Assembly (NCBI GenBank): GCA_032158295.1
Contig: CM063247.1
Coordinates: 9,304,675 to 9,368,674, forward strand
DNA: 64,000 bases
Source: Pycnopodia helianthoides
Taxonomy: Eukaryota > Echinodermata > Asteroidea > Forcipulatida > Asteriidae
Reading direction: 5' to 3'
Shown: positions 1 through 64,000 of the stretch, in pieces
Numbering within the stretch: the stretch's first letter is position 1
Layout of the letters: every line of letters begins with the position of its first letter
Made by a program: the position numbers and the translations under genes
Notes under the pieces: model-generated
Told to the model about the DNA's origin: nothing
What the model saw: the letters and a program-made list of their open reading frames with translations, nothing else
Database searches by the model: none

Positions 1-1208
1 GAGTCAATTCCTTTGTGAACATTTTGACAGACAGCATAAAATAGGTGCATGTAAGTGCGCTGTGCGAGGGGTCTATATCTGCTGCCACCAAGCATCCCAA
101 AGTCTTCCGTTAAGTCAGTGTTCTGGGAGGTTTTCATAGAGCTGCCTAAGTCCACTTGTGCGAGATTTCTGGTGTTAGTGATGCACAACTTACGCAATAA
201 ATGTTGCGGAAGTGGACTTACGCAGTTGCATAGAGTTTGGTGAAATTGGCGGCTGGTGGGTAGGATTCTGCCATTATCAGTACCTTTGGCTGTGGCTCTG
301 GCTCTAGATATTAAAAGCCAATGGCTGCTACTTTAGCTGAAAGTTTTCACTTCATCAGACTCGGCCTTACTATACTAACCAGCAAATTAACTTTGTGTTC
401 TCCTGAAGATGAGCAGAGTATACTGTTCGAAACGTTCGCAAGAGCCAGTTGGGCAGGAGAGTAGACTGATAGTAATAGGGTTTTAATATACATTGTCGTT
501 TGCCCGAAGGCTCTACGCCCTTCTTCCAAGTACTTTTTCCAGTAACAGAAGGCTGTAAGCAATAAAATGGCCCCTGACAAAAAATATGGCATCACTGTTA
601 CATTTTAGTTGAAAAATATTTCTTCAAAGACATGTTTTCCCATTCCCGTGTAGAATTTAACCTTCACATAGTGACTTATGAATGGCAGACAACTGATCAA
701 ACTGTCACACTCAGTTTTATTGAAACACAATTTTGAACAATAGTTGCCCTTTCTCCAACAACTTTTCGTTACGCCCTTCTTTTGGGCACATGAAGACATG
801 TTGAAAGTAAGGACATGTTACATGGCGTGTAACATCACCCACTTCAGTGCTAGTTTTGAATGGCACTGTCTGCAGCAATGCTCTCGGCACATATTATGGT
901 TGAAGCTATGGCTGAACTTACAAAATATAGAAATTAACAAAATATAAAGTAATATTTGCCTCTCGGAAGGTGACAGTAACGGTAGCTACAACACAGTTGG
1001 TCAACAAACATAATAATCCAACTCTACTCCAATCTGTAAATAGACAATTCCTAATTGCAAGATGAGACATTGGCTACCTTTTTTAAAACAAAATAAAAAA
1101 CCCTGAACAAACGACCAAAGTCAAATCTTACCTTCCCGATACAGAGTAATCTAAATAAAAAGAATTAACTTTAGCATAAGAATCTTCCACTCTCCTCAGC
1201 GGGGGTGT
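1..1208. other. 3' flank of gene 1, no gene seen
   Basis: No convincing coding exon is visible. At about 135-232 a short inverted repeat (core AAGTCCACTT / AAGTGGACTT) looks like a miniature element. At about 405-440 there is a match, in opposite orientation, to the core of the palindromic element at 6670-6826. Confidence 0.4.
716..721 (-). promoter_or_regulatory. Possible poly(A) signal for gene 1
   Basis: The minus strand reads AATAAA about 490 bp past the stop codon. I saw no earlier canonical hexamer on this strand between the stop codon and this point. Confidence 0.3.
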
Positions 1209-1342
1209 TTACAGCTCAGCTGTAGCAGTGAACCCATCGGCACTACAGGTGTAAGTGCCCCCGTAGCGTCTGGTGTAGTTGTCAATCTGCAAGCGAGTCA
1301 CTGTCCCGGACGCATAGATAGCCTGCACACGTCTTCTACTTC
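1209..1342 (-). CDS. Gene 1 exon 13: second half of Ig domain 2 and stop
   Basis: The acceptor CTCTTAG at 1343-1344 is the one that preserves frame. A closer TGTGCAG would put the exon out of frame. The exon reads SRRRVQAIYASGTVTRLQI, then RRYGGTYTCSADGF, and ends ATAEL with TAA at 1211-1209. The Y-x-C completes the Ig fold, and the protein ends just after it. Confidence 0.8.
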
Positions 1343-4300
1343 CTAAGAGTGTGACAAGTTCAAAATTCAAAAGTTCAATTTCCACTTTTCAATCTGTCAA
1401 AGTTTTGCTCTTGGGTTTTTGTAACTACCGCTGTGCTAGCTGCCGGGATTGAGAGTCCTTCCTTGTGTCCCTCCTCTTCAATCAGTGTGCCTCTTTCCCC
1501 TTCCCCCTTCCCTGAACCCCATCTAAGGTGCAGTACCCTAAAATCACTGAAACAAGATTCAAGTATGAACCTTAAGGCGCACCGTCGTATAAGACCGCAA
1601 CATGACTGCTAAACACAGATCAACTTTGATAAGGAAAGACTAGTATTATGTATGTCACCGGTCTGCGCGCTACAGCCATGGTCCCATTTACTGACGGTAT
1701 ATTACCAAACACGGGGGTCATTGTGTTGGTACATTGACACTTATCATAACGTAAAGAGGGAAAAAATCAATCATGAAAATGAATAACACATGCACTTCTG
1801 GTTTTCTAAATTAATTTCTTTTTAATTTTCGTTTTTAAGATTTTTCCTACAAACATCGCTTCATGGCTTTTTTTTTACTCAACGCACACACCTCTGAGCA
1901 CGCTCACAAGCATGTTTTCCCAACGTTTCTCAATGAATGGGCTCTTAGTCTTTGTTATCTCGCTTTTTTTTTTTTGCTACAATACATGCAACAACCACTG
2001 AATGCTAGCGGGTGAAACAGTGCATTACGCGGCGATAACATACAAAAATGACTTTGATAAGGAAAGACTAGTATGTCACTGGTGTGCGCGCTACAGCCAT
2101 GTACAGCATGGGTCATCGGTGGTTCGCGCCAGTATTATTATTATTAATAGCATGGTCAGCGACTTCAATCTTTGGTACATGTATGTTTCAACACAGCTAG
2201 TTAAAAACTAGACAAGCTGCACAGTGTAGGTTTTATTATAATAAAATGATAACAAGTACATGTAGGATTACCCTGGACGAATGAAATCATTATTATACAG
2301 TATAAATGTAGATTTCACACTGTGGTCATCAAAATGGTCTCAAGCAGTTCCACATAGACGCAGTGACTTTTTTGACCTTTGAAAGTCGGATAAGCCTTGT
2401 CTTATATGCAGGAAAATACAATACACACCCCCTCCTCCATGCATGTCTTAAAAATCAATAAAGAAAATCTCTACTAGTAACAACAATTGTAATCGTACCT
2501 GTTCTGATTACTTTTCCATTGGGATCTGTCCACATTGGCTGGACTCCTGGCATCAGATTGTGGGTGCAGTCAACTGACTTACTTACTCCGGCCTCTGAGC
2601 CCATACCAATTACGTCTCCAATCGAAACCCCTTTCACTGAAGACAAGCAAACATATAACCAAATTTGTCTTTAAAATATTTTTAAAAATATGAGAGTGTT
2701 TGTTATAATAAAAACAAAATTCCCATCTGAATGCTTAGTAAACATAAAGTTTATACCAGTTCAAATCCTCAAGATAAATTGTTATATTTAAAATGTGCTT
2801 TTTGTTAAAGGTTTTATTTGGGATTTGTAGAGCTGACAAAATAGACACAGACAGTCTTTGTGATCAACCAGCAAACCTGGGAAAATTTGGGCTTGATCTG
2901 TTGTGCGAGTCAGGAGAAAATAGTGAACAACCACTAACAATTTTCAGCATGTAAACAAACTGACCCTAATTTCGATCGTAAAAACAAAATCAGCTGTAGC
3001 GGTTTTTTAAAGGTTTTCAGGATGCAGTTTTTCTTGAGTACGACTTCATTTCAGAGGGAAATATTTCAGAGAAAAAAATGGTTCTAGTATGAACTTCGTA
3101 GTCAGTAAGCTTTCAGACTAAATTAAACGATCACTTTTTTATCCTTACCAATCCTGTATAATACCATTAAGAAAATGGCATTTGAAGACCCCCCCCCCCC
3201 AAAAAAAAAAAAAAAAATAGGGGGAAAAAAATAGGAAAAATTCAATTTGCAACAATAAAAATTAAAAACAGGATGCAAGAAAAGCTTACCATTATAGCAC
3301 TGGCCATCAGCTTCACTCGGCATCATGTCACAGCTCCCGCCAGATCCCCCGGAGGCCATCAGGTCTTCCTCCGACAGGATCCCTTCGAACGTCTCCAGAC
3401 ACTTCTTAACGGCGAGAAAGCACAGCTCCCGACACGGCGGCACGACACGCTCCCGACACGGCGGCAAAAAGGCCGAGCACATGAAGGGGCGGAAGAACCT
3501 GCCGCAGGTGCTGTTGAAAATGGGGGACAGGGAGCTGAGCATGGACAGCTTGTCACTGTTTGACAGTCCAGGCGGATAGTTGGGCATTGTTGTGGTGTAG
3601 TCGAGACCGATCATGCATTCAGGGAGGGTGATAGGTACACAAGTTTCTGTAACGAAATATGAACGAAAAAAAAGAGACCTGTCAATAACTATCACGTTTG
3701 ACTGCAGTTAACTTAGTTAATTCACATAGGACACTATTTTAGCAACAAGTGCACTGCGTAGAGCATTGGGAGACCTTTTGGGACACTATGTGGCATTAGT
3801 CTTACCACACAATTCCTTAAAGGCACAGTACACGTTTGGTAATGACTGTAAAAATGAATGTCAATAAAAACTTACTTGGTAAGAAGTACAGCAGCCTTGG
3901 GTTGTATAATGAATTTTGAGAAACTTTTAGCTACGGTTATGGAAAATATATTTCACTTTTTATTCCCCAAAATTTGAATCTGAGAAGCATTTCTGTCAGG
4001 AACGCTTCTCAGACTGTGTGTTCCTATGGGGAATATTCTTCCTGCGTGGAAATATTCGCTCCGGTTTTTCGGTGATATCTCAAAAACACGACCACCTTTT
4101 GAAGTGAAATTTTTACATGTTATTAGTTTCATTGCATGTACCTACATTTATATAGGATTAACACAATCAGTAGGCTCCAATTACCAAACGTGTACTGTGC
4201 CTTTAAGTCTCAGCTAAGTGTGTGCACCCTCCACATGACATGAAGTGGTTAACTCAAGTACACCTGGACAGCTCAGCAATGACACCCCATCAAACATTAA

Positions 4301-7300
4301 GAAGAGTTCATAGAAGTCAGTAACTCACTCACTGGAACTACATCTTTAAATCCCATATTGGTATTACTATCTGATAAGTCACTATTTATTACTTAAGGAT
4401 GGTAAGTCAATTTTCTGGTAAATGGGTAAACTTGGGATTTGGGTCATTTGTTGTACATATAAGCCTACAACATTTCCTCTCCTTTTTGCATTAGTGTGAT
4501 TTTTCTAGTGTTTTCCTTTCACTGAATATTGCCATGGTTAAGAGGTCCAATCTCAATTCCGTTCTTTGCTTGCCCGGGTTTTGTCTTGTTAGTCATCAGC
4601 TACTTTTTTTAACGATGCTTTTTGAGCAGTCTAGTTCATGTATCTATTTTTTGTAGGTTATATCGCTTTTCAGGTTTACTGTTTAAACCGTTTAAATTGT
4701 TTAACTTTTGTAATTTTTGAACAATGTAAACACGTCAATTTAAGTCTTTTTAACTTCTGTCCTGTATTTTTTGAATTAATAATAAACCTAATTGAATTGA
4801 ATTGAATTGAATTGAAAAAAAAGATTCCCTCATTTCACTAAAGACAAAACTCAGCTCTTTGACTCACACATAACAACCTTTTTATCTTGTTGTTTAGTGC
4901 TTCATCCTGTTTAACACTGCTGTGACTGGCTCTGTCCCAACCCAATACTTTGAAGCAACTTTCAAAAGTGTCATTTGGGTATTTATAATGAAAATTAACA
5001 ATAATACCAACAACTTTTTTAGATTTATTATTTTCCCTCAGAATCTAGAGAAAATGCTCTATTTGGTGACACGAACATCCAACTTGGTCCCCGGTGTCAA
5101 TTGTTAACATTTTCATGTCTGTTATGCATCATGGTAAATGCTGGGAAGTTTCCGGTTGCCACAGCTGGTCTTAGATTGATTGTCAGAAGCCCTGTAGGAA
5201 ATGCTTTGAGTTTTTTTTCTATTTAGGAAATACGCAAGGTGTCCGTAAGTTAATTTTTCAAACATTTTAAGAAATGTGAGGCCTCATGTAAAAAAAGTCA
5301 ACATAATTTAAACAAAGAAACTAAGAATAATTTACATAAGCCCGCTTCAGAGTTAAAAACCTGGACTCACAAAGATAACTGTCAATATTTTTTTATTCTT
5401 GCAACTTTTTGTAATTCTTAATCTTATTTTGCACCCAAAACCAAGGTGTACTATCCCTTGAAGGTAAGTCTTAACTCAAATGATATCTTACCAACACTAG
5501 TTGTGCAGTTCATCATTTCGTCCATTCCGTCTGGGCAGTCATTGTTGCCATCACACAAAGCCGTTAGTGGGATACATACGTCTCCACTCATTGGGCACAG
5601 GAGCGTGCCTGGGGGCACTGGCCATCAGATGTATCACCTACGATCAGGACAAGTCAAATCACCTTGAAAAAGCTACGACCATAAAGTTGCTGGGTTATCA
5701 TTTGAAACTACAATCCCGGCCATATCTCGTTGGGCCCCCCTTCCCCCTTTCAATGTTGAATCACAGTGTTGCACGGTCTTCTGCGTTCCAGACAACATTG
5801 AGCGGGGGGCGGGGGACGGGGGAGAGAATGTTTATTATGAGACAGGGAATGGTTATTGTATGGTTATTGTAACGTTATAGGAACGGGTGGCCCAAGCATT
5901 TTGGCCGGGATTGTAGAAACTTCAATTTAGCAGGGATGAGATTAGACGAATGTGACATTTCCTGAAAAATGGCTTGCAGGCCTGGGTTCAGCAGATTTAC
6001 AGACACAATAATATCACCAGAAATACAAAACTACAGGTCTGGACTCAATTCGGACTATTAAAATAGTTTGTTTAAATAAACCTTAAAAAACAAGATGCTT
6101 ATTTTTTAGAAACCAAAATTTGCCAATCACGCCCGAATTGTGGGACCTTTCCAATGGTTTAATGATAATATAAAAGTCACTTGGGAAAAATTCTTAATTG
6201 TTTTAAGTAACCGAAAACAGAGTTCAAATCATCAACAATGTCCTGTTTATTTTTTATTATTTATCATTGTCAAGGTTTTTGTTTTTGATTTGTCAAATTT
6301 ATTTTACTTTTCTATATTTCATGGCCAAATTTTACTTTCCCAACACTATAAAATAATTTGTATAGCTGTACACAGTGTTGTAACTTCACTGGTCAGGGCT
6401 GGTCACTGTAACCAGTTCTGAAAAAAAAAACGACCAGTACTCAAGCAATGTTACAACATTGCCAACCATTTCATTTTGCCAACAGTCAAAATAATACTAA
6501 TCTGAGATCCGTTTCTTTATTTATTATTACCAGCAGACAAGCTCCATCCCAGCCCTGTCTAGGGAAAATGAATGACACTCCTACTGACTCTTATCTTAAT
6601 CCTCTGAAGTTTAGTATTGTTTGAAGCTTTGCATGGTGTGGACAAATGGGAAGGAACTATAAATAAATAGTACACTTGCGGGTACAACCATGTGTAAATC
6701 TCTCTTGTGAGAGTGGTGGCTCTGAAAAGAGCCGGTGGGTCTCCACGTTTCGAACAGTATACTCTGCTCATCTCTGCACCACTCTCGCAAAAGAGATTTA
6801 CACATGGTTGTACCCACAAGTTTACTATTTGTTTATAGATCCTTCCTACCTCTGCAGTTTGTTATACATTGTTTCAGTTTGTAGTACACTTGCTTCACTC
6901 AAAAAAGACAAGCAAGGGCTATGACTTTGTGGTTGTATGACCTGGTTTTGTGACCCTTAGGAGTGGGTAAAGTGTTCTGTCGACCTGGACAGTGTGTTGA
7001 CATCTCCTGGCTTATAGTTTTGATTGAAAAAGTAGAAACAGTTCACTGGAAATCACAAGTTTCGCAATACGCAAGCTGGAAAGAGTCCTGATGTACAAAT
7101 GTACGCGGATCAAAGTAATCTTGAATTAATTTTCATTTATAGCAAATCTCTCCCTGGGAAACCTTCCTTCACTCTAATAAAATCCAACACCTATGGTGAC
7201 TCTCAACACCCCAAACTGTTGAACTCTGATTATGGTGGTATGCCTTACCCCTAAAAGCATAAACAGTTTAACCCTAACTCCCTTGAGTTACTTAAAAGGA

Positions 7301-10300
7301 CCAATCCCCACTCTAACAAAATCTAACGCCATACATACGTAACACAACACCGCAGTCTGTTGGACTCTGATGTGGTGGTACCTGTTTGCCTGATCCCATA
7401 TGAAGTATAATCAATTGACTACTGCAGTCCTCAGTCCAACATAATCAAACAAAACATGGATTAGAAGGAGTTTCAGAAAGGAACGGTTCCTGTAAAAAAT
7501 GTTGACAGTTCTCAAAACTTTTTTCTATGAAATGATGATCTTGGTTATCTCGAATCAAATGAGTGCTTGGCATACCAGAAGCAGCAGATTTACAAACTGT
7601 AAACCTTATAGATCAATTTTAGTTACAAAACTCAATACTGAACTTACTTCCACCTGTGCAGTCTGACTCGTCCATTCCGCTGGGACAATCGTTTACTCCG
7701 TCACACACAGCAGAGAAGGGTACACACTTGTCACCAGATGGACACGGAACCTCGAACGACTCACATGTCTGTGATGGAAAAGGATCTGAAAAGAAGAAGA
7801 AAAAAACAATCAATCAAAAGCAAACGATTGATAAGTTCATCAATCAGTCAATAAACATGACCATCAATTGATAAGTTCATCAGTCAATCAATCAATCAGA
7901 CTATCAATTGATTAGTTCACCATTCATTAAATCAATTGGTCAAACAATGGATTAGTGCACCAATCAATCAATAACCTTGACCATCAACTGTATAATTCAT
8001 AAGTCAATCAATCAATCAATCAATCAATTGGATCATGCAATTTAAGAGGTTTATCTATCAAAAAAATCAATTGTCTGCTAATTTATTAGTTTACCAATCA
8101 GTTAATCTTTTTTTTCCTATCAAAAAGAGTACATGTATGCCTGATCCCATGTAAAGCATAATCAATTTACTACTGCAGTCCTCAGTCCCAAAAAGTCAAA
8201 CAAAACATGCATTTGGGTTGATGTGTTGATGTGTTGATGTTGATGGGTTGGGGGTTGCTAGGTTTAAAGGAGGCTTGAGTTTCAGAAAGAAACATTTCCT
8301 GTAAAACTTTTTGACAGTTCTCAAACTTTTTTAAGGAACTTAAAAGCTTTGTTATCTTGAATCAAAGGGATGCTTGGCAAACCAGAAGCAGCTGATTTAC
8401 TGTAAACCTCACAAAACTCAATACTGAACTTACTTCCACCTGTGCAGTCTGATTCGTCCATTCCGCTGGGACAATCCCTTACCCCGTCACACACAGCAGA
8501 GAAGGGTACACACTTGTCACCAGATGGACACGGAACCTCGAACGACTCACATGTCTGTGATGGGAAAGGATCTGAAAAGAAAGGGAAAAAAAAAATCAAT
8601 CTAGGGCAAAAGATTGATTAGTTCATCAATCAATCAAAAAATTGAACCATCAATTGATAAGTTCATTAATCAATCAGTCAATTATTTGGACTATTAATTG
8701 ATTAGTTCATTATTTAACAAAACAATTGGTCCAACAATGGATTAGATCACCGATCAGTCAATAAACTTGACCATCAATTGATTAGTTCATCAATCAGTCA
8801 ATCAATCAACTAGACTATCAATTGACTAGTTCATCAACTAAAAGTCAATTGGTCTGCTAACTAATTAGTTCACAAATCAATAAAAACAAAATTCCTATCA
8901 AAAATGATACATGTGTGCCTGATCCCATGTCAAGCATAATCGATTTACTACTGTTATAGTCCTCAGTCCAAAAAAATCAGACAAAACATGCAGTTGGATT
9001 TTGATGGGTTTTGGGGTTGTTGGGGTTAATAATAATACAATAATAACTAGTTCTTATATTGCGCATTTTACAATAACGTATCAATGCGCTTTACATTAGT
9101 GCCCTGGTCATTGGGCCAATAGCATCCCTGTAATCTTTCTCAGCTCCCTAGGGAGTATACAGCCCCGAGCTGCCGTGGCGCTCCAAAGGTTTTTTCAAAA
9201 ACAATATCAACCTCTACCCTGTCAGGTACCCATTTGAACCCCTTGGTGAAGAGAAACAATTATAGTAAAGCATCTTGCTCAAGGACACCAGTGTCATGAC
9301 CTGGATTCGAACCCACACCCTGATGACTTAACCACCAGAACTTGAATCCGATGCTCTTAACCGCTCAGCCATGCCACCCTACGGGTTAACAAGAGGCATG
9401 AGTTTCAAAAAGGATCTTTTCTTGTAAAAAATGTTGACAGTTCTCAAACCTTTTTAATGAAATGATAATCTTGGTTATCTTGAATCAAAGGGATGCGTGG
9501 CATACCAGAAGCAGCAGATTTACAAAGCTTACAAACCTTATAAAACTCAATACTGAACTTGCAGATTTACAAACCTTACAAACCTTATAAAACTCAATAC
9601 TGAACTTGCAGATCTACAAACCTTACAAAACCTTATAAAACTCAATACTGAACTTACTTCCACCTGTGCAGTTTTTCTCGTCCATTCCGCTGGGACAATC
9701 CTGTATTCCATCACACAATGAAGTGAAGGGTACACACTTGTCACCAGACGGACACGGAACCTCGAACGGCTGACATGTCTGTGATGGAAACGGATCTGAA
9801 AAGCAAAAAAAAAAAAAAACAACCAATCATAAGCAAACGATTGATTTGTTCATCAATCAGTCAATAAACTTGACCATCAATTGATAAGCTCATCAATCAA
9901 TCAATCAGTCAATTGGCCTATCAATTGATTAGTTCACCATTCAATTATTCAATTGGTCCAACAATGGATTAGTTCACCAACCAATCAATAAACTTGACCA
10001 TCAACTGTATAGTTTATCAGTCAATCAATCAATCAATTGGAACATGCAACTGATTAGCTAATCCATCAAAAAATAAATTGTCCGCTAGTTTATTAGTTTA
10101 CCAATCAATTAATTTTGTTTTTCCTATCAAAAAGAGTTCATGTATGCCTGATCCCATGTAAAGCATAATCGATTTATTACTGTAGAGGTCAGTCCACAAA
10201 ATCAAACAGAACATGCAGTTGGATTTTGATGGGTTGGGGGTTGCTAGGTTTAAAGGAGGCTTGAGTTTCAGAAAGGAACATTTCCTGTAAAAAATTTTGA

Positions 10301-13300
10301 CAGTTCTCAATACTTTTTTTTATGAAATGATTATCTTGGTTATCTTCAATCAAATGGGTGCTTGGAATACCAGAAGCAGCAGATTTACAAACTGTAAACC
10401 TTATAGACCAATTTTAGTTACAAAACTCAATACTAGACTTACTTCCACCTGTGCAGTCTGACTCGTCCATTCCGCTGGGACAATCGTTTACTCCGTCACA
10501 CACAGCAGAGAAGGGTACACACTTGTCACCAGATGGACACGGAATCTCGTACGACTCACATGTCTGTGATGGAAAAGGATCTGAAAAGAAAGAAGAAAAA
10601 AAACAATTAATCTAGGGCAAATGAATGAAAGTTCATCAATCAATCAAAAAATTAGACCATCTACTGATTAGTTCGTCAATCAATAAATCCACCAATAGAT
10701 TAGATTAACCAATCAAATAATCAACTTTTTCATTAATTGACTAGTTCACTAATAAACAAACCACTTGATCAATCAGTTCAAAAGAAAACCTAATCAAACA
10801 ACCGTGTCATTCGATGGAAGTGGTTAAGTTCACAGCTAGACCACTCATACAACAACACCCCACAAAACATTAAAAAGAGTTGTTAGAAGTCCATACATGT
10901 ACCTCAACACACTGGAACTTCAACTTGTTTAACACGTTGACTGCCGCCTACGAGTATATTCGTAGTAACAGGTGTAACGGATTCTGCCACTACGAGTATA
11001 CTCGTAGAGAATGAAAGGCTTTTGTATAGTGAATTGAATACACTGGCATCACTGAGAACGCAACGTATACGCTTCTGGCAGTGGTGAGCACACATCGTTA
11101 AAATTTGTATGCTACAACATGTTGACAAAAAAAAAAGTACTTATTTGGTATGCACGCATGCGCACCAGACTGGGATGCTTGGCAAATGGGAACGCCCCTT
11201 CAAATTTATGACCGGCAGTCAACGTGTTAAAAACCCATCTGAAGAACGAACTAACTTCGCCAATAATGCTTTTGCTCAAGGACTAAGTGCCACAACTGAG
11301 AGCCAGACCCCACACTCTGAGCCGCCAGTGCTTAAAGTCAAGTGCGCTGATAACTCAGCAGTGACATGCGGAAAAAAAACATTCAGAAGAAACTGTGCTT
11401 GCATAGTATAATTATCAGATAAGTCTCCTATTATTACTCAAGGATGGTAAGATTCCCTCATTTTACTAAAGACAAAACTCAGCTCTTTGACTCACACAGC
11501 GATAAGTGCGCCATCCTGTTTTTAAAACACAGCTGTGAGTGGCTCTGGCCGAACTCCGGACTTTGATGCAACTTTCAAAAGTGAGATTTGGGTATTTGTT
11601 CGTGAAAATTAACAATGTTACCAACAACGTTTCATATTTATCATTTTTCCATCAGAATCTAGAGAAAATGCTCTATTTTCTGAACTTGGTCCCCAGTGTT
11701 AATTGTTAACATTTTCATGTCTGTTATGCATCATGGTAAATGCTGGGAAGTTTCCGGTTGCCACAGCTGGTCTTAGATTGATTGTCAGAAGCCCATAGGA
11801 AGTGCATTGAGTAATTTTTCTTTGGAGAAAATACACAAGGAGACCGTAAGTTACCTTTCAACCAATTTTATGAAGTCATAAGGCCTCATAAAAAATTATA
11901 ACCATGAAACAAAGAAACTTAGATTAACTGCAGTATGTCCACTTAACTTCAGAGAAAAAACCTGGACTCATATATCATTTTTCATAAAAATGTTGGATCC
12001 ATCCCACAGCCACAATTCCCCGTTTTGAACTATTTTTCTAAATGCTCACCTTCCGAGTATGATACCATTTTATCTTAAACTTTCTACTACCAAAATAAAG
12101 CCTGTTTCTTTGGTCATAAATAACTGTCAATATTTTTTATTCTTTCCCATTTTTGTAATTAGTTATTCATTCTTAATCTTATTTTACACCAATTGCAAGG
12201 TGTACTATCCCTTGAAGGTGTAAGTCTTAACTCAGATGATAACTTACCACTGCCAGGACAATCCTGCATTTCATCCATTCCGTTTGGGCAGTCCCTGATG
12301 CCATCGCACAAAGCCGTTGGTGGGATACATATGTCTTCACTCATTGCGCATGGGAATGTGCCTGGTGGGCACTGGCCGCTAGGTGTATCACCTACGAGAG
12401 ATCAGTTCAAACCAAAATAGCTTGAAAAAGCTGCAACCATAAAGTTTCTGGGTCAAACTGGACGATACTTTAGCACCAATGCTTCGTCGCACTGTTGGAA
12501 AATTTCAATTTATAAGCAGGAATGAGATTTGACGACTATGACATTTCCTGAAAAATGGCTTGCAGGCCTGGGTTTCCCGCTTATTCCAGACCCAGAACCT
12601 CCCAGATGTTACATTTCAGCAGATTTACAGACTCTGTGCATCACTAGAAATACAAAACTACAGGTCTGGACACAATGTGGACTATTTTTTTTCCCCTGTT
12701 AGTGATTGCTGTACTTGTTTCAAAAACAATTCTTAAATGCTCAAGGAGATTTTTGAAAAATTTAAAAAATCAGGAAAAATCCTTAAAAAATCACGTGCAC
12801 CTACTTCTGATTGACCAATCAAAAATGTTTGACCAAATATGATTGACCAATCGAAAATATGTTCCCCACTATTGGGATATCTTTATACATAAATCCTCAA
12901 ACCTCCAGGCAGCATCCCTCCATCCTCACTTCCAAAGATGTTGTCCAAGTTGACCGATGATCCAAAATTGTCGTTCTCCACTACACAAGTGTAGACGCCT
13001 CGATTAGCAACGTCTGTGAAATCCTCGATGATAAGGGTTGTTGTGTGCCCACCTGCCATTTCTGTTCGGATCTGTCCACTGATTTCTGCAAAGCAATAAC
13101 ACAGGATTGGACATTTTGTTACAATCAATTTTATTCAAGCCTTACCATCATCATCATCATCATCGATAGACTACAACTTGTGCTCATGTTCAGTCCTTCT
13201 GATTTGAAAATCACAGGTGTGTGGAAAAAAAGGAAAAAGCACACCTGGATTTTTCTAGGCGTGTGATTTTGCCGAGTGCCTAATTTGTGGTACAGGCTGG

Positions 13301-16300
13301 GACAACCATGTCCTTCCTGCTGTCATCGCGCTTTACTTTGTAGCCAATGACTTCCATAACCTGCCACCGCTTACAAGTACTCAGTTGTATACTTGACACT
13401 TTACCAAAATATCCCACGACAATCAATTAGCGCAATACTCAAAGGTTATGACACAATGGATTGACAAAAGTGATGACGCACAAAAAAAGGAAAGAGATAA
13501 CTTTCGCGAAGTTTCGTAAAAAACTTGTGTTGCAGTATGATGAATTACGCCTGAAATGTCTGCCAAGGCGTGCATTACAGAGGGATCAGGCGTGTGATTA
13601 TTTGCACTCGTTGAGAAGCTTTTAAGCAGTGCGGGTGCGATCGCACGCCTCAACTCAGAAGGAATGCACGTTGTGCATCATGAGGACAGGTGTGCAACAT
13701 CGCCTGCTCCATTATCAGCAGTCACAGCGCCACTGTCCTCCTTCTGGTTCCTTGACCGTGGTTTGGGGTTGGGACGCCCACGGTTCATCTTCTCATGGAT
13801 TTGGATCCCAGATGACGACTTGGCAGGCGGGAGGGCAACTCTGGTGTCGCAGACAGCGCCTGGCAAGTTGCAAGTCTCCTTCCTACTATCTTTTGGGTCA
13901 ACTTGGGGAGGTCACCATAAAGTTGTTCATTGGTCACTTCCTGTAACTCTTCTCTTAAAGGAACATTACAGAATTGGTTTTTGCTAACAAAACAGTTGCT
14001 GACAGTGTAAGCACTTTATGTAATCCACCTTATACATAAACTGACAAACCTGTAGAAGTTTCAGATCGATCGGCCATTGGGTCACGAGAAAATAGTAAAA
14101 AACGATTACACATTTGCATGAAATCATATAGATTCAACAAATGAATAAAACGCTCACTGAGCGATAAACTCCAATCGGAAAATTAGTTTATTCATTTCTC
14201 ATCAAATATGGCATTTCAGACAGAAATATTTCAAGGGATGTTTTCTACTATCATCATCATTAGACCGTGATAGTTTTATGTAAATCTGTGATAAAAAAGT
14301 ATATTTTACAAGTTTTTTTCTTACCAATTCTGTAATGTTCCTTTAAGCTCCCTGCCCTATTAACTTCATACATGTACCAACCCTGCACAGAAACATTTCA
14401 TCTGAAATACTCCGTCCACTACCCACAGCACTCGGTAAACATTGGAGACTTAAAGGGAGGGTATTCCTTCGGTAATTACTCCAAATATTAATGACCATAA
14501 AAACTTACTTGGTAAGAAGCACTGAAATAAGTATAACATTTCGAAAAACGATTCCCTTCTAAAGGAATGCGGTTCAAAGATAAAATGACAATTTTCCAAA
14601 AATGAAGGCTTTCCAAAATAAATTCTTTGTTTTGCTTATTGCTTCAACTTCTTTTTTCCTTTTAGTAAGAGACCTCACCTGCAACAGGAGCTCCATTCTT
14701 TACCCATTTGGGTTGCATCGTGGTTTAGCACTATAGCTGCATGTAACTTGTACCTCAGCTTGTGATTCCACTACTGTATCATCTACCGAAACACGGTAAG
14801 CTGAAAAGGACGGCAAAGAAAAAAAGTTCTGTGATTTGTACGCCTTGCTGTTCAGAAACGAAGTACCATGCCTAAGATATTACCGGAGTTTACACTCACT
14901 AAAATGCTGATTTGTTTTGAACTTCAAAGCACAAATAATTTTGTTTTTTGTTCGACATGACGGTCCAACTTTTGGGACCATAGGGGCATCCCACTCGTCA
15001 GTCCCTTCCATTGCTCTCTGTGATGAGAACAAAAGAAAGAAAGAGGACTGATGAGTGGGACACCAGCTATCATCTCAAAAGTCCTCCATAAGAATAGGTA
15101 GATCAGGGTTTTTTTCCTTGTTTTTTTATGTGTGTTTTAGTACATTTTCTTTTTTGGTCTCTGAACCATCTGCACTAAAATGATATGGTCAAACAATTTG
15201 AAGATTTGAAGAAACTTAAATGCCATTTTGTTTTGGGAGCATTATGTGTACACATATTATTTGTGATATGTCTAAAATTGTCTATGTGTAAGTGTACAAT
15301 GGAAGATTATATTCTAGACACTTCGTATTATTTCCACTGCTCTTATGTATTGTAATCATTCAGGAGGGTTTTGTTAACAGCAACAATAAAGTGTGGCCAT
15401 GTATGAATATTTTTGCATCATCAAGCGTTGAAGTATAGGACGTCCTTAGCAACACCCTTAGCAACAGTCGTAGCCGTAGCTGTATACAGTCTTAAAAGTT
15501 CAAAACCTGTCCCTGTTTCAAGGTGAATGACAGAGAGTGCTGCTATCAATCTTGTTTTACAACAAGATTGCATCTTTAAGTTGTTTGGGGATTCCCTTGC
15601 TCTGTATATCTCTTGGCATATGTATGCATTAACTACAAGTTACTTGTTCTTTATTAAGTGTTAACCATTTGGCTCCTCAATATCTGTCTGATGAACAACC
15701 AAAGTGTTCGTGATCATGCCCTCAGATCCCATTCTGATCACACCAGGGGCCAATTCCATAGAGTTGCTTAAAAGCAGAAAATATTGCTTATAATTTTCTG
15801 CTAAGCAGAAAAGAGCAGGATACCATTCACAAATTGTACTCGTGACATGTAGTTTGGCTGGTTACCTTATTCTGGTAAGCATAATTTTGTTGTGCTTAGC
15901 TACTTTTTCTGTAAAAGTGGGCCCAGTCTATATGTCCCCAAAAACTAGCCACTCTTGTTGGTGACAATTCCTTCTCTGTTGCAAGGCCACGTTTGTGGAA
16001 TGCTCTTCCCACCACCATTAGGGAAGCACCATCTCTCATCTTCAAGAAATTGTTAAAAACTCATCTTTTTGCATGACTAAATGTGTTTGTTTTGTAAAGC
16101 ACTTAGATGTGAATAAGAGCTATACAAATATATTAAATGCATGGTACATAGTGTGTAATCATCACAGACCAGCAAAAAAACAGTGAAAAGCTTGTTTATG
16201 TGTGTGTTTTTTTTAACAGTGAACATTTAATCATACCTGATATACACTGAGGATCTTCAAGTGAGCTAGGAAAGAGGCTACAGTCCAGCGCTCGTGGCCA

Positions 16301-19300
16301 CTCCAAGCCGAGATTTGCGAATCCCTCGTTACAGTTCTGCTTGGCCTGGTAGCACAGCTCCTTACAGGGTGGAATTGGCCTCATCATCTGAGAGTCATCA
16401 CAAGCTGGGAGGTGAACCGCGCAGGCGAAAGGCTTGAGGAACTTCTTACACTCCTTTCCGCTGCGGAGGAGGGACACGTAGGGTCGCATCTGATGGAGGG
16501 ACTTCTTCTGATTGTTGTACTCGGTGACGCCACCGCCTGGGCCATCTCTTACAGTGATTGGGGTACTGGTGACCTTGTGGAAGACGTCGGAGGACGCGCA
16601 GATCTTGGCAGATATGGGCTCGCAGGTGCCTTTAAATCAAAATGCATGAATCATTATTTTTTTTAATATAAAACAACTTTAGCAATTCTTTTCACAAAAA
16701 CTTTTTTTGAAGTACTTATTGCAGATTAGCCCTGGTTGGACATGAATGTCAGTCTTTTGTTCACTCCACTTTGTAGTGTTAATACTTCATCCCACTCCCA
16801 TAAAGGGAGTTTGAGTTTGTTTGTTTCCTTTTACCTAGTTGCATACTTATTAATTTACATGTGTACATCATTTCTCCAAACTATGCAAATTGCTGTAAAA
16901 GTGAAACACTCATGTTTGACTGGGCCTGGAGGGGTGCTATTAATTAAGTATACTACTGTACTAGTCCATGGAGGTAGTACATGTAGGGAGTTTGAACATG
17001 AACGACTGTCGAAGTCAACATTTCAAAAAGAGGAGTTAGGCACTCAGCACCCCCCCCCCCCCCCGCCAGTTGAACTGACCGCTCGGCTCGGCACACTACC
17101 ACCATGGAGGTCATGCTTCCACCGGTTCCACCAAGCCTCAAGGAGAGATCCCCACCCCACCCACGATCCAAAACAGTCAGCTTAGCAATTGTCCTCCTCC
17201 AAGATGTAATTGTGAATTTCCTTCCGCCCCCCCCCCCCCCGGATGGATGATGAAGGAAATGGCAACTGATTGATAATCAATCATAATTCTCAGCCAAATA
17301 AAATAGCCTAGCTGGACCTCATGGCCTATGGAAACGAAATTACCTACATATACCACAACCTCTCCACCGCAAAATCCTACTTGGTCAGCTGGGGGTACAA
17401 CTGTCACTTATGATTCCAAACCGTAGATGACCACATAAACATATAAAAGTAAAAAACTTCTCTTCACACTCACACAAGTCAAGTTTACCCATTCAATTCA
17501 TTCGACAGTCATTTCGAATAGCGCCCTCTGTGGTCAGCCTTACTTACTGCTCAACTTTCAGAGCCATTGTGAACACACATTATAACATTTGAAAAGTTCA
17601 TGCTTTTTCGAGATTGCGGCAATCGAAAAAGTAAACACTGGTGATTTGCAGTGTCTTCAAAAGTTGATTTCTGATTGAGTTTGGCAGTATTTCAGTGCGA
17701 ACAATCAGGATTGAAACCCAGCCTGTTATGCGATCCATGTGCCAAAATTTCGGTAAAGGGCACACAAGGGTCACACAACTAAAACGGCAGTTGAGCTGTA
17801 CTATTGAATTGATTACAATTTCGACTGGGAGAAGAGTGTGTTGCCCATGGTCGCAAAATGACCTCGAACGAAACTACCAGTTCCGATCACCCAAGATGGC
17901 CTTGGTGCCATCCGGATCCCGTGCAAGGACGGCAGGGCCCACAACAGGTTAACGGATGAAAAAAAAATCACTGGTGTGGAAAACACTTGAACCATTCAGA
18001 AAAAGAGTAGGGGCCTAAGTGCTGTAAGACCGTGAAGCCAGGGTCTTAATTGTACTCGACGGTCAATCCTCTGAGAGGGGGGGGGGGGTGGTCCGAGTCC
18101 TCACATCCTCCTGCCGTCTGAGTGTCGGGTCCACTCCAAGTCACGAGTCACAAAGGTTGAGTCCAAGTCTGATTCAGGACTCACTTAGCTCGATTCTAAT
18201 TAAGTCCGATGTTTGGCTTATTTGACAAAAAAAATTAGATTTACATTTTAAATAGCCTTTTTTTTTTAATTCAAAAGGGTTATAAGCTTTCATTAAGGTA
18301 TCGCATGAACAAAATCTTCAAATGATAAGTCAGGTTTTTTTAAAAATAATAATGATGAATTATTGCCGGGATCCCGACTTTATCTCACGTCCATCAGCTA
18401 CGTACATGATCAAGCTATATTAATTTTGTGCACTAGCCGCAACAGATGCGAAAGTTATTGTATTATGTCGTTTTGAAACAGCACCATCTGACAAAATTCG
18501 TTCATAATAAGAAATAAATGAATTTTTAAAAAGGGGATAAATGAAAAATCGGGCCATGCAAATTTAAAGACACTGGACACTATTGGTAATTTTCAAAGAC
18601 CAGTCTTCTCACTTGGTGTATCTCAACATGGATAAAATAACAAACCTGTAAAAACTTGAGCTCAATTGGTCGTCGAAGTTGCGAGATAACTATGAAAGAA
18701 AAAACACCCTTGTCACACGAAGTTGTGTGCTTTCAGATGGTTGATTTCGAGACCTCAAATTCTAATTCTGAGGGAGCCGTTTCTCACAATGTTTTATACT
18801 GTCAACCTCTCCCCATTACTCGTTACCAAGTAAGGTTTTATGCTAATAATTCTTTTGAGTAATTACCAATAGTGTCCACTGCCTTTAATACCTTCGGTCT
18901 TTACAGCTCAATAGAGTTATTATTATTGTACGTTATCAAAGCAAACCTTATGGCTATATCACATCAGGGCCCACTTTTATAGAGCTGCTTAAGCAGCAAA
19001 TATTGCTTACAAATTGTTTGCTGAACAAAACATAAGCAGGATACCAGTCACAAATAGTACATGGGGAATGCTATTTTGGCTGGTAATCTTATTTTGGTAA
19101 GCATATTTTTTATTGTGCTTAGCTTTCTTTTGTGCATAAGCAGCTCTATATGAAATTGGGCCTACAGGTTTCATTTACAGGCAACAAACAAGAGTGACAT
19201 CAGTTCACCCATGGATGTATTTTCTACCTCCATGACACCACCTCTTTGCACATTCTTGGTGATACAAAGACAGTTAGAAAAGTGTCTCTTGTTTTGTTTT

Positions 19301-22300
19301 TCTACCAAAGTGGTCCTTTGGCATAGACTGTAGCTGGTTGGCTTCAAGCTGTCCTGTAAAATTTGCCCTGTTTGTGACAAGGCTCATTAGTTTCAAGGAT
19401 GCAAAGTTTGGAAAGTAGCTGTTATTACCGGTAGGCCTATAGTAAGCTTGCGGGTACAAAATCCCAATCTCTTACGGGAAAATTGTGTTGACTCTGAAGA
19501 GCGTTATACAAAAGATAATTACACATGGTTGTACCCGCAAGTTTACTCGTATAATAGTTAAGTTCCTTTATTATTATTCAACAGGCAAAGCTTCAAACAT
19601 CACTTAATGCAAAGTATCCTGAAATATTACTTCTGTCTGAATTTAGATTATGGGGCTTACTACATTGTTCGAGGAAAACTGTTATCCAATTTTCGGTTCT
19701 TGTTTTTGATTTACAAAAAACAAACAAAGACGTGCACGAAGGCCTTGCATAGGCCATTTGGTACTCGGTGTTATCCGTGGAATGTGACCTTGCATTAAAG
19801 AAAACTATAACATGGTGATTTGAATTGTGTTTTTGAGTCGCTAACTACAGGGTGAATGAATGAATGTACTCGTCACAAACTTTTTAGTGCTCGATATGGT
19901 GTTCTAACGCTACAATACGGGGTGTGTGGACTTGAGAAAAAAAGAGGTCCACATACTGTAGGGACTTGAAACACTATTTTGGAGTTACACACGTCCACAG
20001 TGTTTTTTTTTTTACAGTCTTGAGGAATATGATTTTCATAAAGTGAGCAGAACAAAGAAATGTCCACAGAGTGACTGCTGAAACACAGAGCTGTGTGTAT
20101 GTGTGTGTTTGGGGGGGGGGTGTAAACACCTGCAATCGGGGACCTTCCTTGGTCCCTCTTTTGTTTGTAACTTTTTTGGTGGGGGGGCATGCCGCATATC
20201 GGGTATGGTATTACAAAACTAATAAGGTAACTATATACATTGTAACCTCGCTCGCGAATTCCAAACCGCCTAAAGAATTAACTCAACAATTTGTCAATAG
20301 TCATCACCGTTCGGTCCAACCCCAATGTATTCTTATTTTGGTTGTGTGTTTGCACAGAATACCGACTCCGTGTTGTGTAACCTCTCCGCTCCATACGTGC
20401 TGGAATGGACGTTTACGGGGGCAATCCGACCCAGTTCTTATTCTTTACAAAGTTTCAAGAGAAATCGAAAGTGACTTCGGAGAGAGTGAAACCTTAGGCC
20501 GCGCCAACTGTTACCCCGGGGACGTCTGAAAAGCATAAAAAACATCAGTTGCACCCCGGACTAAACAGAGCTCTATGACGCAGCTTGTATGTCGGTGGAT
20601 AGACGTGTTGGAGTAACAGGCCCTTGGCTGCTCCTGGCTCTAATAGTGCTTAACAAAATGTCTGCTAAGCAGAAATGAGCAGGACACCAGTGACAAATTG
20701 TACATGTGACATGGTATTTTGGTTGGTAACCTTAGTCTGGTAAGCATAATTTTGTTGTGCTTAGCTACTGGCAAGCATAATTTTGTTGTGCTTAGCTACG
20801 TTTTGTGCTGAAGCAGGTCTATCAAACTGGGCCCTGATCTCAAGCTCATTCTGGAAACTGCATTTCTATATTTTGCTATTTACTTCTTTCATGTAAATCA
20901 CTTATATTATTGTTTTATGTGTTTTTGTTGGGAGTTGTGGAAATTAAGAAAATGAATGTTAGTTGATTTGAATTGAATATATTTAAGACTAGTCAGAGAA
21001 CTTTGTGAAGCGATTTGTCATCGATCGTGTGCTATTTTCGCGAAAATGTGCGAAAATCCTCACGAGTCACACCGACGCGGCAACCGGCCGTCACTGATTC
21101 CTTTATAGACTGTGCAAGTCTCGCGCGTGTTCGAACTTTCGGGACCATTGTGGTCCCGCAACCAATTGGAGTTTTACGTAGGCAAGATTTCGTTTCGTCA
21201 ATTATTTCAGTTTAACGTAGTTTAGAGTTATACAAATTTTATATGTTGCTGGAAATAATAAGTGATACAAAAAATATGACAGAAACTTGAACTCGGCTTC
21301 CGGTTACTTGCAAAAAAATAAGAATTTTTGTCTGGGCAACCCGATCATGAAACTTATGTAAAAGCTTGTTTTTGCCGCACGATGATAATCGCCAGACGCT
21401 GTAATTGCCAGACGCTAGGTCTTTTCATCGCTGCTTATGGTTGTTGAGGCGTCAGCGTCGTCTATAAACTGCATCATGCGTCACACAGGGCAATTTGATA
21501 GGCAACCAGTTCCAGGCAATCTCCATTATACTATAGACAAAACACTCACATGTCATTTTTCACATGATTGTCTTGGAGGCAGTTAGAAAAATGTTTCTTG
21601 CGCTACCAAAGTGTTCTTTTCACATGCAGTACAGTTGGTTGCCTCCAAGTTACCTGCACAAATTGTCCTGTGTGACTCGACCAAGGCCGTGCGACCACCG
21701 CGTGTCCGCGCATAATCAGCTTTTAGTGGTTGCACTAACTCGGTTGGGATTTACAAAGGGGGGGGTTCTCAAAAGATTTTATTTTGTTTCAATAAAAAAC
21801 TTGACAAATTGTATTTATAGTAACAAAAAACTAACACTCATTTTATACAAAATGTTATAAATATATTTTAAAAACAAAGATTTGATTTCAGAAAAGAAAA
21901 CAAAATGTTTCTTCGCTTAACGTGTTTTTTTTTTCTCGTTTCGATACGCGCGGTACTCACAATGAGGCTGGATTATTGTTCCGCATGGCCTCGGCATCAC
22001 GGTTTGCACAGGCCCTGGCGGCACCAGTGTTCCGGCTTGGGCCTTGGGCTCCAGGGTCAATTTTATACATGATCTTAGTACAATTCCAAAGGTCCAGAGA
22101 GATATTATAATAATAATAATAATATAATAATAATAATAATAATATAATAAATATAATAATAAAAAATATAATAATAATAATGCATTTATAATGCGCCATC
22201 TATCTAGTGTACGAGACCCTATTCTGAGGCGCAGAACAAAAAACAAAACAAAAAACCCAAAACATATAAGCAGCAAAAGAGAAATATAGAATACAAAGAC

Positions 22301-23856
22301 AATTATACAGATGAATAATCTAAGACATGTTACAAGCTAAGTGTATGTGGAGTTAAATAAATGAGTTTTCAGCAAGTTTTTAAACAATGGAAGAGAACTA
22401 CAGCATCTAATGTTAATTAGGTAAAGTGTTCCAAAGTTTAGGAGCACAAGCAGAAAAGGCACGATCGCCATTGATGAGGAAGTTCTAGGAATAGTTAAAA
22501 GGGTCTTAGCAGAAGACGAAAGAAGAGAGTGCGAGAAGGCGTAAGGTACAAGAAGATCTGCAATGTAAGATGGAGTTAAGCCAATCTGAGATTTCAATGT
22601 AATTAGTAAAATTTTGAATTGAATTCGTTGTCGAATGGGAAGCCAGTGAAGTTCCTGCAATATAGGTGTAATATGATCATGTTTTTTAGATTTTGTTAAA
22701 ACACGAGCGGCAGCATTTTGTACAAGTTGTAGTTTGTGAAGCTGGTGTTCAGTAACTCCGTATAACAATGAATTGTGTACATCGTATTGGATGTGAGTGT
22801 GCCAGTGTAGGGCCTACTTTCTATGTTGTAGTTTCGTAAACTTTCGATTTTGTTTGTCAGTCCTGTTAGTAAAGTCATTGTGTCACACGTGTACGTGATC
22901 TGCCGATGCACGCCCAAAGTTTTCCGGCTCCATGTGTAGTTTCAAGTTTTGAGTAATATCCGACCACACACGCGTCTCTTGCCACTGTTTTTCAAGTAAT
23001 TTTATGAACGAACTGTGTCCTTTTCGAAACTACGGGTGTACATTTGGCTCTGGCTTGGGTTCTCATTCATTGTTACATTTGAGGCTTTTCATGGTGAATT
23101 ATTTTCATTTAATTCATTTTTATGGCCACACAGTGTTTTTTTAAGAGGTGCATGCTCTGAGAAGAGCCGGTCGGTTTATTCCTATTAATCTTTCTACTAG
23201 TATGTGTGCTCGTGTCGTCCGGGAACACTATACAAACTTGATGTGGATCGGGGTTTCAGCCCGCTATACCTGAATGCGCGGGTTTCCCCTGGAATATTCT
23301 CTTGGTTCCTCTCATCTAAAACTGAAAAATCCTTCTTCGCACCGAGAGTCATTGGCTTTATAATACAACTTGAGGATCCGTATGCCTGGTATTAACACGC
23401 CGCACAACATGCATCGTTTTGCGCACTTAGCATGCACCGTTGCAGCATTGTTCTGTTTTTTTCACTGCACTTTTCAGTGGGTAAGAGTACGCCTAATATT
23501 TACCTTGACCGCCGCATCATGCTTTCCAACAGATGTGTGGTGGTGAAAAAAGGAACCACCAGGGCCCAATTTCGTGGCTCTGCTTAGCGTGGAATTCCGT
23601 GCTAAGGGAGCCATCTAAAGCACACAATTCTATGGGTCATAAGCATATAGTTCTACGGTAAGCAGAGCCATGGAATTGGGCCCAGATCTTCATGGAAGCC
23701 TATCAGGTCCAGATCATTTTGCATCCAAGGGCCACGTCAATTCAGCAGAATGTATGTCTTAATAATAAGTGTCTTACCTGGTTGTTTGCGAGGAACGGAT
23801 GCCTCCACTGCAAGGAGAACCAGCAGCAAAGAGAGAGCGTGCAGCAGAAGCTTCAT
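1209..23856 (-). CDS. Secreted Frizzled/Ig/LDLa multidomain protein (13 exons)
   Basis: Exons in coding order: 23778-23856, 16237-16629, 14679-14800, 12903-13085, 12248-12391, 10443-10580, 9658-9795, 8434-8571, 7648-7785, 5492-5637, 3290-3646, 2499-2636, 1209-1342. All junctions are GT/AG and all introns are phase 1. The product of about 749 residues is: signal peptide 1-19, Frizzled CRD 29-156, Ig about 158-245, six LDLa domains 260-540, Frizzled CRD 543-658, Ig 665-749, stop. There is no transmembrane segment or GPI-like tail, so it should be secreted. Frizzled CRDs usually bind Wnt proteins and LDLa domains bind calcium and protein ligands; the true ligand is unknown. Exons 3 and 10 each lack one base, so the literal sequence does not encode the full chain. 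Corin (Fz plus LDLa) and ROR/MuSK (Ig plus Fz) share parts of the layout, but no protease or kinase is present. Confidence 0.82.
2499..2636 (-). CDS. Gene 1 exon 12: first half of Ig domain 2
   Basis: A 46-codon phase 1-1 exon: VKGVSIGDVIG, SVDCTHNL and QPMWTDPNGKVIRT. The Cys and Trp positions match Ig strands B and C. The split position equals that in Ig domain 1, so the two Ig domains share an exon plan. Confidence 0.82.
2806..3170. mobile_element. TTAA-type miniature element, family B, copy 1
   Basis: The right end reads TGTATAATACCATTAA and the left end is a degraded inverse of it. The interior matches 61993-62390, including AGCTGACAAAATAG and TGCGAGTCAGGAGAAAATAG. Confidence 0.6.
3290..3646 (-). 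CDS. Gene 1 exon 11: Frizzled cysteine-rich domain 2
   Basis: A 357-nt exon (119 codons, phase 1-1) with a complete ten-cysteine Frizzled CRD: TCVPI, PEC, YTTTMPNYPP, STCGRFF, FMCSAFLPPC, VVPPCRELC, KKC, GSC, GQC. The Y-x-T-x-x-P-N segment typical of Wnt-binding CRDs is kept. A 16-bp stretch is repeated at about 3424 and 3451 and encodes the two PPCRE motifs. Exon 12 follows after an intron holding a TTAA-type miniature element. Confidence 0.9.
3817..4206. mobile_element. TTAA-type miniature element, family C, copy 1
   Basis: The ends are TTAAAGGCACAGTACACGTT and the inverse. The second copy is at 27629-28021, and a partial relative starts at about 14451. It lies in gene 1 intron 10. Confidence 0.7.
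4401..4824 (+). mobile_element. Inserted retrotransposon 3' end with AATTG tail
   Basis: The segment is absent from the otherwise matching duplicate at about 11445. It ends in a polyadenylation-like AATAAA and about four copies of the pentamer AATTG followed by an A run. This fits a 5'-truncated non-LTR element or its SINE. No RT motif is left. Confidence 0.55.
5492..5637 (-). CDS. Gene 1 exon 10: LDLa domain 6, frameshifted
   Basis: This exon aligns closely with exon 5, but one base is missing in the run of five G (plus strand 5611-5615) where exon 5 has GGTGGG. The entry frame therefore meets a stop at 5588-5590. The exon is 146 nt instead of the 147 nt needed for phase 1-1. Past the indel the frame gives CIPL..LCDGNNDC and GMDEMMNC, a normal LDLa end. 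It is either an assembly or read error or a broken exon. Confidence 0.78.
6670..6826. mobile_element. Palindromic miniature element
   Basis: The arms ACTTGCGGGTACAACCATGTG and their inverse surround AGAGTGGT...ACCACTCT. A shorter relative with the same ends is at 19442-19548. Confidence 0.6.
7648..7785 (-). CDS. Gene 1 exon 9: LDLa domain 5
   Basis: A 138-nt phase 1-1 LDLa exon: QTCESFEVPCPSGDKC, CVPFSAVCDGVNDC, GMDESDC. It shares GVNDC with exon 6 at the other end of the array rather than with its neighbour exon 8. It closes the four-copy tandem array. Confidence 0.88.
8434..8571 (-). CDS. Gene 1 exon 8: LDLa domain 4
   Basis: A 138-nt phase 1-1 LDLa exon, nearly identical to exons 6 and 9. 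The variable position before the fourth-cysteine region reads GVRDC instead of GVNDC. The flanking introns share the same degenerate CAAT-rich repeats as the other copies. Confidence 0.88.
9028..9389 (-). mobile_element. tRNA-derived SINE inside the LDLa array
   Basis: Read on the minus strand, the head has an A-box-like GTGGCATGGCTGAGCGG and a B-box GGTTCGAATCC. The tail end is rich in TTA triplets. The flanks share GGGTTAA on both sides, a likely target duplication. It explains the one long spacing in the tandem array. Confidence 0.7.
9658..9795 (-). CDS. Gene 1 exon 7: LDLa domain 3
   Basis: A 138-nt phase 1-1 LDLa exon and the most diverged of the four tandem copies: QTCQPFEVPC, CVPFTSLCDGIQDC and GMDEKNC replace the otherwise shared residues. 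All six cysteines and the Asp/Glu cage remain. The intron to exon 8 is lengthened by a SINE at about 9028-9389. Confidence 0.88.
10443..10580 (-). CDS. Gene 1 exon 6: LDLa domain 2
   Basis: The 138-nt phase 1-1 exon reads SQTCESYEIPCPSGDKC, then CVPFSAVCDGVNDC and GMDESDC. It has the six cysteines and the DxSDC-type calcium motif of LDLa. It is the first of four near-identical exons. There is no in-frame ATG near it, so it is easy to miss in an ORF scan. Confidence 0.88.
10929..11230. mobile_element. TTAA-flanked miniature element (piggyBac-like)
   Basis: The ends read TTAACACGTTGACTGCCG and its reverse complement, with TTAA on both sides. The matching duplicate at 4330 lacks the insert. TTAA duplication and the GACTGCC-type end suggest the piggyBac group. 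Confidence 0.65.
12248..12391 (-). CDS. Gene 1 exon 5: LDLa domain 1
   Basis: This 48-codon phase 1-1 exon encodes one LDLR class A repeat with six cysteines and the acidic calcium-cage end (LCDGIRDCPNGMDEMQDC). It is most similar to exon 10, not to the adjacent exons 6-9. The similarity runs into both flanking introns, which marks a non-adjacent duplication. Confidence 0.87.
12903..13085 (-). CDS. Gene 1 exon 4: second half of Ig domain 1
   Basis: This 61-codon exon reads EISGQIRTEMAGGHTTTLII and later NRGVYTCVVEN. It supplies the F-strand Y-x-C that pairs with the cysteine in exon 3, so the two exons make one Ig domain with a central intron. A short Gly-rich linker (GSEDGGMLPGG) follows toward the first LDLa. 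The donor is G|GTTTGAG, weaker than most donors in the gene. Confidence 0.83.
13955..14346. mobile_element. TTAA-type miniature element, family A, copy 1
   Basis: About 390 bp with ends TTAAAGGAACATTACA and its inverse. The interior includes GAGCGATAAACTCCAATCGG. Other copies are at 26809-27204, 32091-32479 and 51639-52029. Confidence 0.8.
14679..14800 (-). CDS. Gene 1 exon 3: first half of Ig domain 1, frameshifted
   Basis: The first part reads AYRVSV...VQVTCSYSAKPR and holds the B-strand cysteine. The last part, in another frame, reads QPKWVKNGAPVAG and holds the conserved C-strand tryptophan. No single frame links them: the first frame stops at 14700-14702, and the second is closed upstream by a TAA. 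The exon is 122 nt, whereas a phase 1-1 exon needs a multiple of three, so one base appears to be missing near 14718-14721. Exon 4 continues the same Ig fold. Confidence 0.75.
15600..16100 (+). pseudogene. CR1/L2-type LINE 3' end, broken by a miniature element
   Basis: Translation of 15960-16076 gives GDNSFSVARPRLWNALPTTI, then SLIFKKLLKTHLFA and a stop, the typical C-terminus of CR1/L2 reverse transcriptases. Upstream, LAPQYLSDEQPK also fits but is frameshifted. The two parts are separated by the palindromic element at 15746-15924. Confidence 0.7.
15746..15924. mobile_element. Palindromic element (GGGCCCAATTTCATAGAGCTGC family)
   Basis: The ends are degraded GGGCCAATTCCATAGAG and the inverse. 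The interior has the TGAGCAGGATACCAGT-type core found in the other copies: 18967-19163, 20640-20834, 26787-27375, 53772-53965, 55476-55649, and a weak one at about 62800-62940. Confidence 0.65.
16237..16629 (-). CDS. Gene 1 exon 2: Frizzled cysteine-rich domain 1
   Basis: This 393-nt exon (131 codons, phase 1-1) carries a whole Frizzled CRD. All ten cysteines are present in the usual order: CEP..IC, ECKKF, FACAVHLPAC, PIPPCKELC, QNC, LDC, QC. The segment before the third cysteine is less conserved than in the second CRD and lacks the usual Y-x-T-x-x-P-N motif, so ligand binding may differ. It is bounded by an AG acceptor at 16630-16631 and a GT donor at 16235-16236. Confidence 0.9.
18567..18889. 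mobile_element. TTAA-type miniature element, family D
   Basis: Inverted ends: GACACTGGACACTATTGG on the left and CCAATAGTGTCCACTGCCTT on the right, followed by TAA. A shorter relative spans about 33128-33343. It lies in gene 1 intron 1. Confidence 0.6.
18967..19163. mobile_element. Palindromic element (GGGCCC...AGAGCTGCTTAAGC family)
   Basis: The ends GGGCCCACTTTTATAGAGC and the inverse bound the core AAGCAGGATACCAGTCACAA. It lies in gene 1 intron 1. Confidence 0.65.
19442..19548. mobile_element. Palindromic miniature element, second copy
   Basis: The ends AGCTTGCGGGTACAA and TTGTACCCGCAAGTT match 6670-6826. Confidence 0.5.
20640..20834. mobile_element. Palindromic element (same family), with internal repeat
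   Basis: The core GAGCAGGACACCAGTGACAA is present. An internal segment, AAGCATAATTTTGTTGTGCT, occurs twice in tandem near 20743 and 20774. Confidence 0.6.
22105..22190. repeat. TAA/TA microsatellite
   Basis: An imperfect run of TAA and TA units. It lies at the 3' end of the LINE fragment on the minus strand, so it may be the tail of that element. Confidence 0.8.
22337..22790 (-). pseudogene. CR1/L2-type LINE reverse transcriptase C-terminus
   Basis: The minus-strand translation reads LYGVTEHQLHKLQLVQNAAA, then ARVLTKSKKHDHITP, LHWLPIRQRIQFKILL, a degenerate mid part, and SLPLFKNLLKTHLF. This is the characteristic C-terminal region of CR1/L2 RTs. It is 5'-truncated with no RT catalytic core or endonuclease, so it is a dead copy. 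Confidence 0.85.
23562..23683. mobile_element. Palindromic element (GGGCCCAATTTC.TGGCTCTGC family)
   Basis: The ends GGGCCCAATTTCGTGGCTCT and the inverse lie 122 bp apart. The same family occurs at 57271-57521. Confidence 0.65.
23778..23856 (-). CDS. Gene 1 exon 1: start codon and signal peptide
   Basis: The ATG at 23856-23854 opens a typical signal peptide: MKLLLHALSLLLVLLAVEA, with likely cleavage after the VEA triplet. The exon ends in CCAG|GTAAG with phase 1. It is the only exon of this gene upstream of a 7.1-kb intron and sits about 85 bp downstream of a TATA-like box. Confidence 0.85.
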
Positions 23857-23939
23857 GGTTACAGCCCGTGTGGTAACGATCATCTCCCAGCAGTCACTTC
23901 CCAGGCACAAGTATATACTTCCTGGAAGCCTTGAAGGGG

Positions 23940-23947
23940 TTTTTATA
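23940..23947 (-). promoter_or_regulatory. TATA-like box of gene 1
   Basis: On the minus strand the sequence reads TATAAAAA, about 85 bp before the ATG. Transcription would start near 23910-23920 and leave a 5' leader of about 60 bases. The placement fits a core promoter, but nothing else confirms it. Confidence 0.5.
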
Positions 23948-24514
23948 CGCGGACCGGCACGGCACTTCCATGCACGACCTGTGCTTCACTGAAAGTAATT
24001 GTACGCATCAATTTACGTCATGTTTCGAAATCAAACTCACGCACGGACTGTTTGTCTGATATACCTTTGGGTTTGTTTTTTTTCTTTCTTTCTTTAAAAG
24101 CTTCAATGCGGAAATGAACTTTGAAGAGACCTTGATCCGCCGGTATGGGGTGAGACCCACTGTGGTCCCATCACCAAGGGCTCTGTGTGTTGTAATATTA
24201 TGTCACCAGTGAATGTTTAAATTGTTTATCATCGACCTAGCGACTCTGCACCTTTCGGATTGGGTCCTTTTTATGGAGGGCATGTGGAGCTTAACTTAAC
24301 CTTGGGGTTATATACGCGATTCTAATGATCCAGTAATTTTGAACTCGGGTGTCGATAATGCAGTGTGTAGTGTTAAGACGTTCTCTGCGGTGAAAGTCTG
24401 TTATTATGCTTAGCTCGTATACACAGTACATTGTGTATTATTAGCCCTATACAGTGTCAAAAGCACGAGATCTTGGGTATGAGAGTAAATCCCTTGGGGT
24501 ACACTTTACGAACT

Positions 24515-24750
24515 CCCCGGGGCAGTTTGATCCGGCTCCCGGGTCCTATGAAGTGGTCTGACAATGGGTCCGGATCCATTCCTGGGTCAGGCTGACAAGG
24601 GAAACTGGTTTAAAAACGGGAAATTTAGCTCGGATTCTGCGTCAGTTTGACCCATTTTTGGTTCACTTTGACACCGATTTCGGGTCACACACCGATTTCG
24701 GGCCCCCTGAGACCCATGACCGGATCAATTCTGACCCGAGAGAGGCCCCT
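24515..24750. repeat. GACCCGG/CCGGGTC-rich interspersed repeat
   Basis: Short inverted units such as GGGTCAGGCTGAC, TTTGACCCATTTTTGG and CCGATTTCGGG alternate. The same style recurs at about 25855-25975, 29130-29315, 31008-31075 and 34128-34365, all in and around the NCKX gene. Confidence 0.55.
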
Positions 24751-25490
24751 TTTGTGTGTGTGTTTTTTTACGTGGGGGGGGGGGCTATAATCCCACCTAG
24801 AATTTTCCCTTTATGAAACACCTTGATAATTAGTTACTATTGTACAAGGTAGTTGCTGTAATCATGGAGGAATCTGGTCTATTGTTGCCCACTCGCCATT
24901 TCCCTCCACGCTCACAATAATATTTGCCCGGAAGCTGCACGCCTCCATTACCCCGTCCGGGTTCTTACGTATTAATTTGACCCCCTATAGGCTGGTAACT
25001 TTCCCCAGGTACCTGCATGCCGCTTGCCAATGTGAAGGTAATAAATAATTGAAGAATTCAAAATCCTCTAGCTCCCTACGGGGCTGTGAGTATATACCTT
25101 CTTTTTTTTTTTTTTTACAACGTCACAGCCCAAGTTGTTGCCAACCAAGGCTGGAAAAACTATGGGAAGCCATAAATGCAAGGCAAAAAAAAGGAGAGTC
25201 AAAGTTTGTAACAATGTTACACAAATTTTCAAAAATAGTGTTGACTTTGTTGGAAACAAAGCAACTAATCTTAGGCCTAGATGTTTACATAATTTATATA
25301 TATATCCATTTTTGAAACTTTGCAAAAATGTTGAATTTGGTCACAACATCTGTACCCGCGATTGAATGTTTTGCTCATATTCGGCCCTCCATGCCAACCA
25401 GCGCGGTTTGTTGACCAACAAAAGAAAGGTCTATAAATGCGCGAAGTCAATGAAACGGGTTTCTGGACCCCATCTAAAGTGTACTTTATA

Positions 25491-25518
25491 ACATGGAGGT
25501 AGAATTCTACCTCCATGT
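25491..25518. repeat. Perfect 28-bp palindrome flanked by TTTATAA
   Basis: The arm is ACATGGAGGTAGAA followed directly by its inverse. The core CATGGAGGTAGAA plus inverse has TTTATAA on both sides. It has the form of a transposon excision footprint. Confidence 0.6.
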
Positions 25519-25520
25519 TT

Positions 25521-25805
25521 ATAAGGCCAAATAAAAAAAAATGTTTAGCGTCCCCGCCCACTTCCTTTTTAGAGGCGCCTCCTTTTTTTACGATCTCTGA
25601 CAAGAAAATATATTTTAAAATTAATAAGATCGTATTTTTAATTATACTTTAGCACACCGAAAAAACACACACAGAAATAAGCTGGCAATCATCTTGAAAA
25701 ATAGTGTCGGGCGGCCATTTAAAAAAAAGAAGAAGGAAAAAAGGGGCCGCCTCCTTTTTTAAAAAAGGCAGGACGCTAAACATTGTTTTTCTTCTTTTGC
25801 CTAAC
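25521..25805. mobile_element. TIR element with TTTAGCGTCC ends, copy 1
   Basis: The ends TAAGGCCAAAT / TTTTGCCTAA and the subterminal ATGTTTAGCGTCC / GGACGCTAAACAT are inverted. Copies are at 38521-38818 (same orientation) and about 55815-56120 (inverted). Confidence 0.7.
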
Positions 25806-26468
25806 AGCCTATACCTCGATCCTTGGGTTGCAAGCTGGTGGATTCTTTGTTTATATTCTTTGGTTAATTTGATCCATTTCTGGGTCATGTTTGACACAGA
25901 TTGGGTTAACTGACCCATAAATGAGTCAGGCCCCACGGGATCTGGAAGCCGGGTCAATTTTAACCGAGTGGGAGTTTGTATAGTGTGATGGTATTTTATA
26001 CAGAAAAGTTACAGAGGGTATGTACTCCATATACCTGCAGATTTGTGTACTGTCATTCACTGAGCATTTAATCCACATATATTATAAATCAAAACGGGCT
26101 ACTCTTAATATTCAAATGGGCTTTATATGCTGGTAGGCCTATGTGTACGTTGTGTGTGCTATAAGACACAATCATTGTCTTTTTCGTTCGACAGGCGTAG
26201 TTCAAATTTCACGTCGTGGAAGTCCCATGTTTAAAATCAGCAGGTCTGAAACTCACAGATGAAGAACTAAACACGGAATGTGAAGTTTAATAATACTTTC
26301 TGGACACCACAACAATGCGGAGAAAATACAATGTGCTTGTTACTCGGAAACTTTATGGTTTGTGTGTGTGTGTGACTGAAAACGCTATCTAAAACCGATA
26401 CCGTCAGAACATTTCTTTCTTGTTTAACTGGAAGACGAAACATTGTTTCGAAACATAGTTTAGCCACA

Positions 26469-26658
26469 ATGGCTTTAAGGTTCAATTGGAAAGTGTTCAT
26501 ATTGGTGAAGATGTGCATTTTGTTCGGCGGTCTTATTGTCGGAATAGGACGTGCAAGTCTTCAAGCAGCAGGATTAACAGAGGAAAATGCCGCAAGGAAT
26601 GTCAAGACTGAGCCTCAATACGCTCCGGAGAGACAAGATGGCAGCCTACCTGCAACAC
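26469..26658 (+). CDS. SLC24A: NCKX exon 1: start and N-terminal hydrophobic segment
   Basis: ATG at 26469 in ACAATGG. The segment [19 protein letters not shown] is a signal peptide or TM0 as in other NCKX proteins. The exon ends ACAC|GTATGT, phase 1. Confidence 0.8.
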
Positions 26659-29600
26659 GTATGTATCTCACGCAAGTCTGTTATAGCTTTGCGACCACAT
26701 CAAAACAATCCATTTTAAACGGAATATTCACCATTTTCATTTTATACCTGACAACAAAATCTGCGTAAAAAGGGAACTACAGATCAGGGCCCAATTTCAT
26801 AGAGCTGCTTAAAGGAACATTACAAAATTGGTAAAAAAGAACTTGTAAAATGTACTTTTTGATCACAGATTTACATAAACATTACACAGTCTAATGATGA
26901 TCGATGATACTAGAAAACATCCCTTGAAATATTTCTGTCTGAAATGCCATATTTGATGAGAAATGAATAAACTAATTTTCCGATTGGAGTTTATCGCTCA
27001 GTGAGCGTTTTATTCATTTGTTGAATCTATATGATTTCATGCAAATGTGTAATCGGTTTTCACTATTTTCACGTGACCCAGATGGCCGATCGATCTCAAA
27101 CTTCTACAGGTTTGTCCGTTTATGTATATGGTGTATTACATAAAGTGCTTACAACGCCAGCAACTGTTTTGTTAGCAAAAAACAATTATGTAATGTTCCT
27201 TTAAGCAAAAAATATTGCTTAACAATTGCCTGCTCAGCAGAATTGAGCAGGATACCAGTTACACATTGTACATGTGATATGGTAGTTTGGCTGGTAAACC
27301 TTATTCTGGTAAGCATAATTTTGTTGAGCTTATAGCTACTTGTTGTGCATAAGCAGCTCTATATGAAGTTGGGCCATGTACTTTTCGGCGCGTGTTGACT
27401 GTTGGTTCAACCCACAATTACTTCAATGCAAGTTATTTTAGGTTGATAATGTATAAATTACCATGGCATAACAAAAACACAATTACATTTAAGTGGGGAA
27501 ATATTTGGGGGGAATTGGAATAAGGTTTGGGTGAAGGAATAACTTTTAGACCTTAACCTCGAGACAGACAAGAGACACTACAATGAACACATCAAGGCCT
27601 GACAAACAAACATACAGGTGAAATGTACTTAAAGGGATGGTACACGTTTGGTAATCACTCTAAAAAATTGATGGTAATAAAAACTTACTTGCTGAATGGT
27701 TAGAAGTACAGCAACTTTCGATAGTATAAAGCATTTTGAGAAATACTTCAATTCAAAATAAGTGGTATGGAAAAATGTAATTTTTCCAAATTGATCTGAG
27801 AAACGTTTCTGTCAGAAACGTTTTTTAGATTGTGTATTCCTATAATAGGATTATTCTTCATGCGTGGACATAACCGCTCCAGATTTTAGGCGATATCTCA
27901 AAAACGCTACCACCTTTTGAAATTAAATTTTCACATGCTAGTTCTATTTTATTTCTCTACATTTATATATGATTAAATCAATCGAACGGTTCCAAAAACC
28001 AAAGGTATACTTTGCCTTTAAAATGAAACTTGAGATTAGGAGCATTATGACTACGCATTGAGTCTTGTTGAGTGGGTGTCTGTATGACATTGTTTCAATG
28101 TTTTATATGAGAGTAATGGACCATCAAAACATCAGTTCAATTTAAAGTACACCGATGAGTTCGTTATACAATAATGCAGGTATATTTGAAACCAAGGATG
28201 CTCATATGTGAACTTTACTCACTGTAGCTCGCAAGCCTGAGGAAACCAGTATAACAAGGGTGATTAATATGTGAACCGGAAACACCGGGGTTAACCTCCC
28301 TACTCTTCCACGATAAACTGAGTGTTCTGGGTTCTTCCACGTGCACTACCAATTCTAGTATCACATGACCAATGGCTTAATGTTCCATCCTTCCGAAGAA
28401 CAAAGCAACTATAGGCCTACTTGCTCAAGGACACAAGTGCCACGACCGGGACTCGAACCCATACTCAGCTGATCAGAAACACCAGAGCTTGTGCGTCCGA
28501 TGCTCTCCGCTCGACCACGACACTCCTATAAGCAAGTCAAGTATCACTGAAGATGTTTGATTTTATTTTAGGTTTTATCGGTAGGAATCTCCGAGAGGCC
28601 CCGGCTGACGAGAAGGGGATGAACTGCACGATGCCGTCGATCAACAGCTTCCCTCGGACGCTCTTCACGGAGGAGCAAAGGGAAAAGGGCGCCATTATCA
28701 TCGACTTTTTAGTTGCACTGTATCTCTTTGGAGCCATTAGTTACGTCTGTGTCATCTATTTTGTCCCATCCCTGGAAATTATCAGTAAAAGTAAGCAACA
28801 TTCCTTTCTCTTAACGTGGGTATACAATACCATGAACATTTCACTGGTTAATTAACAGAGATAAAATGCGATTACAGCTTATGATTGTTTTACTTACAGT
28901 TTTACACAAGTAGCAATACCATGCTAAAACGAGAGAAAATGACAATTACAGAAAATAACAAGGAACGCTGTAATACCGATAAAAGCTCTCAGGCACACAC
29001 ACACAAATTACGTAAAATTATTTGGATTAATGAGGGAGTGTAAAGATACAACTTTCTAAAATACAAATTTGTTTTACCCCCCCCCCCCCAGGCTCGGCTT
29101 GAAATTTTACAAAGCAATATTTATTGAAAACTCGGCCCCAGGGGCCTGACCAATTTCTGGGTCAGGCTCATCCGGGAAGTGGTTGAAAAATGGGATTAAA
29201 AAACTTGGACTCTGCGTCATTTGGACACAGATTCTGGGTCAATGGACCCATGGGTCAGGCCCCCACGGGACCCGGATAAGAGTCAATTCTGAACCAGAAG
29301 TTTTTAGAGTGTATAGAAGATTATTAGAACAAACAACGAGAAAAATACATAGTATATACTTTAGAGATGGAAAGACTTTACTTCCATTTTGTCTTTTAAA
29401 ATTGCTTCAAGATTGTAAGAATAAACCATGGTTATTATGATTTGTCTATTCTTTATTATTATTGTGGTTATTTTTACCAAACAGTGCTAGGAATTCAGGA
29501 AGATGTAGCCGGAGCAACATTCATGGCGATCGGTAGCTCAGCACCAGAGTTCTTTACAGCTGTTGTAGGTCAGTATATAGAAACGAGTGACAGTTATTTG

Positions 29601-32600
29601 GCAAACAAATTGATGGATTTTAATTTTATTTTATGAATGTTTGGAGTCATTGCGTCATCGCACGCGTGCGCAGCTGCCACACGTCCAAAGTTTTCGTTAC
29701 TTCCGGCTCCCAAGCTGGCATAATAAGAAATGCTTTTGAACGATGAAATTGAAATTGTGATTTTTTTCTAATGCCAGTTTTGGAGCCGAAGTAGCGAATA
29801 CTTTGATCATGCAGCAGACGCGTGCGTGTGACGCAATGACTTGCCAACAAGATAGCCGATCATTAACCTTGGCCTTGAAAGAGTGTGGGTGTTTTGCATG
29901 ACTTCCTTGGCCAGTGTCCACGGTGTGTTTCCATTTGTTGTTTATGTTTTAAAGACTCTTTATTTACACTGTCGAGCTAATTATTATTTTTCTGCAGGTG
30001 CCTTCGTAACGCATGACAACACAGGCGTCAGCGCTATCGTCGGTTCGTCGGCATTCAATGTGTTCGTCATAATCGCGCTGTGTTCACTAGCTGCTGGTGG
30101 GGTAAGCACTGCTGAATCAAACTGCACTGTCATAAATCATTCATACAGACAACACTTAAATTCGAACGCTGCTTCTGATTTAGAAACCGGAAAGGTGGGT
30201 GTGATTTTATTGTTTTTTCAAACTTAACTAATGGAGGGAGAAAGATAAATTAGAAAGACAACACAGTAAACAACAAGCAATAACTACCGATGACAGAAGC
30301 CTTTAAAAATCAACCAATGAATGACTGTAAGACTCGGAAATTATTTTGTCTTCATGGAAGATATTTCAAGCAATGACAATAATGGGCAAGACCCGCGCTT
30401 CAACCAAATTTTGCAGCGTTCTTCCCTAAAATCTTGCCAAATGCTAGTTAGAACACCAGCGGATCAGTCGAAATTCTCAAGTGGTCCGGCTCTGCCGGCT
30501 GGCCAGTTTCAAAATATCAATATTTATAATAAAAGAATGGACGAATGAATTAGGCTGGTAAGTTAAACGACAAGCTAACTGGTCCTACTGTCTAGTCACT
30601 GAAAAGTATTAAGGGCAATCCCTATTTTGTCAGTCCCATACCCTTAAACCCTTCCCAGGACTATCACATGATCCGGTTGTGGACGAGGACAGTTCCTACT
30701 CAAAACTTGTCGATCTCAGGGATACCCATCCGTGACGTGATGATGCCCCATGCCGTTCCGTCCGTGAACAAAACCAATTGATTTCGAATTTGAAATGCCT
30801 CAACAGAACCCTTACAAAAATCCCATTGGTCAAATTAGATAACCTGCCGTCGATTTCACCAAACTCTTCCTAACTTAGGATTAATCTTAGGACATGGGAC
30901 GAGTTAAGTTCCGTATCCATAGACGTTAGGACGCATTGAACCCATCCTAAGTTAGGACGAGTTACTCATCCTAACTCGAGATAGGATTAATCCTAGCGCT
31001 TCGTGAAATCGGCTGCTGGATCCGAGTCACTGACCCATTTTCGGGTCACACTGACCCCTATAGGTTCAGGTATAAGTGTTTCTAACTTTTTTTTCGTACC
31101 ACAATTGAGACAGGGGGTCAATAGTGAAGGGATCCGGGAAAGCGCCCATATCTTATGCGTGTATGCATTGGCTCTAGTGTGGTACGGAAAAAAAATTGCC
31201 TCCCGGCAGATTTGGCGATATTTTGACTCCAGTTTGGTAATATTTTATGGGTGAAAGTTCCCTCTGTATAAAAGAAACGCAGTAAAACTATTCATAATGT
31301 ACATGTAAATAATGTCAGCTGGTACTCATCTCCATGTTGTATTCCTGTTAGGATGACGGTCTGCCTTTGTCATGGTACCCGGTCATCAGAGATTCTACCT
31401 GCTGGTTCATTTCGCTCATTATTCTGATAGCAGTGACGTATGACTCGCTTATACAATGGTAAGTTAAGGTGGTGAATTCTCGGGAGGATTGTTGTTTTAT
31501 GAGTGACCAGAGGTACGGAAGCCTGAAGCGACTACCCGCGTTTCCATGTTTCCGAGCTAAAGTTATCTTGAAATGTAAACACTTCGATAACTATTCTATA
31601 AAACGCCTTTCCAAGTTCTCATAAACGTATTACCGTTTTGTCTGATTTCCACAAAGTCCTCTTTTAACCTACTCTGAATTCTTCTTAATCGAATACATAC
31701 AGTATGTTTGTGACGCCTTTCCAAGTTCTCAGAAACGTATTGCCGTTTTGTCTGATTTCCACAAAGCCCTTTTTTTAGCCTACTCTGAAATCTTCTTAAT
31801 CGAATACATACAGTATGTTTGTGACGCCTTTCCAAGTTCTCAGAAACGTATTGCCGTTTTGTCTGATTTCCACAAAGTCCTTTTTTAACCTACTCTGAAA
31901 TCTTCTTAATCGAATACACACATAATGTTTGTGGTGATTGCAATCGCAAAGCACTTTTTTCCTCAAACCGCAAAGCAGTGAGGATGCTGGCATGAACGAC
32001 TGGCACTCTCCCAGTTTACGACCTGTATATCCACCTACATGGCAATACAGGGCATTGCCTCACATACAAAGTGCTTTCTACAGTTTGCTGTTAAAAGGAA
32101 CATTACATAATTGGTTTTTGGTAACAAAACAGTTGCTGGCAGTGTAAGCACTTTATGTAATCCACCATATACATAAACTGACAAACCTGTAGAAGTTTGA
32201 GATCGATCGGTCATCTGGGTCACGAGAAAATAGTGAAAAACCGATTACACATTTGCATGAAATCATATAGATTCAAAAAATGATTAAAACGCTCACTGAG
32301 CGATAAACTCCAATCGGAAAATTGGTTTGTTCATTTCTCATCAAATATGGCATTTCAGACAGAAATATTTAAAGGGATGTTTTCTACTACCATCATCATT
32401 AGACCGTGTAAGTTTTATGTAAATCTGTGATCAAGAAGTATATTTTAAAAGTTTTTACAATTCTGTAATGTTCCTTTAACTTCATGAATACTATTATGGT
32501 TTTTGGTTTTTCTACAATAGTTATTAGTGCAATGGTTGACTAATTCATTCTACTGTTCGTTGTGTTGTCAATATTAAAGGAAGGACTGTATTCAATATCC

Positions 32601-35600
32601 AGTAATTAAACAATCAATTCAATTCCATTAAACTCGACATTACATCCATATTGGTGAAAATGAAAGGAAAATAAACATATTTAAGTGATTTAAACCAAAG
32701 ACAGCTGAGAATTAATTTGGGGAAAAAGTATTCAAATGGGAGCAAACCAAAATGGGGTCATTTGCAAAAGCCAAAAGGAGAATTGCATATTGCGATGCCC
32801 ATGGACATAAAAATAACATTTACAAAAAATAATAATAATAAATAAAAAGATGATTTCAAATCAAACCTGTCGAGTCTGAATAATCTAACTTGATCAAATG
32901 ATTTCAAAAACTAACCAAATAAATCATCTTGTAAACACCTAATATTTTGATAAATCATCAAAGATCTATCCCAATATTTGCGGTTTTCGATTCGATCTGG
33001 CTTCTAGCTGCTGGGCAAGCTTGATATGACATCTGCTCGGGGAAAAATATTGAGTAATTACAGTGCTTAACACACTTTGGTATATTAAGGGGTATACAAC
33101 ACAAACAGTTCTACCGTCTTTGGGATATTAACGGTATTGTCCACTTTTGGTTACAGCTCAAAATCAGTGTCCACATTTTTTAGTGATTCAACATTATGTA
33201 TGAACAAACAAACCTGTGAAAGTTTGAGCTCAATTGGTCATCGAGGTCACGAGAAAATAGTGAAAAGAGACCTTTGTGTGTTACGTGTGAATCTGTGAAC
33301 ATTTGTGTTTTTCGATCTTACCATAAGTGTACATGGCCTTTAACAGGAAGTGGTAGGAGTTGAAATGCGTCACCAAAGATGCACCATCCTTTCAAAATGA
33401 CCGGTGTCTTATTGCACAATCAGAAACTTGACCTTGTTTCACCTCATTATTATAGGTGGGAAGGCTTAATAATGACCTTATGTTTTGGCGGTTACATCAT
33501 CCTCATGTACTTCAACAAGCCGATGTCGGCCTTCATCCTGAATTGGACCTCTAAATACTTCCAAACGGAAGGAGGTCCCAAGAGGCCCTTTTCACGAGAC
33601 GATTCATTTGAGACGGAGGAAACTGCGTTCATTGAAGACGTGAGCTCGCAGGAGAAAGGACTTACGGGTGACCATGGCCCCTCCAGGACACTGTATGGGT
33701 CAGATTATCGCGGGCGGGGCGGGACATCCTCTTCTGAAGGTGTGTAATGTGACGTCACTAATCGTGCCTATAGCCCCACAACAAGTATTCTCATTTAAAA
33801 GAGGGGCTCCATGAAGGTCAAATTCAATTTTGTGATGCACTCATATTCCAATAGAGTCTTAAAGAAAGCGAGGGGGTTACAAATCTCTAACCATACGTCC
33901 AAATGGTTGAAAAGGGTCATTTTATTTGACACTTCCAGAGCGAAATATGAAACATGACGTCATTGGATATCCATTAAAAAAAAATCAAATTTGTAATACT
34001 GGAAGAGAATCCCACGAGCGAATATGCACTGGTTTGTCAGGTGAGCCTCGTTTCGTGAGAGTGGGGTCAGATGTACATATTGTGTATATAGATAAACCAG
34101 CCTAAACTGCTACATAATACCGGACCATACACCCTGAAAACACCCGCGGGTCAGAAATGACCCAGATTCCGGGTCCCGTTGGGCTTGACCCTCTTCAGTA
34201 TGACCCGGAACCTGCGTCATTAATGACCCAGAAATGGGTCAAACTGACGCAGAATCTGAGTTAGAAAAAAACAGTTTTTCGGGTGAGCCTGACCCACCAA
34301 TGGATCAGACCCCCTGGGACCCGGAATCCGGTTCAATTCGGACCCGGGAGTTTTAGAGTAAAGGCTTAAATAACACCATAAATTACATGGTCTTTCGAGA
34401 AAGAAAAAAAAAACCGCTCAAAATATCTTATTTAAAATGTAATTTCGTTTTAAATTTTCCCCACAGATTACGTCGAATCCGATAATGACTCACTTCCATC
34501 GGTGTTCGACCCTCCCAAATCCACCATCCGTTTCATCGCATGGTTCGTCGGTCTTCCAGTCATTCTGAGCACCTTCCTGACCGTGCCCGACTGTCGCCAA
34601 GCGGAACCATGGAGGCGCTGTTACCCATTTACGTTCGTCCTGTCTGCCGTGTGGTTAGCCGGACTTTCATATCTACTGTATTGGATTATTGTTGTCATCG
34701 TAAGACATGTTCCATGTCAATTTACAACCCGCCGTGTGCCCGGAGCAAGGGCGTATAAGGGCGTCTTTGAGGGACATAATGTATTTTCCCCCCTATAGTA
34801 GCAAAAGGTAGGCCTATGCCTAAAAGCAAAATATATCTGCTCCTGACAACAACATTATAATAATAATAATTAATTTTTATTATAATGGCATTACTGTTAC
34901 AATTCTGGGGGGTTGAATTACCCCCAAAGACATGTGTTTTCCTATTCCTACAAGGAATTGAAACTTCCTTTAATGACTTGTAAAATAATGAGGAAAAACG
35001 ATCAAACTTACACGCTTAGTTTTCTTGAAACACAATTTTGCTCATTAATTGCTTACGGTTGCCTTTCGCCGGTAAAACATTTTTGTCAAGTCCTTCTTCT
35101 AGTCACACGAAGAACCAGAGTGTGACACCACCCCCCCCCCCCCCACACACACACCACCCACCCTCCCCACTGCACTTTTTTCTCGGTTTGAATTGTTGAG
35201 CCTCCTCTCAGCTCTCAGCAAAAGGAAACGCCAAATCACCTAGAACGGGGACTCGTCTAGACTGGCATGGTCCCTTGTCTGTATCCGTCAGAAATAAGGA
35301 TAGACAGCAGGCCGGTACCGGTATCACAAATTGTATCATTGGCTATAAGCTTTCACATATGTGTTTTAACTGGTCGAAGTACACTCCTGGCACTTGGCGG
35401 CTCGCCAGCATGGATCCACAACCTCGCATGTTTGTTTGTTTGTTTTTGTTTGTTTTTGTTTGTTTGTTTGTGTTTTTGTTTGTTTTGTTTGGTTGTTTTT
35501 TTTGTTTTGTTGTTTGTTTTTGTTGTTTGTTTTTGTTTGTTTGTTTGTTTGTTTGTTTTTGTTTTGGTTTCCCCATAAATATCACAACTATAGACAATCT

Positions 35601-37422
35601 GTCAATACAAGAATTTGATACAAGTGGTGACAATGGAGGGCAACCAGGAAAAAGCCAAGGCTTAATATACAGGCCCTGGTCCTTATGTACAAAACATAAC
35701 AAAATAATTAAATAAACCACCACCAACAACAAACAAACAATGTCATGTATAGGCCTATGAGGGCTAATTAGTGTAACGTAGCCTACAATATAACGTTACT
35801 TCTATAGCTGTTACGACTCAAAAAAACGCTAGAGGCTTAAAAAATGACCAACGCACTGGTAATTTAAGCTAACAAAAATAGCCAAACAGACATGCAAAAG
35901 TACAAGCAGCAAATATGTACAACTAAATACAAAATTCCATTAACCGGCAGTTGTGTTATAGCATACTATATTGAATTGAATGAGGCAAATTAGTGTTGGA
36001 GACCCACTATTCAAACCTCAACAAAAGTCAGTGTTCTGATATTTTGTTACCGTGATTGTTGATCTCCTCAAAAGCACACGAGATGTGGTAGGAAAATGGT
36101 TGAAAGCAACAACAGTTACAATTCTTGGTCGACCCCCCCCCCTGCTACCTGTTACTCTGCAGACTTCCGCCCCGAAACTGAAGAAATAAGATGCAATAAT
36201 TCTAACAATTCCCACTTGAATCCTGAATTCTCGACATTCTATACAGTTTGCGAATTCCAATGTTGAGGTCATGCATGTTTGTAAATCGGGTGTTGCTGCG
36301 GCGTACGCTGGAACCATTATTCGATTATCGATTTACAACCAAACGGGACTGCTCGCCCGTTCACATTGTGGGCTCGCGCCTCAGTTAAGCTATAAATAGG
36401 TAAAGAAAAAAGAGCGTGCCCTATTTTCGTTATAACTTATTATTCACATCATTTAAAAAACACAGCTTTATTTAAACTCTATATACCATGGCACTAGCAT
36501 TGCTCTTTTAAAAACTGTAATGTATCAATCATAAACAAGGCAGTCTATGACATGTTTATGTTTTTGATATCATTCAACTGATTAAAAAACAATCATTTTA
36601 TCTTATTCGCTACATTAAAAAATATTTGCATGGTGATAAAGAACCAAAAAAATGACACACAATTTTTTCGATGAAGCGCGGTTCACTCGGTTTTCCTCCC
36701 TCTGGGCATTCGGGGGCAGATGATGTTTCAACCCGCTACTAGGTGTTCGATGGGTACAAACGTCTTGTGCAAAAACAAAATGATCAAGTTTATTTCCTCC
36801 CCTTCGCAGGTTACACACTCGGTGTTCCCGACACAGTCATGGGTTATACAGTCTTGGCCATTGGAACGAGTGTCCCGGACGCCATTGCATCTTTGTTGGT
36901 CGCTAGGGACGGTAAGTCACCAATCAGTTATTGTTAACTCCACTTTTACACAACCGTTAGTAACTAATTTCTCAAACGCCAAAAAGGCGCCAGGTTACAG
37001 GATGACATGAAACATTAATGGTTCACTACTGTATCTTTCTGTATCAAAAATTTTTAGGCTTTGGTGACATGGCAGTCGCAAACATCATCGGCAGTAACGT
37101 CTTCGAGATCTTCATCTGCCTCGGGATGGTCTGGTTCTTGAAGAGCGTGACCGCCGACCCGGTCACCCCCGTGATGATCAGCATCAACGGCCTGGCGGCC
37201 ACGACCGTCGTGCTCATGTTCATCATGCTCTTCATCGTGGTCGCAATCCACCACAACGGCTGGAAACTGGACATGAAGATCGGAGTCGTGTCCCTCCTGT
37301 TCTACATCGTCTTCATCGCCTGGGCGACCCTGAACGCCGAGGGGACGTTCGGAGACGCGTTCTCGTTTGGCGAAACGGTCTCGCTGCCCCCGCCCTGTCC
37401 AGAGAGTTATTATAACCTATAA
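26469..37422 (+). CDS. SLC24A: K+-dependent Na+/Ca2+ exchanger, SLC24/NCKX family (9 exons)
   Basis: Exons: 26469-26658, 28572-28790, 29485-29568, 29998-30101, 31352-31458, 33456-33739, 34467-34699, 36810-36911, 37058-37422. The product is about 562 aa, the usual NCKX size. It has an N-terminal hydrophobic segment, a short extracellular part with an NCT glycosylation site, the [15 protein letters not shown] block before TM1, alpha-1 repeat ([16 protein letters not shown]...IVGSSAFNV), a hydrophilic acidic loop at about 258-345, and alpha-2 repeat ([14 protein letters not shown]...[16 protein letters not shown]). The acidic residues of SAPE and SVPD, which coordinate Ca2+/K+ in NCKX proteins, are kept. 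It would extrude Ca2+ and K+ in exchange for Na+ at a membrane. It is diverged from NCKX1-4 (for example GSS for [14 protein letters not shown]), so the subfamily is unclear. One base is missing at the exon 7/8 junction. Confidence 0.88.
26787..27375. mobile_element. Palindromic element (same family) split by a nested insert
   Basis: The outer ends are GGGCCCAATTTCATAGAGC and AGCTCTATATGAAGTTGGGC. The family A element 26809-27204 sits inside it at a TTAA. Confidence 0.75.
26809..27204. mobile_element. TTAA-type miniature element, family A, copy 2 (nested)
   Basis: This copy is inserted into another palindromic element. Removing it with one TTAA restores GAGCTGCTTAAGCA, which shows directly that the target duplication is TTAA. 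Confidence 0.85.
27629..28021. mobile_element. TTAA-type miniature element, family C, copy 2
   Basis: Same inverted ends (GGTACACGTTTGGTAAT) and interior as 3817-4206, somewhat diverged. It lies in NCKX intron 1. Confidence 0.65.
28250..28535 (-). mobile_element. tRNA-derived SINE
   Basis: On the minus strand the head holds GTCGTGGTCGAGCGGAGAG and the B-box GGTTCGAGTCC. Same head type as 9028-9389. It ends 36 bp before NCKX exon 2, so it abuts the acceptor region. Confidence 0.7.
28572..28790 (+). CDS. SLC24A: NCKX exon 2: pre-TM1 block and TM1
   Basis: 73 codons, phase 1-1. It holds [20 protein letters not shown] and the hydrophobic [19 protein letters not shown], the standard NCKX entry into TM1, ending [10 protein letters not shown]. 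Confidence 0.9.
29130..29315. repeat. GACCCGG-rich interspersed repeat
   Basis: It includes CTGGGTCAATGGACCCATGG and GGGACCCGGATAAG. Same family as 24515-24750. It lies in NCKX intron 2. Confidence 0.5.
29485..29568 (+). CDS. SLC24A: NCKX exon 3: alpha-1 repeat, first part
   Basis: 28 codons, phase 1-1: [20 protein letters not shown] followed by EFFTAVVG. This is the signature of the cation-binding alpha-1 repeat. The Glu after SAP is the conserved Ca2+ ligand. Confidence 0.92.
29998..30101 (+). CDS. SLC24A: NCKX exon 4: alpha-1 repeat, second part
   Basis: Reads [20 protein letters not shown] then [14 protein letters not shown]. The family form is GVGTIVGSAVFN, so [12 protein letters not shown] is a modest departure. 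It ends in phase 0. Confidence 0.9.
30851..31012. mobile_element. CTAACTTAGGA palindromic element, degraded copy
   Basis: The ends GTCGATTTCACCAAACTC and TTCGTGAAATCGG with TCCTAACTTAGGAT units inside match the better copy at 58605-58762. Confidence 0.6.
31352..31458 (+). CDS. SLC24A: NCKX exon 5: TM segment
   Basis: Reads [20 protein letters not shown] then [12 protein letters not shown]. The WYP..RD...Y block is typical of the family. It ends in phase 2 at CAATG|GTAAGT. Confidence 0.9.
31602..31932. repeat. 110-bp tandem repeat, three copies
   Basis: Units begin CGCCTTTCCAAGTTCTC at 31604, 31714 and 31825. Each carries CCGTTTTGTCTGATTTCCAC and TCTTCTTAATCGAATACA. It lies in NCKX intron 5. 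The minus strand stays open across units because 111 is a multiple of three, but I take this as chance. Confidence 0.9.
32091..32479. mobile_element. TTAA-type miniature element, family A, copy 3
   Basis: Same ends and interior as 13955-14346, in NCKX intron 5. Confidence 0.8.
33456..33739 (+). CDS. SLC24A: NCKX exon 6: TM segment and cytosolic loop
   Basis: Starts [20 protein letters not shown] and continues into a charged loop ([18 protein letters not shown], then [14 protein letters not shown]). The loop is much shorter than in vertebrate NCKX1. Several Ser/Thr sites lie in acidic context. Confidence 0.88.
34128..34365. repeat. GACCCGG-rich interspersed repeat, most complete copy
   Basis: The ends have ACACCCGCGGGTCAGAAATG and GGACCCGGGAGTTTTAGAG. 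The centre has ATGACCCAGAAATGGGTCA, a palindromic unit. It lies in NCKX intron 6. Confidence 0.55.
34467..34699 (+). CDS. SLC24A: NCKX exon 7: loop end and two TM segments, one base short
   Basis: Reads [20 protein letters not shown], then [17 protein letters not shown] and [11 protein letters not shown]. The exon enters in phase 1 and ends ATC|GTAAG in phase 0, but exon 8 needs phase 1 to give IGYTLGVPD. The alignment to the family needs a G here, so ATCG|GTAAG was probably present. Confidence 0.83.
35430..35568. repeat. GTTT/GTTTTT microsatellite
   Basis: About 140 bp of mixed TTTG units in NCKX intron 7. It creates low-complexity open frames on both strands that are not genes. Confidence 0.9.
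36810..36911 (+). CDS. SLC24A: NCKX exon 8: alpha-2 repeat, first part
   Basis: Reads [20 protein letters not shown] then [15 protein letters not shown]. The Asp of SVPD corresponds to the K+-sensing Asp of NCKX proteins. 102 nt, phase 1-1. Confidence 0.92.
37058..37422 (+). CDS. SLC24A: NCKX exon 9: alpha-2 repeat end, last TM segments, stop
   Basis: Begins [20 protein letters not shown], then three hydrophobic stretches, and ends [11 protein letters not shown] with TAA at 37420-37422. This exon is unusually GC-rich at third positions compared with exons 3-5. Confidence 0.92.
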
Positions 37423-38520
37423 TTAGTTGCGTAACAGTGACGTAACCAGCCGGGGGCAGGGGCCAGAAGCCCCAACCCCGCTCGGAACTTTTGAGCCCCC
37501 CCCCCCCATGACAATGTCTAGTTAAGCCACTGGTGTATAATTTTTTGTTAAAGTTACTTAAAAAATGAAAAGGAGAGATCAATACATTTGCAATGAAATA
37601 TGAAATATTGTGAAATATTAAACATCTTCTTTTATTAGCGAAATAATGTTATAAGGAATACTAAAATTGTTTTTAATGTGTTGTTTATCATTTCAGTGTA
37701 GTTTTGATATTTGTACACTTCTGAAATTTTCGTAATTATTGATCAAAAAAGTTAGGCCCTATCCTCAAGGTTTTGAAAAAACTAGCTACACTTCTGCCGT
37801 TGACGGCGTGCGTCAATTATTATTTAATGACATTACATCTCGTGTGAACTCAATTTTCTTATTGATTGAAAACACTTTTAATTTCAACAAAGATCACTTG
37901 TTGCCGTTTTCATTCGAACTGGTATTTAATAAACGGGACACCGAGTAAACATAACGATGAACCTTCGATGGTTATTTAGGGCAACCTCGCCCCCATGGTT
38001 TACTTTATTTCCAACCATGTTTACAATAGTAAACCCTGGGAGGGAAACTCCTTACTTGGACCCTGATTGGAAAAACCAAATGTTGACCTTGGCCAAAACA
38101 GCCAGACAGTCAAACAGGCTATTAAATCTGGTACCGGACCACGAGACCATGACGAAGATGTGAGATTCGAAAGGCAGCCAGACTATTCTAGTTTGCATTA
38201 CGTATCCAACAATTTTGGATGTGCAAAATGATCCAATACCAGGGTGAGAATGCGGTCAACCTGGTACTGCTCGACACACCTTGGGGACGAGGTTGTGTTT
38301 AGGGTTGTCCTGCGTTCATTCTGTATTAATTTGTTGTATCATAATTTAAGTTCGTTCTGAAGGATATTTCTGTTTGTAAAAAAAACTAGGCATATAATTA
38401 TACCAACTTGATAAATAGTTAACCTATTATTAAAGATACACAATGTGTTGGGGAGAGAGTTAAATAAAACAGATTGTAACTTACCTTTATTGATTCTTTA
38501 AAAAAAAATAGTTATGTCGT
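37423..38520. other. NCKX 3' flank, no gene seen
   Basis: Probably the NCKX 3' untranslated region plus flank, AT-rich, with a C run near 37497. I see no other coding signal. Confidence 0.45.
37928..37933 (+). promoter_or_regulatory. Possible poly(A) signal for NCKX
   Basis: AATAAA about 500 bp past the stop codon. A second AATAAA lies at 38463-38468. Confidence 0.4.
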
Positions 38521-38818
38521 AAGGCCAAATAAAAAACATGTTTAGTGTCCCCGCCCGCCTACTTTTAAGAGGCCGCCTCTTTTATTTTAAGGATAAATTT
38601 TAACGATCTCTGACGGAGGAAAAAAGTTTTGAAATAAATAAGATCGTATTTTTAGACTTTAACACACCCCCAAAAAAGCTGGCAACAATCTTGAAAAATA
38701 GCCCGCCCGGTTGTCTTGAAAAATGTGTTGGGCAGCCATTTCTGAAAAAAGGGCCCCCAGCCTTCCTTTTTTTTTTAAAGGCAGGGCGCCTAACTTGTTA
38801 TGTTTTTGTTTTGCCTAA
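38521..38818. mobile_element. TIR element with TTTAGCGTCC ends, copy 2
   Basis: It matches 25521-25805, including AATAAGATCGTATTTTTA and the purine-rich block before GCAGGGCGCC. Confidence 0.7.
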
Positions 38819-38819
38819 T

Positions 38820-39190
38820 GGATATGAGAGGCGGACTCATGTGGGACCGACGATCATCCCATGAGCCCATCATTTGGGGCCAAAATCATCGGCGTGGCGT
38901 TCGTTGCATGGCCGACTGGGCACCGGACTTTAGCTCTGGTGTTTCTGATCAGCAGAGTGTGGGTTCGAGTCCCGGTTTTGACACTTGTATCCTAAAGCAA
39001 GACACTAAATTCCATTTTTTCTTCGTCCTTCGGATGGGACGTAAAGCCGTAGGTCCCGCATGTTATATAATACACGTAAAATAACACCCATCAGTTACAC
39101 TTATCGCTAAGAAAAAGGGGTTTGCCCCGGTGTTTCTGAATGCACCGCAGCACCTCGTAAGCCCGAAAGTGCTACATTGGTCTCACAATT
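38820..39190 (+). mobile_element. tRNA-derived SINE
   Basis: The head has TGGCCGACTGGGCACCGG and the B-box GGTTCGAGTCCCGG. The tail GAAAAAGGGGTTTGCCCCGG is shared with the 3' part at 58975-59215. Confidence 0.65.
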
Positions 39191-39320
39191 CAAAGAAATT
39201 AAAAAAAAAAAAAAAAACAGTTTTAATTGTTCTGTTTGTTCAAGCTCCTTGAGTACCTTACTGGTGGTAGACACAATCGTTGACGATGACATCTCGTCAC
39301 ACACTTTCTGTTCCGGTGGT

Positions 39321-39485
39321 ATAGATGGATTGCAATACGCGTCATTGACCGCCATCTTTGATGTAAAATGATGGAAAAGTGCACGCGTGTACGCGCTACG
39401 CACGACTCTCAGCCAATGATAGCTTTTCACGCGTGCACAATTCATCAAAGATGGTGGTCAATGACGCGTATTGCAATCCATCTAT
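39321..39485. mobile_element. Palindromic miniature element, 165 bp
   Basis: The arms ATAGATGGATTGCAATACGC and the next 25 bases (through CATCTTTGAT) are inverted at the right end with one or two mismatches. The spacer is about 75 bp and holds CACGCGTG. Confidence 0.75.
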
Positions 39486-39713
39486 TCCATAGAGTTATAT
39501 AGAAGAACTAGAGGGCGCAGTAGCCAAGTTACGTGACTCGTCGCGCGGGTGGTGCGGCCATGTTTTAAGTACCACTACCATTACTTTACTGTACGCAAAA
39601 CAACAACATGAACACCGAGCGCGTGATGCGTGCATTTTCCATACGCACATCGTATACTTCGTACTCAATTTTGCCCTCTAAAAATGGCGCTCGTGTCTCC
39701 TTGCGGTCCCGAC

Positions 39714-41012
39714 CATTGATCTACATTATAGTGACTGGATAGGACGACTGCGCGTAAATGTAGCGAACGCGCGCGTTTGCAAGTGGGGCTTTTGAATTTA
39801 AACGGGGAGGCGGCGCACAATCTGCACGCAACGCAAATAAATGATTTTCGGGGTCGTGGAAAAATATTGCTCCGTTTTTTGCCGTATTTAAAGGTTTCGT
39901 TATGTAAAACAAGGGATGACACCGTAGTCAAACACAAGTTTTATGCTGCAAACATGGTAAAGGTTTGTGTTGCGGTAGGTTGCTCTTCTTCAGGAGCTAT
40001 GTACGGACGAGAAAATCGGATTTCCTTTCACAGGTAAGTGGTGTAGTCTGCAAAAAAAAGAACACTGACACATATTTTATATTACTTGATCATGCTGTTT
40101 CCAAATAGTATTTTAGGCCTGTAGGCCTATATTATTTTTTTTAATACAAACTTCAATATACTAGTGTTCGGGCCAACAAGGGTGAACACCTTTTTGGGGG
40201 TTTTGTTTTTCTGTGTAGGTGTAAACTTCAATGTTCAATTAATTAAATTAAATTTGATTGAATTCAAAGTTGTTAATTGTTTGTTTTTGACATTTTCTCG
40301 TGATTGCCTGTATGAATTTTTTAGGAATAAATTCGTTGGCAGACTGAACCTTTATGTTACCGGTTTTCATGCTTATAGTCTTCCCTTCTCTATATCTATT
40401 TTACGTTTTAGTGTTTCTGTTTCGTGTGTAACTAATTAAATTTCTGATACGATTAATACACAGTTATGGTTTCTTCAGTTTTAGTTTCCATGTGGCAATT
40501 ATCTAACTTTCTGATTGTAAATATGAAACAAATGGAGCTAAACTGGCTCCTTCTTGAAAAAAATCATCATTTTGTAGTAAACCACTATCTATGTGCGAGA
40601 GTCTTGTTTATTTATTATACGCCGTCGGTCACATTAGCCACAATTTATCTTATCCCAAATTTATTGGTTTTTAAGATTGGACCTCGAAGTTTTCTAATGT
40701 GCTTGATACTTTAAAAACAAATATGCGTTCATGCTCTAGGCCTATATAAATTGATTGATGAATTATCAATCTAGATTAAGAAACTCTCTCCAAAAAGAAA
40801 AATTATTATAAACCTTCAACATGCTCATCATCACTACAAGTACTTGTACTATTTACTGCGTGCTTGAGGCCATGCATGCTGGGACCGCCGCGCTTGCGTA
40901 CTTTCACGCAAATACCCCGTTCAGCGACTACGCGCTTAGCCATAACAGCGATTATCGAACGTGCACAAACGCGCTGAGTTGTCCTATCCAGTCAGTATAA
41001 TGTAGATCAATG
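39714..41012 (+). mobile_element. P-superfamily DNA transposon, non-autonomous, 1299 bp
   Basis: The inverted ends are CATTGATCTACATTATA plus a TGACTGGATAGGAC extension. An exact 8-bp target duplication, GTCCCGAC, lies at 39706-39713 and 41013-41020. P elements make 8-bp duplications, begin with CA and encode a THAP-type zinc finger at the transposase N-terminus. A THAP start is present at 39954. No RNase H-like or GTP-binding transposase core is seen, so the copy cannot move on its own. Confidence 0.78.
39954..40033 (+). pseudogene. THAP zinc finger N-terminal exon
   Basis: ATG at 39954 opens MVKVCVAVGCSSSGAMYGRE then NRISFHR, with the C-x4-C and FHR of a THAP domain, followed by the donor CAG|GTAAGT. 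The partner exon with the second Cys-His pair is not visible before 41012. It is the remnant of a P-type transposase or a THAP gene captured by it. Confidence 0.7.
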
Positions 41013-41619
41013 GTCCCGACGCGTTTGTGCACGCAGTATTGCCAGTGCGCCCTCTAGTTCTTATATATAATTCTATGATCTATTCACATCATTCAGCACT
41101 TCACGCACGAGAGGCGACATCATGATGCGCGCAATGTGATATGCACCATTTGATCATGACCCCGGGAATTGTGTTCTGTAATTTCTATCCAAAAGATGGT
41201 AATGGTAGTAAGCATCCTGCCAAATGATTTCCCCATTGATTAGAAATTTAAAAAAAGTATGTCTTTCGACAGAATTTGAGTTTCCAACACACCTCAAGGG
41301 GAGTTTTTGAGATTCATGGGTGTCCATTTGTGAATGCCGAGGCCAGAGGTGTGGTCAAGGTATCCGCTGTCACACCTCGCTACACGTGGATGGATTCGAC
41401 AGTCTTGACGAAAATACCGCGAAAGTGTTTTGCCGTTTCTTCAACATTGCATTCAGCTGAAACTTACACAGGTGATTTGTGTTTTATAATTTTGCCTATA
41501 AATTAGAATAACTTTGACGAACGGGAACAGGCTTTTTCTGATTCAATGAGACCGAGGGCGGGATGGGAACATGCCCCTCCATATTTTCCAGTTTTCTAAC
41601 GATTTGTGTTAAACGTCAA

Positions 41620-41815
41620 GTAATGAACCACAAGGGAAACTGACTGGGTAAATTTCAAATGGTTGGGGGTTGAACAAATAAAACATGACTAGAGCGGGAT
41701 TTGAACCAACGACCTCCGGATTAACGTACCGGCGCTCTACCAACTGAGCTATCTAGCCCTATGTTGGCGGTCTCCCTTTACCCAGTCAGTTTCCCTTGTG
41801 GTTCATTACTTGACA
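41620..41815 (-). mobile_element. Inverted-repeat element with inserted tRNA-derived SINE
   Basis: The arms AATGAACCACAAGGGAAACT and the inverse flank a minus-strand SINE head, GGGCTAGATAGCTCAGTTGG then TAGAGCGCCGG, with the B-box GGTTCAAATCC. Acceptor-stem and T-stem pairing is imperfect, and position 33 would be C, not U. Confidence 0.65.
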
Positions 41816-41944
41816 TTTAAATTTAAAAAGTCGCATCCCCTCAAGGTGATCCCGTGGCTGCTGCTTCCCAGGTTGTATCGTAAACTTGGGTGTGATCCCT
41901 GGCTACACGGCAGTTAACGGTTGTACGGCTTCTGACTGGCACCC

Positions 41945-42080
41945 CGAACAAAGACATTGACAAAATAGGGAGACCGCCAACATAGGGCTAGATAGCTCAG
42001 TTGGTAGAGCGCCGGTACGTTAATCCGGAGGTCGTTGGTTCAAATCCCGCTCTAGTCAATTTTTATTTGTTCAACCCCCA
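41945..42080 (+). mobile_element. tRNA-derived SINE, inverted partner
   Basis: The same head as at 41690-41760, nearly base for base, in the opposite orientation. The two stand head to head about 220 bp apart. A third copy is near 63275-63345. Confidence 0.65.
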
Positions 42081-42898
42081 ACGATTTGTGTTAATGAACA
42101 AAAAACAATAATATCATCAAGTTCTAGGCCTACATGATGGCGTAACAAAATAAAAACTGTGGTTGTTTACTCATTTTTTTGGGGGGGGGGTCAGAAATCG
42201 TATTTTCCCCATGCTTGAATTATTCTTCCAAATGCTATAAATCTTTGCAAACATTTTGTATGTTTTTCGTTTTGTAACAGCATCATTTGGCTAAATTCGT
42301 CAAGAGAAAAAATAAAGGGACCCGATACACAATAGAGGGCGCACTAGCTCATATAAACGCGACTAACTTGACCAAAGATTACCAGTGGGGCGGCGCTTTA
42401 GAATACATTACAACAGTTAATATTTATATGCAATTCTTCAGAGCTGGTCTTTATATCACAATCATGTAAATACACCCACACGAGACCAGTCTTCGACCAA
42501 TCAGAGTGCATAAACTCTCCGAGGTATTCTGACAAATAATGCTATCAAATTAATACTCGTGTGCTAAACCGATAAATAAGAATGTTTTAATGTTTTACTA
42601 AAAAGGGATTTTTTTTGCCAGGCCAGTTTATATATATTTTGTGATAGGGCCTACTCGAGGCCTATCAAAATGGTGGCCACTGTTTGTAAACAAAATAAAT
42701 GTATGTTCTGTGACAATGCACTCACCACATGCATTCAGATCAGTAGCCCTATTTGTATATTATCATTGAGAGCAGTGGTCATTAAATTTGTCTGCACTGA
42801 TTATTGTGCAGAGTTGCTGACCTTGCACATAGGGCGCGACATCTACTGGCTCGGAAGGACTGGGCAAGTCTAAGAATCTTGTTCAAAACTGATGTTTG

Positions 42899-42948
42899 TT
42901 TGTAGGCATTGATCTACATTATAGTTAATGTAGATCAATGTTTGTAGG
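42899..42948. other. P-element excision footprint (34 bp between 8-bp duplications)
   Basis: TTTGTAGG at 42899-42906 and again at 42941-42948 encloses 34 bp: CATTGATCTACATTATA followed by GTTAATGTAGATCAATG. These are the two 17-bp tips of the inverted repeats of the element at 39714-41012, with two changed bases. P transposase cuts 17 nt inside each end, so this is the expected residue of excision and rejoining. Confidence 0.72.
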
Positions 42949-42968
42949 CCTACATGTTCCCAGTAGAC

Positions 42969-43148
42969 GCCATCTTTACGGGCAAATTGCATTTTGGCTT
43001 GCAGGTGCGTCAAACGCTCAACTTATTAACGCAGCCGCGTTGTTCACTGACCAATCCTGCAACGAGTTTCGTGAAATGCGCGCGTGTTGCACGCCCGTCC
43101 TCACACGAAACGCACGACTGTTTGTTCTAAACTGCCCGTAAAGATGGC
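42969..43148. mobile_element. Miniature element with GCCATCTTTACGGGCA ends
   Basis: 16-bp inverted ends (GCCATCTTTACGGGCA / TGCCCGTAAAGATGGC), total 180 bp, GC-rich interior. Confidence 0.7.
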
Positions 43149-43754
43149 CGATTTACGTCATACAACCTATCTATTGTATCTTTTCTCCAGTAGTTTGTGA
43201 TGCAAACAAAATGAACGTCGTCAATCGAGACTAGCGCCCTCGGCGCGCGCTCCATAACCTTCAGACTTTCTGAGATCTAGGTTAATTAATTTTTGTCGAC
43301 ATCACAACAGGCCACGCAAAACTCCACCTGCACATATTAATCGATTGGCTACAGCTAGCTCTAATGCTCTAATCGAAGGTTAATGTCGCCTTTCTATTGC
43401 AACGTCCCCCCCCCCCCGACCCCAAGGTTGAAAATCTATGGGAAGCCATGCATAGCAGAAACAGATAACAATGTTTAAAAAAATCAAAATGGTGTCTTTT
43501 TTTGTAATGCAAGTTTGCAGAAATGTTGACTTTGGTTACAACATCTGTAGTGTTAATACGATTTATGTTTTGCTGAGAATCTGCCATCAATAAATGAACA
43601 TTGAACCTTAGAGTGCGATTTGTTTATCAACACAGAATTAGAAAGGTAGACTGAAACCACGACCACAGACTAGGAACCAAGTCTAATTTTTACAACCTTC
43701 GGACTTGACACAATGACCTGCCAAGGGTTGAGCTGCCAAGGCAAGGACGTCCTT

Positions 43755-45095
43755 TTTAGGTGTTCGGGCATTCCGCCCGAAAACCTATTGTTACTGTTCT
43801 GTTTTGTTTTTTTCCACTTTATCTGAGATCCTTCTCTCGCAATTTTCGCAAAAAGTATAACTCCTAGAGACTTGAAACTTATCATGCACTTAGACCTTAG
43901 TGTATAGACAAAACCGCAACTTTTTCGGGGCGATGACGTCATCGATGACGTCATAACATCCAAAATAAAAAATAATGAGAAAAACTGTAAATCGTCATAT
44001 CTAGAGAACCATAAATGATAAATACATGATCTTTGCTTCATATGAAAGTTCAACATTTTGTTTACAACTCTTACACAGAATGTGACCCCATGTGACCTTT
44101 ACTTCCGGTCGAAAACGGACGTTTAAGGTTTTTTGGCGGAAACGTTGTATCCTATGAACCAAATATGGTAACACCTTTAATCATTGTATCATCTGAAGGC
44201 CCTTGAACAGTTCTACAAATCTTTCATTAGGTACGACCCCATGTGACCTTTACTTCCGCTCAAAACCGGAAGTTGAATTTTCTTACATAAAGAAAACTCG
44301 TCATATCTCATGAACCATAAACGTTTTAGACTTAAAACTTCACAAATACTTAGACCTCTGTGTTTAAATATATATGTGTGAAATACGGTTTGATGATGTC
44401 ATCAATGACGTCATAACAATAAATCACTGTTTAATATTTTAAAAAATCATAATTGGAGAATCACAAATGCTACATGTAAGATACTTGCACAATAAAAAAT
44501 CTCTTGCCAGATTATGCAAATCACATACACAATGTGACACCATATGACCTTTGCTTCCGGTTGAAACCGGAAGTTCAAAATTCAGATTTCAAACGTTCAT
44601 TTCTCATAAACCAAGAAGGGTATTGTCTTGAAACTTACTATGTATATAGATTGTAGTATGTATATGACACCCAAATTGTTTTGGTGCGATGACGTCATCG
44701 ATGACGTCATAACAATTAATCAACGTTTAATATTAAAAACAATCATAATCGGAGAACCATAAATGCTACATGTAAGGTACTTGCACCATACAAAAGCTCC
44801 GGCCGAATTGTACAAATCACATTCAAAGGGTGACCCCTAACGACCTGAGATATATTTCTAAGTGAAATTGGCCATTAAAATATCAAAATCTCGATCCAAT
44901 ACCTTACGTGGCATGTGGCATACTACTCGCGACTGATTCCAGTGCAACGGAGTGGAAGCTAGCCTTATGTCAAGACGCTTGTTGCCTGACATTTAACTGC
45001 TATGTTAAATGTCGTCCCCATTTCATTCAAACACAATCTGACATCACTCACGAACACCTGTGTGTTTGTTGTTTACAAATACTGTACGTCTAGTT
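43755..45095 (+). mobile_element. 1341-bp repeat element, copy 1, upstream of ALDH exon 1
   Basis: It begins with a strong hairpin (AGGTGTTCGGGC / GCCCGAAAACCT) and ends ACTGTACGTCTAGTT. Inside, related modules with ACTTCCGG...CCGGAAGT and three paired TGACGTCA-type palindromes repeat (43934-43953, about 44394-44413, 44690-44709). Copy 2 is at 45573-49402. No transposase is seen. Class uncertain. Confidence 0.75.
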
Positions 45096-45286
45096 CTCTA
45101 TGCCCTGATGACTCGATGAAGACTCTGAAAGTCTGTATACACATGCTTCGCACACTGTAGCCAGCACTCAGCAGTCTGCACTCGCAAAGTCACAGGCAGT
45201 CGCATTAACAATCTACTCGATCGAATCCAATCAAACGCAACGGCCAAAAACTAAGATTCAGAAGGAAATTGGATGCGAGCGGAATT
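45096..45286 (+). promoter_or_regulatory. ALDH promoter-proximal / 5' leader region
   Basis: Only 191 bp separate repeat copy 1 from the ALDH start codon, so the leader and core promoter must lie here or within the repeat. No TATA box is seen. An upstream ATG at 45273 opens a short out-of-frame reading frame that runs past the true start and stops in the intron. Confidence 0.4.
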
Positions 45287-45316
45287 ATGGACTCTCCTCA
45301 AGTCAAGTACACACAG
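45287..45316 (+). CDS. ALDH1A: ALDH exon 1: start, 10 codons
   Basis: [10 protein letters not shown], then the donor ACACAG|GTAGTG, phase 0. The KxQYT-type end just before the conserved FINNE is the usual ALDH1A exon 1 boundary. Very short, but the in-frame fit supports it. Confidence 0.78.
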
Positions 45317-48300
45317 GTAGTGTTTAATTTTTAATCAATTTTACTAATTAGTAATTAGTAGTAGTACTAGTATTATCGTGGAGGTAGTATTGTAGAGTAG
45401 AGACCACATGCTGTCACTAGTCAGTTAAGAGTCAGTGCATTGTCACCATAGAGTCTTTTCTCTATGGTGTCACTCAGTGTCGTGGGTGAGTATTAAACTG
45501 TTCGTCATGTTCGTACACAAATATCGCCACTATTGTTCTTCAGGGTTTAGTTTGGTTTTAATGTGTTAACTATTTAGGTGTTCGGGCATTCCGCCCGAAA
45601 ACCTATTGTTACTGTTCTGTTTTGTTTTTTTCCACTTTATCTGAGATCCTTCTCTCGCAATTTTCGCAAAAAGTATAACTCCTAGAGACTTGAAACTTAT
45701 CATGCACTTAGACCTTAGTGTATAGACAAAACCGCAACTTTTTCGGGGCGATGACGTCATCGATGACGTCATAACATCCAAAATAAAAAATAATGAGAAA
45801 AACTGTAAATCGCCATATCTAGAGAACCATAAATGATAAATACATGATCTTTGCTTCATATGAAAGTTCAACATTTTGTTTACAACTCTTACACAGAATG
45901 TGACCCCATGTGACCTTTACTTCCGGTCAAAAACGGACGTTTAAGGTTTTTTTGGCGGAAACGTTGTATCCTATGAACCAAATATGGTACACCTTTAATC
46001 ATTGTATCATCTGAAGGCCCTTGAACAGTTCTACAAATCTTTCATTAGGTACGACCCCATGTGACCTTTACTTCCGCTCAAAACCGGAAGTTGAATTTTC
46101 TTACATAAAGAAAACTCGTCATATCTCATGAACCATAAACGTTTTAGACTTAAAACTTCACAAATACTTAGACCTTTGTGTTTAAATATGTATGTGTGAA
46201 ATTCGGTTTGATGATGTCATCGATGACGTCATAACAATAAGTCACTGTTTAATATTTAGAAAAATCATAATTGGAGAATCACAAATGCTACATGTAAGAT
46301 ATTTCCACAATAAAAAATCTCTTGCCAGATTATGCAAATCACATACACAATGTGACACCATATGACCTTTGCTTCCGGTTGAAACCGGAAGTTCAAAATT
46401 CAGATTTCAAACGTTCATTTCTCATAAACCAAGAAGGTTATTGTCTTGAAACTTACTATGTATATAAGCGAGTTCGGCATTCCGACTGCGCATGTCCGAG
46501 ATTTACTGGGTGAGAGTTCATTCGGGATAAACATTGGCACACGCGTACTAGCTCAGTGCACAAACACACGTTGTTCTTATGGCGCACCTGGATAGATGGC
46601 AGGCTTTCTCGGAAAATAAGTTAGTTGTTAATATATATATATATATTCCTTTACATGCTTTAAGCAGGGTTTTCCAACTAAATTGTATTTTGTGAGGCAT
46701 TAAACAACGAAATTTTGCTCAAATGTAGCTGAGAAAAGCGAGTATTCGGGACCCCTTTGGTCAACACTAGGCACCGGGGGCCGCCGCGGCCCGGCAGGGG
46801 CCCCGTTCGTTGTCGTACACCACTAAAAACACGGAGAAGTAAATCAACTCCAGAAATCAAAGACGATTTTATTGATATTTTGACTTTAAAAAAGGAAGGA
46901 AATTTGAATGTCAACTCTTTGAAACTATATTTGTTTGTGACTGAAGTAGAATTGGAAGTCATTGGACACCTTTTTGTGTTTATTTTTCTGCTCGATGATA
47001 AAATTCTCTCCATTTTTGTTTTCTTGAAAGCAATTTTTTAAATGAAAAGTTAAAGTATTGTCTTGCTATTGAATCCAGAACTTATTAATAATGTTAGTTG
47101 TGGGCTGGTTTTTACTAAATATTTGGCAAGTTATTTTGATAGAACTTTTGGTTTATTTATTTTTTTAGCCAATGAGGATTTGTGCTGCATTGAATTGTGT
47201 AAATAGCACGTTTCAGCTTAGTGGAAAGCTTTGTTTTGCAACGAACATGGTTGCAACTTCGGAAGAGGACGGTGTACCTGTAGCCCACCCTTCATACTTT
47301 TCCAGGGTAAAAAAAGGTGACATCAACTAAAGTTACAAGGAGATTTAAATCATCTCCTCGCAAGTCTGGACCATGTTGAATGAGCTATAGGAAGACTCAA
47401 ATGCTTCCAAATTATCAAACATTTTGCCCATCACACTACTCCCCCTGATTGATCAAATCTTCATCATTTATGCAGCAATCACTAATCTGTCACCCCCACT
47501 TGTAACATAAGTCATCCTGAGAAAAGTAAATGTTAAAGTTTCAATTTCTGTAAGATTTTGCCAAAGTATGGCATGTGCAATTTATTCATAAAAGAACAAA
47601 ACAGTTATAAAAACATACAGTTCAATCTGCAGCAAAACAAGTAGGCACAAAATGCATCTAATTGCTACTTATTGCATACAACATGCACATTACCTCTTAC
47701 CAAATTAAGGATTATATCTTATGCTTCCTTATGGCCGCTCTAGTGTGTACAAAAAGTTATTTATATTGTACTATATTTTTACATTTCTATTTATATAATT
47801 ATATTTAACATACACATTAAAGGAAATCATTTTCTGTAACGGCCTTTAAATGTGTGCATTATTTTCTTAAGATTTTTTCCTTGTGATAACTTTGTTGTAA
47901 ACATGTACATTCACTAAACATCATGGATTTCAATGAAAAATTGTTAATATTTTTGCCAATCCCATGTCAGTATTTATCTATAGACAGTATTAACCATAAT
48001 ACTTAACAAAGTCAGGAAAAATAAACAAATTTTTTTAACACGTAGGCCTACTACCTGAAATATATCAATTTAAAACCCCGTTATGTATGTGTAGACAGTT
48101 TCAACCTCCGTCACACTTTTTCAAATTATGTCATGTGCAATAAAAGAGCAAGTGCATCCATTAACACGTTTATTTTTTATGTACATAAAACAGGACATTT
48201 TAAAAGTGTTTAGGTAAAAGTGTAGGCCCTATAGCAATTTGAACCTCTCTCTGGCAGTACCAAATAAATTAAATATCCTGATATGTTCATGTGAAAGACC

Positions 48301-51300
48301 TAGTGTTTATGTTAAAAATTAATTACCCTTCTTGGGTGTTTGTATTTCCAACTTAATATCTTTTAATTAGCACCCTGTTACAAATAAAATTTCTGTTCGT
48401 GGTCGTGCTCCCAGAACCTCCAGCCGGTTCACCCGCTCGAACAGCTAGATTGTTTAGATGGTTGGCCAGTTCAATATAACTGCATGGTAGGTAGCAACTG
48501 AAGAATCCCCTTTGACTCCCCTAGCCTAGCCATCCATCTGTGAGGTCTTGGACAGGATCTGGCAGCATAATGTCACCATACTTTAGCAGCTCACGATATT
48601 GCTGAGCATGCTGCCTCTTTTCCTCAGTTGCAGACGGCAGCACCGGGACCTTCAATTCTTTCTTTCTTCCCGTTCTTTTCAGTCCCCTGTCTGCTAAAAA
48701 GTTCTTCAAAGCTTAAACTTTCCATCGCATGAAGTCATCCGAACTCAAATTCTCGTAATTTTGATCACTCATACTCTAAAAAATAATTGACCAAAAATTA
48801 AAGAAAAGCAAGACGTGTGAGCCTATTCGCGTCTGCAAGATGCTAACACACTGCGTAACACACAAGCGCGTGTGACAACGGCGATGTTTATCCCGAATTA
48901 CCTTTGACCTTTACCCAGCATGCATAGCGCGCGCGAAATGCCGAACTCGCTTATAGATTGTAGTATGTATATGACACCCAAATTGTTTTGGTGCGATGAC
49001 GTCATCGATGACGTCATAACAATTAATCAACGTTTAATATTAAAAACAATCATAATCGGAGAACCATAAATGCTACATGTAAGGTACTTGCACCATAAAA
49101 AAGCTCCGGCCGAATTGTACAAATCACATTCAAAGGGTGACCCCATACGACCTGAGATATATTTCTAAGTGAAATTGGCCATTAAAATATCAAAATCTCG
49201 ATCCAATACCTTACGTGGCATGTGGCATACTACTCGCGACTGATTCCAGTGCAACGGAGTGGAAGCTAGCCTTATGTCAAGACGCTTGTTGCCTTACATT
49301 TAATTGCTATGTTAAATGTCGTACCCATTTCATTCAAACACAATCTGACATCACTCACGAACACCTGTGTGTTTGTTGTTTACAAACACTGTACGTCTAG
49401 TTTAGTTTTGGGGTGATTAAACTCAAGTGAACATTTGTCATTTTAATTGTTGATCAATTGATGTTTTGTCCAACAATTAGTGTTACTGTTACCATAGTGT
49501 TACAAATTCATTAGGTCTATTAAGTTATGTTGTTTTTTCGCTGCAGTTGTTTATCAACAATGAGTTTGTGAACTCTGCGAGTGGGAAGACATTCCCCACC
49601 GTCAACCCAACGACGGGAGAGAAAATCTGCGACATCCAGGAAGGGGATAAGGTATGATCTCTTTATTTACTATAGTAGGCCTGTATTTTTTACTCTTTTT
49701 TTTGGTCAGAATTTTTTTTAAATAAAGGTAAAGTTTGTCGCGCCAGTGCAAAAAACTTTGATCTTTATTTTCCAAAAACACTCTATCACTTCGTGCAAAA
49801 TTATTGCATCCCAGTGCATATTTATTTGTTTGTGTACATCCGGGTCTTTCTAAACTGAATTTAAACTCTGATTTTGTCAATTTGTTTAAATGTAAACTAT
49901 GGTTTAAAAAAGAAGAAGAAGATAATTGTTTAGAATTTGTTCTTTTCAATTGCTGGAGGGAAATTTTTACAGTGGTTGCTCTCCTATTATTCAGTGCAAT
50001 ACACGTAACCTCATGACCATCAATCGCATCAATCACTATGCATGTGGAACAGGCTGGTACCACCCAGACTACAACACCAGAAAGAAAAGGGCAGCCTGGT
50101 GCAGAATACTAAGCACAATACTACTTGCAGACACGAACTCTAGACATAAAACTGAAACACTGTTATAATGAGCTCTATGGGTTTTAACTCGACAGTTACG
50201 GAGTGTCACTGAATTGTACAATATTGTCATTATTTATTTATCCATGTTAAATGTACCGTGAACATTTCTAGCCAGGCATACAATATCCTGCTGGGAGTGC
50301 TGGGCAAACACGCTTCTGAATATTCCCGATACGCTATCAATAAGCATGTACAAAATTTTCCTGATACATGTACTTTGATCAGGCAATCTTTTCTACTGGA
50401 ACAATTCTAAGGGCACTTGAGCCAGTGCTGTATAAATATCATGCCTGGTGACACCCAGAACCATGACAGCACCCATCAGGCGCGGTTCTAGAGCCACAAT
50501 TTTCGGGGTGGCTAGACCTTTTGCATGTGACGTCACCCTTTAACTTTCGCTACTGCTATTTCATTTTGGGAGTCGAAAAGCAACATTACAGTGCATTTTT
50601 CATGTATTTGGTGCGTAATAAGTATAAAGATACAATAATCATACAACACATGATGCAGTTGCGTGCAAATTATTTTGACTCCAAAACTCCAAAACGGTGG
50701 ACAGAACAAAAGCTTGCAGTGGTGTAACGACTTTGATTGAGAATATTATGGGATATGTTTATTATGTAGCCTTGTGCAATCAAGTCAAATGATGAGATCA
50801 TGTGGCCATGAATTTTATTTTGATGGTATTCGATAAAAGCATCATATAGAGAGGTTTTATTAATGGACAATCAAAGAAAAATAATTGGACCGGAACGCAG
50901 TCATAATGGTTTTTAGGAAGGGAGGGGAGGGGAGGTTAAGAGGTTAGAACTTACTAAAAAAGAACATTTTTCCGGTGACAATATGTTAAGCCACTTGTGT
51001 TTTATCCAAACTGAGATTGGTTTTTACGTTCATGTAATACAAAATAAAACGAGGCGGGAGCGCGCGCCGGCGGAAACCGCAAATTCTAAACACCGCGCTT
51101 GTCTGACGTGAAACATTGAACCGTACGTGTAGTCTGGGCCAAAACTATATTATATGTGAAAAGACCGTGCTGCCCCGTGCAAATCTATTCATTTCCAATT
51201 TTTAATGAAGATACAGTATTTTTAAGCATGTATCTTCTTCTTCTTTTTTTCCCTTGCATTTTTTTGGGGGGGCTAGACAAAAGTTGGGGGGGGGGCTTTA

Positions 51301-54300
51301 GCCCCCCCCCCCCTAGAACCGTGCCTGGCACCCATAGCAAATGCTGTACAAAAAAAATTATGAATTGTCAATACAAATTTACATGACAGAGAATTGCCCT
51401 TTGCAATGCAGGTGGTTATTTTTTCAAGCAAACAAGCTCAAGGTCTGCTAGACTTTTTGTAAATTCAACACATGAGCGTCAGAGAGTGTCTGTGTGTACA
51501 TCAATGTACCCTGAATGACATGTCGGGCCTCTCGCTTAACTTTGTTGATAAGTAGCCAACCAGGGAAGTAAACAGTGCATTTTGCTTGCCCCGAGGAAGT
51601 TTTAGTAGCCCAAATTTTAACATGTATCATATCAAACATTAAAGGAACATTACAGAAATGATAAGAAAAAAACTTGTAAAATATACTTTTTGATCACAGA
51701 CTAACATAAAACTTACACGGTCTAATGATGATGTGAGAAAACATCCCTTGAAATATTTCTGTCTGAAATGCCATATTTGATGAGAAATGAATAAACTAAT
51801 TTTCCGATTGGAGTTTATCGCTCAGTGAGCGTTTTATTCATTTGTTAAATCTATATGATTTCATGCAAATGTGTAATCGGTTTTTCACTATTTTCTCGTG
51901 ACCCAGATGGACGATCGATCTCAAACTTCTACAGGTTTGTCAGTTTATGTATATGGTGGATTACATAAAGTGCTTACACTGCCAGCAACTGTTTTGTTAG
52001 CAAAAACCAATTCTGTAATGTTCCTTTAAGCATTGATGGTAGGAATCACAGCCAATTTATTGGTCAAATGAAGTTACATTCACACACTAAAAAAAAAACA
52101 CTTCAAAAAACAAAATATTAACAAGTAGGTTGCACAGTTTTTAGTAGCCAATAGACCGATCCATTAAGCTCCGCCCCTTACGTGTTGACCAATCACAACC
52201 TTGGCTATACGCCACCGAAAGTCTGACAAAGTCCGACACGCTAAAATCCCATTAGAAAAGTAAACATGCGTGCGCGCGTACTTAAAGCGCGCACGTTTAT
52301 GTCGCGAGTGTGGCATTGGAGAGACGCACATGTGCTGCACACGTGTGCAGTGGTGAGGCAGCCAATGCTGTGATTGGTCAATATGCTAAAGGGGTGGGGC
52401 TTAATGGATCGGTCTATAGGGTAAGTTGAGAACTGGTGCTTACTAGCCCAAACCAGTTTTTACCAGACAATGTGCACTGGGTCAGTGTTTAAAATAAGGA
52501 TGACCTCTGCAATGACAAGTAATACAATTTTCCATGTCTGCAAGGGTTTCAGTGTGTGAAAACATGTAGTAGGATTAGTTTTTTTACAGGATTCGAGGAA
52601 CGGAATTTAATGTATTGTAATGCAAATGATAGGCCTAAAGGGAGGTTTCTTGCAAACTGCATGCTCAACCGCTTTTGCAATCTATCTTACTGAATGGACC
52701 GACTCGGCCTTGTTGAAGTTAAAATGCTTGCCCCTGTGGCTGTGAGGTCTGGGTCCCCAAGGCCATTAAATCTTAACTCATAACAATGGGGATTGATCAC
52801 CCCATTTTCAGGCGGGGTAGATCCAGGAGGGGGCAGGGGGCACGTGCATATTTCTCTGATTTAGGCACATGGAGGCATGATTTTTCACCCCACAGAACGC
52901 CTAAGGCTCAGAGCTTCAGGGGGAACCCCCACCGGGGCCTCGCCCCCTGAACCCCCACCAGGGCTTCGCCAGGGGCCGTAAGGCCAGCCCCTGGACCCCA
53001 CCCATTTTTTGTTTACCCTCTACAGTAATACAAAATCTTGGTTGTGCCGTTGTGCCCCCCGGGTTACAAAATCCTGGATCCACCCCTGATTTTTGACATA
53101 AAGGGATGAAACTTTGGTTTTTGGAAGAGTAATTCGTTCTATCCTCCTCAATTTGAAATTGCCATCCACTGTGTTTTAGTCAAAACAAAAAATACAAATT
53201 TTACATTTAATATGGGATTTTGTGCACATACTTGTGTTTGTGTTTTCTTTTTACTTCTAGTACAATTGCTGCAATGAAAAGAGTCTTCTTTTTAGGGTCT
53301 TCACATGCTTTATAAAAAAAAATACATAAATTCAGATGAAAGTGTTTCTCCTCAGGATTGGTACTGGGATCAGGCCTGAAATCTCATCTTTGACGGGGCA
53401 AAGTAATTTTATTTCACAAAAGGGCACTTCCACTGGTAAATGCTATGAAACTTTTGAAGGGGCACCAAGGCCAAGAAGAGAGGCAACAGAGGCCAGAGCT
53501 TGAAATAAAAACAACGATCATGGACTAAACACATGTTTAGTGCCATTACATGTATCTGCTGATGTGGAGGCTCATGGTACATGAACAATCTTTACCCAGG
53601 CCCGGTCAATGGGCCATTTATTCCTCAAACCATCTAAGCTCCCTGGGAGTATACAGTTTGTGCTGCCAAGTACATGTACATAATGCACTAATAAGCTACA
53701 CACTAGGACTGCTATACTACACATTACACACCAAGCTAAATCATTCACAAGAACCATCTCTGCTCTTACCAGGGCCCAATTTCGAAGAGCTGCTTAAGCA
53801 CAAAAACTAGCTAAGCACAAAAAAATTACGCTTACCAGAAAAAGGGTTACCAGCTAAAACACCATTTCACATGTAGCGTCTGTGACTGGTATCCTGCTTA
53901 TTGCTGCTTAACAGAAATCTTTTAAGCAATATTTTCTGCTTAAGCAGCTCTATGAAATTGGGCCCTGTAGTGGGTACCCATGTACTCTGCAATTGAAGAA
54001 AAACAATGACACAAGTGTCATGACCGGCACCCCGATTACTTAGCTCGCCCTTTTCTCTTGACTTTGACACGCTTTTAGACTGAAACTAATAACTTCATTT
54101 CCCTGTAATCTCATGATAAAAAAAATTACATGCTTGATGAATTCTGGTTTGATTTGTGTGTGTGTTTTTTTTGTAAAGGCCGATGTTGACTTAGCGGTGA
54201 AGGCAGCCAGGGCTGCGGTTACACGTGGTTCCCCATGGCGAAGAATGGACGCCTGCGACCGAGGATTGCTGATGTGTAAGCTGGCTAGTCTCTTTGAGAG

Positions 54301-57300
54301 AGATGCTGATTACATTGCTGTGAGTCGCTAGTAAATTGAGTCATATCACATAGTTGCCTGACTGTGCCTATGCAACTTTCCAACTGAATCCCCTGATTTT
54401 TTCTTTTTTTTAACCAAAAACATTGCCTTAAAACCTTGCAGTGATGCACCCAACCACAGTGCACTGGCACATATCAAGAAAAACATAACCATTTCAAAAT
54501 GGTAGATCCCAACCCCGTGATACTCCTTGATATCCTGCAGTGTACCAATACACACGTTTTAGGAGTGGTGTCAATCAACAGGGGTCGTCAATTTAGTCAG
54601 GAGGGGTGGTGGAAAAAATGTTTCCCCATAGCTCATGCACAAACTCCTATCTCTGCGGCACGTGCGCCACAGATCACTACCACAGCTTAGTGGTAAGGCA
54701 TGTTGTGTCTGACCGCTCTAGGTTCAATGGCCTTTTGTGAATGAAGGTCTTGTGATCTTGTGCCGACAGCAGACTGGTTTAGCAGACATAAATCATTGAG
54801 ATAAGGCAGAACAGACCATCTTAACCTATCAAATGGGCCTGACACACCTCTCTGGCAGGATGACATAATACCGTTGGGACAAAACAGGTGCATCATTGCA
54901 GGGTTTTAACACATGAAGTGTTATTTGATAATACACACGTTTTAGGAGTGGTGTCAATCAACAGGGGTCGTCAGTTTGGTCAGCAGGGGTGGTGGAAAAA
55001 ATTTTCCCCATAGCTCATGCACAAACTCCTATAAAACTTTAAAACACTGTACAAAATACAAATTTCCTAGTGTTGTGATCAAAAGTTGAACAACAAATTG
55101 TATCAAAATTACCAACACAGATGAATTTTCATGCTAACTGTACAAAGTCAATTACTAAATTGTAAGTATTAAATTGAGCAATTATCAGATTATCCAGGCA
55201 TGAGAAGTTTAGAATATAAGCTGTTGCGAAACTGCTTACCAACAAAAATGACCTAAAATGGCAAGCGCCACAGACAGTAGCTGTGTGCGATGATGGTACA
55301 AGGGTTCAATTGGTCACTAGAAGACATAGACTATGTTGATTTGTAGATTGATGACCAGTTCAAACAAGAATTGGGGTATTAATTTATTTTGGGTTGAATA
55401 AAAAAAATTATAACACAAAATAGGGTAAACATTTCTCTAATACTGTCCATTTAGTTTTGTACTCAGAAGCAACCTGGGCCCAACTTCATAAAGCCTGTGA
55501 GCACAGAAAAATCTTGCTTAGCAGGCCCAGGTTCCCAGCCAAAATAAAGTTTACATAGTTGTGGCTGGTGCCCCACTCATTTTTTGCTTAGCAAAGAAAT
55601 TTGCTAAGCAGTATTTTTTTGCTAACAAGCTTTTTTGAAATTGGGCCCGGATAATAAATGTCATGGTGGTTAAATTGTCTTCTAGTCCCTTGACACTATG
55701 GACAACGGAGCATTATTCTCCACAATGAGAGGCTGCGTGTTGAGTACTGTGGAGGTGCTTCGTTACTTTGGAGGTTGGGCTGATAAGATACACGGCAAGA
55801 CCATTCCGATGAGTAAGGCAAAAAACTTTTTTTAAACATGTTTAGCGTCCTGCCTTTTTGAAAAAAGGAAGGAGGAGGGCCTTTTTTTTCTCTCTTCTTT
55901 TTTTTCTTCAAAAAATGGCCGCCCGACACATTTTTCAAGACAATCTGCCGGGTTTCAAGATGACTGCCAGCTTTTTTCTGTGTGTTTTTTTTTGTGTGCT
56001 AAGTTCTAAAAATACGATCTTATTTATTTTAGAATTGATTTTTTTCGTCAGAGATCGTTAAGAAGAAGAAAAAAAAGGGAAAAAAGGGGGGAAAAAGGGA
56101 AAAAAAGGAGGCGGCCATTTTACCCTTACACAGATGTATAATCGGTGCTTTCCCAAGTCCTGTGGGGAAAAAAAAATCAACAGCCGTACTACTTGGGTGA
56201 AATTCGAGCCCATAACCCTTGCCATTCTGGAGTAGATGTCTCACCAGTAGACCACTGACCGTGGCCGGTGACGGAAGGCCAGTTCAAATCCTTAACATGA
56301 GCAGCGAGGACTGCAACAAGTTTAGGGGGCACAGAATTTGGGGAAGGCACTGAGTGTACAGTACAAGGGTTGTAATTTTTTGTTAATGTTCTTTTATATC
56401 CATGATGCATTTATTCCATCTGTTATATCCGTTCGAAGGACAAATCAGTTAATTGCAAAATTATGCCATTCTGTGCTCTGTACACTTAAAGGCGGAGTTG
56501 TAGATTAATAGATTTTTTTGGTGTGTCTTTTGCGGACAGAGGGTGATTTCTTTTGCTATACCCGCCATGAGCCAGTGGGCGTATGCGGAGCAATCATCCC
56601 GTGGAACTTCCCGACTGAAATGTTTGGCTGGAAGCTTGGCCCTGCCCTGTGCTGTGGAAACACCATGGTGATCAAACCCGCAGAGCAGACACCACTCAGC
56701 GCTATCTACTGCTGCTCGCTCATCAAAGAGGTCAGGATGATTTAGTACTCTTCATATATATATTTGTCATTTTTAAATTGAATTCTTTTTAAAAGTGGGG
56801 TCGTAGATTGGTTTTTGCCAACATAATGCTGATTTTATATAGAGAAAATTATAAAGAAAGATACAATAAAAGTCACATGTAAAAGTTGCAGCTGAATACA
56901 GTGTCTACTTGCTGAGAAAACGGCAAAAAACTGTCACAGTATTTTCACAAGAACATTGAATCCGTCAACGTTTACCGAGGTGACAGCGGGTACCAACTGC
57001 ATCTCTGGCCACAGAATTTGCGAATGGACACCCGCTCTTAGAAACTGAAAAAATGATTGAATCATTTCTCAGATTCAAATGTTTTGGGGTGAAAATTTAT
57101 CCAAACCATATTACTTCGAAGGGTTTTGCTGCCCAAATACCAGTTAAGACACATGAGGACCAGTCAAAATTCTCTCCGCTGGCTAGTTTAGTGTTGAAAA
57201 GCATCCCTATTTACTATATGGACAAGGGCAAATGCCGACAGACCAGTGAAATAAAAAGTTAACTAGTCCTGGGCCCAATTTCATGGCTCTGCTTACCGCC

Positions 57301-60300
57301 GAATTCTGCGCTTGCGGTGACCATTCTCCGCTTACCGTTCAAGCGCCGAATTTCTGCGCTAGCTGTGTAAGCGTAGAATGCCTAGTAACGTGGAGTACGC
57401 ACGCGCACAAGCCGAAAATCCCCGCTCACCCGTGAAATACGCTTGACGTAAGCGCGGAATTCCCTGCTTCCGCAAGCGCCGATTCTTTACTTACGGTAAG
57501 CAGAGCCATGAGATTGGGCCCTGCTGGCTAGTCACTGAAACAGTAATTAATGGCAAACCCTGTACTGTGACCTCATCTTATATAAAGTTGTGTATTTGTG
57601 TTCCTTTACATGTATGCAGGCTGGTTTCCCACCTGGTGTTGTTAATGTGATACCTGGCTTTGGTCCAACAGCAGGGGCTGCCATCTCAGAGCACATGGAT
57701 GTGGACAAGGTCGCTTTCACCGGCTCAACCGAGGTACTTGGGCACTTGACCACTAGGAATTGTAAAATGAAGGTCCAGCATTTGCGGGACTTAGTTTGAT
57801 GGTGAACTTCTTCAAACTTTAAAGCATTCCTGTGCAAATTGAATGCTTAACATTGAGTAGCAAATGATGATGAGTTTTGAGTAGCAACTGAAAACATTTG
57901 TTGTAGCATTTTGGGAAATCATTCAATTTGTACTTCTTCTGACTAAAACCAGTGCTAAATCCATGTTGATTGTTTTGTCAATAATTATTTTACTGCTTAA
58001 AGTTGTACGGCCTGATTTTCGCGAAAAGAAAGATTTCTTTGAAGAGTTTTTTCTCGGAACAATTTTTGACAGACAAGCTGTTTTAAAAAAAGAAAAATTA
58101 TACAAAAGATTTTGCTTAGGCCACAGACAATGCCCCAAGTATCATGCAAAATGTTGTGTAAATGGCTGATAGACAGGAGAAAATGTCGGGCCCAACAATA
58201 ATTCATTATTAGTTTTTATATAACGACTACTTATCAGTGGCGGATTTTTAAACTTTTGTTGTCAAATCGGCCCAAAATTGGACCTAGCATCTTTAAGTTT
58301 CCGACACCAAACATAAGGGAAATTTCTTGAAAGCTTTGGGTGTGACCTTCCACAAAACACCTTCTATTTATAGATTGGAAGGGTTATCCAACAGGCGTCA
58401 GGAACAAGCAACCTGAAACGTGTGTCCTTGGAGATGGGTGGGAAGAGTCCAAACATCATCTTTGCTGATGCTGATTGTAAGAATTTAAATGAATAAGATT
58501 TGAAGTTTTGCATGGTGTCAGTGCAACAAGGGAATACCTTCAGGCCTTGCGCTTTTCTAAAGTAGCCCACCAGGCTAACAAACTGTGCATTTTACTGGCC
58601 CTGGGGTCGATTTCACAAAACCCGTCCTAACTTAGGACTAGTCCTAGGCATTGCTAAGAGATAGGACTAGTCCTAAGTTAGGACCAGTACTTAGGACTAG
58701 TCCTATCTCTTAGCATTGCCTAGGACTAGTCCTAAGTTAGGAAGAGTTTTGTGAAATCGACCACAGGAAGTTTTAGAGCCCAGATTTTAACCATGTCTTG
58801 TCATAAATGTATCTTACTGATCTATAATGGTTACGATCACAACCACTTTAAATGGTCAAATGAAGTAACATTCACACACTCAAAAAATTCACAAACTTTA
58901 ACACAATTTTAAAATGTACTATTCACATTTGAAAAGGAAGAAATATAAGCACAGCTTTTAAGTATCCCACAGGGCAAGTTGGGAAGTTCGTAAAAGCCAT
59001 AGGTCCCATACACATAAAAAGAACCCAGTTACACTTATCGCTAAGAGAAGGGGTTTGCCCCGGTGTTTCTGGCAGTGGCTGCTGAATGTGTCGCAGCACC
59101 TTGTAAACCCTTTCAAGGCGCTACATAAATTGGGCTCATAATTCAAAAAAATAAACTTGTCGTAAAATTTCTGGGTTCTTTCAAGCGCCTTGAGTACCTT
59201 ATATTGGTAGATACGCGCGCTTTTTAGGACTATGTATTATTATATTATTTTATTGTTCCCAGTGGATAGTGCTGTGGAGGAGAGCCATGAAGCAATCTTC
59301 TTTAACATGGGGGAGTGCTGCTCGGCCGGGTCTCGTACCTTCGTACAGGAGGAAATCTATGATGAGTTTGTGAAGAGGAGCGTAGAGCGAGCAAAGAGAC
59401 GCGTCGTTGGTAACCCGTTTGAATCCAAGACTGAATCTGGGCCCCAGGTTTGTCATTGTATACGAATATTGGGTGCATATGAGAGCATTGTTGTAGAATT
59501 TGTAACATTTCTGTAGAGGAAATTTTTTAGTTCATTCCTGAATTTCCGTAATATGCAGTCATTGAGTTTGACCTTTTGACTGTTGGGAAAATTCCAGTGT
59601 CTCCGGAAGTGAAAGGGAACCATAAAATATGCACCAGTTAAAAAACTGGCGGACTAGTGAAATGACAAGTTAACTGGTTCCCCTGGCTAGTCACTGATGA
59701 AGATAAGGGCTTACCCTGATTTGGTTTACATGCCCTTTCAGAGTCACAAATACTGTGAGTTATTACCTCTTTAAAAAACACTGTAATACAACCTCAGCCC
59801 AATAACTGTATTTAGATTGACAAGACCCAACTGGATAAGATCCTTGAGTATGTGGAGATCGGCAAGAAGGAAGGTGCCAAACTAGAGTGTGGAGGAAAAG
59901 CCCTCGGTGGTAACGGTTACTTTATGGAGTCTACTGTCTTCTCTAACGTCACCAATGAAATGAGAGTAGCTCAGGAAGAGGTATGTGGGTTTTATAACAC
60001 ACGTCTTATAATATACTAGAATATATAGCGCATATATCTACATGCACCAATAAGGTACTCAAGGTGCTTGAACAAACAACCCACATGGCAAGGATGCAGC
60101 GATGTGCAGAGAAAAAAGTAGAAAGTATTACACGATGCCGAATGCCATTCTGAATAGAAATGTTTTAATTTTTTGTTTAAACAAACGCAGTAAGTGTTCG
60201 TTGCTTATACACTATACGGCAAGCCTGTGCGGGATATTATCTTAAGGAGTTTGCACAGTACTCAACAGATGCAGATATGCAGAATTTTAAAAATGTTTTA

Positions 60301-63300
60301 TGACACTTCGCCTAACTCACAAGGCCGGACGGCCACTTCAAGGTGAGGGCTACACTTTACTGTCTTGGGCTGTTGACCCAAATCAACTGTCACCAGGGGG
60401 AACGTTGCCACCTACTCCTGGGGCTGAAACAGGGTTACCCCCCTTCACAGTACGCAGTATGGAGAAGCCATTCGGTAATCTGGGTGCTCACTTTGGTTCT
60501 CCCCTACTCATTTTGTGCTAAAGATCTTTGGTCCGGTACAGCTTCTCATTAAGTTCAAGAGCATGGATGAAGTTTTGGAAAAGGCCAACAACACCCAGTA
60601 CGGTCTGGCAGGGGCCGTGTTCACCAAAGACCTGGATAAAGCTCTGACCGTAGCCAACAGCCTGGACGCAGGAACTATCATGTAAGTGAAAATGTTTGGA
60701 TTGAGAAAAAAGTTGAGTGGTGAATTTAACACCAATAACTGTGGAAACACGTCCGGGGGGGGGGGGGGGGTGATAGTACAAACGAGCACACCTACTTAAT
60801 GTGTGTATTGATCCCTTACACCAATGCCACACACGGCTACTGTCTGCCACGCTTGCCATTTTGGGAGATAAATTCGGCGCTTCCATGGCAAAACAGCCCA
60901 ACTCAAAAATTTGGGTTTTTGGTATAAGATAATTTCTGGGTAAATTGAGGGCCCTTTTTCATTTATGGAAGTTTCAAACTATAGTGTCTATGGTTTTGAA
61001 TATAGCATGTCCAGATCTTTGCCTCTTTTTACACTTTCATCCCGTTTTTTAATGACAAAACAGCTTATCTGTCTTGAGTCATGTACATTTTATCTTTTTG
61101 AGTTACATGTAGGCTGTTTTGCAATGGAAGGGTCGAATTGCCCATAAAAATGATGACAAGTGTGTAAATTCTGCGTCGCATACAATGTGCACACTGTTTA
61201 ACACAGGGGGACATTGACTCCCAAAATTGCACGAGTATTGTGATGATGATGTCGAGGGAATTGGGTCAATACATGCACATAATTAAATAGACAACTGCAT
61301 TGGGATAAAGATTTACTAATGTGTAATGAGCACTGTACACTCAATGTTTCCCCCCAGTACAGTATTTAAAACAAAATCAGTGGCAAATCACTCTGGGAGG
61401 GATTTCAACTTATGACCCCTGCCATTCTAGAGTCGCTGTACAGGGCGCCGTAAACGCACAATGCTTTGGTAAGCAGTGACGTGCAATGTGGCCCAGAAGT
61501 CTTCCCACTAGACCGCCTAGCGAGCCTGTTGACAACAGCCCGGTGGACCATAAATCATTGACTTGCTCTTCCTGACCTATCATCTACTCAAGTGGAATTA
61601 TAACCTGTAGATAACCTTTAGTTGCATTTTTTTATATTAAGTATTTAGAACACATTTTTGTCATAAATATTTACCCGTTGTACAAATCAGGCCTGTAGAA
61701 GGCTTTATGTTATTGTTTGTTTGTTGGATGTTGGGGGTGTTGTTTTGTTAGTTAACGTTTGTTTGTTTATTTGTTTGTTTATAATGGTGGTGCTTTCTTT
61801 TCTTTCAAGGGTCAATAATTACTCTGGAATGGGTGCCAATGTTCCTTTTGGAGGCTACAAGATGTCAGGCATCGGCAGAGACCTGTAAGTTACTTAGACA
61901 CCTGCTATCAATAACAAGTGTATGACTTGATGCTCCATCAGGGATACATAACTCCTCACAGGAACAGCAGAACGGCCCATAATTATTTCTCTGAAGGTGT
62001 TATACAAGATTGGTGGAGCTGACAAAATAGCCGCAGACAGTGTTCATGTTTTGTGTGACCAACCATATACATGAAATAACAAAACTGTGAAAACTTGGGC
62101 TTAATCTGTTGTGCGAGTCAGGAGAAAATAGTGAAAAACCACGCACAACTTTTAGCATGTAAACACATTGTCCTTAATTTTGGTTGTAACAACCGAATTC
62201 AGCTGTTTTGGTGGTTTTTTTAAGGTTTTAAGATACAGTTTTCTTGAGTACATGTATGTCATCCTGTCAAAGAAAAATATTCCACAGAAAAAAATGGTAC
62301 AAGTATGAAATTTATAATGAGTATACGCTTTCAGACTACAATTAAACTATGATGTTTTTTATCCTTACCAATCCTGTATAATACCTTTAAACTTTGTGGG
62401 CTGTAGAAAAATGAAAAACTCTCTAAATAAATTCCCCTCCACTGTTCTTTCTTTTCTGTATTTACAAAGTTTACTGTTTGACCGTGCACCACAAGTTACT
62501 TTAAGAATTTTAAATGCTGCTGCTATAAAGTTTGTTTTTCTTGTTTGGGAAAATTTACATTTCATTAAATGAAAACCTGTTGCTTAAAACTAGAAAGGAC
62601 TGACCATTTTTGTTTTTGGCCTTTTTTTCTATTGTATACTTTTTCTTACAGGGGTGAAGACTCATTGGTTAGTTACTATGAAGTGAAGACGGTGAGTTAA
62701 ACTTAAATTGTGTACATTGTGTGACGGAGAAGGAATATTGGGTGGGTGGGTGGGGGTAGGGGGTTGCTGTTAATTACAGAGAATGTTGATTTACTATCGA
62801 AACATTACCAGCTAAATAAATAAATAAAAAATGCCATTTCACGTGTCCTATCTGTGACTGGTGTTCCTGCTTATGTTTGCTTAGCAGAAAATTGTTCAGC
62901 ACTATTTTCTGTTTAAAAAACAGCTCTGAGAAATTAGGCGTGATCAAACACCTACAGTGTAGTATTTTGTGGTGCAAGCTCTGTGCTTTAAAGTAAACCC
63001 AATGGTTATTACAGGCTTTACATTTGTGGTTTAGTTTGCAATATTGATTGGAGTAGAGAAAAAAAGAATAATATGTAAAAATGAGCTGAATTACAGACAA
63101 AAATTGAACAAAATGTATCGTTCAAATTTCCAGTTTGTGGGAAAACATGTATTATGGTACCCGTGTTCACTTACTAGATCAACACATAAAGCCAAACTTG
63201 GGTCATCTCCTATTTTTGTGCATAGAAACTATTTCTTTTGAATGTTGGGTAAAAATTTTTTTTAATATCGATAGTGAGACTTGAACCTGTGGCCTCCTGA

Positions 63301-63598
63301 TTAACGTACCGTCGCTCTACCAACTGAGCTATCTAGCCCTGATGTTGGCAGTCTCCTTATTTATTTTGTCAATATCTTTGTTTGGGTGCCTTTAACCGTT
63401 TGGGTCAGAGAACAATTCTGTTCTTTTTATTGCACAGCTAAATTTTTCTCTCATGTTTTTCCTTCTTTCTTTCTTTCGTTTTTTGTGTTGGTTGGTTTGG
63501 CTTTTTTTTGTGCAGCAAAGGAAGAGCGCATTCTCTGATTGTTTTTATTTTGGGTTTTTTTGCAGGTCATCGTGAAAGTATCGGTGAAGAACTCCTAA
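45287..63598 (+). CDS. ALDH1A: Aldehyde dehydrogenase, ALDH1A-like (13 exons, 488 aa)
   Basis: Exons: 45287-45316, 49547-49651, 54179-54319, 55686-55812, 56540-56730, 57620-57733, 58374-58476, 59263-59447, 59816-59980, 60524-60681, 61810-61884, 62652-62691, 63566-63598. All splice sites are GT/AG and the frame is intact. Catalytic features: Asn157 in PWNFP, Lys180 and Glu183 in KPAEQTP (NAD binding), GSTE 233-236, general-base Glu256 in LEMGGK, catalytic Cys pair 289-290 in GECC, EEIFGP at 386-391, PFGGYKMSG near the C-terminus. No mitochondrial leader, so cytosolic. The exon number and the [16 protein letters not shown] split match ALDH1A genes. The enzyme oxidises aldehydes to acids with NAD+; retinal is a candidate substrate. 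ALDH2 is less likely because the N-terminus is short. Substrate is inferred. Confidence 0.93.
46579..47330 (+). pseudogene. Degraded plus-strand coding remnants in the 2485-bp transposon
   Basis: Short open pieces: [14 protein letters not shown] at 46579, a basic/acidic stretch [18 protein letters not shown] at about 46850-46905, and [19 protein letters not shown] at 47172, which resembles a THAP start. They are not joined in one frame, and I cannot assign a function. Confidence 0.35.
47330..48380. other. Transposon interior, nothing assigned
   Basis: AT-rich sequence with many stops on both strands. No domain is recognisable. Confidence 0.4.
48521..48772 (-). pseudogene. SAP-like N-terminal domain of a transposon protein
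   Basis: From ATG at 48772: [19 protein letters not shown], a stop at 48715-48713, then in frame [20 protein letters not shown], and later [15 protein letters not shown] and a stop. LKxFLxxRGLxxTGRKxEL is a SAP-type DNA-binding motif, and the PDP...GW part recalls uncharacterised invertebrate transposon proteins that join SAP and YqaJ-like nuclease domains. That family link is from memory and tentative. Confidence 0.55.
49547..49651 (+). CDS. ALDH1A: ALDH exon 2
   Basis: 35 codons, phase 0-0: [20 protein letters not shown] then [15 protein letters not shown], the ALDH1 N-terminal strand region. The acceptor CGCTGCAG follows a T-rich tract. Confidence 0.95.
50477..51327. mobile_element. hAT-like element, 851 bp, with 8-bp target duplication
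   Basis: The inverted ends are CAGGCGCGGTTCTAG / CTAGAACCGTGCCTG, with GCACCCAT at 50469-50476 and 51328-51335. CAGG starts and 8-bp duplications are hAT features. No transposase is present. Long G and C runs sit near the right end. It lies in ALDH intron 2. Confidence 0.75.
51639..52029. mobile_element. TTAA-type miniature element, family A, copy 4
   Basis: Same ends and interior as the other three copies, in ALDH intron 2. Confidence 0.8.
52151..52418. mobile_element. Miniature TIR element, 268 bp
   Basis: The ends ATAGACCGATCCATTAAGC and the inverse, extended by CCGCCCC / GGGGTGGGG. The interior is CpG-rich. Confidence 0.75.
52809..53088. mobile_element. Miniature element, hAT-like ends
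   Basis: The left end CAGGCGGGGTAGATCCAGG and the right end CCTGGATCCACCCCTG are inverted. The interior is GC-rich with a repeated GGGGCCTCGCC-type motif. Confidence 0.6.
53772..53965. mobile_element. Palindromic element (same family)
   Basis: Well-preserved ends: GGGCCCAATTTCGAAGAGCT and the inverse. It lies in ALDH intron 2. Confidence 0.7.
54179..54319 (+). CDS. ALDH1A: ALDH exon 3
   Basis: 47 codons, phase 0-0: [20 protein letters not shown] then [20 protein letters not shown]. It matches the helix segment AVxAAxxAF...W.MD...RG of the family. Confidence 0.95.
54548..55033. repeat. Pair of about 105-bp direct repeats
   Basis: ACACACGTTTTAGGAGTGGT through CTCATGCACAAACTCCTAT occurs at about 54548-54653 and again at about 54931-55033, some 280 bp apart, in ALDH intron 3. 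Between them is a tRNA-like head (CAGCTTAGTGGTAAGGC...GGTTCAATGG). Confidence 0.75.
55476..55649. mobile_element. Palindromic element (related family)
   Basis: The ends GGGCCCAACTTCATAAAGC and TTTTGAAATTGGGCCC are inverted, with GCTTAGCA motifs inside. It lies in ALDH intron 3. Confidence 0.6.
55686..55812 (+). CDS. ALDH1A: ALDH exon 4
   Basis: Reads [20 protein letters not shown] then [18 protein letters not shown]. The RYxxGWADKIxGxTIP motif is typical. The donor ATGA|GTAAGG coincides with the end of a TIR element. Confidence 0.95.
55815..56120. mobile_element. TIR element with TTTAGCGTCC ends, copy 3 (inverted)
   Basis: The left end TAAGGCAAAAAAC lies directly at the splice donor of ALDH exon 4. 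The interior matches the inverse of 25521-25805. The right end is degraded. Confidence 0.65.
56190..56300 (-). mobile_element. tRNA-derived SINE head
   Basis: On the minus strand, GGTCTACTGGTGAGACATC and GGGTTATGGGCTCGAATTTC give A- and B-box-like motifs. A related head is at 61390-61520. Confidence 0.45.
56540..56730 (+). CDS. ALDH1A: ALDH exon 5: catalytic Asn and NAD-binding Lys
   Basis: Reads [20 protein letters not shown], then [20 protein letters not shown] and SLIKE. It carries Asn157, Lys180 and Glu183. It enters in phase 1 and leaves in phase 0. Confidence 0.96.
57271..57521. mobile_element. Palindromic element (GGGCCCAATTTCATGGCTCTGC family), long copy
   Basis: The ends GGGCCCAATTTCATGGCTCT and the inverse surround a CGC-rich core. 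It lies in ALDH intron 5. Confidence 0.65.
57620..57733 (+). CDS. ALDH1A: ALDH exon 6: NAD-binding loop
   Basis: Reads [20 protein letters not shown] then KVAFTGSTE, with the G-F-G-P-T-A-G-A-A turn and the FTGSTE motif. Phase 0-0. Confidence 0.96.
58374..58476 (+). CDS. ALDH1A: ALDH exon 7: general-base Glu
   Basis: Reads [20 protein letters not shown] then [14 protein letters not shown]. Glu256 lies in LEMGGK. Family members usually have LELGGK, so Met is a mild change. It ends in phase 1. Confidence 0.96.
58605..58762. mobile_element. Near-perfect 158-bp palindromic element
   Basis: The ends GGTCGATTTCACAAAAC and the inverse, with TCCTAACTTAGGACTAGTCC units. The whole element folds into one long hairpin with few mismatches. 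A degraded copy is at 30851-31012. Confidence 0.8.
58975..59215 (+). mobile_element. SINE 3' part
   Basis: It shares ACACTTATCGCTAAGA and GGGGTTTGCCCCGGTGTTTC with 39091-39140. It lacks a clear tRNA head. ALDH intron 7. Confidence 0.55.
59263..59447 (+). CDS. ALDH1A: ALDH exon 8: catalytic cysteine
   Basis: Reads [20 protein letters not shown] then [20 protein letters not shown]. The usual FF.Q.GQCC.A.SR becomes [13 protein letters not shown], with Glu for the common Gln next to the cysteine pair. Confidence 0.96.
59816..59980 (+). CDS. ALDH1A: ALDH exon 9
   Basis: 55 codons: [20 protein letters not shown] then [18 protein letters not shown]. It completes the EEIFGP motif across the junction. 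Confidence 0.95.
60524..60681 (+). CDS. ALDH1A: ALDH exon 10
   Basis: Reads [20 protein letters not shown] then [20 protein letters not shown]. Ends ACTATCAT|GTAAGT in phase 2. Confidence 0.95.
61380..61530 (-). mobile_element. tRNA-derived SINE fragment
   Basis: On the minus strand GGCGGTCTAGTGGGAAGAC and GGGTCATAAGTTGAAATCC resemble A- and B-box sequences. Similar to 56190-56300. ALDH intron 10. Confidence 0.45.
61810..61884 (+). CDS. ALDH1A: ALDH exon 11
   Basis: Reads [20 protein letters not shown] then IGRD. The PFGG.K.SG.GR motif is diagnostic. Phase 2 in, phase 2 out. Confidence 0.95.
61993..62390. mobile_element. TTAA-type miniature element, family B, copy 2
   Basis: The interior matches 2806-3170. 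The right end reads CCTGTATAATACCTTTAA and the left end GGTGTTATACAAGATTGG. It lies in ALDH intron 11. Confidence 0.6.
62652..62691 (+). CDS. ALDH1A: ALDH exon 12
   Basis: A 40-nt exon, [14 protein letters not shown], matching the LGEYG...Y.EVKT region before the C-terminus. Phase 2 in, phase 0 out. Confidence 0.92.
63255..63400 (-). mobile_element. tRNA-derived SINE, third copy
   Basis: On the minus strand GGGCTAGATAGCTCAGTTGG then GGTTCAAGTCTC, matching 41690-41760 and 41970-42050. ALDH intron 12. Confidence 0.6.
63566..63598 (+). CDS. ALDH1A: ALDH exon 13: C-terminus and stop
   Basis: [10 protein letters not shown] then TAA at 63596-63598. The VTVKI..KNS-type end is typical of ALDH1. Confidence 0.92.
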   Translation, partial: VIVKVSVKNS

Positions 63599-63937
63599 AT
63601 CAAAAAAGAAGAACGACTTCAAGAGGAAATTTTCAAGGATAAACAACCACTTTCAAAAAGACTTCACATGCCTCCTAAATATGATAAACTTCTTTTTAAT
63701 TAATCAGCCTTTTTGGTGAAACATTTTGTAACATAAGGGTATGCTAAAATGAGTATTATATCAATAGTAATCTGTGAAACATTTGTACTTTGGATTCACC
63801 CGATTGGTTACTCAACACCCAAATTCTGATTGTGGTTGTATGCCCGATCTCATGAAGAGCATAATCAGCTTACTACTAATACTCTATATCGTTGCGGTAC
63901 CCGCTGCCAAAACATAGAATTCGAACTGCCTCTAGCT

Positions 63938-64000
63938 ACCGGGCAATCTCGGTGGTCTAGTTGGTAAGACACTGCTCTAGTATTGCAAGGGTCGTGGGTT
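63938..64000 (+). mobile_element. tRNA-like SINE head, cut by the window end
   Basis: TCGGTGGTCTAGTTGGTAAG and GGTCGTGGGTT look like an A-box and the start of a B-box. The rest lies beyond the window. Confidence 0.45.

Follow-up and report, generated by a model that had tools for sequence, protein, structure and literature searches.

The window, that is, the whole 64-kb stretch of Pycnopodia helianthoides DNA that was analysed, carries on its minus strand a 13-exon Fz-Ig mosaic gene that runs from 23856 to 1209, with AG acceptors and GT donors. The encoded order is a signal peptide, a Frizzled (Fz) domain, an Ig domain split over two exons, six LDLa domains of one exon each, a second Fz domain and a second two-exon Ig domain that ends at a TAA stop codon. 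The exons and flanking motifs were as follows:

23942..23947, minus strand: TATA motif about 90 bases upstream of the ATG, a candidate TATA box (motif only)
23778..23856, minus strand: exon 1, ATG and signal peptide (MKLLLHALSLLLVLLAVEA...), tblastn match E 1.3e-4
16237..16629, minus strand: exon 2, first Frizzled CRD (Fz1) with ten Cys, Pfam E 4.5e-19, 66% to A. amurensis (tblastn)
14679..14800, minus strand: exon 3, first half of Ig1 (Ig1a), 122 nt and one base short, frame break near 14709-14715 (tblastn frame change)
12930..13085, minus strand: exon 4, second half of Ig1 (Pfam, tblastn)
12248..12391, minus strand: exon 5, LDLa 1, type A (Pfam, tblastn)
10443..10580, minus strand: exon 6, LDLa 2, type B (Pfam, tblastn)
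9658..9795, minus strand: exon 7, LDLa 3, type B (Pfam, tblastn)
8434..8571, minus strand: exon 8, LDLa 4, type B (Pfam, tblastn)
7648..7785, minus strand: exon 9, LDLa 5, type B (Pfam, tblastn), 136 of 138 bases as in exon 6
5492..5637, minus strand: exon 10, LDLa 6, type A, 146 nt and one base short, break in a five-C run (compared with exon 5 and relatives)
3290..3646, minus strand: exon 11, last Frizzled CRD (Fz2) with ten Cys, best PDB match FZD3/FZD6, 85-86% to Asterias
2499..2636, minus strand: exon 12, first half of Ig2 (alignment to Asterias proteins, tblastn)
1209..1342, minus strand: exon 13, second half of Ig2 and stop codon TAA (alignment to Asterias proteins, tblastn)
716..721, minus strand: AATAAA motif about 490 bases downstream of the stop codon, a candidate polyadenylation signal by motif only

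A second TATA-like motif is found at 23917 (motif only). When six related proteins were compared to the whole 64-kb window by tblastn at E 0.01, the matches fell into 13 clusters, one per exon, with some matches extending slightly into introns, and the same search found no further copy of the family, no SRCR exon and no FN3 exon in the window. The nine internal exons other than exons 3 and 10 are multiples of three in length, and all 12 introns are in phase 1 once the missing base in each of those two exons is allowed for. Exon 1 lies about 7 kb from exon 2; the N-terminus is nonetheless common to the predicted proteins of Asterias amurensis (P0001) and A. rubens (LOC117295480, P0002), in which it reads MKLLL(H/N)SLALLLVLLAVEA and aligns with the product of exon 1. 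This alignment and a top 19-residue hydropathy of 2.31, at residue 3, bear out the signal peptide that the first-pass annotation had placed here. At the other end, the TAA at 1209-1211 comes just after the position of the last residue of both Asterias proteins, and the C-termini at the equivalent position are -EL in four relatives and -DL in P0082. The earlier proposal of a single gene ending at 1209 was upheld, as the predicted relatives neither split the gene nor run past the stop. A continuation through a possible donor overlapping the stop codon was disfavoured, since that donor would be in phase 2 compared to phase 1 elsewhere. A gene fusion or a mis-join was also disfavoured, because both Asterias predicted proteins share the order, the start and the end, and because tblastn gave one place per exon.

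The next gene in the window is arranged head to head with the Fz-Ig gene, with exons at 26376-37419 (plus strand) that, by eye, are typical of a potassium-dependent sodium/calcium exchanger, and an aldehyde dehydrogenase-like ORF was seen by eye at 59211-59513 (plus strand). Two equal-score tRNA matches lie in opposite orientation about 230 bases apart, at 41686-41758 (minus) and 41986-42058 (plus), and two near-identical ORFs about 1.9 kb apart, at 43673-44098 and 45569-45916 (minus), represent a local duplication. Within the intron between exons 9 and 10, a match to the histone 3′ UTR stem-loop, perhaps a repeat, was found at 6695-6738 (minus) with 35.2 bits (gathering cut-off 34).

The coding sequence had been described as one reading path, and this did not hold: exons 3 and 10 are each one base short, both at a homopolymer, and the frame is continuous only by reading across the two breaks or by using alternative splice sites that harm both domains. 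With both Asterias proteins as queries, the tblastn match to Ig1a followed frame -3 down to 14709 and frame -2 from 14715, with KWIKN in Asterias facing KWVKN in the shifted frame of the window. The gap in exon 10 was placed in the five-C run by comparison with the paralogous exon 5. The literal open path through alternative splice sites gives 723 residues, but it was rejected, since it loses the Trp of Ig1 and the first Cys of LDLa6, and the Pfam fit is poorer, the I-set score of Ig1 being 18.6 bits in place of 38.4 (cut-off 23.7). Homopolymers are a usual place of sequencing and assembly slips, and assembly slips are the likelier cause of both gaps because both sit at such positions. The missing bases in exons 3 and 10 could also be real and mark a gene that is recently dying in this species, a reading that concerns this copy and is compatible with each of the functions discussed below. 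We consider this improbable, as both gaps fall in homopolymers, and as the splice sites, the frames of the remaining exons and every expected Cys of the domains are intact.

To define the domains, the joined product of 740 residues was scanned against Pfam with matches listed up to E 10. The scan gave six stretches of Ldl_recept_a (E 3.1e-40), two of Fz (4.4e-27) and two of I-set (5.1e-12). Scanned as single domains, Fz1, Fz2 and Ig1 gave 4.5e-19, 2e-13 and 1.3e-9, and Ig2, which stayed under all four Pfam cut-offs listed for it (best E 4.5e-4), was assigned by alignment to relatives. The domains first read from the minus strand are thus all present in the claimed order. Both Frizzled CRDs are complete, with ten Cys each, as had been stated; the LDLa block contains 36 Cys and the whole product of 740 residues contains 61. 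In the window product and the relatives scanned, Pfam gave no match to a kinase, protease, kringle or netrin domain, and the netrin (NTR) family was absent from the listing for the window product even at E up to 10, as were SRCR and trypsin domains from its Pfam matches. Hydropathy gave no clear membrane span in the window product. Outside the signal peptides, the top 19-residue values were 1.13-1.45 in the window product, P0001, P0002, P0079, P0080 and P0081, and a stretch with 1.74 in P0082 was read as an Ig strand. The earlier statement that the protein has no anchor and no catalytic domain agrees with these results, and the gene is predicted to encode a secreted, unanchored mosaic protein. 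The models of P0080 and P0082 are without a signal peptide, so secretion is predicted from sequence for the other members only.

All relatives are predicted database entries that are listed as uncharacterized, and both Asterias models are labelled isoform X2. P0001 is 54% identical over 97% of the query and 63% identical in the alignment, and P0002 is 64% identical in the alignment. Both have the same layout, start and end as the window product, but they carry five and three LDLa repeats, mostly of type A, whereas the window product carries six, mostly of type B; by signature, the orders are Fz-Ig-L6-Fz-Ig in the window, Fz-Ig-L5-Fz-Ig in A. amurensis and Fz-Ig-L3-Fz-Ig in A. rubens. In Patiria miniata, LOC119740207 (P0079) reads Fz-FN3-SRCR2-Ig-L7-Fz-Ig by signature, with six LDLa counted by Pfam, and LOC119740235 (P0080), which is truncated at the N-terminus, reads FN3-L-SRCR3-Ig-L4-Fz-Ig, with a partial first Fz detected by Pfam. 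Both share with the window product the first Fz (truncated in P0080), an Ig domain, a run of LDLa and the terminal Fz-Ig, but they differ in having FN3 and two to three SRCR domains between Fz1 and Ig1, where P0080 has one more LDLa; the Ig domains of Patiria stayed under the Pfam cut-offs and were assigned by alignment and signature. The two Acanthaster planci proteins, LOC110988813 (P0081) and LOC110989943 (P0082), read (Fz-Ig)4-Ig and (Fz-Ig)2-Ig5-(Fz-Ig)2. Like the window product, they begin with Fz-Ig and have Fz-Ig at or near the end; unlike it, they have four Fz domains each and zero LDLa. Across Fz2-Ig2, the identity of the window product is 75-77% with Asterias and 57-58% with Patiria. 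From these seven proteins, the window product included, we define a family with a first Fz followed by Ig, directly or after insertions, a variable interior, a late Fz-Ig and no anchor, all of which are found in the window product.

A search with the whole product scored 7597 proteins, and among the 78 matches listed, two had this layout and the other 76 carry LDLa; of the latter, P0059 combines Fz with LDLa, and P0042 and P0046 combine Ig with LDLa. With the last Fz-Ig as query, 967 candidates were scored and five proteins matched, every one of them from a sea star. A four-row Fz-Ig profile, which scored just the 7993 proteins that share most words, gave seven proteins, namely the two from Acanthaster, three fish proteins with four Fz domains and two frizzled receptors. 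The fish proteins (P0083-P0085) resemble the family in their several tandem Fz domains and signal-peptide-like start. However, the two that were scanned (P0083 and P0084) contain no Ig, no LDLa and no other Pfam domain at E 0.001, and the Fz domains of P0083 fall outside both sea-star Fz groups in the tree; they are multi-Fz proteins that lack a receptor domain and form a case of their own. The first-pass annotation had suggested looking for the same order in other echinoderms. The two Asterias proteins have it, and no family member outside sea stars was found among the proteins scored in these searches, which divergent members could escape. The relatives found in these searches all come from sea stars, in four named species, and the family has kept ends and a changing interior. 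The titles and abstracts of the literature searched did not mention it. All domains are of known kinds, and it is their combination and its remodelling that are new to these searches. Taken as a whole, the earlier description stood for the domains and their order, failed for the continuous frame, and was silent on the two breaks and on the variable interior.

The two Fz domains are of different types. Fz2 aligns with few gaps to FZD3 and FZD6, its best PDB matches, across its first 89-95 residues, and Fz1 best matches FZD10, FZD2 and FZD7, with 13 residues inserted between Cys2 and Cys3 compared to FZD2. In a tree of 19 Fz domains, from which A. rubens and P0080 were left out, the first Fz domains of the window product, A. 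amurensis, P0079, P0081 and P0082 formed one group of five (98/95). Another group (94/94, just below the mark of the tool) joined the last Fz of the window product, A. amurensis and P0079 to the last two of P0082; the last Fz of P0081 fell outside this Fz2 group, and most deep forks of the tree were unresolved. Judging from these position-specific groups, the two ends were probably present before these sea stars diverged from one another. Compared to A. amurensis, Fz2 is 85% identical, Fz1 67%, Ig2 63% and Ig1 53%. Fz2 is the best kept domain against Asterias only: against Patiria, Fz2 and Ig2 tie (59 and 60%), and against P0081 of Acanthaster the first Fz is better kept (45% versus at most 33%). 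The two Asterias species are 92-95% identical to each other in all four domains (121/132, 87/92, 111/118 and 85/91), so that none of the domains clearly stands out.

The LDLa exons of the window gene are of type A in exons 5 and 10 (116 of 143 bases alike) and of type B in exons 6-9 (120-136 of 138), and exons 6 and 9, which differ at 2 of 138 bases, also have 93 of 100 downstream intron bases in common. The repeat order is A-B-B-B-B-A in the window, compared to one B-like repeat followed by A-like repeats in Asterias (types assigned by eye), and different repeats have therefore expanded in the two lineages. Minisatellite arrays, mostly with units of about 40 bp, occupy three of the LDLa introns (7827-8028, 8613-8837 and 9836-10113), and they may help LDLa exons to duplicate. 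In LDLR, a Trp two residues before the fourth Cys meets the lysines of the ligand, and in LDLR-type LDLa domains acidic residues bind Ca2+. By a loose pattern, this Trp was found in none of the 26 repeats of five proteins, with Phe at its position in two repeats, both from Patiria. The acidic residues are present in the 21 repeats that fit a strict pattern, four with Asn for the first Asp, a pattern that itself demanded acidic or amide residues. The suggestion that the LDLa domains bind lipoproteins is not favoured by these sequences, because the classical ligand-binding Trp is missing from the repeats; moreover, both Acanthaster proteins are without LDLa.

As the best explanation of its function we tentatively propose, at somewhat less than an even chance, that the product is a soluble two-headed (bivalent) extracellular trap or carrier of ligands, similar to sFRP, within a secreted, unanchored mosaic family that these searches found in sea stars only. 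The two Fz-Ig ends would be the ligand-binding heads, and the interior would set the spacing of the heads and add contacts, with LDLa repeats as calcium-stiffened spacers whose number changes by single-exon duplication. An acylated ligand such as Wnt would more likely be bound by the last Fz, and the first Fz, which has diverged, may bind something else. A Fz domain is not in itself proof of Wnt binding; judged from the sequences, binding of Wnt is plausible for the last Fz and less so for the first. The proposal is supported by features common to the family, namely the N-terminal Fz1 and Ig1 (adjacent in most members), the phase-1 interior exons and the late Fz-Ig, which ends most members and is followed by a further Ig in one Acanthaster protein. 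Like sFRP, the window product contains a soluble ten-Cys Fz CRD, its solubility being read from sequence, and a weak structure model of the A. amurensis protein matched an sFRP-3 CRD best; in contrast to sFRP, the window product has two CRDs, Ig and LDLa domains and no C-terminal netrin domain. With a mean pLDDT of 56, and most of the LDLa stretch under 50, that model is too weak for the relative positions of the domains or the shape of the CRD groove to be read from it. Its four PDB matches at E <= 0.001 were all sFRP-3 CRD chains, and the matches below these were mostly MHC Ig domains. Against the trap stand the two frame breaks in this gene copy, the conservation of Fz2, which is best kept against Asterias only, and the last Fz of P0081, which is outside the Fz2 group.

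A rather less likely reading is that the secreted product serves recognition in innate immunity or in mucus, with ends that dock to a host partner and a changeable interior of LDLa, SRCR, FN3 and Ig domains that meets microbes or debris. The interior does differ among Asterias, Patiria and Acanthaster, SRCR domains were added in Patiria, and the two Patiria genes have close gene numbers and are found on contigs of equal length. The number of LDLa repeats, five versus three in the Asterias models, points the same way, and as both are isoform X2 the choice of isoform may contribute; however, turnover of LDLa can be neutral, and the domain best kept in the comparison with Asterias is an Fz. PMC10855680 describes an SRCR expansion in Acanthaster planci and ties such expansion to immune diversity. 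We regard it as improbable that the product is a structural glycoprotein of the matrix, or an adhesive one, whose Fz domains serve merely as disulphide-bonded bricks. The product is Cys-rich (61 Cys per 740 residues), modular, predicted to be secreted and variable in length, as this would require, but the ends hold their order and their position-specific Fz types despite the changes in the interior, and a plain brick needs neither.

The layout had been called unlike any known, and to our knowledge it differs from those of the FZ-CRD families listed in PMC6938638, none of which has this domain order. That paper names FZD, MuSK, ROR2, corin, SMO, sFRP, CPZ and COL18A1 among the FZ-CRD proteins and describes the acyl-binding groove of the FZ-CRD. 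Like ROR and MuSK, the window product combines Ig and Fz in one ectodomain, and the fold search of the A. amurensis model returned the Ig3-Fz of MuSK at E 2.1e-3, among other Ig proteins. In contrast to ROR and MuSK, its Fz precedes Ig, and an origin from them was disfavoured, as kringle, membrane span and kinase are all lacking. Corin has the layout Fz-LDLa5-Fz-LDLa3-SRCR-trypsin with a type II membrane anchor. The window product resembles it in having two Fz with LDLa between them, but it has Ig domains, no SRCR, trypsin or anchor, and an N-terminus that aligns with the signal peptides of Asterias. The only corin-like Fz in the tree (termite P0059, named by eye) had a very long branch and a weak placement, and the tree decides nothing on corin. 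Despite the corin-like Fz-LDLa(n)-Fz order, a degraded corin relative that has lost its anchor and protease is hardly credible, as Pfam detected no trypsin domain in the window product or the six relatives, Ig domains are present throughout and both Acanthaster members are without LDLa.

Returning to the two-headed trap, it is possible, although we would rate it as doubtful, that sea stars possess a whole class of such proteins, with Fz-Ig heads and an exon-swappable interior rebuilt in each lineage, giving differently spaced and decorated scavengers of acylated signals, be they Wnt or other lipidated ligands, with a possible link to regeneration or the body plan. Wnt signalling has important brakes in the soluble Fz proteins, and regeneration and axial patterning are both studied in sea stars. 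The kept ends and swapped interior make the family a clear natural case of exon shuffling, in which different LDLa exons have expanded in related lineages. If the trap reading is true, sea stars would have, in a group of two-headed soluble Fz proteins of their own, an extracellular layer of Wnt control that has so far escaped examination; alternatively, the family would represent a new kind of recognition molecule.
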